Shown here one piece after another: positions 1 to 64,000 of a DNA stretch of 64,000 nucleotides. The DNA comes from Medicago truncatula. Taxonomy: Eukaryota > Streptophyta > Magnoliopsida > Fabales > Fabaceae. A program made the translations under genes and the position numbers. The stretch lies in NCBI RefSeq assembly GCF_003473485.1, contig NC_053045.1, positions 42,698,494 to 42,762,493 of the forward strand, in the 5' to 3' direction. The stretch's first letter is position 1. Every line of letters begins with the position of its first letter. The notes under the pieces are model-generated. The model had not been told where the DNA came from, searched no databases, and saw nothing but the letters and a program-made list of their open reading frames with translations.

Positions 1-666
1 AAGCATATATCTTAGCCGTATGTTCTACCCTTCTATAAAATAAAAAGATGAAATCCACTTTTTTGATTGTTAACATGTATATTAATATATATTGTCAATT
101 GTCAAACACTCTAAAAAAAATTCTAGAACAAAGACCAAACATGTGATTTAACTTGTTCAAGGCACAATATATATAATGAAATCCAAATGCTGCAATATTA
201 TTTTGGTAATATAAAGGCTGCAATTTACCTAATGGCTTATGCATATGTCTTTGTGAATGAGATATGGTTATTGACTTATTTCATGGGATAGACAAAATCC
301 ACCTCCTTCGTTCTCCTCCAAATACTCTTCATCCTCTGAAATAAAATGAGTAATCAAGTTTTTGCATGTTCTTGCAATGATTTTTATAGAAAATGAAATT
401 ATGCACTAAATTTGTTCAATTTGTAGGTTATAAAAATAAAACAATGAGTAGTGGAAAGAGCTACACAAATTAATTGGAAGTTACATAATAATTTGTCGGT
501 TATAAATAAAAAAAATGAGTAGTTGAAGGAGTCACGCAAATTAATTGGAAGTTACATAATAAAGAAGTCAAAAATGAAGGAAAAAGAGAGCCACGTGGTG
601 AATGCTTAGAAAATTAGTTAGAAAGGAGAAAATTGGTGAGGTGACACATAAACAAAGTGTAGCTTA

Positions 667-739
<73 letters not shown>

Positions 740-904
740 TAGATAGATAGATAGATAGAGATAGAGATAAAAATGGTAGTTAAAAACTTGATGCATAAAT
801 TGATGTTTAAACTATCACCGTTTTTATTTATATTTCATTTTGAAATGAGTAAATGTTTAAACCTTTAACTTCAAATGTCACTTTGGTCAAATATTGATGT
901 CAAC
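1..904. other. Intergenic AT-rich DNA, no gene seen
   Basis: I see no coding exon here on either strand. A near-repeat occurs around 425-560, where the phrase AATTAATTGGAAGTTACATA appears twice. The stretch also contains the compound microsatellite listed separately. Confidence 0.6.
669..770. repeat. Compound microsatellite (AT)n-(AG)n-(GATA)n
   Basis: About 58 bp of pure AT alternation passes directly into AG and then GATA repeats. The length should be polymorphic, so it could serve as a marker. The apparent low-complexity open frame across it is not a gene. Confidence 0.95.
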
Positions 905-920
905 AAATAGAGAAGAAAAA

Positions 921-1069
921 GTCTAGAAGTCCTAGCTCAACTGGCAAATGCCGAAATTGCAAGGCCGGACGTCATGACCCGGGTTCGAACCCGGGACCTC
1001 ACAGTTGTGTGTGAGTTTATTTTCAGTGGATTACCACTTCATCTAAGACCAAAAAAAAAAAAAAAAAAA
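921..1069 (+). mobile_element. tRNA-derived SINE with perfect 16-bp target-site duplication
   Basis: An A box (TAGCTCAACTGG) and a B box (GGTTCGAACC) of an internal Pol III promoter are spaced as in a tRNA-derived SINE. The element ends in a poly(A) tract. The 16-bp sequence AAATAGAGAAGAAAAA flanks it on both sides (905-920 and 1070-1085), so the insertion boundaries are exact. It is not a functional tRNA because no cloverleaf continues past the B box. Confidence 0.9.
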
Positions 1070-1529
1070 AAATAGAGAAGAAAAATACAATCCTTTATTT
1101 TCCTTTTTCCCTTAATTCAACGAGACCACTGCTGAAAAGGGGAGAAGAAAAATCGAACAAAAGTAAAGAACCACACGAACATTTAAACAAAAGGACAATA
1201 AAAAGGTGATTCCTTTTTTTGTGCTAAACAACATGAGAAATAGAAATGAAATTCTTGTACTAGCCTATTAGGTTGAATAGGAGTGAAAGATGATCGGGGT
1301 AAGGAAGGAATAAAGTACACTTCCACTACCATCAAACATATTCTAGTTTTGATACTTATTTCGGAATTTGGAAGAACTTTAAAGGAGGGTGATTAATGGT
1401 TACAATCCTATCGTTGAGACCAGCCCATATGGATACAGGATGTCAATGATCATCTAGTTTTTCTTTGAGCTGGGATGTACTTGTTAACTTTGTTAATAAA
1501 ATATTTGCAATTGGGCGGCATAAAAGATA

Positions 1530-3095
1530 GGGTTAATAGGTCTTTACCCCCCTGTAATATAGGGCACTTTTGGTTTTGGCCCCTGTAAAAAAATTTTTTT
1601 AGATTCCGTCCTTGTAAAATGAAGATTCTTCAAGATTGCCCCCTGAGCCCTGTGACTCAGCAGAATCTATGATGTGGCGCCTACATGGCTTTTTCTTTTT
1701 ATTTTTTATTTTTTTTTGCTTGCCACGTGTAAAAAATAGTTTACACTTCATTTTTATTTAAAAAAATTAAAATAAAAAATACAATTTAAAAAACCGAAAA
1801 TCATATTTTAAAAAATCTGAAAATTAATTTCCAAAATTTTAAAAAATATGAAAAAATTCAAACTATTTTTTTAAATCGAAAAAAAAATTAGATTTTTTTT
1901 CCAAAAATTAAAAAACATTAGATTTTTTTCCGAAATAGAAAATTGTCTTATCTTTTTCGAAATTCAAAAACATTCAGATTTTTTTCGAAATAAAAAAGTT
2001 TTTTTAATTTTTTCTACAAAGAATGAAAATTCTGAAAAATATTTTAATTTTTAAAAATTTGGATATAAATGTTTTTAAATTCCAAATATTTAATCTGGAA
2101 AAAAAAATTGATTTTATTTAAATTTTTAAAATCTTAACTTCAGATATTTTCGAAAATTTTAAATTTAGAAAAAATTCTGATTTGTTTTTGAATTTTTTTA
2201 TAAAATCCAGTTTTTTTTTTAAAATACTTCCTAATTTCAGAAAAAAAAATGATTTTATTTTTATTTTTTTAAATAAAAAATAAATTCGTAAAAATTCAGG
2301 AATATATTTTTTGAATTTTTTTCTAAATGCTAACTTAATATATTTCCCATCAATGACAGGAAAACCCATATGGTATACCGTTTCCATTCTCAAACTTAAT
2401 ATATTTCCAAATTTTCCAAAAAAATTATATTAAATTTAAAAAAAAAAATCCGAATTAAATTAAAATTATAAAATTTGGAAAAAAAAAAAGTATTATCTAA
2501 TTTTTTTGAAATTGTAAAAAATATTTGAATTTTTTTCTAATTATTTAATTTCAAAAAAGAATTTATAAAATTTCTGGAATAAAGATTTTGAAATATAAAA
2601 TATTTTTTTTATTTTAAAAATTAAATTAAAAAAATCTGCATGTTTTTTGTGATTTTAACAAAAATCCGGAACTTAATTTTTTTTTAAAATCTGAATTTTT
2701 AAATTTTTTTAAAAATAATTAGGAAGTATTTTAAAAAAAATCTGGAACTTTATTTTAAAAAAAAAAATTTCAATTTTTTAAATTTTTGAAAAAAAATTTC
2801 TATTTTTTTCTGATTTTTAAATTATTTTTCGTTTTTTAAAAAAAATAGATTTTTTTATTTTTTTTTAATTTTAAATGACATGTAAATTATTTTTTACACT
2901 TGGCATCCAAAAAAAATGAAAAATAAAAAAAAAATGCCATGTAGGTGCCACATCATAGATTCTGCTGAGTCATAGGGCTCAGGGGGCAATCTTGAAGAAT
3001 CTTCATTTTACAAGGACGGAATCTAAAAAAAAAATTTTACAGGGGGCAAAACCAAAAGTGCCCTATATTACAGGGGGGTAAAGACCTATTAAGCC
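1530..3095. mobile_element. Non-autonomous Mutator-type hairpin element, 1.57 kb, 9-bp TSD
   Basis: The left end (1530-1690) and right end (2937-3095) are near-perfect inverted repeats of about 160 bp beginning GGGTTAATAGGTCTTT. The 9-bp direct repeat TAAAAGATA flanks both sides (1521-1529 and 3096-3104), the TSD size of Mutator-like elements. The interior is extremely AT-rich and itself partly palindromic: CTTCCTAATTT near 2228 is mirrored near 2718. No transposase is encoded. Transcripts would fold into a very long hairpin. Confidence 0.9.
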
Positions 3096-3104
3096 TAAAA
3101 GATA

Positions 3105-3840
3105 TCATGGGGAAAAAAGTACGTGTAATTGAAGATTAGATGAGGTTTGAATTGAACCTTCAATTATTCCCAAACTTGATATCCAATCGCATGAATCGGT
3201 TAACGCAAGTTATAGGGAAGGATCTACCATATGGCATAATGTCAGGGTTGTTTCAATAAATTTGGAGACCCGACTCTCATATTAAAAAGATATGTGTCTT
3301 ATAAAAAAACACAATTTTTTTAGAAGAGAGAAAAAAAAACGAGTTTATAATGTTTGTTGTTAAAGCATTGTTATTTTATATAACAACTATGAACCAAAAA
3401 TTATAAGAAGTGCCCTAAAAAAAGAAGAAGAAAAAAGTTATATTGTGTTTTTATTTAAAAATATATAATCAAATCATTAATTCTGAAACAACGTAAAAGA
3501 TAAAAAATATAATCAATAGCGACTACAATTAAGGATTATTTTTTTTTTCTTCCACGGATCAAGTATTATAAAACAACGTTTATAAGAAAATCATCAATTT
3601 AACTAATGTAAAATTTCAGTGAAAATAAAATCCGAAAATGAAACTAGTGCAATGAAAGTTTCATACTAATAATCAAGATGTGAATTCTACTCACCTTAAC
3701 CGATATAAAACAATGGTTGAATGTTGTAATTACGTCTTTGTTTTTCAGACATCAAGTACTGATCACTCACGCTGCTCTAGTGGTTAAATTTACAAGGTGC
3801 GACACTAATTCCTTTCATTTGTTCTCCAAGTACAGAAATT
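3105..3840. other. Intergenic DNA, no gene seen
   Basis: AT-rich sequence without a recognisable exon. It lies downstream, on the minus strand, of the decayed MULE transposase and may include its degenerate 3' part. Confidence 0.5.
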
Positions 3841-5297
3841 CATCAAAACCGATCCCTGTCAGTCACAACTACCTTCGGTATGTTTTTCTTTGAATTATGA
3901 AGTTGAAGCAACATTTGTAAAACCTAAGCAAAATTCTCCTCTTTTTCCGCTGTCAGAAATGCAAAAGCAACTGAAATGTAATATCAGTTGAGGTGACTCC
4001 AACTATCTCAAACAATGACATTATGTACAAGTTAGTTTTATAGGCGGAGTCCACACTACAAGAAATCCTGCATTTTGCCAGGAAATTATGCCAGGAGCAT
4101 CAACCCCTGGCAAATTTGCCAGGGACTATGCCAAGGAAACCCCTGGCAAAACGACATAGGGACCACTTACAATTAGAGAGGGGTTTACCCCTGGCAAAAA
4201 ACACAACCCCTGGCAAATGACCTTTATCTCCTTTTTCTCTCCCTCCCTCCCATTATTATTATCATGAAAGCCAATTAAAAAAATAAAAAATCTGACTCAT
4301 TCCTCTTCTTCCTCTCTCTTACGATACCAGCCTCCAATTCTCTCTTCAAACAACCCAACCACCGCCACCAGCTTACCGGCGATTCCTTGGCCGCCATTCT
4401 CACCGATTGACGAAAATGAAACCATTTTCTTTTTCCACTCGACGAGAGCTTTCCGTTGGTCCAATTAGTTTCACGAAAGGAGCAACTTTTCTGTTGACCC
4501 TTTTTCTTCCTCCGCCGCAGTAAGGTCTTTTCCGGTCACCATACATCTCTTTCCTTCTTCTTCTTTTATGCTTCATTCATTTTTGCGACGTTTTCCTTCT
4601 TTTCTCTTTATTTTTGTGGTGAGAATCAGTTGGGAAGAACCACCGTGTAGGAGCTCCGATGGCCGCCATTAACTTCACCTTCTCCAAGGGTGAGTGTTCT
4701 CCTTTCATCAATTTTTGAGTTTGAGATTTGAAAACTAAAGAGGATTAATTTTTGTTGAACCCTAACTTTTCCACTCCCAACACATTTGGTTTATGTTTCT
4801 ATCAGAATCCAAATTGTAAATTGTTATATCTCTTACTGCAATATCACTAGTTTCACAATGGATATATCTTGGTAAGTTCACAAATGAGTTAAGGTTCACC
4901 AATGTGTTGTGTTCATAGAAAATATATTAATTGGTCCATTTTCTGATAACTGCGTTTGTTTATGTCTGATGTGTGAAATGAATTAATTTCATGATAACTG
5001 CGTTAACACTTTCTGATAAATATATATGATACTACTATTGTTTTGATATGTTTATGTTAATCGTATTTATGTTTGTTATTTAGTATGTAGGTATGATTCT
5101 GAAGGTAGTGATGCTTCAATGTCTGCTTTGAGATCTGATTCAATTCCATCGTCCAAGAATGGAATCAAATCAGTGTACTCTGATTGTGTTCAAGTTTCTT
5201 ACATAACCTCAAACCTTCATGGGCTGAGAAGGAATTCATTGAGCAGCCTGCATTCTTTATATTTAGAGGATATACATATGTTCATTATTCTCTTTAG

Positions 5298-5674
5298 GGT
5301 AAGGAGTCCTGTGAAATGAACACTAAAGAGAAGATAAAAGCTTCTCGTAAGAAGCTAGACGATGGGATTGTACTGTGGAAAGTTGGGAAGTATGAAAGAG
5401 CTTCTAAAAGATTTAAACAGGTGACTATCATGTATATTTTGCTTAAACTAATATACAAAATTAGCTTGTTCATTTTGCCGGTTCTATCATGTATATTTTC
5501 TTAAACTGAACAATAATGCAGGCTGTAAAGATCATAGAGGATGGTACTTCCTTCAGTGATGATGAGAAGAAAGATGTCAGGGACTTGAAGTCATCTTGCG
5601 GTGTACACATTTCAAAATGCGATGCGATGTTGCTTTATGATCAACAACTTATGAAATCGTATGAAGAGCACCGG
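5298..5674 (+). pseudogene. Captured fragment of an FKBP-type peptidyl-prolyl isomerase (TPR region)
   Basis: Two exon pieces with intact splice sites read as one protein segment. Exon 5298-5420 encodes GKESCEMNTKEKIKASRKK and KYERASKRFKQ, ending at CAG|GTGACT. Exon 5522-5674 starts after TGCAG with AVKIIEDGTSFSDDEKKD and ends at GTATGG. This matches the junction between the last FKBP domain and the TPR repeats of large plant FKBPs (the ROF1/FKBP62-65 type) from memory of that family. The FKBP domains and the rest of the TPR array are missing. It lies inside the CACTA element and is interpreted as transduplicated sequence, not a working gene. Confidence 0.7.
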
Positions 5675-6136
5675 GTATGGATGATGTCTCCTATTTTTGT
5701 ACTTTGAGACTTTGATGACATTTGAGCTATTTTATAATATTTAGTGGGGCATATCTATGAATTAGAGAAGATAAACTATTTCAACAGTTGAGTTAGTGCT
5801 TAAGGAATCAATTTATTGAAGTTAAAAACAACTAGTTGATAGATTAGCCTTTGAAAGTAATGATTCTTGATGACGAACGATACTAAATTCTTATTAAGTT
5901 CTTGATATGGATTGTAGTGTTGATGCTATTTTGAAAATGATGACTTAAATTGATATTAGGTTGTTTCCAGGTAGTAACATTTAATTCATATTTAACAATT
6001 TTTAGTTAGAAATTCTCCTACTTTATGTTTGTTCTTTTATTAATGTACTACTTTATCATCAGAGATTTTAAGGGCTTCTAGAAAGAGTGGATTGATGTAG
6101 AACCAAGGGTTTAGTGACTATGACAGAGTGCATTTT

Positions 6137-6640
6137 GGAAGTGTCCAGCCTAGTCTTATGCCTTCTTTAGACACTACATCAAGTTTCACCGGATGGAACA
6201 GCTTGTCGCATGAAGTAAGCGTTTCTGTTCTATGCTTTTATTTAATGAACCATTCGTTCTCGCATGTAGTAAGCATTCATATGTGTTAGTGTCGGACACG
6301 CCTTTTAGAATAAAAGGTGCTACATTTTTAATGTTAAGCCATTGTAAAAGAAAGATAAATTAGCATCTGGTCCATTGATCTGTATTTTTTTATAAATTTT
6401 GAAACAGAGAAGCTATACCATGTGTTATTTCTATCATGTACCAATATTCCCTTCCATTACTTTTTCATTCTTTAACTTATATTTTTATCTCTACCCTCTA
6501 ACCATCAAATTTGCTAAGAGATTAAGTCAAATATTACATCAGGGGCTCAATGTGGATTGGCAAAGAGCACCAACAGTCTCAAATTCTCACATAGTGAAGA
6601 AGATGTTGCGCTTGGATATTCCTCATGATAACCATCCAAC
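6137..6640 (+). pseudogene. Captured fragment of a KH-domain (quaking-like) RNA-binding protein gene
   Basis: The first piece (6137-6214) reads GSVQPSLMPSLDTTSSF then TGWNSLSHE and stops at the donor GTAAGC. The second (6543 to about 6640) follows an ATCAG acceptor and reads GLNVDWQRAPTVSNSHIVKK then MLRLDIPHDNHPTG. Plant STAR/quaking-like KH proteins have the same order: a GWN-LPHE linker, a (M)DWQ-AP segment, then VKRILRLEIP entering the KH domain. The KH core (GxxG loop) is absent. Intron signals are retained, so the donor was copied as genomic DNA. It belongs to a different gene from the FKBP fragment 0.5 kb upstream. Confidence 0.65.
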
Positions 6641-8700
6641 TGGAAGATATTTGAAACATTATATAAATGCATTGTCCATTATAAGAAATCATAGAAGAGC
6701 TACTCAGACATGTGGTATTTCTATTTTTCAACTCTTGTAATTTTAGTAATATGAATAACAGTTTTTTTCACTTTCTTTTTCCCTTGACACATTGTCATTA
6801 TAATATGCATTTTTATGCAAGGTGTTTCCAAATATGTTGCTTTCCTTTTCGAAATTAAAAGAGGACTTGGATTTCCTGCAGTAAGGGAAACTATACAATC
6901 ACACAGTCAAGTGAGCTCGGCTATATGAAGATCGGAGGACTAATATATTGATTTTACCAAATCGGGCTTTAAAATGTAACTCGAAAAAAAAATTGTTTTT
7001 TAAATTATTTTAATTATTAAATTTTAATATTTTGATTTTATAAACAATTAAAAAAATAATTTTTTTTTTTAAAAATTCGTACACAATTTGCCAGGGGTTT
7101 ACCCCTCGCAATGTCCCTGGCATGTGATGCTGACACAGTCTCCAAAAGCTTGCATTGACCAGAATGCGTCAGAAAAGCCTGCAATCATGCAGACACGGTT
7201 TGCCAGGGGTTAAGCCAGGGCCTGTGCCAGGAGCGCATTTGCCAGGAGCTAAAGCCCTGGCAGAGTCATTTGCGATGAGCATATTTGCTGGTGATTCTGC
7301 TCCTGGCAAAACTCCTGGCAAACGTCCATTTGCCAGGGTTTTTAGCATTTTGCCAGGGCTTCTGCCCCTGGCAAAATGCAACATTTCTTGTAGTGCCATG
7401 ATCAAAATTGTTAAACAACTTAGCCAAATCAGGATGAGCCCAAAATATCACCTTAATAGTAGCACTCTCACATTGTGTTCTTGTGAAATGAACATATGTG
7501 TACTCTTTCAACTTTGACACTATATAGTGCATCTTCGTCTTGTCATGTTTGATTGCCTTTTTGAAATTATGACGCTCGTTGTATACTTGTGATTTATATT
7601 TGTCATGCACACTTGTCTTTTTCCCTTCAAATTCGTCAAAGTATTTATTTTTTGCACTGAACTCTTGGTCAAGTCACGCACAATCTTCTTATCATCATCC
7701 ATTAATCTTTCCGCAAGAACGTGCTTTTATAACTTTGGCACCATCTCATGGTTGTGAATTCCAATAAGAGTAACCAACTTTCAAGTCTTTAATTCCCTAT
7801 TAACATATCCACACAACTTGAACATAAACCCACGTTTTTTTGATCTCATTGCTTCATACTTCAATTTTTTCTTCGGTATTTTGTGATCGTCGCTCATTTC
7901 ACAAACCAACTCTAACATTGGATTCTTTATACTAGATCTTCTTATAAAACCTATAAATTCGACCCTATTTGTTTGTCGGCATATCCAACCAAGCAATTCA
8001 TCTTTATCTTTCTATGTATCTTGACTTGAAAATAAATGAGTTGTGTACACTTCGTTGACACCAAGTTGGGACAGAAGCTTCAACATAAACGAGAGTGTCA
8101 TCCGTATTTGGTTTCACATCAACCGAAACTTCAACCTTAGGCGATTTGATCTCGACGGAATAATCGACAAACCTAGGTTTTGTCTCAGCTAGATCATCAT
8201 TCACATTCTCAATTATGACTATAAATAACAACATAGCATTGCAAAAACATTTCATTAATATTTAACTCAGAAGAAAAATAATCGGAAAAAAGCAACCGCT
8301 GTTGAAAATTTTAAAAATTGAAGACCACAACGATAGTTAACTACAACTGAAGTTCTAATGTCAACGATAATTAACTAACGTTGCGAATGCATGTCAGAAA
8401 ATAAAAAATATGGCAGAAAAATCAACAAATGTAAATGGGTTAAAAGTTGCATTACACGTTTCTCAACGTCAAGTAATTTGATACAAAGACTAGGAATTTT
8501 TTTTTTATTTGTAATTTTTTTTTTATAACAAGGTATGAAAGGTGATGGATGAATAGGAGTAGGGGTTTACTCGTTTTAGACAAAATCATGATGGTAGTTA
8601 ACTACCGTTGGTGGAACCGTAGTTAGCCGAACGGTAATAAACTACTGTTAAAGGCATATTCATAAATTCTATACGTTTTTAAGCAATTTCACATGTGAGA

Positions 8701-9543
8701 AAATCAATTTTCTTATATCAAGATTTCTTTTTAGGTCTCCTCGTATCTCTTTAGGCCTCCTAAAATTACAAAATTGTCCTTAATAACACGTTTTGTAGAT
8801 AACTACCGGATGTTCATTTAAAAAAAATCATTTTGTGATGGTAGATAACTGCCAGATGTTCATATTAAAAATTTCCATTTTCTACCTCCGGTAGTTAGCT
8901 ACCAGATGTTCATTTCAAAAATTCCACTTTGTACCTCCGGTGGATAACTACCCGATTATTGCCCATTTAACCTTTGTTTTACATAACAAACAGACGTCAT
9001 CGAAACTTTCTCTCCCATCTTCTCACATCTCTCCACCAGCTCACTTCCTCCACCATTTCACTCGGATTACCCGACCGAACCACTAATCTCAACCTACTCA
9101 CCCAGGCAAACAGAAAATCCTCATCGTCCAATTGTCCACCATCATCAAAAGCCACCAAACCTGCTAATTGATCGCAATTGAGTGAAGATTTATTCTATTT
9201 GTTCTATTGATTGTGATGAAAACGCAAAAAAAAAAAACACTCAAAAACCGCAAAGTTTATAAGCATATTCAAGTTGAATGCAAAATAGGAAATAACTGCT
9301 TAAAAACTACAACCTTGGTTTATATAAGGAGTATTCCGGTAGTCATCTACCAGAAGTACACAATCGAAATTTTTAAAATGAATATCCGGTTGTTATCTGC
9401 TGGATGTACAAATTTTTTTTTTTAAATGAACATTCGATAATTATCTTATCTACTGAAGATATTATCAAGGACAATTTCATAATTTTAGGAGTCTTAAAAA
9501 GATATGAGGGGGCTTAAAAAGAAACATTCTCTTATTTTGATTT
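8701..9543. mobile_element. Terminal-inverted-repeat element, about 0.84 kb, with internal short repeats
   Basis: Positions 8701-8782 and 9465-9543 are imperfect inverted repeats of about 80 bp (for example CCTCCTAAAATTACAAAATTGTCC against its mirror). Inside, the palindromic phrase GTAGTTAACTACCGG, or close variants followed by ATGTTCATTT, recurs near 8640, 8800, 8850, 8895, 8935 and 9330-9400. I found no clear target duplication, so the superfamily is unassigned. A short open frame inside (8974-9171) has no recognisable similarity. Confidence 0.6.
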
Positions 9544-9746
9544 GGTTTTTTGTTAAAGGAATTCAAAGCCCATTACTTTGGATTTTCGATTCATATTCAT
9601 TTGACAAAAGAAAAAAAAAAAAAATCTTGAACAAAAGAAAAGAAAAAAGATGATCAATATTCAGAACCTGAACCCGCGAAAAGATGAATTCCATTCCTTT
9701 ATTTATTTTCATTTTCATTTTCACTTTCTCCCTCCAAAAAATAATC

Positions 9747-9754
9747 GATCCGCG
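9747..9754 (-). promoter_or_regulatory. Histone octamer motif (GATCCGCG orientation)
   Basis: This is the reverse orientation of CGCGGATC, the octamer of plant replication-dependent histone promoters, about 400 bp upstream of the H3 start codon. Here it lacks the adjoining hexamer that makes a full type I element. Confidence 0.7.
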
Positions 9755-9797
9755 CGTCATTTTCTCAAATTCAATTTCAACTTTCCATAACTACACG

Positions 9798-9815
9798 CCA
9801 CGTCACCGATCCGCG
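9798..9815 (+). promoter_or_regulatory. Histone type I element (hexamer + reverse octamer), distal copy
   Basis: CCACGTCACCGATCCGCG matches the plant histone type I consensus CCACGTCANCGATCCGCG exactly. The hexamer ACGTCA binds bZIP factors of the HBP-1 type, and the octamer contributes to S-phase expression. Confidence 0.88.
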
Positions 9816-9896
9816 TGATTCTTTGAAATTCAATTTCAACCATCGATAACCATAAAATCAACGATCCTCATCACACAAACCAAACACATCCACAAG

Positions 9897-9914
9897 CCAC
9901 GTCATCGATCCGCG
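9897..9914 (+). promoter_or_regulatory. Histone type I element, proximal copy
   Basis: CCACGTCATCGATCCGCG is a second exact match to the type I consensus, 99 bp downstream of the first and about 130 bp upstream of the TATA box. The pair strongly supports meristem and S-phase expression of the downstream H3 gene. Confidence 0.88.
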
Positions 9915-10028
9915 TGTCGCAAAAACTCCAAATAAACGACACCCGTCGATGAACCAATAATCAACGGCCACAATCACACCCCACTCACCCTCTTCTCAAA
10001 TTTCAAAACCCGCACAAAATCATATCAT

Positions 10029-10035
10029 TATATAA
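10029..10035 (+). promoter_or_regulatory. TATA box of the histone H3 gene
   Basis: TATATAA lies 109 bp upstream of the H3 start codon and downstream of two type I histone elements. Transcription would begin near 10060, giving a short 5' leader. Confidence 0.75.
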
Positions 10036-10077
10036 CTCACCTCTTTCATCCCTTCTTCTTCATCACTCTCAATCTGA

Positions 10078-10554
<477 letters not shown>

Positions 10555-10990
10555 TCTTGTTGATTCGCTTTGTTAGGGTTTGTGTAGATAGGTTCATGAT
10601 GTAGTTATATCACAAACCGTTGCTATAAGTTTCTTTATGGATCTTGTTATTTTGTAATGTGCTTAACGCTTAATCAATGAAATCAATCATCTTTTGTTAA
10701 TCTCTTTTGTTTAATTACTTATGCATTTGTCTATTCTTAACCCTAATTTTCTGTCATTTTGTTATGAACTGGTGTTGTCCCTAATTGGATTTGAAATCAA
10801 AATTAGGGTTTGATAAAGGCATATTGTATAATGTGGAAATTCTTGACAAATATCTTGATTAATACAATTATTAGAAAGTAAAATTAAATGCTATTGATTA
10901 CATCTCTTGGAGTCTAAAGATCTCAGAGTCCAAAGATAATTGCATGCATAAGCTCCATAATCCTTTCATTGTTAATCTGTTAACCAGTCT

Positions 10991-12539
10991 CTAGAGAATT
11001 ACGCTTGGGAATTTGCAAGAATTTCGACCTGTCACAAACAATTAAATAAGGTTATTGACTGAAACAAAATGTGTGATTATATTGTAAAGAGAGTCTAGTT
11101 GGAACTTACTAGGGTCTTTGGTTGTTTCTGTAGCAAGGCCATTGAAATAGCAAGTTGCTCCACTACTTTTGAATTGAGCCCAGTAGGTACTAAAAACGTA
11201 ACTGGCATGAAGAGGGATTGAAACTGGTTCATAGCATTCATTTCCAGGTGAAAGTGCATCACAGGTCATGTTTGCTACATTGCAAGCATAGGTCAAAGCT
11301 GCTGCTAATTCTATTTCATTTGCTCCTTCTGCAGCCACACACCATACCTTACCTTTGTATGGCACATTGTTCTTTGGAGCTTGTAATGGTGCATAATCTG
11401 TGTTAGTTTTTTTACCTGTTAAGTCTAGATCGTAAATTGGGGTTCCATCTGTGTGTAATAAGCCCCAGTGTCGTTCTGTTCCGGGACCTGGCTTTTGGTT
11501 TTCGTCGAAAAGTGAGAAGAGGAAGGTTGTTATTGGGACACCGGGGCGTGCTGGGGTTCCAATGGGTGGTTTTGCTGTCATTCGCTGGATGAGATTGCGA
11601 TTGTATGTCGCTGCGTTGTAGATGTTTGCGCCTGTTTCTTCTATGTCACCGGAGTTTGGCCATCCTGTTTCGGATATTACAAGCTGGATGTTAGAGTATC
11701 CGAGTTTTGACATGGCAAAGAGGAGGGAGTCAAGCATTTGGTCTAACAAGTTTCTGTAGATTAAGCCACTATCAGGGTCTCTTGTGGTGAAATCTCCTCT
11801 GAAGAGAGCATAGTCTAGGGGAATATTGTTGGGGTCCTGTGACCATGGGAAATATGGGTATGCATCAATGAAGAAAAATGAATTGGTTCTGTTTAAGAAT
11901 TTGAGCATTGGTGCCATCACACTGTCTCTTATGTCGGATCGGAATGTTCCACTTGACGGTGGGAAGGTTGATTCTAAGACATCCATGGCTAATGGGGTGC
12001 CAATTTTGATGCCTCTTATATTCTGAGAATTGAGTGCTCTCTTGATGCTTCTCATTGCTGGGACAAGATCATGCCACATTTTGTGACCTTGTTCTGAATT
12101 GTAGCTTAGCACTTCATTTCCTACAAGTAAGTAGCGGAACAGGGTATTTGGGTAGTACGGGAGGATATTGTTCCTCACCCATTCATCTGCTATGCTTTGG
12201 TTTGCAGCAATGCCTGAGATTTCATGGTTTGGGATCATAATGGAAACTTTGAGCTTTGTGGTTGATAAAAGCCTTAGAATATCCGGGTTGGCGTCATAGA
12301 GCTTCACACGGCCAGCTTTCATCGTTGTTAGTAATTCGATGGATCGATACAGAGAGGGTAGATTGTTCCCGAGCACGCCATAGTTCACACCAATATTGCT
12401 ATTGGCTTTTGCACCTGCAGAGTTAGGAAAGATTGCATTAGTTTAATGAAATAAGACACTGCAACATAAAGAATCTCTATTGCTCAAACTTACTTGATAA
12501 TGAAAGTAAACAGACTAAATATATAGCCAGATAATCCAT
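10991..12539 (-). CDS. Glucan endo-1,3-beta-glucosidase (GH17) with C-terminal X8 domain, three exons
   Basis: I reconstruct exons 12539-12494, 12414-11110 and 11028-10991, joined at GTAAGT donors and CAG acceptors, for 462 residues. Exon 1 encodes most of a signal peptide (MDYLAIYLVCLLSLSS), so the protein is secreted. The GH17 domain starts at about residue 22 (NIGVNYGVLGNNLPS). The proton donor is Glu116 in LVGNEVLS and the nucleophile is Glu264 in VISETGWPNSGD. An X8 (CBM43) callose-binding domain begins near residue 372 (KVWCVAAEG) and needs the last exon to finish its cysteine pattern (TKDPS|RNSCKFPSVIL, stop). There is no hydrophobic tail after X8, so no GPI anchor is evident. Such enzymes hydrolyse callose in cell walls or at plasmodesmata. 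It is independent of the isoflavonoid cluster. Confidence 0.93.
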
Positions 12540-14320
12540 TTCTCCAACTACTATTCCAATGGCTAGTTGTTTCTCAAAGGTTGCAGTAATGGTTAAGCAA
12601 TAGAGTGAGATGAAGAGAGAACATTGGCGATATCAATTTATACAAATGCTATGGAGATTGGTAGCAAGAAATCATATATCTTTGGGAAAAGGATCTTTAC
12701 GAGGCTACACAAGAAGAATAATTTTTTACAATTCACGTGGAGCGACCTGAAATAAGAAAGGATTAAAATGGATTCAACACACACATTCATTTATTAAACC
12801 AGTAATGAAAGCAAGGGTGTGTTCTCTTTGTTTCTTGAGTTAACCTGTTTCTGAACCTATTTTATTACAAGAAATGAAGGTAAATTAGTCACAAACTTTA
12901 GGAGGTGGAAGAAGGTACTAATGTATGAAAAAAAACCAAGATAATGAAATTGTTCCGCTCACCTAATGAAACTTATCTCTCAATCAGCTCACTCTTTTAA
13001 TGTCAATTACGCCATCCACTTAAACGAACAAAAAATAAAATAAAATAAGGGCCCAATTATTTCCCACATTTCATGTTTTTTATTTTTCATTTCAACAAAT
13101 AATGCTAACAACGCATTGTTTAATATACACACTTCAACTAATAAATATAACTTGTAAAAAAAAAAAAACTAATAAATATAAGAGATTATAGATCTAATAA
13201 TTTTGTCACTATTTGTAAAACATATTGTCAAAACACACCTAACATTTTCAGAAAATTATTCTTTTTACTTATTTTTCATTTTTCTCTTAATCACATTTTT
13301 TCACTCTACGAGTATTCCATGTCCTTGTTACTAGCAATTAATCGAAAATGTTTTCATAAAATTAATTCGGCCTAATTTTAAATTGCTTGACAAAAAACAT
13401 TTTACTTTGTCCAGTTTAGAGGTAGAAATTATTCAATGTTTAACATGCTACTTCTTCAATATTATTCCGTTCAGCTCCAAAGTTAGTAGTTTTACCCCAA
13501 AAAAAAAAAAAAGACTTTCTTTTTGTAGGCCACTCAAATTAGCTTTGTAATCTTAAGCATTTTGTAAGAGTGTTATCACAGTCCCCGGAAATCCAACCGT
13601 ACTCGGCGGTGGCGACGCCCTCAGATGGTGGAGGAAGGCGTGCCAAAGACCAACAACTGTGGAGGTTCAATTTCACTGGTTTGACATTTTCTCTGTTTTC
13701 CTATTTCCCACGTCTATCTGATTTTTCAGTACCCTATTCTATCACCATTCTGCATTCCTATCAAACACTTATCCTACATATAACTGAACCATCAAGCTTA
13801 ATATGCATAATGTGCTTATCCCACACCATACAATAATGAACCATCAACGCTGAATATATATTATTAATTTACACATTCTTAATCATCATCATCATCATCA
13901 CATAGACCATGTTAGTTACCCTTTCTTTTTTACCAATCTTTACAATGTAGTCATTCTTAATAACTTAATACAAAGTTAGTCCCAATTTCCCAACAATTTG
14001 GTACTAAAATTTGATTTTGTAGGTCCGCTCATCCACTTAAAGAAAGAATGCTTTGTTTATTTTGTGCATGATCAAAATCACGTACGATTTGACAAAATCA
14101 CTGTGACACTGATTTCATTGATGCACTAAAGTGTAGTTTTTGCAAAATCACGATGATTCTACCCAACTCACCGCGAATCCAAACATACAAGAATTTACAT
14201 ATTAAACAAAAACAAAATCCCAATATGAGAATCATTGGTATTTAGTAATTATGCAGTCCATTTTCTTTCTTCACGTCATTTTGGTCTTTCATATACTCCA
14301 TCCGTTTCAACATGAGTGCC
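12540..14320. other. Intergenic, promoter side of the glucanase; no gene seen
   Basis: No convincing exon is present. A short GC-richer patch at 13580-13680 (CGGTGGCGACGCC and neighbours) stands out from its AT-rich surroundings but is not recognised. A tail-only insertion at 13151-13166 is listed separately. Around 14296-14327 and again from 14663 there is MITE-like sequence (CTCCATCCGTTTCAACATGA) interrupted by the next element. Confidence 0.5.
13136..13181 (+). repeat. Tail-only micro-insertion, 16 nt, with 15-bp direct repeats
   Basis: The 16-nt insert CTTGT plus A11 (13151-13166) sits between two perfect copies of AACTAATAAATATAA (13136-13150 and 13167-13181). This resembles a poly(A) retroposition event reduced to its tail. 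Confidence 0.7.
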
Positions 14321-14327
14321 GTTTAAG

Positions 14328-14662
14328 TAGGGGCGGACCTGGCTACACTAAACCAGTGTGGCACAATTTTTTGCAGGTCGTCATATATATTATTTCTCAC
14401 AATATTATTCATAAAACAATTGTATGTGTAGATTAGTAGCACATATGAAAGGATTTTACTTTAGGTACTCCGGTTGACACTTGCATTATGCATTATGAAA
14501 GAGGCACGCCTTTACCACTAAACCATACCATACACATGTGATTAATTTACAAAATTTGATTTATATAATATAACATTTAGCGATAAGTTAAAAAAAAAAT
14601 GATAATTGGGCCTGGACTAGTGTGGCACTTGCCGCAGTGGGCCTAGTCCAGGTCCGCCCCTG
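14328..14662. mobile_element. hAT-like MITE, about 335 bp, nested inside another MITE
   Basis: The ends are inverted repeats (AGGGGCGGACCTGG against CCAGGTCCGCCCCT). The 7-bp sequence GTTTAAG flanks both sides (14321-14327 and 14663-14669), close to the 8-bp duplication of hAT elements. The flanks join into a single CTCCNTCCGTTTCA-type MITE sequence, so this element landed in an older one. Confidence 0.75.
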
Positions 14663-14875
14663 GTTTAAGGTTGTTCCACACATATTAAGAAATTCAATAA
14701 AGTAGTCAACAAATATATCATTTTTACTAAACTAATCCTATCAACTATTGGTGTGTATCTGACCATCATAAATGATGTATTGCTATACTTACATTTGTAT
14801 AAATGTATGTCAATCCTGTCACAGTCTTTATACCTCATATTTATTGGATCTTTCTGATTCTATCTCATGCTTTCA

Positions 14876-15034
14876 GAGTGGTAGAGACACTGAATGATTA
14901 TGCCACCAAAGCTGTTGTAACTTGTAAATACAGTGGACTATTTTGGTTCTTTGATTTATAAAGTGAATGACTTGTTAGATGAGAAGGTTGTTCAAGTTTC
15001 AGGAGTAGAGCTACAAGTATCTTGTACTTAACAG
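14876..15034 (+). pseudogene. Frameshifted exon of an ABI-1-like (ABIL) SCAR/WAVE-complex subunit gene
   Basis: After a TTTCAG acceptor the sequence reads VVETLNDYATKAVV, then after a frameshift VNTVDYFGSLIYKVNDLLDE followed by KVVQVSGVELQVSC, ending at a donor-like ACAG|GTATAC. Plant ABIL proteins contain this segment (VETLNDYATKALVNTVDHLG then YKVNDLLDEKV-EVSG-ELRVSC) near their N terminus. No other ABIL exons are visible nearby. It is therefore an isolated, broken exon. The parent family is recalled, not searched. Confidence 0.7.
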
Positions 15035-15972
15035 GTATACTTGATTATCTCCTTTCTGCTTAAATAAACCTAGACTATTGATGTTGAAAGTATCGGCGAA
15101 GATGAATAATTGATTTACCGCCACTATCATATACTGAAACCATCAACATGACTTTTAGGCGACATTATTATCTTGAGATATGGAAAAAATATATATTGTG
15201 TTAAGGCACCACAAATTAATATTTTAAAGTTATCCTGAAAAGTATTTCATGCCTAGCTCTTTTCCTTTTTTCACTGTTAGAAACCAGAACCATTATAAAA
15301 ATGTAGTTAACTAAATGTTTTTACTGTTTAGAGATTAGATAGTTTAGTGTTGTATTCACTAAGGAGATCTTTTAAGAATTTAGTCCAGTGCATTGTGCAC
15401 AAATTGAAGACCTTTGCATTTAGTTATCAAAAACTACACTAAAAGAATGAATAGAAAGTGAGTTTTGCAGTCACAGAACATCTTCAGGTCTTTTCAAGGT
15501 ACAATCGTGAAACACTGAAAGTGATTCTTTAGTAGAGTTAAGGGTCATTGTCTCTTCTATGAGTGGTGTGTTAACCCTCTAGAGTGTTTGTTTAGGATAT
15601 AAGTTTATACATTTCTAATTTTTTATATATGATGTTTTGTAATTGGGTTGGAGTCTTGTACTCATGTTATAGACTGTTATCTTCTTTGCTGTTAAAATAA
15701 AAGTTCAGCCATGAAAATATATTTTTAAATAATGTTCATAAAAATTAATGAAAAACTTACTTATTACCTTGAATAATTTTATTACATTCAGACAAACATA
15801 CAATCTTTAAAGTTAATCACAAATTTGTAAAAATGATAGTACTAAATAAATTGACTTAAATTTGTAATCATAAATTGATAGTACTAAATTAGCAGACCAT
15901 TGTAATTTTAAGACCATTGCAATATAAAAACATCAACCATTGCAACATTTTGTGTTGTTCAATGTATATGTT
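15035..15972. other. Intergenic DNA, 3' flank of isoflavone synthase copy 1
   Basis: No gene is evident. The sequence is AT-rich and unrepetitive at the scale visible here. The 3' untranslated region of the minus-strand isoflavone synthase must lie in its last few hundred bases. Confidence 0.5.
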
Positions 15973-17784
15973 TTAGGAGGAAAGAAGTTTATCTGCGACA
16001 CCAGCTCTTGTGAGTGGAACACACATGAGATTATGTGTCCTTGGAACTGTGAGACCAGGCCTTTCTTCCATGCTAACCTTTGCATCATCACCTTTCAATA
16101 TTTGTCCTTGTGGGCCTGGTACCTGCAGATCAAAGCACTGGATAATAGATGCAAGCAGTGTGGCCATTCCTGCAGTAGCCAAATTGACTCCAGGACACAT
16201 TCTCCTTCCGGACCCAAATGGTAGAAGTTGGAAATGCTGACCCCTAAGATCAATTGAAGCTGCTTCACCTTCACCAACATTTTCTATAAACCTCTCTGGA
16301 CGAAATTCCAATGGCTTTACCCAATATTTTGGGTCTCTTCCCACTGCCCAGACATTGAAAAGTATTAGTGCTCCTTCTGGAATCACATACCCGTCGATCT
16401 CACACTCTTGAGTACATTTTCTCTTGACTACAGGTAGTGGTGGGTGCATGCGGAATGCTTCCTTCACGACGGCTCTAATGTAAGGAAGATTCTGAACATC
16501 TGATTCATCAACTAGTCCATCTTTTCCCACAACAGAGTCAATCTCTTCTCGAGCCTTCTTCAATACTCTAGGATTGTTGATGAGCTCTGATAAAGTCCAT
16601 TCAGTTGACACAGCCGTGGAATCTGTCCCCGCAGAGAAGAAATCCTGCATACACAAAGCGTTCTGAATGTAAGAGCATTGCAAGAGATGTAAAATTGCAT
16701 GTTTACTTCATAGTACATACACATAACTTACCAAACCATATTCAAAAGTGCCATAGTGGTATAAAGTTAAAAGTCTTAGTTCAATAACATCTCCTCAATA
16801 AATACTTAACACTATTGATCGATGAAATTTAAATTAATTAGCATATAATTAGAAGATAAGAAACAAAGACAATTAGAATAAACTTACCACAACAAGACCC
16901 TTGATTTGTTCCTTGGTAATTTTGATGTCCATGGTCTCATCCTGAGCATATTCAAGCAAAGTATCAAGAAAAACTACACTCTGCTCGCCCTCTATGATTT
17001 CTCCATTTTTTCTTTTGTTCACAATCTCTTGTCGTTTCTTGATAACCTTTTCAATGATAGGATCATACTTATTGAAAATCTCGTCAATTCTCTTCTCATA
17101 GTTTCCAAACTTAAACTTGTTCAATGGCCATATGAAGTTTGTAACACTATATTCTCCAAAGATCTCAAGAACATCGCGAGCAATATCTCTAACCTCTTCG
17201 GCCTCACCCAACATCATCGTAGAGATTGTGCTGTTTGTCCACTTGAGAAGCTCCTCAGTGACATTAAGTGGCTGTTGAGTTTCAGCACTATTAGCCATGA
17301 CCTTAAGAACCTTACGGATCTCTCGGCTCCTCAATGGCCTCAACTTGTTAATAGTGGTGGCGTTGAGCAGGTCGTTCATGATAAGCTTTCTAATAAACTT
17401 CCAGTAAGGTCCAAATGGAACCATAGCAACAGAGTTGTCATAGGTAAGACGACTAATAGCAGAGGTTTGGAACCTTGTGTTAAAGGAAGTAGCTTCATGG
17501 GTTTGAAGGAAAAGTTTAAACAAGTCAGGGGTTGAGGCAACAATGGTAGGCATGGAACCAAAGTAAAGAGTGTACAAAGGGCCATAACGTTCTCCTAACT
17601 TGATAAGAGTGTGGTGAAGAAGAGGGTTATCCAAAAGGTGAAGATGACCAATGGATGGAAGACGAGGTTTGGGACTCGGAGGATTGGGAAGGTGGCGAAG
17701 AGCCTTTGATTTTGCAGTAGGTGTTGGACGCAAGTGTAAGAAGAGAGCAATGAGCAATAGAGTAACTGCAAGTTCCACCAACAT
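15973..17784 (-). CDS. Isoflavone synthase (2-hydroxyisoflavanone synthase, CYP93C), copy 1
   Basis: Exon 1 is 17784-16888 (299 codons) and exon 2 is 16644-15973, with a 243-nt phase-0 intron, giving 522 residues. This ER-anchored P450 uses O2 and NADPH via P450 reductase to migrate the B ring of liquiritigenin or naringenin, yielding 2-hydroxyisoflavanones. Visible features are an N-terminal membrane helix (about residues 3-18), a proline-rich hinge (33-43), the C-helix W128xxxR132, the I-helix AGTDST (304-309), ExxR (361-364) and haem loop [11 protein letters not shown] with Cys449. The residues that give CYP93C its aryl-migration activity (Ser310, Leu371, Lys375 in the licorice enzyme) correspond to Ser308, Leu369 and Lys373 here. 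Ser44 after the hinge replaces the Phe of the other two copies, and Gly125 is Ala in them. It is intact and probably functional. Confidence 0.95.
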
Positions 17785-17911
17785 GGTGTATTGTAGTATA
17801 TTTACTTTAAGTTGTTAAGTATAATAAGAAGTAGAAACAATGTTCTTATTAGGTGTTGAGAACAAATAGGATGTATGTTTTGCTCTGAAGTAAAAGGTTT
17901 CCCACATTTCC

Positions 17912-17919
17912 CTTTTATA
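17912..17919 (-). promoter_or_regulatory. TATA box of isoflavone synthase copy 1
   Basis: TATAAAAG on the minus strand lies about 130 bp upstream of the start codon, in a block (GGCTTATAAAAGGGAAATG) that is identical in copy 3. Upstream similarity between copies 1 and 3 continues to about 18215. Confidence 0.75.
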
Positions 17920-18299
17920 AGCCTCAAGTAAAAGGGCAATTGTGATCAAAATATTTGTCATTCTTCAAAATAAAATATGGCGGCTTACGTACTCCTAGTG
18001 AAAGTGATTGCTCTATTTTGAAAAAAATAACCATATCACATGCAGGTTCTATAGTCCAAGAGAGACGTGGTTGCACTCTACACTACTAGTGAGCTATGTG
18101 TATTACCACCACCTACTAATTTTTCTATTTAGTCCAAGAAAGATGCGGCCGCATTTTTTAAAAATATTTTTCCAGACTCCAGTTGCGACTCGATTATGAA
18201 CCCCTGGTCAAATACTGTTTGACTCGAGGGCTGCAACATATTTTGGCTTCGGAACAATGCACCAAACACATGCACTTTCAATTGTGGTTTTGAAATATA

Positions 18300-19354
18300 C
18301 ACAAAAATATTTAATCTCAAATTTATGGATTTTTTATTTAGGGTTAATTAAGTTTTTGATCCCTATAAATATCTGCAGTTTTGTTTTTTGTCCATATAAA
18401 AATAAATCACATTTTTTAGTCCCTACAAAATTTTCCGTTAGTGTTTTTAGTCCCTGTTAAAATAAAATTTGTTTAATTATGCTTAAAATTTTAAAAATTT
18501 TAATGATTTTTTACATACTTGTTTAAAACATTATAAAAGGTTCCGCCACAATAAATTAGCTCAAAATTTTATTTTTAGGTCCAAATTTTCGTCAATTTTA
18601 TCTTGAATTTTGGGTGTTTTAAAAAAATTATATTTAATTCATTACATGTTAAAAAATTATAATTTTTTCTAAAAGAGATTATTATAATGTTCTTAACATG
18701 TCTGTTAAAAATCATTTAAAAATATAAAAGTTTAAGTATAATTAAACAAATTTTAATTTAATAGGGACCACCACATACTTTTAGTCCTTGTAAAATTAAA
18801 ATTTGCTTAATTGTGCTTAAACTTTTAAATTTGTAACATATTTTTCATATACTTACTTAGAATATTATACAAAGTTCCTCCGCAAAAAAGTAACTTAAAA
18901 TTTTATTATTAGGTCCAAATTTTCATTAATATAATCTTGAAATTTTGGCTTTTAGAAAAATTCATATTTAATTCATTATATGTTAAAAAACTAATTTTTT
19001 TTTATAAAAGAGTGTCTTACGATATTATGAACATGTATGTAAAAAATCTTTCAAAAATTTAGAAGTTTAAACTTGTCATTTTGTTTAACAGGGGGTCAAA
19101 ATCGTACTTTTTTAAACTTAAAAGGGAAAAGTACACTTTAGCCTAAATTTTTAGTCTCTATCTTTCAAAAAACAAAATTAATCTCTATAAATATTTTAAA
19201 TTTTATTTTTAGTTCCTCTAAAATTCTTTAACAAGTTTTGATCATCAAATGTTTTTTTCACAACTTTTGATTCAGATTTTAACTAAACTTAAGCGTATCC
19301 TTTACATTTATAAATGAAGTTTAAGTGTATATAATATATATTATTGTCAATGAA
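18300..19354. other. Degenerate AT-rich repeat sequence, no gene
   Basis: Phrases such as TTAGTCCCTACAAAATTTTC, GTCCAAATTTTCNTNAAT and TTAATTCATTANATGTTAAA recur two or three times. It begins GGGTTAATTAAG at 18341, like the termini of the hairpin elements elsewhere. It is probably a decayed or rearranged member of that family, but I could not locate a matching right end or a target duplication. Confidence 0.5.
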
Positions 19355-21190
19355 TTTGATTAAAAATAAATAAGAATTAAATGTATTTTTTCTGTGGGTT
19401 TTTCTCTTATTGGATATACATGGAAGATTAGAAAAAAGAGCAATGTTATTTAAATATCAATTTGATTGACAATCACACTGACAATCATATTTTTACAAAG
19501 AAAAACATGTGTTGGCACAAAAATCAAATCAATAGAAAGAGAAAGTAAAAATATAATAAAAAAAAATTATCACAAAAGTTATTAGAAAATAGATGTACAA
19601 ATATCATTTCTCTAACAAAACATGACCCATTGTTCTTCTGCATTCCTGGTTACAGTTGAGAAGGTCCCACTCAAATTTTGTCCTTTACTGCACATGTCTA
19701 CAAACACAAACTAATGCATAATGGTCCCATGAGTGCGTGTTTGGCTGTCCGGTAGAAATAATTGATTTTGATAAGATTCATTCCGTAAAATTGATATTAG
19801 TTAAAAATGATTTTGAATAATTTTTTTTTTTTTTTGCGTTTAGATACATTCATTTTAAAGTGAGTTAACAATAAATTAATGTGTGAAAATCAATTATTAA
19901 ACTTATTAAAGAAAACAGATAAAAACAAAACCACTTAGTTGGAGCTTCTTGCCTAAGTTTCTCTCGTTGCGTGGCATCTTTGAGAAGCTCATGATGAGTA
20001 TTTGATTAAAAATAAATAAGAATTAAATGTATTTTTTCTGTGGGTTTTTCTCTTATTGGATATACATGGAAGATTAGAAAAAAGAGCAATGTTATTTAAA
20101 TATCAATTTGATTGACAATCACACTGACAATCATATTTTTACAAAGAAAAACATGTGTTGGCACAAAAACCAAATCAATAGAAAGAGAAAGTAAAAATAT
20201 AATAAAAAAAAATTATCACAAAAGTTATTAGAAAATAGATGTACAAATATCATTTCTCTAACAAAACATGACCCATTGTTCTTCTGCATTCCTGGTTACA
20301 GTTGAGAAGGTCCCACTCAAATTTTGTCCTTTACTGCACATGTCTACAAACACAAACTAATGCATAATGGTCCCATGAGTGCGTGTTTGGCTCTACGGTA
20401 GAAATAATTGATTTTGATAAGATTCATTCCGTAAAATTGATATTAGTTAAAAATGATTTTGAATAATTTTTTTTTTTTTTGCGTTTAGATACATTCATTT
20501 TAAAGTGAGTTAACAATAAATTAATGTGTGAAAATCAATTATTAAACTTATTAAAGAAAACAGATAAAAACAAAACCACTTAGTTGGAGCTTCTTGCCTA
20601 AGTTTCTCTCGTTGCGTGGCATCTTTGAGAAGCTCATGATGAGTATTTGATTAAAAATAAATAAGAATTAATTGTATTTTTTCTGTGGGTTTTTCTCTTA
20701 TTGGATATACATGGAAGATTAGAAAAAAGAGCAATGTTATTTAAATATCAATTTGATAGACAATCACACTGACAATCATATTTTTACAAAGAAAAACATG
20801 TGTTGGCACAAAAATCAAATCAATAGAAAGAGAAAGTAAAAATATAATAAAAAAAAATTATCACAAAAGTTATTAGAAAATAGATGTACAAATATCATTT
20901 CTCTAACAAAACATGACCCATTGTTCTTCTGCATTCCTGGTTACAGTTGAGAAGGTCCCACTCAAATTTTGTCCTTTACTGCACATGTCTACAAACACAA
21001 ACTAATGCATAATGGTCCCATGAGTGCGTGTTTGGCTGTCCGGTAGAAATAATTGATTTTGATAAGATTCATTCCGTAAAATTGATATTAGTTAAAAATG
21101 ATTTTGAATAATTTTTTTTTTTTTTTTTTGTGTTTAGATACATTCATTTTAAAGTGAGTTAACAATAAATTAATGTGTAAAAATCAATTA
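19355..21190 (+). repeat. Tandem triplication of a 645-bp unit
   Basis: Unit 1 is 19355-20000, unit 2 is 20001-20645 and unit 3 is 20646 to about 21190 (lacking the last 100 bp). They differ by only a few substitutions (CTGTCCGG against CTCTACGG near 20394; TTGATTGAC against TTGATAGAC near 20755) and a variable T-run. The final part of each unit is a MITE-like sequence (GTGCGTGTTTGGCTGTCCGG onward). It runs to about 21320 intact after unit 3 but is cut in units 1 and 2, so a duplication breakpoint lies inside that MITE. No coding content is seen. Confidence 0.95.
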
Positions 21191-21669
21191 TAGAATCAAA
21201 AAATAATTACAAATTCTAACTTAAAGTAAAATCAGCGTAATTAATTCAACTCGACAATAACTAAATATGTTGCAATCAATACTACACTTCAAAATTAATT
21301 ATAGCCTATCTAAAAGTGAAATCCAACATACACATAAACATGTTGATATGTGAAAATTTTGAATCACGATGCCATAGAATCTAGATATATTCACAAAATT
21401 TTAATAATAAAAACTATATATATGTGAAATATTTATAAAAGAAAATAATTATGATAACAACTCAATATAGAACTTTAACTTAAAAAAAAGAACTCATTAT
21501 AGAATTTTTCTAATGTTGAGCTGGTAGCATGAGGACACCGTAATTCTCAATGTTGATGGAAGTGCTTTGAACAATCGAGGAAAGACGGGATATGATGGGT
21601 TAATACGTAAGCACGATGGAAGTTTCCTTTGGTACCATGGAGATCTCGAATATTTTACATGTTGAGATT

Positions 21670-21877
21670 GAAAAAAACTTACCTACTGTTCTTTATGAAC
21701 GGTTGGTGCTGTTTTATGTTGATTCATAAAATAAACTGCTTCAAACTGTGTAAACAAACACATCTAAAACAATGTCGTTTTATTTAATTTTTTTTTTGAA
21801 AGAACAATGTCGTTTTATTTAAATTTTGCGAAGAATCGGTTGAACAGTAGGTAAGACCCTATATGCAAGTTTTTCAC
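21670..21877. mobile_element. Small Mutator-like MITE, 208 bp, 9-bp TSD
   Basis: The insertion is flanked by GTTGAGATT on both sides (21661-21669 and 21878-21886). It carries ACTTACCTACTGTTC near its left end and the inverse GAACAGTAGGTAAG near its right. Removing it restores the reading frame of the RNase H fragment. The insert itself received a later tail-only insertion (21788-21802). Confidence 0.75.
21768..21822 (-). repeat. Tail-only micro-insertion, 15 nt, with 20-bp direct repeats
   Basis: Two perfect 20-bp copies of AACAATGTCGTTTTATTTAA (21768-21787 and 21803-21822) bracket a 15-nt insert that reads CTTTC plus A10 on the minus strand. It lies within the 208-bp MITE, so it is younger than that element. 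Confidence 0.8.
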
Positions 21878-22260
21878 GTTGAGATTCAAGCGTAGTTGAC
21901 TGGTATAAAGTTATGTTGGGAGGCAGATTATAGAAAGCTTATGTGTTTCTCCGACTCTCTTCATGTGGTACAGTTGGTGATGAAAGACATCTCGAGGTTT
22001 CATCATTATGCAAATCTCTTGAAACTCATCCATAATTATGCATATCCTTCAGGAAGGAAACTCTTGCGTTGAATATCCTTGCTAAGTTAAGAGCTAATAG
22101 TTCAGACCATCTTATTACATTTGATGAACCTCTTTCGTATTTATCACATACTTTACTAGTCGATGCTTTAGGCGTGTCCTTTTCAAGGACTTAGTTTTCT
22201 TCTTTTTTCTTTTTCTCATGCAAAAAAAAATAAAAAAAATAATACTATAGTCTCTACGTT

Positions 22261-22307
22261 AGAATATCAACTTAAACGAGTTTTCAAAAAAAGAATATCA
22301 ACTTAAA
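22261..22307 (+). repeat. Tail-only micro-insertion, 15 nt, with 16-bp direct repeats
   Basis: AGAATATCAACTTAAA occurs at 22261-22276 and 22292-22307 around the insert CGAGTTTTCAAAAAA. The insert again ends in CAAAAAA like the other tail insertions in the window. Confidence 0.7.
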
Positions 22308-22483
22308 TATCACTAAAAAAGCTCAAAATAAAACCTCGTCTAAACATCGGTGTACATACGAGTTTCTCACATATATTTTTAGATACGTATTCTCGAATAT
22401 TTTTGAAGTATTCGATACGAATCCGATAAAATATTTTAAAAAATAAAATAAATGAATTTAATACATTTAAACTATGTATTCTA

Positions 22484-22578
22484 TGAGCTTAGCTCAGTTG
22501 ACAGAAATATTACATATTATACGTAGGAGTTGGAGTTCGAACCGAGACACCACATACTATTTAACCAAAAAAAAAAAA
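22484..22578 (+). mobile_element. tRNA-derived SINE (short, degenerate)
   Basis: An A-box-like TTAGCTCAGTTGAC is followed at tRNA-like spacing by a B-box-like GGAGTTCGAACC, ending AACC plus poly(A). No clear target duplication is seen, so the boundaries are approximate. Confidence 0.65.
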
Positions 22579-22599
22579 CTACATATCCGTGAGTAGTCG

Positions 22600-23971
22600 G
22601 CATCACACGTATCCAATTTTAAATTATCTGCTCGACTTTATTGCCGATAAGCATCCATCCAATAATTACAAATATTCTAGTCCAGAGGAGACCGAAGCCA
22701 AGTCTTCATCGTTTCGTTACATATAGATACAAAATGATGGTTTATATGCATGTAAATTGGATGACACAGCAGGCCAATATAAATTGTTATAATTAACTAT
22801 AACTATTTCTATCATGTTAGTTAGTTGGTTAATTCAATTTTATATTTTATAAAAGAAAATCAATTTTATATAATAATATTCTGGTTCAAGTACATGTTGT
22901 AGATAGAACAATACTCATATATTTATTAATGATTGTATTTTTAATGCTTATTTATTTGTTTTTGTTAATAATTTAACATACTTATTATTGGAACATAAAA
23001 AGAACATAAAATATATATTTACATTCATAAATTTATATCATTTTGCTAGCTATATCTTCAATAATACTAGTAAAAAAGAACTTCAATAATACTTTTCATT
23101 AACATTATTCCTATAAATTTCATTTTCTCAAACATATTTAAAAAAATTCAAATATTGTTCACGTATATAAACACAAGATAATTACTTTGATAATGAAACA
23201 CAAGATATATAGATATATCAACGAGCTAATCTATGAAATGTGAAATTTCAAGAGTACTTTGAGAATGACCAAGTAAAATACATTGTTGTCCCTAGAAATG
23301 GATAGATCCCTCTTGCCTTCTAAGTATATGCTTTTATAGCCTTATGAGCGGTCAAGTCGAGCTATGCATGCATGTTGAATGGTGGAGATGAGCTTAGCAT
23401 AAGTTGAATAGTCAAAGTGTAAGAATCCACGTGGTGTCCTTCGTACCAGTCCATAGTCCACCAAACGTCAAGTCTTTTGCAATGTAGTTGTTTATTCTTC
23501 GCCGGGTCGACTTGTACATGTATCAGTTCATAATTCACAAAGCGTCACGCATGTTAGGGCATAGACATTTGTCCTTCGTCAGGTTGACTTGTATCAAAGT
23601 CCATCAAACGTCAAGTTTGTTAGGGTGTAGACATTAGTCTTTCGTCCAATGGGAATGTATTGGTTTTCAACACACATTTGTTCATTATATGAACTATGGA
23701 GAGTTACAACAAATTTGGAAAGATAAACCAAGAGTACAGTATTGGTATTAATGGATACGTTGATACAAATTATAGATTTGTACGCTCTTACAACACTTGT
23801 TTTGTGGAAAAAGGAAAACAGAAAAAGAAGAAAATTACATCATACGTACTATCGTAGTATGTAGTATGTATCCATGTGATTCACTGAATCTCAATGATAT
23901 CTTATTGAAGAAAGGTCAATACAATATGAAACATCACTCATGGACCATTTGTGTTGTACGTGTATGTTTTA
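22600..23971. other. Intergenic DNA, probable old LTR-type remnant
   Basis: AT-rich up to about 23260. From 23270 to 23660 the sequence is richer in GC and contains repeated phrases (CCAAACGTCAAGT / CATCAAACGTCAAGT; TTCGCCGGGTCGACTTGTA / TTCGTCAGGTTGACTTGTA; GTTAGGGNGTAGACATT). Such internally repetitive sequence is typical of old retrotransposon LTRs, but I find no TG..CA ends with a duplication. The 3' UTR of isoflavone synthase copy 2 must lie at its right edge. Confidence 0.4.
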
Positions 23972-25777
23972 TCAGGAAAGGAGTTTAGCAGCAACACCAG
24001 CTCTTGCAAGTGGAACACACATGAGATTATGTGCTCTTGGAACCGTAAGACCAGGTCTCTCATCCATGCTAACCTTAACATCATCACCTTTCAATATTTG
24101 TCCATGTGGGCCTGGTACTTGTAGATCAAAACACTGAATAATTGATGAAAGTAGTGTTGCCATTCCTGCTGTTGCCAAATTGACTCCAGGACACATCCTT
24201 CTTCCAGACCCAAATGGTAGAAGTGTGAAATGTTGACCCCTAAGATCAATTGAAGCTGCTTCACCTTCACCTTGGCTTGCATTTTCTAAGAACCTCTCTG
24301 GACGAAATTCCAATGGTTTTTCCCAATATTTTGGGTCTCTTCCCACTTGCCATACATTGAAAAGTATCAAAGCTCCCTCCGGGATCACATAACCATTGAT
24401 CTCACACTCTTCGGTGCATTTTCTCTTCACCACGGGTAGTGGTGGGTGCAAACGGAATACCTCCTTCACCATGGCGCGAATGTATGGAAGATTCTGAACA
24501 TCTGATTCGTCAACTAGTCTATCTTTTCCCACAACAGAGTCAATCTCTTCTTGTGCTTTCTTCCATACTCTTGGATTGTTGATGAGCTCTGCCAAAGTCC
24601 ATTCTGTTGCCACAGCTGTGGAATCTGTCCCTGCAGAGAAGAAATCCTGCAAACAAAGGAATTTAACTTAGCATATAATGGAGAGAGAAAATCTTATCTA
24701 AAATGTAATATACTCTCATCGGTCACTCTTACAAGCAAAAAACCACTTCTTAGGTTCATTGAATGAGTAATGGATGTGGTCATTTTTTCAGTGAACCTAA
24801 AAAATAGTTTTTTTGATTATAATAGTGACCGGAGGGAGTATGTATTTAACACCAAAGCAATTAGAAGAAAAGAAACTCACCACAACAAGACCCTTGATTT
24901 GTTCCTTTGTAATTTTGATCTCCATGGTCTCATCTTGTGCAAATTCAAGCAAAGTGTCAAGAAAAACAACATTCTGCTCGCCCTCTACGATTTCTCCATT
25001 TTTTCTTTTGTTCACAATCTCTTGTCGTTTCTTGATAACCTTTTCAATGATAGGATCATACTTATTGAAAATCTCCTCAGTTCTCTTATCATAGTTTCCA
25101 AACTTAAACTTGTTCAAAGGCCAAATAAAGTTTGTAACACTATATTCTCCAAAGATCTTAAGAACATCACGAGCAATATCTCTAACCTCTTCGGCCTCAC
25201 CCAACATCATGGTAGAGATTGTGCTGTTTGTCCACTTGAGAAGCTCCTCAGTGACATCAAGTGGCTGTTGAGTTTCAGCACTATTAGCCATGACCTTAAG
25301 AACCTTAAGGATTTCTCGGCTCCTCAATGGCCTCAATTTGTTAACAGTGGTGGCGTTGAGCAAGTCGTTCATGATAAGCTTTCTAATAAACTTCCAATAA
25401 GGTGCAAATGGAACCATAGCAACAGAATTATCATAGGTAAGACGACTAATAGCAGAGGTTTGGAATCTTGTGTTAAAGGAAGTAGCTTCATGGGTTTGAA
25501 GGAAAAGTTTAAACAAGTCAGGAGTGGATGCAACAACGGTAGGCATGGAACCAAAGTAAAGAGTGTACAAAGGTCCATAACGCTTTCCTAACTTGATAAG
25601 AGTGTGGTGAAGAAGTGGGTTATCCAAAAGATGAAGATGACCAATGAAAGGAAGACGTGGTTTAGGGCTTGGTGGATTTGGAAGATGGCGAAGTGCCTTT
25701 GATTTTGCAGTAGGTGTTGGACGTAAGTGTATAAAAAGAGCAATCACCAATAAAGCAATTGCAATTTCCACCAACAT
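23972..25777 (-). CDS. Isoflavone synthase (2-hydroxyisoflavanone synthase, CYP93C), copy 2
   Basis: Exon 1 is 25777-24881 and exon 2 is 24646-23972, with a 234-nt phase-0 intron (GTGAGT donor, unlike GTAAGT in the other two copies), giving 523 residues. It has the same reaction and domain order as copy 1. All CYP93C landmarks are present: AGTDST with Ser308, ExxR at 361-364, Leu369, Lys373 and haem-ligand Cys451. It differs from copy 1 at about 30 sites, for example ATEWTLAEL against [18 protein letters not shown] against RVLKKAREE, and ENASQGEGE against ENVGEGE, a 2-residue insertion before the haem loop. More than half of the intron is a Stowaway-like MITE. It is intact and probably functional. 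It is the donor or recipient of the exon-1 tract shared with copy 3. Confidence 0.95.
24713..24838. mobile_element. Stowaway-like MITE inside the isoflavone synthase copy 2 intron
   Basis: This 126-bp element runs from CTCTCATCGGTCACT to AGTGACCGGAGGGAG and is flanked by TA on both sides (24711-24712 and 24839-24840), as for Tc1/mariner MITEs. It makes up over half of the 234-nt intron and is absent from the introns of copies 1 and 3. Confidence 0.8.
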
Positions 25778-25915
25778 GGTGTATTGTATATATTTGCTTA
25801 AGTTGTTAAGGATACTAAGAATAGAAACAATGTTATTATTGGTTACTCTTAGGTAGGTGTTGAGAACAAATAGGTTTGATGTTTTGCCCTGAGAGAAAAG
25901 GTTTCCAACACTCCC

Positions 25916-25923
25916 CTTTTATA
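25916..25923 (-). promoter_or_regulatory. TATA box of isoflavone synthase copy 2
   Basis: TATAAAAG on the minus strand lies about 140 bp upstream of the start codon. The leader is alignable with that of copies 1 and 3 but diverges upstream of the TATA box sooner than those two do from each other. GCGGCTTACGTAC (26122-26134) is shared with the region upstream of copy 1 (near 17980). Confidence 0.7.
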
Positions 25924-27029
25924 AAGGTAATAATCTCTTGATTCAGTATAACATTAAAGTCTCACTCGTGTTTAAAGGGTTAGGTCCTAATTTTCTTCTA
26001 TCTTTGCGGGGCCTACAACTACAAAGATGGCTTCAATGAAAATATTTTTATTTCTTCAATGATGTACACATAATGCAAAATGCAAAATAAAACTATTATG
26101 TTTCCATACTCTTTCTCTGTGGCGGCGGCTTACGTACAATGAGTGATTCGTCGGTTAATATGAAATAAAATACTACTATCTTCAAGCTGCCACTCAAAAT
26201 TATATGCTTCTTAAGTTGAAGAGTGCAGTTATTGCTTACTGAAAGATTAGAAAATCTTTCAAGGTTGAAAATTATGACCAATTTAAAATCAATTAATTTT
26301 GCTTTTTGCATAGCTAATTATTGTTTAGATGAAAATAAGGAGTTTTTACTTAGTTAAACATTTTATACTTATTCAAGGTTGGAAACTATGACCAATTTAA
26401 AAATCAATTAATTTTGTTTTGAATTAGTAGTGTTTATTTATTTTTATATCAAATTGTGTATATCCTCAGTCCTCACCTACTAATGCCTTTCTAGTAGCTT
26501 AGTAAGGGTGGCATACAACATGTTATTCACAGAACCTATCTTGTGTTTGTGGGATTGCATGTACAGTACAGGGATAGGTGAGAACTTTCTTGTGGTTGTT
26601 ATTTGTTGCTATACTTTTCTACAAGGAACATTCAAATTCAAATGTGAAGTGTGAACTGTAGTGAAGTGTGAACTGCAGTTGGACTTGCTAGTTTTCTCTA
26701 TAAATCACATGGATTCATTCGGCTGACGTTTCAGTCACTTTAGTGACTTTGTCTCTATCTTTCTTTTAACCGATAATTTTTCGTTATCAAAATAGTTTAT
26801 TATAATCACATATCTATCATTCTCTTTCATATAAAATACACTAAAGTCGTCAAAATCACCAAAATGCAAAGTCACTCAAGTATTTCCCGATTCATATGGG
26901 CTGCTGTCCACACTACCTCATTTCTTACCTTTATTAATAATTTTAGTGGGTTTATTCGAAAAAAATCACGGGTAATAATGTGTGATTTTATTCGAATGTT
27001 ACCCCCTCTATCAAATGAAAAATGTTTGA
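25924..27029. other. Promoter and intergenic region upstream of isoflavone synthase copy 2
   Basis: No gene is seen. CCTCAGTCCTCACCTACTAA (26464-26483) resembles the sequence around the AC element upstream of O-methyltransferase A. ACCNATTTAAAATCAATTAA occurs twice (about 26277 and 26391). Confidence 0.5.
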
Positions 27030-27038
27030 TAGATAATA

Positions 27039-27467
27039 GGCTTAAATATGTATTTTATCCTTGCAATTAAGGGTCGTTTAAAAATCGGTCCTTGTATTCG
27101 CTAATCCTTGCAAACTAGCCTTGCAATCATTAATCATTTAAAATTTCGTCCTTTGATCAACTTAATCACTGTCACGTCACTAATTTGATGACGTGGCAAT
27201 CACTGCCACACATGAAATTCCAATTTTGCCCTTAAGAAGAGGACAAAATATTGAAGAAAGAATTGGAAACCCAGTGGTAAAATTGGAATTTCATGTGTGA
27301 CAGTGATTGCCACGTCCTCAAATTAGTGACGTGGCAGTGATTAAGTGGGGAGAGGGACGAAATTTTAAATGATTAAACAATGCAAAGGTAAATTGCCAGG
27401 ATTAGCGATTACATGAACCAATTTTTAAACGACCCCTAATTGCAAGGATAAAATACATATTTAAGCC
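27039..27467. mobile_element. Mutator-type hairpin MITE, 429 bp, 9-bp TSD
   Basis: It runs from GGCTTAAATATGTATTTTAT to its inverse and is nearly palindromic along its whole length. The arms include GACGTGGCAATCACTG and its mirror. TAGATAATA flanks both sides (27030-27038 and 27468-27476). The terminal sequence is shared with the elements at 1530, 32931 and 51029. Confidence 0.92.
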
Positions 27468-27476
27468 TAGATAATA

Positions 27477-29283
27477 TATACACCTAAGTAGCAATATCGC
27501 TTAAAATTAGCTTGGATATCAGCCCAACATTTTTCATCCAAAACCATATTATCAAGAAACGATACATGAGATACTCCCTCCACAGATGGAAAAGTCCAAG
27601 AAACTATCATATTTTACCGATCAATATCAATATCTTGGAATATTGTTTCTTTGTTGTGATTGTGATGTTTCCTTTGTACATCTCAGCTATCATATTTTAC
27701 TATTGAACATTTATGAATAATTTTGATAACATGTTAGAACTTTTCTGTTTTGCTTTTGTAAACTTTGAAAAACTTTAAAATATATTAGTAAATTTCTCTA
27801 CTTGATAAAGTGTCTTTGTCGGCAAAAAATATTTGACATTTTTATAAGGCAAAATCCATATTTTAAGGAGTGTTGTTATTTTAGTATCAAAATCAAGTTC
27901 CATAACACCACCATATATGTCACATGCTAGCATGGGCGAAGTAGATGGGCAAAATTGCATACCTACCCTCAGTTCCTCACTCATTTTTTTGACCTAGCTG
28001 TGGATTCAGATAGATGTTGTGTTGTGACTTGTGATAATAGAATATATCCAAAAAAACATTGATTGACACATAAAGGTCCGGTTTGTTTTATATTTTTAAG
28101 AAAGAAAAAAACCACTTTTGTTATTTTTAAGTGTTTGTATACGATTTTTGAAAAATCATTTTATAAAAAAATATATTTTGACTTTAAAATAAAAAATTAT
28201 TAGGATTAATTTTTTTAAAAATCTATTTAAAAAAAAACAAGGCGGTAAAACATAAACTAGTTAAAAATCATTCTTTGGATAGCGAACAAACACAAATAAC
28301 TTCTAATCTTTTTTTTTTTTTATAAACTTTCTGACATAGAATCAATTTTTTTTTAAGTTAAAACAAACGCACCCAAAATCATACATATAGGATTAATAAA
28401 ATGGAAATGTTAAAGAATGTCTAACGAATTTAAAATAGAAATATTGTTTTAAGAAAGATAAGAAAATGTGTATTCAACTTTTTTTTAATATTTAAAAATT
28501 GTTGTTTTTAAGGTAAAACTTTTATCTTTTGTCAAAAAATAAAAATCTTTTGCTTTTTCAACAAATATTTTTGTAGCACTTGTTTGTATGACCTTAATAA
28601 AATTACGATACTAGTATTTTATTTGTCACTTTTTAACTGTCTTTTTTATCTCTTTATGTGTACCAAGACACTCCCCTCAAAAAAATTATGTACCAAAATA
28701 ATCAATAAATATTGATCTATAATTTTTTTATCCTTAAAAAAAAATCATTTTTCATATTTTATAATTCTCTTAATTATTTATTATCTTATTTCATCTATTT
28801 ATTTTTCTCCAATAAACAACATAAAAAACATTATTAACAAATCAATAATTAATATTTTGTTGAACTTTGAAAATGATAAATATTAATAGTTTTTTAGATC
28901 AATAAATTAATTCCCTCAAAAGATAAATATTAATAGTTTTTCTTACTCAAATATTAATAAATTAAGATTAGTCAAGAAAGACAGCCTTGTTTGAGGATAA
29001 TTATGCACGAAATGAGATATGGCCAATAGATTCAAAGATTTAGCGTCACTACATATTATATAGAATTCATTCATTCAATCTTGAATCCGGCTTTGGTTTT
29101 GGTCATGGACATCAACGTGATTCATATTCACCGGTACTAGTACGTTTGTTTTTAGTGAAACACGGGAATCACAGCTTCTTGTTAACGACATAGGGTTTTA
29201 ATTTTTATTTTATTTTAAGGAAAATAGCTTATAACTTTTCATTACTAATCAAAATCAAAAATCAAAATCAAAATATATAGAGG
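27477..29283. other. Intergenic, AT-rich, no gene seen
   Basis: Apart from the MITE-like element at 28076-28374 I find no exons or long repeats. AAAAGATAAATATTAATAGTTTTT-type phrases recur near 28870 and 28920. Confidence 0.5.
28076..28374. mobile_element. Possible hAT-type MITE
   Basis: The left end (GGTCCGGTTTGTTTT) and the inverse of the right end (GGGTGCGTTTGTTTT) match at 12 of 15 positions. The interior is AT-rich and non-coding. No target duplication was identified, so the call is tentative. Confidence 0.4.
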
Positions 29284-30002
29284 TACATCATTAAAGACAT
29301 GATAACCAACTAAGAATATGATATTTTTAGCAAAAGTATGAGCGACTTCATTCGCTTATCTTCGACTGAACTTCACCTTAGAATTAAAAAAAAAAAACAT
29401 TGAAACATCTTTTGCATTCCCCCAAAATTGAACCAAACTCAGACACATCATTGTCCTCAAGAACCTTCTCTCCCTCTTCGATCTACCCCACCCGAAACGC
29501 CCTCTCCTTAACCACCTCCTTTGAATTGCCGAACCGATCAAACCTTTTCAACCTTGGCTGAAACCCGATAATTACCAAAATAGACATTATTCAAAGCCTC
29601 AGACAATTTACCAACATCTTTGACATTGCAAAAGTACACAAAACCATAAGCATGACCATTGGCGTTGCGTTTTTTAGCTAGATACACATCCTCCAACATA
29701 CCACAAACTTTGGTAAAGTAAAAAGAAACAAATTTCTTAAATTCAGAACCCACATGATTTTCCTACTCTCCCTGTCGAATTGGAGACCATGAACTAGAAA
29801 AGCCGTGACCTGAACCAATTCTTGATCGCACAAGACTAGAAAAAGTGGCACGTTGTTCCCTGCTGAACCGTGATCGTACCGATTGAAAACTACATTGCGC
29901 CATAACCCTATGCTGATCAAACCACTCATATCCGAAACCTCCTTGCCATGAATCCCCTGCTGCATGTCCTGAACTCAATAACCTTGTCCGAACGCTTTCC
30001 AA
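29284..30002 (-). pseudogene. LINE remnants: RRM-type ORF1 piece and an RNase H tail
   Basis: On the minus strand, 29740-29545 encodes GSEFKKFVSFYFT, KVCGMLEDVYLAKKRNANGH and AYGFVYFCNVKDVGKLSEAL, an RNA-recognition motif of the kind that begins the ORF1 of legume L1-type LINEs (RNP1-like YGFVYF). Upstream (to about 30002) is the basic, Arg/Ser-rich leader. Separately, 29360-29284 reads ANEVAHTFAKNIIFLVGYHV, the C-terminal end of a LINE RNase H domain. Two LINE fragments of the same orientation are thus abutted. Both are broken. Confidence 0.65.
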
Positions 30003-31692
30003 TGTTGTGATTCAACTCAGCTCATTCTCCCTTATCCCCCCATTTTTTGGCACCTTACTTGAACCACGACCACCATTCGTACCTCACCACCGACGATTGA
30101 GAATACCGGCGCAGTTGTCCTTGACGGAGACTAGGGCCTAGGGTAACCACCAGGGTCGTCCCTGAGAATTCGGAGGCTCGGCTTTGGGAATGAAAAGAGG
30201 CTAGTGATAAAATCAAAACATATTTTTTTTAAAAGAGCAATGTTCTATTTATATTTTTTAAAAGATAAATATAAGGTGCCGTATATATGCGGTACACCCA
30301 GAGGTGAAAATGATTACCGTATACATGAGGAACCCCCACCTAACACCAAAATCAAGAGGAACTAATTCTAATAATCCTAAAAGGCTAAAACAAGAGGACA
30401 ACAATTTTTTTCTTTTTCCTACGCTTCTCAGCGCCAGACTCAAACTTTCGAATCTTAGGCGGCAATCTAGGAGGAGCCAATTTAGGAGGCATACAGGAAG
30501 ATTAAAAAAAATAAAGAACCTGAAATTCTTCACCGTTCTTGAGCAATTCCGCAATGTTGAAGTTGAACCACATCATTAGACATACAATGTTGAGATTGAA
30601 CCATAAAATAAAATTAAAACATAATTAGTAATTAACAACATATATGTTATATAAATTCAATTATACACATAAATTTGAATAATTTTAGCAAAAACTCCCA
30701 AAATAGTAAATATGCTGAAATCAATTATTACTAATTCTGTTAATAATCAACCAAATCTCTATCAATCTTTATCAATCTCTATTTTAGCAATTTCAACATT
30801 CAATAAACAGTGTTGTTTTGGAAATTGGAAAACCGATTGAAATTTGAAACAGTGCTGTTTTCAACATTCAACAAATTTCTATCAATCTCTATTTTAGCAA
30901 TTTCAACATTCAAATTAATGAAAGAGAGTTTATTTACTTACCAAACAGTGTTGTTTTGGAAAGGGGAAAACTGATTGAAACCTTGAGAGTTGAGAATCAG
31001 TGATGTTTTGGTGAAGAAGGAAGAAGAAGAAGGAAAGTCTGATGAAGTGAATCAGTTGATGATTGATCAGTGATGGTGGTTGTGAATCGGTGATGGAATG
31101 GAAGAAAATCGGTGATGAGAGCGAGGAAACGCGTTTCAACTTTTGTGAGGGAATGAAATAAATTTTTTTTCTTATTGGAGGGAAAAAAAAATTGAGGCCC
31201 ATCCTTGAGGGAGGCCCAACTCGTTTGAGCTATTTGCACCCCTCAGAAACGCCCTCCGATAACCACCTCCTTCTCTTTGCATCGTTTTTTTTTTTTTGAT
31301 ATATCACTTATTGAGTCCTGATAAATATATCACTTATGTTTGGTCTTTGTTGTTTTATTTTTGTCTCTAAAATATTTATTCACATTGAAATTGGTCTACA
31401 TAATATATACAATATTTGATTTTCATCCTCCAAGTATGAGTTGCGTAAGAACTAAATTGAGTATTACACATATTATAAGACTAAGTTCAACCTTATTAAA
31501 TGTAGACTACGTCAGTACATACGAAGAATTTGAAGTAAAAATCTTAAAACTATTTGTGGAAAACAAAATGTCTTTAAAATGTTGAACAAACACGGTCCAT
31601 AAAAATATAGGCTATGACGGTATAGATGATTGTATTTTATCGAAAGAATGACGATATAGATGATGAAAACAAAGACTACGTTAATTATATAA
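30003..31692. other. Unresolved transposon-like or gene-promoter-like sequence
   Basis: The phrase ATCAATCTCTATTTTAGCAA with TTTCAACATTCAA occurs twice (about 30773 and 30885), as does CCAAACAGTGTTGTTTTGGA or a close variant. A minus-strand stretch (31200-30950) looks like a Ser/His-rich leader ending at GTTTGGTAAGTA, a possible splice donor. Nothing could be assigned to a family. CGAAACGCCCTC near 29500 recurs near 31247, suggesting an insertion or duplication within LINE-related sequence. Confidence 0.35.
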
Positions 31693-31857
31693 GAAATGAT
31701 ATTTGTACAACCATTTTATTACATTTTTTAACAATTTTCTCTCTCATATTTACATGATGTTATTATTTTTTCTCTTTCTTTTTCTCTCTCAATTATTTTT
31801 GATTAATCAAAAGAGAAAAAATAAAGTTGTCATGAATGTACATATATCATTGCTCTA
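31693..31857. mobile_element. Small MITE-like inverted-repeat element
   Basis: It runs from AGAAATGATATTTGTACAAC to GTACATATATCATTGCTCT, with mirrored ends (AGAGCAATGATAT) and C/T-rich arms. The same terminal words occur in the 645-bp tandem unit (TGTACAAATATCATTTCTCT), so a related copy lies inside that repeat. No clear target duplication was found. Confidence 0.5.
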
Positions 31858-32063
31858 ATTATATTTTGTTTGTCTCTTAGTGCTACTTTTCAACGAAAAC
31901 AATATTTTGTCCTCTCTGCTGGGAGCCAACATAGACCGGAAGTGGAACTGTACTTTTAACAGACGAAATAATCCGCAAAACTTAACTCTAAAGTAAGTAG
32001 TGGCAGAGCTAGGAATTACATAGAGTTTGGGTGAAAAATTTATCGTAAATTTACACGTGACAT

Positions 32064-32094
<31 letters not shown>

Positions 32095-32922
32095 TTCTTC
32101 CTTCACAAAAAAATAAAAATAATATATATATATATAAATAGTCATATATAAAAATAAAAAAGGATCGTCATATTAAGTTGTTTGAAGTATTTATCGACAA
32201 TGGCGGATCTTGAGTTATTTTCTCGGGGATATCAAAATTCTATGAAATATATATTAAGCTGTTTGAAAGATTTGTCAAAACTTATAACTGCTATAGTGGT
32301 TTAATTTACATGAGTATAACCTAGAGGTGTGTTTGATTCCCTCCATGGAACTCTTTGACAAAAAAGTAAAACACAAATATAAAAAAGGGAGAAGAAGAAA
32401 GAATCAAAACATGCCTGATATAATATATATATATATATATATAAACATTGCGGTACCATGAATTCCAAAGAAGATCCGTCAATAATTATCCATCGAACCC
32501 GGGGTTGCCGGACGGTGAAACCTCCCCTAAAAGTAAGCATTAATTCATGTTTAATGGCCATAGTTAAGTTTTGACTTAAAACAAAATGTGTGGCAGCTGA
32601 ATGAGCTGGAAATTGTATGTATATTCAAAGAAAAGAATGTGGCTCCCAGGTACACAGTATCAGTTGATTAAATAATTGATTTATTCTGTTTTCCTTCCTT
32701 TTCGATTAAAATAGGTGTGTTATTGACTTGACTCATGGACACATACTTTATCATCCAATATTTTCTATCACACGACAATTGACAAGTAAACACTACTACT
32801 AGTATAGTCTTTGTTGACTGCTGTGCTAACTTTTACTCGGAATATTTTTTGTTTCAAAAGTTAACATTCATTTTGGTATTTTAACCCCTTCAATTTTATT
32901 TTATTTTTGTGGTATTTCAACA
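31858..32922. other. Intergenic, AT-rich with short AT microsatellites
   Basis: AT runs occur at 32066-32090, 32123-32135 and 32420-32442. GATCCGTC plus GAACCCGGGGTTGCCGGACG (32475-32515) is a GC-rich island without recognisable coding sense. No gene is seen. Confidence 0.5.
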
Positions 32923-34144
32923 TTTTTTTAGGCTTAATAACAGTTTTCGCCCTCTAACTTTCACAAAGTTACAATTTTAATCCTCTAAGAAAAAATTACA
33001 AAACTGTCTCCTAAGTTTTGCAACTGTAGCAGTTTTGCCCTCATAAGGCCAATTATTGGTAAAAAAAAAATAACACGTGGCACCTCACTTAGGGTGCCAC
33101 ATCAACGTAGACGGAGTCAAAATTGGCCTTAAGGGCAAAACTGTCACTGTAACACCCCGTTACCCAAAAACATTTAAATAACAAATATTCATCAGAGTAT
33201 TTCACCAAAACGGGCATGCTACACTACAATTCAAAAATTCTTAAATAGAAAATAAAACTATTTAATTCAACATCATCCATAGCTTCAAAATTTAGGCAGC
33301 GGAAAGCTTACATTTCAAATAACCACAACAACGGTTAAATTCTCCAAAATAATATCTTGACATAAAGCCTAACCAACAGTAACTCAATCAACCAGGCCAC
33401 ATCAACAAGTTCCAAAAATTGATACATAGGAAGGAAAACAACAATAATATAACATAATAATTCCCATCCCACGTATCAGAGCCCTAGACACGACTCTTGA
33501 GCCACCACCGACTATTCACAACAATAAATATAGATATCAAAATCTTCAATTGAATCTAACACCCTAAACATCAAATACATCATCTTGCAAATATAAATAT
33601 ATAATTCACAAGCACCAACAACCATCATCAAAATCCACACATCACAATATGTATATAAATATCTACATATATTCATCAACAACATCATCATCATCAAAGC
33701 AACAACTAAGACTCATGCAAATGACATGACAACACTGCTAAGACAACACCTTAGACTCCCCAATAGATGCAATTATGCATGTGGTACCAAACAGGACCGA
33801 AGCCCTCACCGCTTTTGATTGGTTAAAGCATTCATCAGGACCGAAGCCCTCACCGCTGTTGAGCAACTAGTGCTCCAGGACATGAGTCCTCTCCGCTGTT
33901 TTATGCATATGCAATGGACCTACTTGTGTATATCTACATACAACTTGACTATGCATACATACTCCATATGACTCCATTTTACAACATGTATGTTTAAATA
34001 ACAAATCATACATCATAACCATCAGTAACATTCAAACATTTCAGCAATCCAATCATCCAGAATAGTGCATAATTACATGAAACTATGCTCAACACAACAA
34101 CATTAAATCACTACCATTCATGCAATCAAAACAGCACGCAACAA

Positions 34145-34505
34145 CAGGGTAGCTCGCCTCGCGAGCACATCTGCTCGCTATGGCGAGTTCACAAAACTGG
34201 CTGCTCGCCATGGCGAGTTCAAGGCGAACTCGAGACGAGTGAAAAATAGGTGCTCTCGGGAAAAATGACATTTTCTCACTCAAACCTCAATACTAAGCTC
34301 CCTATTCATCTTTTTAACCTAAAACTTGCTCCAGTCATCATTAAAATCATTTATGCACATTAAACCATCCCCAAAACATCTTATAACAACATTTCAAAAT
34401 TCAGGTTTTGATCTGGCTTGCTCGCCACGGCGAGTTGGTCTGCTCGCGAGGCGAGTGTTGATGTTGTTCACTCGCGAGGCGAGACATGAATGCTCGCGAG
34501 GCGAG
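34145..34505. repeat. Cluster of palindromic CTCGC(N)4GCGAG-type words
   Basis: At least seven near-palindromes occur: CTCGCCTCGCGAG, GCTCGCTATGGCGAG, CTCGCCATGGCGAG, CTCGCCACGGCGAG, and CTCGCGAGGCGAG three times. Each contains or nearly contains a CTCGC...GCGAG dyad. They are GC-rich islands in an AT-rich LTR. Confidence 0.8.
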
Positions 34506-35050
34506 CGATGAACATCAGTACGGGCAGAAAACTGGTTTTTCCCAAAAATCTCATTTTTCTTCCATTCACTCCCCAAATCAAATTACAGATGTAAATTAAC
34601 TTGCTGTATGCACTTAGAACCTATTTCTAACATCAAATTCACACTCACAACTCTAAAATCATCCTTTTATCATAAAACCCCAAAATCCCCAACTTTCACC
34701 AAAACCTGTTAAACTCAAAATCTGAAATCAATAACTACCCTATTGAAGTAAACCTCACCCTTACCTTAGAAATTGCAGAAGAAATGTGCAACAAAATCAC
34801 TCTTGACTCTAACTTGGTCTTCTCTCCTTTTTCTCCCAACTTGTCAGTTTTCCGTACAAAGCTTTTCTAACTTCTCTTTCCTAACTTCCCATTACTTGTA
34901 ACTCCCTTCTATTTTCACTTAACTCCCCATAATTTCTATTAACTTCTATTAATTCCCCAATTACCAAAATAATTACTATTTCACACTTATTCTAATTATT
35001 ATTAAAATAAACTATATAATAAAATAAACACACCACATAAATCACCAAAA

Positions 35051-35056
<6 letters not shown>

Positions 35057-35110
<54 letters not shown>
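35057..35110. repeat. AT dinucleotide microsatellite
   Basis: About 54 bp of uninterrupted AT alternation near the 3' end of the solo LTR. Confidence 0.95.
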
Positions 35111-35113
<3 letters not shown>

Positions 35114-35299
35114 TCCACATAAATCAAATAATTAAATATGACAACTAGGGCGTTACAGTCACAGATGCAAAACTTAGGGGGCGATTTTGTAGTTTTTTTT
35201 AGGGGGCTAAAATAGCAACTTTGGAAATGTTTGGGTGCTAAAACGGCTATTAAGCCTTTTTTTAAGGAGGTATTTTAACATTTTATTGCGGACCAATTT

Positions 35300-35431
35300 T
35301 TTTTTTTTGTCAGGCAGTCCAGTGGCTAGAATTCACCTTATAAAGTGAATAAGTGGGGTGTCCGGGGTTCGAACCTCAGCCCCTGCATATAATAATGCAT
35401 TGTCCTATCAACTGAACTATGCTCACGAGAC
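35300..35431 (-). mobile_element. tRNA-derived SINE, minus orientation, 16-bp TSD
   Basis: On the minus strand there is an A-box-like TAGTTCAGTTGATAGG, a B box GGTTCGAACCCC, and a 3' end GACTGCCTGAC plus poly(A). TATTGCGGACCAATTT (35284-35299) and TATTGCGGATCAATTT (35432-35447) are its duplicated target, differing at one base. Confidence 0.85.
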
Positions 35432-35447
35432 TATTGCGGATCAATTT

Positions 35448-36943
35448 AATCCTCTTGCAAAATAAAATTTAAAGTAATTTATGATATTTTTATATTAAAG
35501 ATAAATTAGTTTTGACTTGGTATAGCAAAGAATAAATTTTCCCGAAATAAAAATACATTTTAAATTTTACTTTTGATGGTGAGTAAATTGACCCGCATAA
35601 AAATTGTATAAAATGAAAACGAGTTTTTACTCAAATTTTAAAATCTAAAGTATATAAATAAAATTTTAAGTTCCTTAAAAAAAATTAAAATTTTAAGTAA
35701 ATATAATTACGTTTAAAAATCATAGAGATATTTTTTAAAAGTATGTCTAAGAAATTACAAACAGTGCATGAAAAATTACCCTATATTTTCCCCACATTTG
35801 TTTTTTCAATTTTTAGTCAATTTTTACAATATTAATTTTAGCCTCCTCTCAAAATAATGAAGTTGTTATTGCTTAATGTCTTACAAAAAATCGAACTAAC
35901 CTAAGCCGTATTAGCTTGGTTTGGTTTGATTGTTTTTTTACAAGTCAACCGAACCAAACCAAATTGTTTGATTTTTTCCATCTTGCAGTTCAGATGAATT
36001 TTAGCAACAAAACCTAATCAAATCGTGCGACAAACACTTTTATTTAACGGTGTTCAAAATCTAATTAACACATTCGAAAACTGCAAACCGAACCAATCTA
36101 AATTGAAACCCGCAGAAAACCGCATTTGATGTGGTTGTATTCACACCATTTTTTCACTCAAACACGCGGTTTAGTTTACAATTTTTCTTTTGTCACCCGA
36201 ACCAAATCAAATCCAACTAAAAACTTAGAGAAACAATGACTTAGCCCAAACACTCACTCAACCTAAACTACTATTTTTTGGCTAATATTTTCACTCGGCC
36301 TTTTATTTTTTCCTGTTCCTTTTCAAATTAAGCTAAAAAATTACACAATAAAAATCGTATAAAATAAACAACATCAACATCATCCATAACAATTCACCAA
36401 AACCTCAAAAACAGGGAATAAATTTTACAAATCGTATAAAGCAATGGGTAATTGTAAATATTGATGAATGATTTTGATTATATTTTCAACAACCTTTTTC
36501 TCTTCTTCTTCTTTTTGTAATTAAAGTTAATTATTAATTGTTGCACTTTTTTTTTTGGTCAAGAATTGTTGCACTTTAATGATATTTGGAGTTAATTAAT
36601 TATTCCAGCTAATATAATCAAAATTGTTGACATAGTTTTTAAATTATGTGACGTCTCAAAAAAACTAATCAACCAAACCAATTTGGCATATTTTTTTATC
36701 TTGCACTTCAATCTAGCTTTAACTTCAAACTCTATTCAAAGAGAACAGATAGATTAAGAAGTAGAGTGACAAAACAGGTAGGTACATAAACTCCCTCTAA
36801 ATTATTCAATGAATATCCAAATTGATCCTTAAAAAGTTAACTTTAGAGATATGATGATGATGATTAGAAAAAATTGGTAGGTGCAAATAAGAATAAGAAA
36901 ACATAAAATAGCTACCCCCCATACTCAGGCCATCTTCAGTCCT
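35448..36943. other. Intergenic region upstream of O-methyltransferase A, no gene seen
   Basis: AT-rich. A stretch at 35880-36240 is rich in AACCGAACCAAACCAAAT-type words, a low-complexity repeat common in plant intergenic DNA. One tail-only insertion is listed separately. Confidence 0.5.
36536..36577 (-). repeat. Tail-only micro-insertion, 14 nt, with 14-bp direct repeats
   Basis: AATTGTTGCACTTT occurs at 36536-36549 and 36564-36577 around an insert that reads CTTGACC plus A7 on the minus strand. The GACCAAAA ending matches the 3' end of the SINE at 921-1069. Confidence 0.75.
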
Positions 36944-36951
36944 CACCTACC
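36944..36951 (+). promoter_or_regulatory. AC element / H-box-like site upstream of O-methyltransferase A
   Basis: CACCTACC contains ACCTACC, the MYB-bound AC-I type element found in many phenylpropanoid gene promoters. It lies about 210 bp upstream of the TATA box. The corresponding region before O-methyltransferase B does not keep it. The functional assignment is inference. Confidence 0.45.
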
Positions 36952-37161
36952 CAAATTTCACCTACTCAGCTCAAATAACATCACTTACTTACTTAACTTA
37001 CTGCAACTGTTTCTAATAATCCTAATACATAGCCGCCTCAATTATTCCTAATAAGATTCCCAACCAAACAAGATAATGCATTATTTCTTCTTCTTCAAAC
37101 TAGTGTAGATTATTATATTCTGTTCAACTTTGTCACTCCCTATTATATAACATTTGAAACA

Positions 37162-37169
37162 TATAAAAA
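37162..37169 (+). promoter_or_regulatory. TATA box of O-methyltransferase A
   Basis: TATAAAAA lies in the block CATATAAAAAGGTCCACACT, which is identical upstream of O-methyltransferase B. It is 112 bp before the start codon. Confidence 0.75.
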
Positions 37170-37273
37170 GGTCCACACTATAGTTTATTTCTTCATATCC
37201 ATTTCCATCATAACACATCAATCACATAAACAAAGTTCACCCCCAAAACAAACAGCAAAAAGAGAGAATAGAA

Positions 37274-38690
37274 ATGGCTTTCAGTACCAACGGTTCTGAA
37301 GAAAGTGAACTGTATCATGCTCAAATCCATTTGTACAAACATGTATACAACTTTGTTAGTTCCATGGCTCTCAAATCAGCCATGGAACTAGGCATAGCTG
37401 ATGCAATTCACAACCATGGAAAACCAATGACTCTTTCTGAACTAGCCTCATCTTTGAAACTTCACCCTTCTAAAGTTAATATACTTCACCGATTCTTACG
37501 CCTTTTAACACATAATGGTTTCTTTGCAAAAACAATAGTGAAAGGCAAAGAAGGAGATGAAGAAGAAGAAATAGCATATTCTCTCACACCTCCTTCAAAG
37601 CTTCTCATAAGTGGAAAACCAACATGTTTATCTTCAATTGTTAAAGGAGCACTTCATCCAAGTTCTTTAGACATGTGGAGTTCCTCAAAGAAATGGTTCA
37701 ATGAAGATAAGGAACAAACATTGTTTGAGTGTGCAACAGGGGAGAGTTTTTGGGATTTTCTTAACAAAGATTCTGAATCTAGTACTTTGAGTATGTTTCA
37801 AGATGCTATGGCATCTGATTCTAGAATGTTTAAGCTTGTTCTCCAAGAGAATAAACGCGTTTTCGAGGGTTTGGAGTCTCTTGTTGATGTTGGAGGTGGT
37901 ACTGGTGGTGTTACAAAACTCATTCATGAAATTTTTCCTCACCTTAAATGTACTGTTTTTGATCAACCACAGGTTGTTGGTAACTTAACTGGAAATGAAA
38001 ATTTGAACTTTGTTGGTGGAGATATGTTCAAATCTATCCCTTCTGCTGATGCTGTTTTACTTAAGGTATGCATGTTCAACAATTGTTACTATTTCAATTT
38101 TGGTCTATGAAGCACAGACACTGACACTGCACACACCGGACACAATATTGACAATGACACAGACACCAGAATTAAATTTAGTCAATGAAATTGTTTCAAT
38201 TTATTAACATGTGTCCGTGTTGAGATAATGTTAGACATTAAAATGTGTAGGATACATTACTTTCAATCCGAAGTGTCTCTGCTACATAACTTTTGCTAAT
38301 AAGGATAAAATGGTAGTAACTAGTAATAAATTAATATTTTGGATTAACCAAATAACTAAATTAAATGTCAATTGTCTTTTATCATAGTGGGTTCTGCATG
38401 ATTGGAATGATGAACAATCCTTAAAGATATTGAAGAACAGCAAAGAAGCTATTTCACACAAAGGAAAGGATGGAAAAGTGATTATCATTGACATATCAAT
38501 TGATGAAACAAGTGATGACCGGGGATTAACTGAGTTGCAATTGGACTATGATTTGGTGATGCTTACAATGTTTCTTGGTAAAGAAAGAACAAAGCAAGAA
38601 TGGGAAAAACTCATATATGATGCAGGTTTTAGCAGCTACAAAATTACCCCCATTTCTGGCTTCAAGTCACTCATCGAAGTTTATCCTTGA
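37274..38690 (+). CDS. (Iso)flavonoid 4'-O-methyltransferase-like enzyme (HI4'OMT/I4'OMT family), A
   Basis: Exons 37274-38065 and 38388-38690 join in phase 0 (AAG|GTATGC ... CATAG|TGGGTT) into 364 residues. It is a class I SAM-dependent plant O-methyltransferase: an N-terminal dimerisation domain (about 1-120), then the SAM site LVDVGGGTG (203-211), and catalytic-base His268 in WVLHDWND. Wording such as HAQIHLYKHVYNFVSSMALK, CTVFDQPQVV and FSSYKITPISGFKSLIEVYP is that of the legume 2,7,4'-trihydroxyisoflavanone / isoflavone 4'-O-methyltransferases, recognised from memory. Those enzymes methylate the product of isoflavone synthase to give formononetin after dehydration. Related enzymes use other positions (isoflavone 7-OH, 6a-hydroxymaackiain), so the substrate is inferred. 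It sits 3 kb upstream of isoflavone synthase copy 3 on the same strand. Confidence 0.88.
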
Positions 38691-39666
38691 TCCTGAAGTT
38701 GCTGCAAAGTTATAAATTCCGAATTAATAAGTTTCGATTCAGAGAGTCAAGTTAATAGTATTTATCACTTCCTGTTACAAATTAATTTCCCAAATTTGTT
38801 CTTTTCATAGAGATCATTGTTCCCTACTGCAAAAGTAGGTGTTTACATCACTACTCAAGTAAAGAGGAAAATAATGTCATGTTTGTTTCTGCAAGACAGA
38901 TTTATTTGAGATCGTATTGAAAACAAATTTATTTGAGATCGTTACAGAATATAAAAGCTTGCAAATTTATTCACCTCTACTATGTTTGTTTTTGTCTGAC
39001 TCTGCAACATTGTTTCCAATTAGGGGAGATTAAAAATTTGGTAGTGAATAGTGGGGCGGTGGAAAAGATGATTTCATAGTTCCTTATTTCAAGGATTAAG
39101 TTTGTCATTATGGCTAAAACAGTGATTGAGAAAGAGGATATCGGATGGTCATTAATGATCCAGCACATTCGCGTGGATCGTGCGAAATTAAATTTCGCAC
39201 ACTTAAGCATTATTCTTACAATAAATGTGATCAATGATGGTTGGATTTATAGAAGAGATTAGACTTTTACAATTTTCAAATCAAAGTTCTAGCAGAGAGA
39301 AGTATCCATAGTTGGTGTTCCATATTTTTCCTGTTATGTAAGATGGACAAATATCATTTTGATCACTCATGCCTTTTAACATGATTCGTGAAGTGTCCAC
39401 CACCCGACTTTATGGTCACCCTTCTGCATACGACGTTTGAACAACAACAAACAACTCAACTCTTACAACTAGGGTACGGTGACATACACCAATATAATAT
39501 CACTATCAAAATATCTTATGACACTTTACATAAGTCAATGTGTAGTATTCTCATGGAGGGTCAATCTAATACAAAAATTACTCATTATATTTATACATAT
39601 TTGAAGACTTGATAACTTTTTATTCTTGATGAATGGATGTGATCACTAATCTACTCAAATAATAGG

Positions 39667-39805
39667 GGGGATGGATAGTTCACTTGGTTGAACTAAGTGA
39701 TTAAAGAAGTTTAGAAGTTAAAGGTCCAAGGTTTGAATATTGGCAACGAAGAAAATATTAACGTAATATCTAAGATACTAACATTTGTCATTAAAAAAAA
39801 TAGTT
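39667..39805 (+). mobile_element. tRNA-related SINE, 15-bp TSD
   Basis: It begins GGGGATGGATAGTTCACTTG and has a degenerate B box (GGTCCAAGGTTTGAATATTG). It ends in a short A-rich tail. The flanks TACTCAAATAATAGG (39652-39666) and TACTCACATAATAGG (39806-39820) match at 14 of 15 positions. Confidence 0.7.
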
Positions 39806-40324
39806 TACTCACATAATAGGCTCTACGTCTTACTAGTATATCTCATTTCATAATAACTTTTGACTATGAATACTTTAATAAATAATGTCATTTAGTTCAA
39901 TTGAATCATACGATTAGATCACATTTAATGTTTTATTAAAACTAACTATTATAGAGACTTTATTATTTTTAAAACACAAAAAATTGGGTTAGAATCCTCT
40001 CCATTTATGTGTTTCTCCATTTCTTCAATGTGGAGAGATAAAGACACATAAAATCTTGAAAAAAGTAAAATATAATTAATGATGGTGGGACCCACTTAGT
40101 GGTAGGATCCACCATCTATTTTTTGTGTCTATCTCTCTTCAACTTGCAAAACTCCATTTATTTTGCCAAATGGAGAGGATCTTCACCTTTAATTATGAAT
40201 AAATAACCCTGATACAATTATTAAGTTTGAATATAAAACTTATAAACATGGTGAGAGATCACACTTTATTCTCTCATGAGTAAATTACACTTGAGAGGAT
40301 TCATTTCTCGCTCTCGCATCTCAC

Positions 40325-40367
40325 ATTGACAAAGTTTTTTTTTTTTTTTTTGAGAGATTGACAAAGT
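40325..40367 (-). repeat. Tail-only micro-insertion, 21 nt, with 11-bp direct repeats
   Basis: ATTGACAAAGT occurs at 40325-40335 and 40357-40367 around an insert that on the minus strand reads CTCTC followed by an A-run. Confidence 0.7.
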
Positions 40368-40724
40368 ATAATTCATAATTGTTAAGTTACTTATATGAAA
40401 AGATATATATTTTTTATTTTCCAAAGGTTTCTTCCAGAGGAAAATCTATTTGACATGTGTCAAACTCAAACACCGAATGTAGATATCTCTTTCAGCCATA
40501 ATCCAAACATTGGTTTGCCATATTACGCGAGTTTAGTTCTTTCCGCTAGACCCAACGTTCGTTGTTAGATAGATGTTTTTTTTAATTGATAATATTTTGA
40601 AAATCAAAAAAAAAATTCAATATTATTAGAATATGAAAAATCGCAGAAAACTATTATAATGTATATATTTATTTTTAATAAACTATTATAATGTATATTT
40701 ATCCTTTGAAGATTAAATGTTTTA

Positions 40725-40942
40725 GAGTTAATTAAGTTTTTAGTTCCTACAAAATAAAATTACACTTTTTAGTCCTTGTGACATTTTCCTTAAGCATTTT
40801 AGGGACTAAAAATGTTGATGGAAAATTTTATAGGGACTAAAAATGTTGATGGAAAATTTTAGACTAAAAAGTGTGATTTTATTTTGTAGGGATTAAAAAT
40901 AAAATTCTGAATATTTATAAGGATCATTTACTTAATTAACTC
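40725..40942. mobile_element. Hairpin MITE, 218 bp, 9-bp TSD (8/9)
   Basis: It runs from GAGTTAATTAAGTTTTTAG to CTTAATTAACTC with mirrored arms (TACAAAATAAAATTACACTT and its inverse). A short internal tandem repeat (GGGACTAAAAATGTTGATGG, twice) is present. The flanks AATGTTTTA and AATGTTCTA differ at one base. It is related in its ends to the decayed sequence at 18341. Confidence 0.75.
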
Positions 40943-41012
40943 AATGTTCTATATATATTTAACGCTATGAATTTATATATATGATCTTAAAATTTATGGT
41001 TGGACCTCATTC

Positions 41013-41062
41013 AACTTTACAATATCAAGTTACACCAAAAAAAACTTTACAATATCAAGTTA
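41013..41062 (+). repeat. Tail-only micro-insertion, 10 nt, with 20-bp direct repeats
   Basis: AACTTTACAATATCAAGTTA occurs perfectly at 41013-41032 and 41043-41062 around only CACCAAAAAA. The duplicated target is twice as long as the insert. Confidence 0.8.
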
Positions 41063-41234
41063 TATGCTCATGATTACTCCAATTATAAACATTTTTTCAG
41101 TTCATCTCTCATACAACACCAGACTTAACACATGGCGTTCCACTATTTAAAATTTATGGGTAGGTCACTAATCGATAGAGTAATTCAAAGTGCATGTGTA
41201 TGGATGCAATGTTGCGAAGCCAATTTATGGGTAG

Positions 41235-41400
41235 GTCACAGATTATATTTGACCGGGGGGTTCTCAATCGAGTCGCAACTGGAGTCTTGAAAAGTATTTG
41301 TTTAAGAAAAAATGAGCCACATCTCTCTTGGACTAAATACAAAACTAGTGGTAGGGGATCGGTACACTGATGCAGTAGTAGTATAAGCCGCCATATTTTA
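41235..41400 (+). promoter_or_regulatory. Upstream block shared with isoflavone synthase copy 1
   Basis: TCGAGTCGCAACTGGAGTCT and its surroundings here match, in inverse orientation, 18135-18215 upstream of copy 1 (TTGCGACTCGATT and AGACTCCAG). GCCGCCATATTTTATTTTG (41389-41407) matches its inverse near 17958. The two genes therefore share about 400 bp of upstream sequence with gaps, as inverted duplicates that include the promoter. Confidence 0.7.
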
Positions 41401-41488
41401 TTTTGATTGCTTATGTGTACAATACAACATTGAAGAATATTTTGATACCAACAAGTACCCTTTTACTTGTAGGACCAACCGTGGGGCT

Positions 41489-41496
41489 TATAAAAG
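41489..41496 (+). promoter_or_regulatory. TATA box of isoflavone synthase copy 3
   Basis: TATAAAAG lies 145 bp before the start codon in a block identical to that of copy 1 (GGCTTATAAAAGGGAAATG). Shortly downstream the leader contains CTCTCAGGGCAAAACAT, which matches copy 2 rather than copy 1. Confidence 0.75.
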
Positions 41497-41640
41497 GGAA
41501 ATGTGGGAAACCTTTTCTCTCAGGGCAAAACATAAATCCTATTTGTTCTCAACACCTAAGAGTAACTAATAAGAACTTTCTTTCTACTTCTTAGTATACT
41601 TAACAACTTAAGTAAATATACTACAAAGAAGCTATACACC

Positions 41641-43525
41641 ATGTTGGTGGAACTTGCAGTTACTCTATTGCTCATTGCTCTCTTCTTACACTTGCGTCCA
41701 ACACCTACTGCAAAATCAAAGGCTCTTCGCCACCTTCCAAATCCACCAAGCCCTAAACCACGTCTTCCATTCATAGGTCATCTTCACCTTTTGGATAACC
41801 CACTTCTTCACCACACTCTTATCAAGTTAGGAAAGCGTTATGGCCCTTTGTACACTCTTTACTTTGGTTCCATGCCTACCGTTGTTGCATCCACTCCTGA
41901 CTTGTTTAAACTTTTCCTTCAAACCCATGAAGCTACTTCCTTTAACACAAGATTCCAAACCTCTGCTATTAGTCGTCTTACCTATGACAACTCTGTTGCT
42001 ATGGTTCCATTTGCACCTTATTGGAAGTTTATTAGAAAGCTTATCATGAACGACTTGCTCAACGCCACCACTGTTAACAAATTGAGGCCATTGAGGAGCC
42101 GAGAAATCCTTAAGGTTCTTAAGGTCATGGCTAATAGTGCTGAAACTCAACAGCCACTTGATGTCACTGAGGAGCTTCTCAAGTGGACAAACAGCACAAT
42201 CTCTACCATGATGTTGGGTGAGGCCGAAGAGGTTAGAGATATTGCTCGTGATGTTCTTAAGATCTTTGGAGAATATAGTGTTACAAACTTTATTTGGCCT
42301 TTGAACAAGTTTAAGTTTGGAAACTATGATAAGAGAACTGAGGAGATTTTCAATAAGTATGATCCTATCATTGAAAAGGTTATCAAGAAACGACAAGAGA
42401 TTGTGAACAAAAGAAAAAATGGAGAAATCGTAGAAGGCGAGCAGAATGTTGTTTTTCTTGACACTTTGCTTGAATTTGCACAAGATGAGACCATGGAGAT
42501 CAAAATTACAAAGGAACAAATCAAGGGTCTTGTTGTGGTAAGTTTCTTCTGATTGTCTTTGTTTCTTATCTTATAAATACATTCTAATTAATTTAAATTC
42601 CATTAATCAACGGTGTTAAGTATTGGCATGATCGTGATTCCATTCATCATCTAACATAAAAAAAATCACACTAGCACATTTCTTTGTACCAACAAACTAA
42701 TTACTAAATTGAGAATCTCAATTTGAGATGTTATTGAACTAAGAAAGATTTTAAATTGTATACCACTGTGGTACCTTATTTGAATATGGTTTAGTAAGTT
42801 AAATTATATGTAATATGAACCTTGCAATGTCTAACATTGATTTGGGTATGCAGGATTTTTTCTCTGCAGGAACAGACTCCACCGCCGTGTCTACAGAATG
42901 GACTTTATCAGAGCTCATCAATAATCCTAGAGTGTTGAAGAAAGCTCGAGAGGAGATTGACTCTGTTGTGGGAAAAGATAGACTGGTTGATGAATCAGAT
43001 GTTCAGAATCTTCCTTACATTAAAGCCATCGTAAAAGAAGCATTTCGCTTGCACCCACCACTACCTGTAGTCAAAAGAAAATGTACACAAGAATGTGAGA
43101 TCGACGGGTATGTGGTTCCAGAAGGAGCACTAATACTTTTCAATGTCTGGGCAGTGGGAAGAGACCCAAAATATTGGGTAAAGCCATTGGAATTTCGTCC
43201 AGAGAGGTTCATAGAAAATGTTGGTGAAGGTGAAGCAGCTTCAATTGATCTTAGGGGTCAACATTTCACACTTCTACCATTTGGGTCTGGAAGAAGGATG
43301 TGTCCTGGAGTCAATTTGGCTACTGCAGGAATGGCCACAATGATTGCATCTATTATCCAATGCTTCGATCTCCAAGTACCTGGTCAACATGGAGAAATAT
43401 TGAATGGTGATTATGCTAAGGTTAGCATGGAAGAGAGACCTGGTCTCACAGTTCCAAGGGCACATAATCTCATGTGTGTTCCTCTTGCAAGAGCTGGTGT
43501 CGCAGATAAACTTCTTTCCTCCTAA
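41641..43525 (+). CDS. Isoflavone synthase (2-hydroxyisoflavanone synthase, CYP93C), copy 3, a mosaic of copies 1 and 2
   Basis: Exons 41641-42537 and 42854-43525 with a 316-nt phase-0 intron give 522 residues. All CYP93C landmarks are intact: membrane helix, W128xxxR132, AGTDST with Ser308, ExxR 361-364, Leu369, Lys373 and haem Cys449. Residues 1 to about 32 equal copy 1 ([20 protein letters not shown]). Residues from about 44 to 299 equal copy 2 at every site where copies 1 and 2 differ (F44, K65, V81, A125, and others). The intron and exon 2 are copy-1-like again ([25 protein letters not shown]), with private changes such as MIASIIQ and [11 protein letters not shown]. It lies between the two O-methyltransferases on the same strand, 2.95 kb after A and 1.97 kb before B. 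Confidence 0.96.
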
Positions 43526-45416
43526 AATATCTTGAGAGGATGAATCACCAACATATAGCCTCTCTTTGGTACTACAAAATTATGATGTAATTTTCTTATT
43601 TTTTCTGTCACAAAGGAAGTGTTGTAACTTGTAATTGCATACAAAATCTATAAATTTTATCATCCTATTCATTATTATCACACTTCTTGCTTGTCTCTCC
43701 TACTTTGTGGCAATTCTAAGTTAAGATGAACAATTTTGTGCTTATGATCTCTTCCTTTGGTTATTTTGTAGGTTTCATTGTGACACATCAATCAACTAAT
43801 TCATATTTAACTTCAATTATAGACTCTAAAGAATTCATTTTAGGTCTCACAACTTTACCTCACATATCAATGTTATATTCATATTTAATTTTATTGCAAC
43901 TTAAAATATTAATTTAATTATTTTAAATTAATATTAATACGAAAAAATAAAAATAATTATTTTAAATTAATATGAGAAAAATTGTGTGTGAAAATAAGAA
44001 CAAAGAGATGAAATTGTAAGAAAAAATTGTGTGTAATTTTTCCAAATGAACATATTTATAGCTAGAAGAATTTCAAAGTAACAAAGAAAAAGAGAAAAAA
44101 ATAAAAATAAAAAAGAAAGATCTCTGCATTATTCAAAACACAATTTATATTATTTTTTATTCAAAGTAATTGTTACTATCTAACGCAATGGTGATTACAC
44201 ACTGTCCAACTCCAAGTATGATTATTGCAAAATACTCATGTGTTGATACTACACGTACACGCTAGTAGACGGTAAGATAAAAGGTGTCGCGGGAGGTGCT
44301 CTTAGAAATTCAGAATTGAGATAGGTTTTATTTTTGTCATTCATCTATAATTTCTCACACTGGTATATATTTTTATCTTTATTAAAGAATGGAATTTTTT
44401 TTCCTACCTAGTTTATGAAACCAAAATTTCAATTCTTCCCTACTTGATTTTTTTTCTCTCCAAATTTGCCCTACTTTTATGACACCCCCTTTAGGGGTAG
44501 TCTACCTTGTTGGGCCCATTTGGTAGGTCGGCTTTATCTGTTTTATTTGTTTTTGACAATTGATGTCTACACTCCAAACAATGTTAAGAAATACCAGAAA
44601 ATGACAAATTAACTCCCGAATTCCATCAACTGTTAACTACCGCCGGTAAAAATTCATCTGCAGTTAACTTTCGATGAGGTTATATTGATAATTTTTTAGT
44701 ATTTCTTAGTATCCTTTGATGTGGGACCAACATTCTTCATTTTCTTTTATTATCTCACCCAAATTAAATGAGTTATTTGAGCTATTAACCCTGAAAATTA
44801 ATTAATAAGTCTAATGTTTTAGAAGTGTGTGTATAACAAAGATACTTGCGAAGAAGTCTAAAGAAACATTATCTTAAAAATGGTGTAGTAAACACTTTGA
44901 AACTTCAAAACTTGACTTTTCTTTACATTGAAACTTCCAAAATTTGACTTTTTCTTACATAAAATTTGTAATTTATTTCCATTTTTACTTCTTGATAAAT
45001 GATCACTCAAAACTAATTGACATATTGAGAAAGAAAGAAATATAGATAATGATGTGATAAATGTAATATGTTAATATAAGAACTGTATTCAAAATTATAG
45101 GAATTAAGCTCTGGATTTCTTTTGAGAAAAATGGAGGCCCTTACTCATGATTTTTTAAATTTTTAATCAAGGGCAGGTACAAATTAGACAACTCATTAGA
45201 AGAAGGTACATTGATACATGTGGTCAAGTAATTTGATAAATTGACACAATTACACCGACACCGCTCAATAATCACTTATTACCTAGTACTAATATACGGC
45301 TGCCTCAGCCCTCAATAATGACTTAAGATTTGCAGCCAAACAAGACACAAGATAATGCATTTGTCTTCCCTGTCTTCATTTTAGACCCTTATACTTTTTG
45401 TTCAACATTTGAAGCA
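43526..45416. other. Intergenic between isoflavone synthase copy 3 and O-methyltransferase B
   Basis: The 3' UTR of isoflavone synthase copy 3 is at the left. An AT-rich repeat follows (TTATTTTAAATTAATAT twice near 43920 and 43955). A segment at 44620-44690 (GTTAACTACCGCCGG, CAGTTAACTTTCGATGAGG) resembles the internal words of the element at 8701. No gene is seen. Confidence 0.5.
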
Positions 45417-45424
45417 TATAAAAA
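45417..45424 (+). promoter_or_regulatory. TATA box of O-methyltransferase B
   Basis: TATAAAAA lies in the same CATATAAAAAGGTCCACACT block as gene A, 77 bp before the chosen start codon. Confidence 0.75.
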
Positions 45425-45493
45425 GGTCCACACTAGTCTATTTTTTCATATCCATTTTTGCACCAAAGTAAACCTGAACAAAAAACATTAGAA

Positions 45494-46855
45494 ATGGCTT
45501 TCACTACCAACTGTTCTGAAGAAAGTGAACTGTATCATGCTCAAATCCATTTGTACAAACATGTATACAACTTTGTTAGTTCCATGGCACTCAAATCAGC
45601 CATGGAACTAGGCATAGCTGATGCAATCCATAACCATGGAAAACCAATGACTCTTTCTGAATTAGCCTCATCTTTAAAACTCCACCCTTCTAAAGTTAAC
45701 ATCCTCTATCGATTCTTACGCCTTTTAACACACAATGGCTTCTTTACAAAAACAACAGTGAAAAGTAATGAAGAAGAAGAAACAGCATATGGTCTTACAC
45801 CATCTTCAAAGCTTCTCATAAGTGGAAAATCGACATGTTTATCAACGCTTATTGAAGGAGCGCTTCATGCAAGTTCTATAGACATGTGGAAGTCTTCAAA
45901 GAAATGGTTCAATGAGGATAAGGAACAAACTCTTTTTGAGTGTGCAACAGGAGAGAACTATTGGGATTTTCTTAACAAAGATTCTGAATCTGGTACTTTG
46001 AGTTTGTTTCAAGATGCTATGGCTGCTGATTCTAGAATGTTTAAGCTTGCTCTTCATGAGAACAAGAATGTGTTTGAGGGTTTGGAATCTCTTGTTGATG
46101 TCGCGGGTGGAACCGGTGCTGTCACAAAGCTTATTCATGAAGCATTTCCTCAGATCAAATGCACTGTTTTTGATCAACCACAGGTTGTTGGTAACTTAAC
46201 TGGAAATGAAAATTTGAACTTTGTTAGTGGTGATATGTTCAAGTCTATCCCTCCTGCTGACGCCGTTTTACTCAAGGTATGTATGTTCATCAATTGTTAA
46301 TACCGACACATTAATTTAGACGTACATTTGCTTACGTACAAGCACTTTCATATTTTAAATTATTATTAGTGTCGATATGTTAGTATCAAAGCCGTGTTGT
46401 GTCTGGTGTTTGTGTTAGAGTTTCATACATGAGGAATAAAGATAAATAGGTAAATTAAGCTGCATATTTTGTATCAACCAAATGGCTTAATGAAATCTTT
46501 TTTTTTTTTTTTTTTGAGGGAAGCTTAATGAAATCTTAATATTTTGTTATAGTGGGTTTTGCATGACTGGAATGATGAATTATCCTTAAAGATATTGAAG
46601 AACAGCAAAGAAGCTATTTCACATAAAGGGAAAGATGGAAAAGTGATTATCATTGACATATCAATTGATGAAACAAGTGATGATCGTAGATTAACTGAGT
46701 TGCAATTGGAATATGATTTGGTGATGCTTACAATGTTCCTTGGTAAAGAAAGAACAAAGCAAGAATGGGAAAAACTCATATATGATGCAGGTTTTAGCAG
46801 CTACAAAATTACCCCCATTTCTGGCTTCAAGTCTCTCGTTGAAGTTTATCCTTAA
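45494..46855 (+). CDS. (Iso)flavonoid 4'-O-methyltransferase-like enzyme (HI4'OMT/I4'OMT family), B
   Basis: Exons 45494-46276 and 46553-46855 (AAG|GTATGT ... TATAG|TGGGTT, phase 0) give 361 residues. I start at ATGGCTTTC because gene A starts there too; an in-frame ATG 36 nt upstream (45458) would add 12 residues that gene A lacks. It has the same fold and motifs as gene A. The SAM site reads LVDVAGGTG (200-208), as in characterised HI4'OMTs as I recall them, whereas gene A has LVDVGGGTG. Catalytic His is 265. Differences from A cluster in residues 88-130, a variable loop with a 3-residue deletion, and in a few sites of the C-terminal half. The intron carries a tail-only insertion. The promoter, leader and 3' UTR are alignable with gene A, so this is a recent segmental duplicate. 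Confidence 0.88.
46485..46537 (-). repeat. Tail-only micro-insertion, 23 nt, in the O-methyltransferase B intron
   Basis: GCTTAATGAAATCTT occurs at 46485-46499 and 46523-46537 around an insert that reads TTCCCTC plus an A-run on the minus strand. It lies 16-68 bp upstream of the intron's 3' splice site and inserts a long T-run there, enlarging the polypyrimidine region. Confidence 0.75.
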
Positions 46856-47764
46856 TTTCAAGTTGCAAAAATCAAGTTATGAACTATGAATTCAATAAGT
46901 TTCTTTTCGGAGAGTCAAATTAATAGTGTTTATTGTTTCCTGTTGGAAATTAATTTCTCAAACTTGTTCTTTGAATATATAGATATCATTGTTCCCTACT
47001 AAAAAAAGTAGGTGTTTTCTTTTAGCTAATCAAAGAAAACAATTCATGGGTGAATTATATATGCAACCTAAATAATATATGAAATTCACCCCTTAGTTAC
47101 ATAAAGCTCTTAATGTCTATTTCTAATAATTTCTTCTAATTTGATAAAAAGAATTCACCCATTAACGGTAGGATTCACCCGTTAAATGCATATGTTTTTT
47201 TTTTTTTTTTAAGCAGTATAATGTCTTGAAATTTATTTCTTGATATGAATAAGTGGGGAGTCGGGTTTGAACCCCGACCCCTGCTTCTATAGTGTAATGT
47301 CTCGACCAACTGAATCAAGTGTAAATAATTATGTATCTATATACGAGTAATTCAAGCATCGATAAAAAATAATTAATGTCTATTTTTAATTTCAAATCTA
47401 TAACATATGCAATCATTACAAGGTTCTAATTTGTAACACATACGATTTTCTTGTGTTAATCGGTATCCTTTGCATGTAATTGAATCATAGTTGAAAAATC
47501 TTTCTCAAGAGATTTGGCATTGATGCATGTCCAAGGTTGAACTCAAACTCAAACCACACGAAATAAATCTTACAAAGATTAAGGTTTTTCGAATAAGCCA
47601 ATTCATTTTGGGACCTCGCAAATGCACTCTTTCTGCTATTCCAAGATGATCCTTTTGTATCGGTGTTTTCGCATCGATAATTCATTGGAGATGAGGTTCA
47701 ATAAAAATAGATTCCGATGCAATTCCTTTTTTATTTTTCCTTTTTTATCCCTTTGGTTGAAGGA
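46856..47764. other. 3' flank of O-methyltransferase B and repeat DNA
   Basis: The 3' UTR of gene B is within the first 150 bp. CCATTAACGG / CCCGTTAAAT phrases near 47160 form a short palindrome. From about 47480 the sequence may be part of the LINE remnant that follows, but no domain is recognisable there. Confidence 0.45.
47195..47322 (-). mobile_element. tRNA-derived SINE, minus orientation
   Basis: On the minus strand there is an A-box-like TGATTCAGTTGGTCGAG and a B-box-like GGTCGGGGTTCAAACCC. It ends in a poly(A) tract seen here as T17. It resembles the SINE at 35300 (AGGGGTCGGGGTTC against AGGGGCTGAGGTTC). No clear target duplication was found. Confidence 0.7.
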
Positions 47765-48628
47765 ATTATGTGCTTTAGGAAAGGGGTTGAAAACATCCAA
47801 GATTGGTTTTGGGAGTTTACGAAGAAAAGTATTAGTAATAGAGAAGCAGCGTTTTTTTGGCATGATAGTTGGATAGGGGATAAATATTTCCTCTCCGATT
47901 TCCTTGAATGTTTTTTGCTTTCCACACAAAAGAATAACAAGGTTAGTCAAATGGGTGGGTTGATGAAGAGTGGTGTTGGGATCTTGATTGGAGGAGGGAT
48001 TTTTTTGGAAGGGAGGAACATTTGTTGGGTGAGCTATTGAAACTCCTATATACCTTAAGTGAAAATAGAGAAAGATAAATGGATTTAGATCATTGAATGT
48101 ACAAACATCTTTACATTGAAATCTTTATATTTTACTTTGAGCAGTAAAATTCTTCCTCTTACAGATTTAAGTGTGGCGTCTAGAAGAAGGCTAAGGGAAA
48201 TTTGGACGAGTTTGGCTTTTCGAAAAATTTAAATTTTCTTCTGGCAATTAATCTTTGGTAGACTTCCGACACGCTCAAACTTATCTTGAAGAGGAGCGTT
48301 GCCGGTTGGTGTGACTTCGGATTGTGTGTGATGCTCGGGTAATCAAGAGGAGGAGAATCACTTGTTTTGTAGATGTAGCTTTGTTGGAAGTATTCTGTAC
48401 GCAATTTTTAAATGGATTGGAACAGAGGTGATTTTACTTGGTATATTGTCTAACTCCTTGATTATTTTTCATTCTTTTCTTTGGCTAAAAAGCAAGGGAA
48501 GGGGATTACACTTATTTGGCATGCAAGAATTCGAAAAATTTGGGAAGCGCAAAATAAGGTTTTCTTATATTAAAACTTGGGATATGGAGGAGATCGTAGA
48601 AGTCATCAAAGTCATCTTTTGGAGATGA
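47765..48628 (+). pseudogene. LINE polyprotein remnant: zf-RVT (reverse-transcriptase zinc-binding) region
   Basis: Across several frameshifts and stops the plus strand reads NREAAFFWHDSWIGDKYF, a Trp-His-Asp-Trp-Gly core of the zf-RVT domain. Further pieces follow: LREIWTSLAFRK, FFWQLIFGRLPTRSNLS, RGALPVGVTSDCV, and HLFCRCSFVGSILYAIFKWI, with the Cys/His residues typical of that domain. The end near 48620 (MEEIVEVIKVIFWR) matches the usual tail. No reverse transcriptase core is left upstream. Confidence 0.75.
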
Positions 48629-48660
48629 TTTATTGCTATGAAATTAAGAAAGTCCTTATT

Positions 48661-51019
48661 TTGTACTCCGTAACCAATGATTTTCGAACCCTCTCCTTTG
48701 TTTTATTTCTTTTAGCAGTGACATGTTGCTTTTCATAATTTGTGCCACGGTTTGCTGCTTTTCCTGCTTTTTGCCTCTGCTGCATATTTCCAACTGTTTT
48801 GGATGTTTAGTATGTGTAGGGAGTTATCTTGGACGGTCAGGTTTGGTGCTTAGGTATTTGTTGTATGCTTATTCATCTATGAATAATTTCTTTTCATAAC
48901 TAATTGGTTCAATAGTGCTTCTGATAGATGGTGTTCACGAAAGTATCCAAATAGTGGTTTTGCGAATAATCTATTGAAATATTATAATTTAGCTCAAAAT
49001 TTGTTGCCAGATTTTCATCTGAACATGTTGAGGAAATGTTTTCAAACATCTTATGTGATTTCCACAAGTGGCCTTGTAATATATTGAAATATTATAATTT
49101 AGCTCAAAATTTGTGTAGGTTACAACAAAACTTTGTTCTTAAAATTGACATAATATAATGACTGAACACATTAATTGTCATATCTAAGATGTTTCCAAGA
49201 GTAATATGTTTAGCATCCACAGCATGAGAAATCAGAATTTGTTATTTAATTTCCTTAGACAATTCATTAACGATGATAGCAATGTTCCTTGCTTCAAGAG
49301 AATCATCTAATGCTTTTGCATTCAAAATTAAACGGATGACCTTAAATGAGTATGCTCCAGTATTATTTCCACTCAGATTTGATCATACGTCAACCAATCC
49401 ACATTATGTTCTTTGGCATTCCTATCAAAGAAATGGTGCATAAATGGAACAAATCTTACGCGCATAAACTAGTTTTTACGGTTGATTCAATAAATTTTCA
49501 CCAGTAAATTAAATGAAAGAATTTTTTTTTTGAAGAGGCTAAAAGGAATTATATTACCACATCAAAAGGGACCCCAAGCATAAGGTTTAAATGAAATAAT
49601 ATTATTTGTTGATCAAATGATAAAAATTAAAAAAATAAAAAATAAAAACATTTTCACATGGTGCAAGAGCGTTTTATTTATTGATGTTAGACAAAACCCA
49701 AAAAAATTGCAAATGCTGCTTTATATATAAAATAACTTAGGAAAATGCTAACAAATCCCCTTACGGTACCAATTGAGCTAAGTTCACACGGACGACGTTT
49801 TTCTTTAATAAGTTTACTTTTTTTGGGTTATTGTGATATTGGTACGAAGTTCTCATCGCCGCTTAACAAGGACTAATCTTCGTCGAGGTACATGTGGAGC
49901 ACACAAGGTGTGTTCTTCCCTCTCAACCAGATTTTTTCCATATGTATGAGTAAGGAGTCGAACACCTGACCACGTGCTTATGGAGCTCAAATCACTTGCC
50001 ACTTGGATCAATCAATTGTTGATATTAAGCTTACATATTTAAATATATATTTTTAAATAATTTTTTCGGTTTGTATTAATACAAGTTTTCACAAAGCACA
50101 TAAAAATATTGCTATTGGGCCGGTCCAAAGTTCAATGGAGTAGTCCGATCCAATTTAATTTTTATATTGTTAAATGGGTCAGGCCCAAAAGGCTCGGTTG
50201 TTTTTTGGACTTGTTTGTTGTGAATTCGAAACTCAAAATAACATCAATATATTTAGATGTGTGAGACAAGTATTAATGACAACCAATAACTACAACAGGT
50301 GCAAGCAACAATAATGTATCTAAATTTAATCTAGCAACCAAGTGTATACAAAGCCACAACCGAACCAAAGAACAGCCAGATAAAGAAAGTAGAGAAAATG
50401 TGACAACATACCGAGAATTTGTTCATTCAGTTCGGTCCAGTAATGACCTACATTTGGAGGAGAGAGATCCCTCTACTTCGCTATCAAAAGAGTTTCTTTA
50501 CAAAGAGATACAAAAGAGTTACAAGAAATTAACTTCAACAAGCTCTCCAAGAGCAATCCTAATTTCTACCATTTTCCTGAATTTCTTCCCGTGACCAAGG
50601 AACTCAATAATTTATCTATATCCAAGGTGTTTACAAATTGTTTACCAACTTTATAATCTAACCCCGAAAGGAACCAATCATTTGCCTTTGATTTTCTAGA
50701 TTCATCCAAGTTGCTTACAAAGACAAAACCTCTCATTTGTTTCTCATCTCATCAATCTCTCCTCAAAAGACACCAACTCTTTTTGAAAAGCCTCATCTTT
50801 TAGTTCTTCAAGGTTTATATCTTGACCCTTTGAATCTCACCCTAAAACCATTAAACCATTGGCCTCTAAGTTCCTTAACGTAAAAAAATAAATGAATAAC
50901 ACGTCAATTTTCTAATGAATGTGCTTAAAAGGTTAATGAAGTAAACATTTGCAAACTAAAATGACTAACTTGTTAAAACCTATTATGCGTCGTAAGGACA
51001 TATGTTAAGAAAGTACATA
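48661..51019. other. Intergenic, fragments only
   Basis: ATTGAAATATTATAATTTAG plus CTCAAAATTTGT is directly repeated (about 48972 and 49083). At 49770-50030 a minus-strand tRNA-SINE-like trace is visible (TGATCCAAGTGGCAAGTG, GGTGTTCGACTCC). At 50280-50880 CT-rich, C-rich prose-like sequence suggests an old retroelement but shows no domain. No intact gene is seen. Confidence 0.4.
49195..49370 (-). pseudogene. Unrecognised protein-like fragment with one in-frame stop
   Basis: The minus strand reads GAYSFKVIRLILNAKALDDS, then LEARNIAIIVNELSKEIK, a stop, and QILISHAVDAKHITLGNILD. The composition and codon pattern look like a real coding exon that has gained a stop. I do not recognise the family and do not assign a function. 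Confidence 0.3.
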
Positions 51020-51028
51020 TAATAATTT

Positions 51029-51576
51029 GGCTTAATTACACTTTTGGTCCTACCATTTTGACCAACTCACGAAAATGGTCCTATCTTTTTTAAATCGAAC
51101 AAAATCGTCCTTAAACTATATGTTTTTTGCAGTTTTAGTCCTATCTCCCTATTTCAAACTCCAGAAACGCACATAAATGACAATTTTAGTCCAACCACCT
51201 ATGCTCAACCATGAAATAAACAAAGAATAAAACATGTGGGTACAAGAAATCTACTTTATTCAGCACACTAACCTAATTTCCGAGACATGTTACATACCTG
51301 AAACATGTCTTAGAAATTAGGGTTTTTCTTGGTTTGTGTGCTGAACAAAGTAGATTCCTTGTACCCACATGATTTATTCCTTGTTTATTTCATGGTTGAG
51401 CATAGGTGGTTGGACTAAAACTGTCATTTATGTGCGTTTTTGGAGTTGGAAATAGGGAGATAGGACTAAAACTGCAAAAAAACATATAGTTTAGGGACAA
51501 TTTTGTTCGATTTAAAAGAGGTAGGACCAATTTCGTGAGTTGGTCAAAATGCAAGGACCAAAAGTGTAATTAAGTC
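51029..51576. mobile_element. Mutator-type hairpin MITE, 548 bp, 9-bp TSD
   Basis: It runs from GGCTTAATTACACTTTTGGT to ACCAAAAGTGTAATTAAGTC and is nearly palindromic throughout. The arms include CAACCACCTATGCTCAACCA and GGGTACAAG with their mirrors. TAATAATTT flanks both sides (51020-51028 and 51577-51585). The transcript would be an almost uninterrupted stem of about 250 bp. Confidence 0.93.
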
Positions 51577-51585
51577 TAATAATTT

Positions 51586-52513
51586 TGTCTCGAAAGTCGA
51601 GCACTCAAATTTTAAAAAGTATAAAAATTATTATTTTCAATGCCAAATTTTCACTTTTGACTTTCTTAACATACCCTAAAAACACAAGTTAGCAAGATTG
51701 ATAAAAAAAAAAAAATTAATATAACTATTTTTTGATAACTTTTAGAGCAATTCTCTCTCGTAGACTTTTATTTTGTTGTTTTTACTCTCCCTGTTGATTC
51801 AATTTTCGTATCAATATCTATATTTTTTTTTGTTATCTCTTAATTTATCCCAAAATTATCCCTTCAAATAACATCTAAAAAAATATACCAGGAGGTGGAG
51901 AAGGTTGATAACTCATACACTAGATGCTTGGAGTAAGAAGATTTCCACAAACAGATAAAAGCATGGGACAAAGGCTTTAACTGATTGGGTACTGAGTGGT
52001 AACCCGAGTTAACCAACTAGGGCTGGCAACTAGGCAGGTCCTAAAGTATTAGACCTCTCTATATTTGGTCTTTGGGTCCTTTGCAATTGATGGTTTCTTA
52101 TAAAGGACCTGTCCCTTTAATTACTACTACTTGGATTGATTACTATTTTAGTGATTGAGCACTAAAAATGAATTCCAAAATTTGCCCTTTTCCCTCCCAG
52201 TTCCCAATTTGCCTTCTGGGTTTACTTTCATTCCTGATGGTCAATATCTGCAGCTCCGTTTTCAGTTTCTTTACAACTTACACAAGCATTTATGGCGTTT
52301 TTTTTAGTAAATTTTCATCCCATAAAGAAGAAAATTCATGACAATGACATGTGTATTTATATGAGCTTATAATTCAGCTCAACTCCCACTTTAATTATAA
52401 CGTTATGATGATTTGATTCTTATTGTTGGCCAGTCTAAGGTAGTATCAAATTTGTGTAATTAAAAAGTTAAAAAACGTGTGTGGGTTTGATCTTTACCGT
52501 AGTAGAAATTCAT
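51586..52513. other. Intergenic, no gene seen
   Basis: AT-rich on the left. Around 51880-52260 the sequence is less biased but has no recognised coding sense or repeat structure. Confidence 0.5.
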
Positions 52514-52800
52514 TACTCCCTCCGTTTTCATTTAATTGAGCCATTTTTTCATTGCACACATATTAAGAAAAGTGTATAAATGAAAGTGAGAGAAAAATGA
52601 TTTTGAGTGCTTTTATCAAGTATTTGTGCATTCTTCTTTATCATAAAAGTAAAAGTAGAATATATTGAATTGAGAGTGATAAATGTAGTATTAATTAGAG
52701 TTATAAAGGAAAAAAAGTAATTAATATTGTATTAAAAAGTAAAATGACTCAATTATTTTAGGATAATTTTTTTTTGCAAATGGTTCGATTATTATGGAAC
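52514..52800. mobile_element. MITE remnant of the ACTCCCTCCGTTT type
   Basis: The left end TACTCCCTCCGTTTTCATTT, with TTGAGCCATTTTTTCATTG, is mirrored at the right by AAAATGACTCAATTATTTTA and ATGGTTCGATTATTATGGAAC. The right terminus is eroded, so the boundary is approximate. Confidence 0.55.
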
Positions 52801-55800
52801 ATATAAATTAAGTAATTTTGTCAAATTGATTTTTTATTAACTCAATTCTTTTATTAACTACATTGTAGAATACAGTAGTTTATTTCAATCGAATTGAATG
52901 AAAAATTATTTAGGTTAAATAAGTCTTCGGTTTTGTATTTGGATTATCATCATGAACATTTTACGAAGCAGTTGTGATTGGTGCACTGCATAACACCTCA
53001 TAATTCTGTCACGAAATAAATTTCCGTTGTATATAGCACAATTGATAAATATAATAAGTTTTTAAATTATATAGTCTCTAAATCACCGTTCTCCCTTTTC
53101 TTAAAAGGAATTAGATGATCAACTTACATATATTAAAAAGTAAAAAAAAAATAATAGTAAATTCATCTTAGAATTTGTGTACTTTATGATATAGAAAAAT
53201 TATTATTTGTAGTAATCTTAACCTATGCATAGGATAGACAAACCCTATTTTTATGGTTCATGAACTAAATTGAAAGTTGACTAATAATATTTTAAAAATC
53301 AAAGTGATAGTTTATTTAATGAGCACGTCAAGAAGGTTTCCTTCGTGAAACTTCTCGATGCCTGCGAGTTGTATTTGCAAAGCAAGGGAAAACTTGCAAT
53401 TCCGGATTTCAAGGGAAACATGGGTGGGTCAAGGATTGACTAACCAATGAAAATAAATCGTGAAATGTTTGGTATGTATTCTCTCGCGACATTAAGCATT
53501 TCTGTTATTTAATCCATGTTTAAATGGGAGTTTCTACGGTACATCTTTAAATTAAGGTGTACCGGTACACCTGTTTCATAAATTTACAAGTTAACGATAA
53601 TTTTTATGTAATAAAGAGATATTTATCGACTTTCATATTTTAGAAAATGTTATCCCATAAGAAAAAACATAATTTCATTTTTTATAAGAATTATACTAAA
53701 TTTTTTAATATTTTATTGAAAAAAATAATCAATATTCACTATTATGAGTAATAAAAATAAAAATAAAGTTGAATTTTGCTTTGCCAACACTTTTGAGAAA
53801 TTAAATATAATTATTATAATTATAAATGATAGAAAATATTTTTTTCTAAAGAAAATAAATCATTAAGCTATTCATTTAAATACACAGGTGTATCGGTACA
53901 ATCAAAATTATCGAATGTATCATAGAAATTGTCTGTTTAAATACTTTTATTTACGGCGTATGTTTGTTTCATTTTTTTTTCTTGAGATCCGTGTGCATTT
54001 GTTTAAGTTAGAAGCAAACTCGAACATTGTATTAATTAATTTTTTTAATTTGTCTCATATTAGTTTTACAACTACATCTAACAATGGTTAAATCATCCAA
54101 AAAAATAATCTTAACAATGGCCAAAGTACAAAACTTTACTGCCCTCATCCTCAACGGTTAACATTATATCTTGGGGAACCAAAGACCTATACTTTTCAAT
54201 TTTAATATCAATTGTTAATTACTGAAAGCTTGCATGGTTTATTTCTAGTTTCTAGTTTAAAAGTCTCTGTCTTAGGTTTCTTGTTAACTCTGGCTTTATA
54301 ATTATGGGTATAGGAGTAGGGGGAAGGACTTCAACTTATCTATTTCTAATGTGGCAAGCAACATAAATGGATTGCTTACAAAGTTGGTAATATTTTAGAT
54401 GGACTTCCTTGCAAAATAAGGATTGCGTTGAATCATTAATCTATGCTATATATGTAAAAAATAATAGGGAAGATGTTAATATAGGATTGCTTTCTCTAAC
54501 AAATCGACATATATGCTCTTCTAATTTGGATGGATTCACTACTTTCTTTAAATTTATTGAGACATTATTATATATGAAGGACAATTATATTTACGTGGAA
54601 ATTGAAGACTCTTATAGTTTATTTTTTGTTCTAATTAAGGCTCCATAATTACAGAAACAAACTACCAATATACTACTACTACCAATATACTACTACTTAC
54701 TATTATACCGATTAATGTTCTTTCATCTTCTAATAATACTAAGGAAACAACAGCTTGTATGTCCCTATAGGCTATAGCTATTATACGACAAGAAATATTA
54801 ATTAGTTTAGAGTACTACTTCTATTAGCCATATCCAATTATCATGTAGCTACTAGTCGTTGGCCATAGATAGGGATGTCAATGGGGCGGATCGGGGACGA
54901 ATACTTTACCACCCCCTTCCTCGTCGGTGACAGGGGCAACTTGACTAATTAGTTTACCATTTTTTATAGCGATTTAGTCATTGAACATATTCATATATTT
55001 TTTTAGACAAGGATCACGCATGTGTAGGGTTGGGCATTCCGGGTCAAACTGATCCAATCTGCACGCCCAAACTTAATGTTTTTAAGTGTATCGGGTTGGT
55101 TTGTGTCGGACTTCGGACCACTTGGTGGTTATTTTGGTTTATGTAGGGTTTGATTCAGTTCGAGTGGTAATTTTGGGTCTTATGAAACCTGAACCGAATC
55201 ATTATCATATTTTATATTTTTCTTATAAATAGCTACCCTAAAAAAGTGAAGTTTTTCACTTTATGGTTAGGATAGTTTATCTAAATGAGCATGGATCCTC
55301 TACTTCTATCGGTGTACTTGAGAATTTTCACATACTATGTTGGATAACCATTGGCTAGCTACCAATTTTTGTCTTGGACATATAAATTTTACCCGCTCAA
55401 ATATGTATAGCTTTCTGCTTATTGGTTTTATCAAATGATCATCACGTATATTTAGAGGTATATAATAATATAACCCATCATCATTCAACAAGTGCTTCAC
55501 AGTATTTTCATGTATATATGCACACATATCTTCGATTTGCATTATAAAGTTTTGTATTTTGTCATTTGACAATTAATTACTAAGAGTTAGAGGGTATTTT
55601 TTTTTTTGAAGAAAAGAGTTAGAGGGTATTTCTTACGTATAGATCAAACATTTGATTCTAACTGAGCTAACTCAAATATGAAAAAAATCATATTTGGTAG
55701 GGATGGATCATGGATTCATAGGCCAGTAGGCATGGGTACCAATGATCAACTTAACGTGTCATGTGCAAAGCAATAAAAACCTTTTCAATGGCAAGGGTTG

Positions 55801-57346
55801 GCCTAAAGAATTTTAGAAAGAAAAAAGGTTGTTATAAAAAGGTTGATTAGTTTACCACTTCCTTAATTGGTTAGGCACGGTGATCTGGATTAGCCAATGC
55901 TTTTTGTCAAACAAAACAACCACTGTAATAATTATGATAGGAGTCTAATTGCAAAATCAAAACTTGGGTTGGCAAAGTAATTGGCGGTTTGTAAAGTGAA
56001 ACAAAAATAAAAACATTGTTTAAAAGTAGCATGCAACTTGCCATATCAAGTTTATTTGTCTCTTACGAACATCGTTTCAATCAAAGATTGAATTTGAATA
56101 TTTCTTTCGGTGTAACCAAAGTTTCATTAGTGAGTTGAATTTAACCACTACAATACTATGATATCTGAAAACGGAAAACAGTTTATGGACATTAAACGAA
56201 AATGATGTGTTAGATGAGTGTTGAAAAATTGAAAGTGTCCATATCCAAAATGAAAAAATCGAATATCATTGCTCTGGTTGATCATTTTGCATTATTAATT
56301 AATACTCCTAGTCTAGTTCTGATTAGTTTATAGAAAGTAATTGTGATACAACACAGATACATCGCCAAACAGAAACAGAAAACGGTGCAATACTAGTAGT
56401 ATATTGGCATCCTATGACTCCGTACTATACAATTTAATGTAAATGTAATTTGTAATAATGGCAACAAACGAAATCATTGAAGAACCCACATAGAAAATGA
56501 GATTAAAATCGAAGTGAGAAATGGGAATAAGAAGACCATTGTAATGATTATTTAATATAATCCTTCACAAAAAGAATCTAAGTCCTATCATTGTTAACGA
56601 AGTTAGGGAACATAATAGTAATACTATAATTTTGATAAGATTAGGAAGAAGGATATATGAGAGATTTGGTGAAATAGAAGGGGACAGAATAGACATCCGC
56701 CCGGAAATACAGGGTGACCGTACAACCAAAATAGGATTCACTTCTCAAACAAAAAGTGACTCATTCATTCACTCTTACTTACTTACTACGGTGCACAGTC
56801 TTTGTTTTTCTTTTCTCTCTCTTCTTGTCTGCCACACATCACACCCAAACAGTCTTCAGCATTGCAGTCTCTGCAACACTGCTACTCCTTCAGCATATAG
56901 ACGAACGAGTAAAAGGGTATACACAAATAATAATACCAACAATAATTATCATTAATAACTCCATCAAAAAGGTTAACTTTTTTAGTATTTAATACTTCCT
57001 CCAATCTTGTACTGTACAAAAGAAAATTGGATTGACATAAATTAACGCATCATTCAAAATTTGGATAGAGAAATCATATTTATACCATCACTTGTTTTTA
57101 TTCTTTTTTTTTCCAATAAAAAAAATGGTTATAACAAAAGTTATTTAAAATTGATTGTTCAAATATTATTTCTCGTTTGATTAACATTAAATAGATCAAT
57201 TTTCATTTATTCAACTTTCTTTTATATAAAAAAAAAAAAAAAAAATTCAATGACATTTGAATGATATGAAAAAAGATCCATTCTAGCATAATCAGAAATT
57301 TTGGAATCAAATTTGATCATGAAAATGCCGCAATTACAGTTCTATT
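52801..57346. other. Long intergenic region upstream of the ARF gene
   Basis: I find no intact gene in 4.5 kb. Short open frames at 54409-54648 (plus) and 55306-55572 (minus) are not recognised, and their context does not support them. Other content is a run of GGGTTGGGCATTCCGGGTC-type intergenic repeat at 55030-55200 and one tail-only insertion. The GC-richer patch 56630-56930 (CCGCCCGGAAATACAGGGTG, then CT-rich) could be promoter or an upstream leader exon of the ARF gene. Confidence 0.45.
55582..55631 (-). repeat. Tail-only micro-insertion, 14 nt, with 18-bp direct repeats
   Basis: AAGAGTTAGAGGGTATTT occurs perfectly at 55582-55599 and 55614-55631 around an insert that reads TTCTTC plus A8 on the minus strand. 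Confidence 0.8.
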
Positions 57347-57386
57347 CAACATGTGTTTTTTTTTTTTGAAAGGACAACATGTGTTT
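57347..57386 (-). repeat. Tail-only micro-insertion, 16 nt, with 12-bp direct repeats
   Basis: CAACATGTGTTT occurs at 57347-57358 and 57375-57386 around an insert that reads TCCTTTC plus A9 on the minus strand. The insert is almost the same as the one at 21788-21802. Confidence 0.75.
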
Positions 57387-57645
57387 GTTTGTGCGGTAGG
57401 AAGAATTGATTTTTGTTCAATTGATTATGTAAACTTGATTTTGGTTACAAGTAATTCCGATCAAAGTTATTTGTGTTTGAATATATTTTTATAAAAATAA
57501 ATTAAACTATAAACATTTGTAAAAATCAATTCTAGAATTAAAAACTACAAATTTCAACTTCAAGTAAAATTAACTTCAACTTTACTCGACAACAAACAAA
57601 TATATTAAAATCAATTATACATCTTTAGAATCAATCATAGACATA
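57387..57645. mobile_element. MITE related to the one ending the 645-bp tandem units
   Basis: GTTTGTGCGGTAGGAAGAAT with an interior of AATCAATTCTAGAATTAAAAA and TTTACTCGACAACAAACAAA parallels 21030-21320 (CTGTCCGGTAGAAATAATTG ... AACTCGACAATAACTAAATA). The copies are diverged, so this is a family rather than a recent duplication. Confidence 0.55.
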
Positions 57646-57973
57646 GTCATTCTAAAGATTGAAACAAATATACACTCACTTTAAAAGATCAATTTTTACA
57701 TTTGCACACAGAGTAGGAGTATGTAATTTCACACACAAAATAATAATACTAAAAAAACCATTTTTATGTGACCTGAACTTACAAATGCTTATGAAAGCTG
57801 GATTTGATGCCTACCCAAAAGCCCATTCAGTGAGAGAGAAAAAGAAAGTAAAAGGAAAGAACCCAAAAAAGAAACAAAAGGAAAATTTGGCAGAGAGTGA
57901 AAGGAGTGAGTGGGAAGAGAAAGAGAAAGAGAGTCTCTTTCTTTTTGGTGTATTGGGTCAGGTTCTTTTGCCA

Positions 57974-58132
57974 ATGCCAAAGTTCTTCACGCTCTCTGCA
58001 AAACAAATAAAATGCACTTCTACTTGTAGTAACCATCATTATTATTATTATGAAACCACTACAACAATAAACAATACTTTCATTTTTCTCTCTTCATCAA
58101 AATATTCTCTTCACTATGATGGGTTTGATTGA
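57974..58132 (+). promoter_or_regulatory. Upstream ORF overlapping the ARF start codon
   Basis: An ATG at 57974 opens a 52-codon frame (starts MPKFFTLSAKQIK, ends HYDGFD). Its stop at 58130-58132 lies beyond the main ATG (58116) in another frame. If the mRNA leader extends this far, ribosomes initiating here would bypass the ARF start. Upstream ORFs are known in the ETTIN leader of Arabidopsis; whether this ATG is in the transcript is not shown by the sequence. Confidence 0.5.
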
Positions 58133-61100
58133 TCTCAACACTACTGAGGAAGATGAAACACCATCTTCTGGTTCATCTTCAAGTACAAGCATAGGTAGTG
58201 TTGGTGCTGGTTCTTCTGTGTGTTTGGAGCTATGGCATGCTTGTGCTGGTCCTATGATCTCTTTGCCAAAGAAAGGAAGTGTTGTTGTTTACTTCCCTCA
58301 AGGACACTTGGAACATCTTCATGATTTTCCGTTATCTTTTTCGGATAATATTCCTTCTCATGTGTTCTGTCGTGTTGTTGATGTCAAGCTTCATGTGAGT
58401 TTTTGTTATTCCCTTCTTTTCATCGTACAAATCGAATGTTGTCTTTTATTGGTCGGCTCATAGTTCAATATTCTATTTTCATGGTTTTTTTTTTTTTTTT
58501 TTTTTTACCTTTTCTTCTGAAATTTGGTTTCTTTTTGGGTTTTTACATATGGGTTTTGTTTGCTTAGTAAGGAAATTGATTGGAAAATTATCTGTGTTAG
58601 TTAGTGTCAAGTTTGGCATAGGTTGTTGTTGTTTTATTGACAAATTTTGTGAATAACCCTTTTATTATCTCTGTGTTTTATCTCATATTCTCTTTTTGTT
58701 TTTTGACTGAAACTTGTGAAAGTTGTTATAGTTTGGTTCTGTTGTTGCTTGGTATTTTTTGACATAGAATGTGTGTTTGTGCAGGCTGAGGAAGGGAACG
58801 ATGAGGTGTATTGTCAGGTGTTGTTGGTTCCTGAAAGTGAGGTAAGGTTTTTTGTTTCATTTTGGTTTAGTTCTGTTTTGGAGAGAGTGCTGAAAATGGA
58901 AAGAAATCTTGATTAATCTTCAGAAATATTATTCAGTGTCTAAGTCTTAGGGGTCTAAGTTGACCATTTGAGATGATTATAATGAAATTGCTTGATTGAA
59001 CTATGCTAAGTGTCATATTACCAAATGAGTCATAGTACTAAGTAGCTATAGGCTTGTTCTCTGTCTTTGTTGATTAACTAGTCCTTTTGAACACTAGAGT
59101 GCTACATTAGTATTAAATGAAGTGACTTTATGAACTGATTTTTGAATGAACTTGGACACTTTTTATAGCAAGTGCAACAAAAGTTGAGGGAAGGGGTAAT
59201 TGATGGTGATGGTGATGGTGATGGTGAAGGAGAGGATACTGATGCTGTTATGAAGTCAACAACACCTCACATGTTCTGCAAGACTCTTACTGCTTCTGAT
59301 ACTAGCACTCATGGTGGATTCTCTGTACCTCGTCGAGCAGCCGAAGATTGCTTTCCTCCCCTGGTACTTACCTTGAGTGTGCTACTTTGAAATGACACAC
59401 CCTTGTTCAATTTTGAAAGTTTTCTTTCATCGAAACTTGTTTCCAATTTCTGAAATTGTGCTAAATAGTTATTCCAATGCATTTTGAAAATAAGTCCACT
59501 TCCTCTTTAGGATTATTCTCAACAAAGACCTTCTCAAGAGCTTGTGGCAAAGGATCTGCACGGCCAGGAATGGAAGTTTCGACATATATATAGAGGTTTT
59601 TCACTTGTTTCTCATTTTTATAAGGACAGGAACATTTCAGGTAGAATACCAATTGATTGTTGGGTTTGTGTTTTCGGTTTCTAATAAACACAGGGCAGCC
59701 ACGAAGGCATTTGCTTACGACTGGATGGAGTGCATTTGTTAACAAGAAGAAACTTGTATCTGGAGATGCAGTTCTGTTCCTCCGGTAAGATGACCTACAT
59801 TCTATCAAAATATTTAGATAGAGTGTCAAGGACTCATCCGACGTTTTATATTTCACAACAATTGGCAGGGGAGAGGATGGCGAATTGAGATTGGGAATCC
59901 GCAGGGCAGCTCAATTAAAAAGTTGCAGCAATTTTTCATCTATCTCCGGCCAGCAATTGAATCTTGGTAGCCTTAGGGACATAGTTAATGCTTTATCTAC
60001 TAGATGTGCCTTTAGCATACACTACAATCCGAGGTATTTTTATGGCTATTCTCTTATACGTTCTTTAGTAGTTTGTGAAAGGGAAATCGTTCATTTCTAT
60101 CTACAATTTCTAGAGTGTAATATTTTCAATGCTTTTACTATTTCTTTGTAGGATTGGTTCATCTGAGTTCATCATACCTATCCACAAATTCTTAAAGAGC
60201 CTTGATTATTCTTACTCAGTTGGAATGAGGTTCAGGATGCGTTTTGAATCTGAAGATGCTGCAGAGCGAAGGTTTGTTCGTGATTCAGTTTTTTGTATTT
60301 AGATAACCTTATTTAAGAGAATCTTAATCATGTTCCTTTTATTATGCAGATTCACAGGATTGATTATTAGAATTACTGATGTGGATCCTGTTAGATGGCC
60401 TGGATCAAAATGGAAATGCCTAGTGGTATTTTGCTGGGACCTTTCTAACTTTGTTTATTAGGATTATCATTTATATACTTGATATTGGGTGTTAGGAGAT
60501 GGCTTGTTCCGACCGCAGTTAAGGAAACTAGTGTGGATTTGTCATATTTAAGTTTGCATTTTCTTTGTCAATGTTGTGGCTCCCCATCCTCATGTCCTCC
60601 TGTCATATGGGGTTGAAGCCTGATATTCTCTTTTTAATAAAATTTTGTAGACGGTTTGTTAGTATGATTTTACCGTCATTTTATTATATAGCCTGCACTT
60701 TGGTGCTTGTGTTATAGCAAAATATCTTTGTCTTCCATCTAACTACACATGTTAGTGGCACACTTTCAAAACCGTAGGAAAAATTTGAATTTTCAAACCA
60801 ATACCATATTTCACTTCATATTGTTTTGGCTGAGATTGTCTATACTTTACGTTCTTGAAGTAACTCAAGTTTTTGGTAGATGTGAAGTAGCTTAAGAAGT
60901 ACGCCCGGCAAGCGTATTTCTACTAATTAATCTATTAAAGGTCATTCGTGTGCATGTTTGAAGATTGATTGCATTTTCTGTTCATGGAAACTATGATTGC
61001 TTCCTATTAACCTCATTACTAATTGTTTGTGATGTCATATTTTGAGTAACTTGACTGATTGCAATCAAATGGCATTTCTCATTATTTTAGGTAAGGTGGG

Positions 61101-62256
61101 ATGACATGGAAGCTTCAAGGCTCAACAGGGTTTCACCATGGGAGATTGAGCCCTCAGGCTCATCATCCACCACCAATAGCTTGATGGCAACTAGTTTGAA
61201 GAGGACCAAGACTGGATTGCCTTCATCAAAGCTAGAGTTTCCGGTTCCCAGTATGTCTCAATTTATTTATTTTTTTGGTTTACTTTTGAATTTTCTACCT
61301 CATGCAATGAAACGTCATTGATGAATTGCTCCATTCCTCTAACAGGTAGAATTGGGACATCAGACTTTGGGGAATCACTGCGGTTCCAAAAGGTCTTGCA
61401 AGGTCAAGAAATTTTAGGCGTTGATACTACTTTCAATAGTATCAATGCTCATAGTCACCACCAGTTATCTGAATTACGGAGGTGCTATCCCGGTTCAACC
61501 TATCCCGGGATCGCTTCAACAGGAAACAACATCAGAATCCCACAAATGAATTCTGATGTTTCCTGCAATGGCTTTGGTGAATCTTTCCGATTCCAGAAGG
61601 TCTTGCAAGGTCAAGAAATACTTCCTAGCCAACCATATGGACAAGCCTTTTCTGTCGACGAGGCGTGTAGAAATGGTCGCTTTGGACTCTTTGATGGTCA
61701 CCACCAGGTGCCAAGATCCACAAATGGATGGTCTTCCCAGACGAGTAACAACTCACATTTTCATCCATCAGTGTTGATGTACCAGCAAGCGTCAAACATG
61801 GATTATAATAGCAAAATCAATCCGGTGATGGAGGATAACGTCCTTCAAAGAGGTTCGTACTATGCTTCTGAAATGAAAGATGGTACATTTGCGTCGACAC
61901 CAACTAATAAGCCTATTTTCCGCGGGCTAGCTCATGAAGACACAAATTCATTTGGTACACATTCACGCGATTTGGTTACACTACAGAGAAGCGGTCAAGA
62001 GTTGGTTTCCACATGTAAAAATAGCTGCAGAGTGTTTGGTTTTTCATTAACCGAGGGTGCTCCCATTGCAAATAAAGATGCTGAACCCTCTGCAGTCACT
62101 TGCCAGATAAATCCTGGACCTCCCTCCTTCACAAGACATATTGAAGATGATTTCAATCCAAGGCATTCACTTCGGAGCAAGGCGGTTGAAAGTTACTGTA
62201 CCAAAGTAAGCAATATTCATCCTGTGAGAGACATGATTATTGATAGAGTATTCTAG
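58116..62256 (+). CDS. ARF3: Auxin response factor, ARF3/ETTIN type, ten exons
   Basis: I reconstruct exons 58116-58394, 58785-58841, 59169-59363, 59511-59595, 59694-59784, 59869-60033, 60152-60271, 60350-60425, 61091-61250 and 61346-62256, all GT-AG and in frame, giving 712 residues. The N-terminal [15 protein letters not shown] and FPQGHLE segments precede the B3 DNA-binding domain (about 146-248, from [20 protein letters not shown] to [13 protein letters not shown]). The ARF/auxin-response domain follows (about 268-352, ending [16 protein letters not shown] and [11 protein letters not shown]). There is no C-terminal PB1 (III/IV) domain, which together with two [14 protein letters not shown] tasiR-ARF sites is diagnostic of ARF3/ETTIN. 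It is a nuclear repressor in organ polarity and gynoecium or leaf margin patterning. ATG 58119 is an alternative start one codon on. An acidic [11 protein letters not shown] run (exon 3) comes from a GATGGT-type repeat. Confidence 0.95.
61390..61410 (+). promoter_or_regulatory. tasiR-ARF target site 1 in ARF3
   Basis: The 21 nt here, with core GGTCTTGCAAGGTCAAGAA, encode KVLQGQE. They are complementary to TAS3-derived tasiR-ARF (TTCTTGACCTTGTAAGACC) apart from a G:U pair. Cleavage limits ARF3 mRNA in the miR390-AGO7-TAS3 pathway. Confidence 0.9.
61597..61617 (+). promoter_or_regulatory. tasiR-ARF target site 2 in ARF3
   Basis: This has the same 21-nt sequence as site 1, starting 207 nt downstream in the same exon and again encoding KVLQGQE. 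Flanking codons also repeat (GESLRFQ and GESFRFQ), so the two sites sit in a duplicated peptide module typical of ARF3 genes. Confidence 0.9.
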
Positions 62257-64000
62257 CGTACTTTTCTTTAAATGGAATCTGTAAGTTTTCGAAACTGGAA
62301 TTGTTGATATACGAGGTTATTAAACATCTTTGATTTTCGATATGGTCTAAACTAGGGAATTTTTTTGAAATGGTTGTGATATGTGTAATGGTGCTGCTGT
62401 GGCACCTGATTTCAAGTAGTTGACTAATTCTTTTTATTTGGGGGGATTGTAATATAACTTAATATTGTCTGCAGGGTGTGCTGCAGTATTGATTCATAAT
62501 GCATGCTAAGGCTGATGTTGGCTTGAGGCAGTAGAAGAGAACGTCTGTTGTTGTTTGTTGTACTTGTATTCTTTGTTGTAATAACTTAGGATATTAAGAA
62601 CAAAAAAATATTGTAACTAATTGCCCAATTTAGACATTTAACTTAAGGCAAATTGACTATGACTACATTGAAGTTCATGTTTTAATCTTGTATGAACGGT
62701 TTATGGACCTATATGATGCACCTCAATATCATGCATGCCAGTCCCTCCTTCTGGTCATGGACGGAACAAAGTAAGTTAGTTTGCAGAGCATGGCTTTTTA
62801 TTTATCTTAACATATCGTTTGGTTTAACATTTTGAAAGAGTAAAGGGAAAAAAGGCTCCCATAATGTATTGCCCTAGACTCCTTTCACGATTGTCGGCTG
62901 ATTTCACAAACCAACATGAGTTTTTTCAGCCAGTTTTGTCTTCACTCACATGTTTTCTATATAACTTCACCATCCCAAAATTGTTCCAAATCAATCATGC
63001 ACTATGAAGTTTTTATGGTATGGAAGAGTGCTAAATAGATCTTATAAGCCCTCCTTCAACTATATAGTCTCATACCTACACGACCTTAGGATCCCTTTTA
63101 TGTTGATATGATTTATTTCGTTCATGTGTACCCTATCTAGAAGCATGCCATGAGCCGTTCATTATTTATCATGTTCACATGCGATCTATCTCTGCCCTCG
63201 CTGGCCTCGAGCGTCTCAATACTCATTTCTTTTTTGGTACCCTAGCTTTTTTGCTAGGTGAGTTTTAAGAGGTAACATTATAGAGTCGGAGACTATGCAT
63301 GAGGTAATCAGTTTTCAACATATACTCTTCCATACACTTGTGCTACGAAGGATCTACATTGGTGTTTAAAACAATTATTAAAGGTGTACAACTATCCTAT
63401 GTTAACATATCCTTTATGATCAACCAATGGCTTAAGGTTTTTTCCACAATAACATATCCTTTATGATCTGATATATATTGTATTATTGTCAGTGTCGTTG
63501 AAATAGATTAATCATTGTTAGTTTGATTTTTTATAACTTGAAAGCAACAAACATAACAAATGTCTGAACTTATAATTTCAATTAAAATAAAAATTTCATA
63601 TGAAATATTGTTCATAATTTACACACATTAACATAATAAAAAAGTGAAAAAACGAGCACGTGAATGTCCGTCTTTTCGTCATATAATTTTGTTCTTATCT
63701 TTATATTTAGAGTTTTTAGAAATAGCCTATTCCAAAATCCTCTCCTCTAAAGATGTCCACATCATCATAATCCTACTTGGCATTTGTTCCAAAAATTTCT
63801 CCTAATTTTAATACAAGCTTAATAATTATAATTATTATTAAAAACCGTTTTTTATTAATCATTAAATTGTACATAAAATACACTGTTGTTTACAATCAAA
63901 TCATTATTAATATAATAATTGTTTCGATTAAAATTTATATGTTACATTAAAAATTTGTACGTTACAATCAAATGATTATTAATATAATTATTATTCGATT
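62257..64000. other. ARF3 3' flank and intergenic DNA
   Basis: The 3' UTR probably ends near 62580-62630 (AATAACTTAGGATATTAAGAAC, T-rich before it). An alternative 3' exon is conceivable: AAAG|GTAAGC-like at 62205 and GCAG|GGTGTGCTGCAGTATTGA at 62475 would give a different short C terminus. Beyond that I see no gene up to the window end. Confidence 0.5.

Follow-up and report, generated by a model that had tools for sequence, protein, structure and literature searches.

Lupin isoflavone synthase (IFS) genes have reportedly passed through whole-genome and local duplication, with intragenic recombination among the copies (the 2017 study by Narozna et al. in Plant Science), and we know of no statement in that study on a linked O-methyltransferase (OMT). 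In Spatholobus, local duplication has likewise left four IFS copies close together on one chromosome; neighbouring OMT genes are not mentioned in the parts of the text available (PMC7500164). The triticein cluster of wheat likewise combines a P450 isoflavone synthase with O-methyltransferases and is pathogen-induced, but according to the accessible parts of the paper its P450 is CYP71F53, a chalcone synthase is included, and it occurs in wheat and Aegilops tauschii (PMC10620232). Compared with the wheat cluster as described there, the legume locus reported here consists of two families and looks older.

The locus is located on chromosome 4 of Medicago truncatula, in a stretch of 64,000 nucleotides (the window). 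It is probably a compact two-family metabolic cluster for the entry into isoflavonoid phytoalexin synthesis, in which IFS and 4'OMT genes, neighbours early in the papilionoid legumes and often kept linked, have expanded locally, and in which the genes OMT1 and IFSc are co-controlled. IFS (CYP93C) converts liquiritigenin into 2,7,4'-trihydroxyisoflavanone. The 4'-hydroxyl is methylated by HI4'OMT, and dehydration then yields formononetin, the precursor of medicarpin.

Gene models and gene identities

Five genes were modelled within 31 kb, in the order IFS(-), IFS(-), OMT(+), IFS(+), OMT(+). OMT1 and IFSc are 3 kb apart, IFSc and OMT2 2 kb. The features are:

15973..17784, minus strand: IFSa, CYP93C isoflavone synthase (2-hydroxyisoflavanone synthase), 522 aa, exons 17784-16888 and 16644-15973 (spliced model, motifs, tree)
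19354..21191, plus strand: tandem repeat in the IFSa-IFSb spacer, unit of about 646 bp, copies 98.7% alike (self-comparison)
23972..25777, minus strand: IFSb, CYP93C isoflavone synthase, 523 aa, exons 25777-24881 and 24646-23972 (spliced model, motifs, tree)
37274..38690, plus strand: OMT1 = HI4'OMT, 364 aa, exons 37274-38065 and 38388-38690 (spliced model; PDB 1zg3 matched without a difference over residues 7-364)
41641..43525, plus strand: IFSc, CYP93C isoflavone synthase, 522 aa, exons 41641-42537 and 42854-43525 (spliced model, 100% (rounded) to the deposited M. truncatula isoflavone synthase P0121)
45494..46855, plus strand: OMT2, HI4'OMT paralogue, 361 aa, exons 45494-46276 and 46553-46855 (aligned to OMT1 and P0001)

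All five introns start with GT and end with AG, and all five reading frames are open. These spliced models confirm the gene identities, intactness and order given in the initial annotation, whose limits, 15973 and 46855, are the coding-region ends of IFSa and OMT2, correct to the base. No tRNA genes were found in the window.

The heme motif and the I-helix motif are present in all three IFS genes. All three also carry Ser308, Leu369 and Lys373, corresponding to Ser310, Leu371 and Lys375 of the licorice protein P0135, which we take to be the aryl-migration residues important in IFS. In a tree of 46 rows, 41 IFS rows including IFSa, IFSb and IFSc form one clade (support 100/100), separate from CYP93B (licodione and flavone synthases). 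The three genes belong to the CYP93C isoflavone synthases, and the corresponding enzyme activity is predicted for them. Like CYP93C2 of licorice and IFS1-3 of M. truncatula, they are intact genes with the family motifs, and compared with these the encoded enzymes are without unusual features. With IFSc as genome query (83 of 624 candidates scored), the three genes of the window matched at 88-100%; no fourth IFS was found, nothing outside the window exceeding 59% among the candidates scored. Three IFS genes are likewise counted in annotation Mt4.0, according to the accessible sections of PMC5853973.

Judged by its sequence, OMT1 is the crystallised M. truncatula HI4'OMT (PDB 1zg3, 1zga, 1zgj), with 358 of 358 residues identical over the full structure chain of 1zg3. 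The published HI4'OMT enzyme, to which OMT1 corresponds, methylates 2,7,4'-trihydroxyisoflavanone. A 2025 paper uses HI4'O-MT as MtrunA17_Chr4g0046341 (PMC12675435), a locus that may be OMT1 or OMT2.

Extent of the cluster

Matches to the five proteins (E up to 0.01) in 100 kb to the left and right were confined to the five genes themselves. Scanning of 54 of the 71 ORFs of at least 130 aa in 100 kb on each side identified no other pathway family, and short exons would be missed at this length. The families found were LOB, homeodomain, Myb, histone, Ras, NAC, FHA, RRM and late nodulin, together with cellulose-synthase-like, PIF1-like helicase and retrotransposon genes. Plant biosynthetic gene clusters are expected to bring together three or more adjoining, non-homologous enzyme families from a single pathway. 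The window holds two. Consecutive pathway steps are encoded by non-homologous neighbours, as had been proposed from the first inspection, since IFS stands beside the HI4'OMT type at a distance of 2-3 kb.

With OMT2 as genome query (113 of 125 candidates scored), other matches above about 60% were found only in a tandem array about 30 Mb away, which gave six exon-1 matches of 71-75%. With about eight such OMT loci in 430 Mb, a given place would by simple arithmetic have one within 15 kb with a probability of about 0.06%. The closeness of IFS and 4'OMT in Medicago is beyond chance. A further OMT pair lies 126-133 kb to the right of the window; its single exons match Canavalia VNO77_04913 at 74-84% identity, a gene on the same contig as the Canavalia IFS and 21 locus numbers from it.

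Linkage in other legumes

The comparison covered the 15 legume species in which both an IFS and a protein of the 4'OMT clade were listed with named contigs, taken from the best 120 rows of a longer list per family; contigs of equal size were read as the same contig. Among the matches listed, IFS and the 4'OMT clade are on one contig in 11 of the 15 species (Vicia villosa, Cicer, Canavalia, Abrus, Lotus, Lupinus luteus, Arachis stenosperma, Psophocarpus, Stylosanthes, Clitoria and Crotalaria) and on different contigs in four. Linkage is close in four of the 11, given here with Crotalaria for comparison:

Canavalia: locus numbers 04892 (IFS) and 04894/5/7 (4'OMT clade)
Psophocarpus: locus numbers 11865 and 11866-11871
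Clitoria: locus numbers 04476 and 04484/04486
Stylosanthes: one 130-kb scaffold
Crotalaria: one contig, but 1405 locus numbers apart

In Lupinus angustifolius the 4'OMT clade and the listed IFS are on separate contigs of 18-20 Mb. Mucuna and Gastrolobium have no common contig, but their scaffolds are short; Trifolium pratense has none either, its contigs being of unlike size and possibly from different assemblies. In soybean, IFS2 is Glyma13g24200 and an IOMT is Glyma13g24210 (PMC4076065), or, in the numbering of a second paper, IFS2 is Glyma.13G173500 and the isoflavone 4'-OMTs are Glyma.13G173300 and.13G173600 (PMC13120069; both papers seen in part). Contig sharing as such is weak evidence; closeness is found in four of the 11 species, in soybean by gene number, and in Medicago.

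In lupin, Crotalaria and Clitoria, further IFS copies have OMTs of another clade beside them:

Lupinus angustifolius: TanjilG_26569 (IFS) and TanjilG_26568 (second-clade OMT)
Crotalaria: RIF29_41303 and RIF29_41301-41302
Clitoria: RJT34_13752 and RJT34_13754

Long branches lie between the 4'OMT clade and this second clade in the midpoint-rooted tree. In the tree of 46 rows, the IFS copies outside the IFS-A type (non-A) fall into two groups with support, without a resolved union. Among the matches listed, no second-clade OMT was found in Canavalia or Lupinus luteus, both of which have non-A IFS, and the best matches in M. truncatula reach only about 50% to the lupin protein P0074. The linkage of IFS and 4'OMT is not a Medicago novelty: its recurrence in other legumes suggests that these two defence-pathway steps were paired long ago.

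Promoters and expression

Two promoters of the locus contain a triplet of the same motif, presumably an AC/H-box-like element:

36777..36951 (-497 to -328), unstranded: CCTACC/GGTAGG triplet, OMT1 promoter (motif count)
41159..41355 (-482 to -291), unstranded: GGTAGG triplet, IFSc promoter, two of the three sites inside the repeated TTTATGGGTAGGTCAC (motif count)

CCTACC, one of six motifs tried and chosen after the genes were known, occurs at 77 sites in 324 kb, where triplets within 200 bp are found twice, at the OMT1 and IFSc promoters only. It is absent from 607 bp upstream of six 4'OMT-clade paralogues, of which three may have nearly the same promoter, their exon scores being equal, and from 600 bp of sequence before the two OMTs that lie right of the window. 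The IFSb promoter is also mildly enriched in it. W-box, G-box and bHLH motifs showed no consistent enrichment across the five promoters. The triplets suggest a shared MYB-type control of OMT1 and IFSc.

Expression data are known from reports seen in part. In M. truncatula, elicitor co-induces IFS1 and IFS3 (PMC5853973). In one soybean mutant under PEG, the two 4'-OMT genes were down and 28 genes of other steps up, and in the other mutant IFS2 was unchanged and.13G173300 down (PMC13120069). Soybean OMT and IFS2 expression also differ in a second study (PMC6374408). As far as these portions go, the soybean reports speak partly against joint expression in that species.

The unlike expression in soybean would fit a passive history, in which IFS and an OMT array were neighbours in a papilionoid ancestor and were never separated, with neither selection for clustering nor joint regulation. 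So would the presence of only two families, with no third in the 54 flanking ORFs, and the different contigs of Lupinus angustifolius. The recurrence of close linkage, which in three species also joins further IFS copies to another OMT clade, and the promoter triplet common to OMT1 and IFSc argue against it, and we give this history somewhat less than an even prospect. A whole-genome duplication took place at the base of the papilionoid legumes. It is conceivable, if rather unlikely, that IFS arose or settled beside an OMT array before that event, and that the duplication produced paralogous pairs: in Medicago, soybean, Canavalia, Psophocarpus, Clitoria and Stylosanthes, IFS-A would stand with the 4'OMT clade, and in Lupinus angustifolius, Crotalaria and Clitoria, other IFS copies would stand with the second OMT clade. 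Selection would have kept the pairing, and a joint control of OMT1 and IFSc by MYB factors would be what is left of it today in Medicago.

The second O-methyltransferase

Relative to M. truncatula HI4'OMT (1zg3), its nearest solved structure (E 2.3e-214), OMT2 is a second copy, sharing 324 of 361 aligned residues with OMT1. It is 100% identical to P0001, which carries the NCBI name 'putative methyltransferase'. In the tree its grouping with proteins of clover, vetch and pea, away from OMT1, is weak (80/54), and the OMT duplication may or may not predate Medicago. Possibly, though we are doubtful, OMT2 is not a second 4'OMT of the route and has shifted to another substrate (6a-hydroxymaackiain or another pterocarpan, for example) or has weak activity. 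Pea and vetch relatives (85-89% identity) are named 6a-hydroxymaackiain 3-O-methyltransferase, its 37 substitutions relative to OMT1 include Gly248 to Ser at a position where 40 of 44 relatives have Gly, and its promoter is unlike that of OMT1, with neither CCTACC nor an AC element in 800 bp. On the other side, the frame is open and 12 of the 44 relatives share the Ala of the OMT2 glycine-rich loop, so that OMT2 is not obviously dead; its reading as a dead gene is not supported.

Duplication history

One tract of IFSc is identical to IFSb:

42001..42426, plus strand: IFSc/IFSb gene-conversion tract, codons 121-262, zero differences (dS and permutation)

The dS between the two genes is 0.0 inside the tract versus 0.51 in exon 2, and the 18-site run (columns 373-789) was reached in 0 of 20,000 permutations. 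Exon 1 of IFSb and IFSc has been homogenised by gene conversion.

In the self-comparison, homology of OMT1 and OMT2 is confined to the genes with short flanks, about 90-125 bp ahead of the start and about 155-160 bp past the stop. That of IFSa and IFSc reaches about 0.67-0.84 kb upstream, in pieces, and about 140 bp of the 3' flank of IFSc is common to IFSb. The dS is 0.315 for OMT1/OMT2 (95% 0.225-0.407) and 0.266 for exon 2 of IFSa/IFSc (95% 0.178-0.366); the ranges overlap, so one event is compatible. The copying of an ancestral IFS+OMT unit as a whole, by which the initial annotation had explained the alternating order, is improbable in spite of the overlapping dS ranges and the matches of the IFSc flanks to IFSa (5') and IFSb (3'), as no second copy of any IFS-OMT spacer was detected in the window, a remnant search found no OMT remnants elsewhere in it, including beside IFSa and IFSb, and the differing gene orientations would need an inversion too. 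Since duplicated spacers and OMT remnants were not found and the ages do not exclude one event, the preferred reading of the alternation is that the families expanded locally and separately at one locus, or that there was one old event with the spacers since lost. The first interpretation of the locus holds for identities, intactness, order and the adjoining of consecutive steps, and is not supported for block duplication.

Significance

In the preferred reading, a co-controlled cluster of two families, the IFS product would be methylated by OMT1, perhaps helped by OMT2, toward formononetin and medicarpin. IFS and 4'OMT genes would have been neighbours already in early papilionoid legumes, often still being linked today, and each family would later have expanded locally in the Medicago line. 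OMT1 and IFSc may be co-controlled through their shared cluster of CCTACC (MYB-type) elements, and the different promoters of OMT2, IFSa and IFSb probably go with different expression. The linkage in other legumes and the CCTACC triplets at OMT1 and IFSc go beyond the initial annotation.

Few plant compounds of defence and symbiosis have been studied as much as the isoflavonoids. In the literature searched, as far as the papers were accessible, neither the linkage of IFS and 4'OMT nor the position of this branch-point enzyme next to the following enzyme is mentioned. If recurrent across the papilionoids, the arrangement would be a case of a metabolic gene pair persisting over a long time, in this group tens of millions of years. 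If true, it would also offer breeders one locus controlling the entry into the formononetin and medicarpin route.

Genes and neighbours in the window

The five genes are intact as spliced models, and their order and position agree with the initial annotation. OMT1 is identical to the isoflavanone 4'-O-methyltransferase of PDB 1zg3 (358/358 residues of the chain); OMT2 and IFSc each match a Medicago truncatula database protein at 100% (rounded).

Features (G000:C4, chromosome 4)
G000:C4:42698494-42762493, the window
window 10144-10554, +, histone H3 gene, left side of the cluster
window 11045-12442, -, GH17-X8 glucanase gene (GH17 with X8 domain), left side of the cluster
window 15973-17784, -, IFSa, isoflavone synthase (IFS)
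window 23972-25777, -, IFSb, IFS
window 37274-38690, +, OMT1, HI4'OMT
window 41641-43525, +, IFSc, IFS
window 45494-46855, +, OMT2, paralogue of OMT1
G000:C4:11916334-12035267, tandem array of 4'OMT-clade genes
G000:C4:42888771-42895465, tandem OMT pair of a third type, 126-133 kb right of the window

The window neighbours of the cluster are ordinary, and the histone H3 and glucanase genes are useful left-flank synteny markers. The reading frame 61195-62253 gave no confident Pfam match; judging by a motif, it looks like a portion of an auxin response factor. Rfam matches to microRNA precursor families are located at 33142-33229 (-, MIR2617) and 51236-51367 (+, MIR2599). The latter falls within an inverted repeat (51021-51584) found by self-comparison of the window, so a small transposon may be its source. 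A tandem repeat of ~646 bp, 98.7% alike, occupies 19354-21191 between IFSa and IFSb, and parts of it resemble 57115-57640 on the right.

IFS and OMT copies in the genome

Every IFS gene found in M. truncatula sits in the window: IFSc searched against the 430-Mb genome matched the six window exons and then nothing above 59% (83 scored of 624 candidates). Three IFS genes are counted in annotation Mt4.0 as well (PMC5853973), and MtIFS1 and MtIFS3 are Medtr4g088195 and Medtr4g088160 (PMC11035146). Other near relatives of OMT2 form the array at 11.9-12.0 Mb, ~30 Mb off, with exon 1 identities of 71-75%, after which exon 1 matches are at most 50% (113 scored of 125 candidates); therefore OMT1 and OMT2, the OMTs nearest to the solved HI4'OMT, are located beside the IFS genes, outside the array. 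Array copies at 11949787, 12002815 and 11942940 have identical exon 1 scores, which suggests recent duplication. Compared one exon at a time, the right-hand OMT pair has 74-84% identity with Canavalia VNO77_04913, which lies 21 locus numbers from Canavalia IFS; the solved structure closest to the pair's exon 1 is isoflavone 7-OMT 1fp2.

Origin of the copies

The alternating gene order had suggested duplication of IFS+OMT blocks, a reading that self-comparison of the window does not support: no IFS-OMT spacer has a second copy there. One old event with later loss of spacers is possible, as similar ages of the OMT and IFS copies allow it (coding-region dS: IFSa-b 0.316, a-c 0.204, b-c 0.236, OMT1-2 0.315). 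The more likely reading of the order is that each family expanded locally on its own. OMT1 and OMT2 share a unit of 1.6-1.7 kb with short flanks, the upstream regions of IFSa and IFSc are alike in pieces to ~0.67-0.84 kb (self-comparison), and those downstream of IFSb and IFSc over ~140 bp.

Codons 121-262 of IFSb and IFSc are identical, yet exon 2 dS is 0.51; the longest agreeing run of polymorphic sites (18, columns 373-789) was matched in 0 of 20000 permutations. This tract is the product of gene conversion or crossing over between oppositely oriented copies. IFSa and IFSc also have a long agreeing run (13 sites, reached in 508/20000 permutations).

Linkage in other legumes

Linkage was judged from contigs and locus numbers of protein matches (best 120 of 1295, 2215 and 3227). 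A contig was shared in 11 of the 15 species having a 4'OMT-clade protein and IFS on named contigs (best 120 per list). Distance, judged in five of these, was small in four (locus-number gaps of 2 in Canavalia, 1 in Psophocarpus and 8 in Clitoria; one 130-kb scaffold in Stylosanthes); Crotalaria has both on the same contig but with a gap of 1405, and the other six represent contig sharing only. Among the matches listed, no contig was shared in Lupinus angustifolius, Mucuna, Gastrolobium and Trifolium pratense (4/15). In soybean, going by published gene numbers, IFS2 (Glyma.13G173500) lies between isoflavone 4'-OMT genes Glyma.13G173300 and.173600 (PMC13120069), and in older numbering adjoins an IOMT (PMC4076065). 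The available parts of both papers do not remark on this neighbourhood.

Other IFS copies form two supported groups in the tree, joined without resolution. By locus numbers they adjoin a second OMT clade in Clitoria, Crotalaria and L. angustifolius, side by side in 3/3 species with both among the matches listed.

P0074 (lupin), P0068, P0069, P0103: database proteins, second-clade OMTs beside other IFS copies (lupin, Crotalaria, Clitoria)

Canavalia and Lupinus luteus have such IFS copies and no second-clade OMT among the best 120 matches listed. The second clade probably predates IFS, because it has close matches in Acacia, Senna and Neltuma (best 120 of a longer list), for which no IFS is among the best 120 matches listed, and 69% matches in oak.

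Promoter elements

Six motifs, picked after the genes were seen, were tried. CCTACC and an overlapping AC element were enriched at OMT1 and IFSc (count reached in 0/200 shuffles each). IFSb showed mild enrichment (count reached in 16 and 6 of 200 shuffles); OMT2, IFSa and two neighbour genes used as controls showed none. The 77 CCTACC sites in 324 kb of the region form a triplet within 200 bp in just two places, one in the OMT1 promoter (-497 to -328) and the other in that of IFSc (-482 to -291), where simple arithmetic predicts ~0.1 such triplets in all; two of the three IFSc sites lie inside a short repeat. CCTACC was absent within 600-607 bp upstream of six paralogous OMTs elsewhere, one of which has two AC elements, and of the two right-hand OMTs. 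In yeast, the promoter of MtIFS1 is reported to be a binding target of the MYB factor MtPAR (PMC5066740). Joint control of OMT1 and IFSc is possible, judging from these promoter sequences.

Cluster status

A plant gene cluster in the strict definition comprises three enzyme families. Two are present here, and the 54 scanned of 71 flank ORFs (at least 130 aa, within 100 kb either side; short exons would be missed) include no other pathway family; the 60 kb further right were searched with OMT proteins only. Pieces of a cellulose-synthase-like gene occur in three ORFs 15-18 kb right of the window (right flank, L020:4762-7764), and an ORF with a Myb-like DNA-binding domain lies ~85 kb left of the window (left flank, L010:4914-5423). 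The genes and enzymes of the cluster are already known. No report of the physical cluster, IFS completeness, recurrence across legumes or the promoter triplet was found in the literature covered, partly in excerpt; this is not proof of novelty, because subscription journals were mostly outside the search. Selection for IFS-OMT linkage, the enzyme activities and joint expression of the five genes are candidate properties of the locus.
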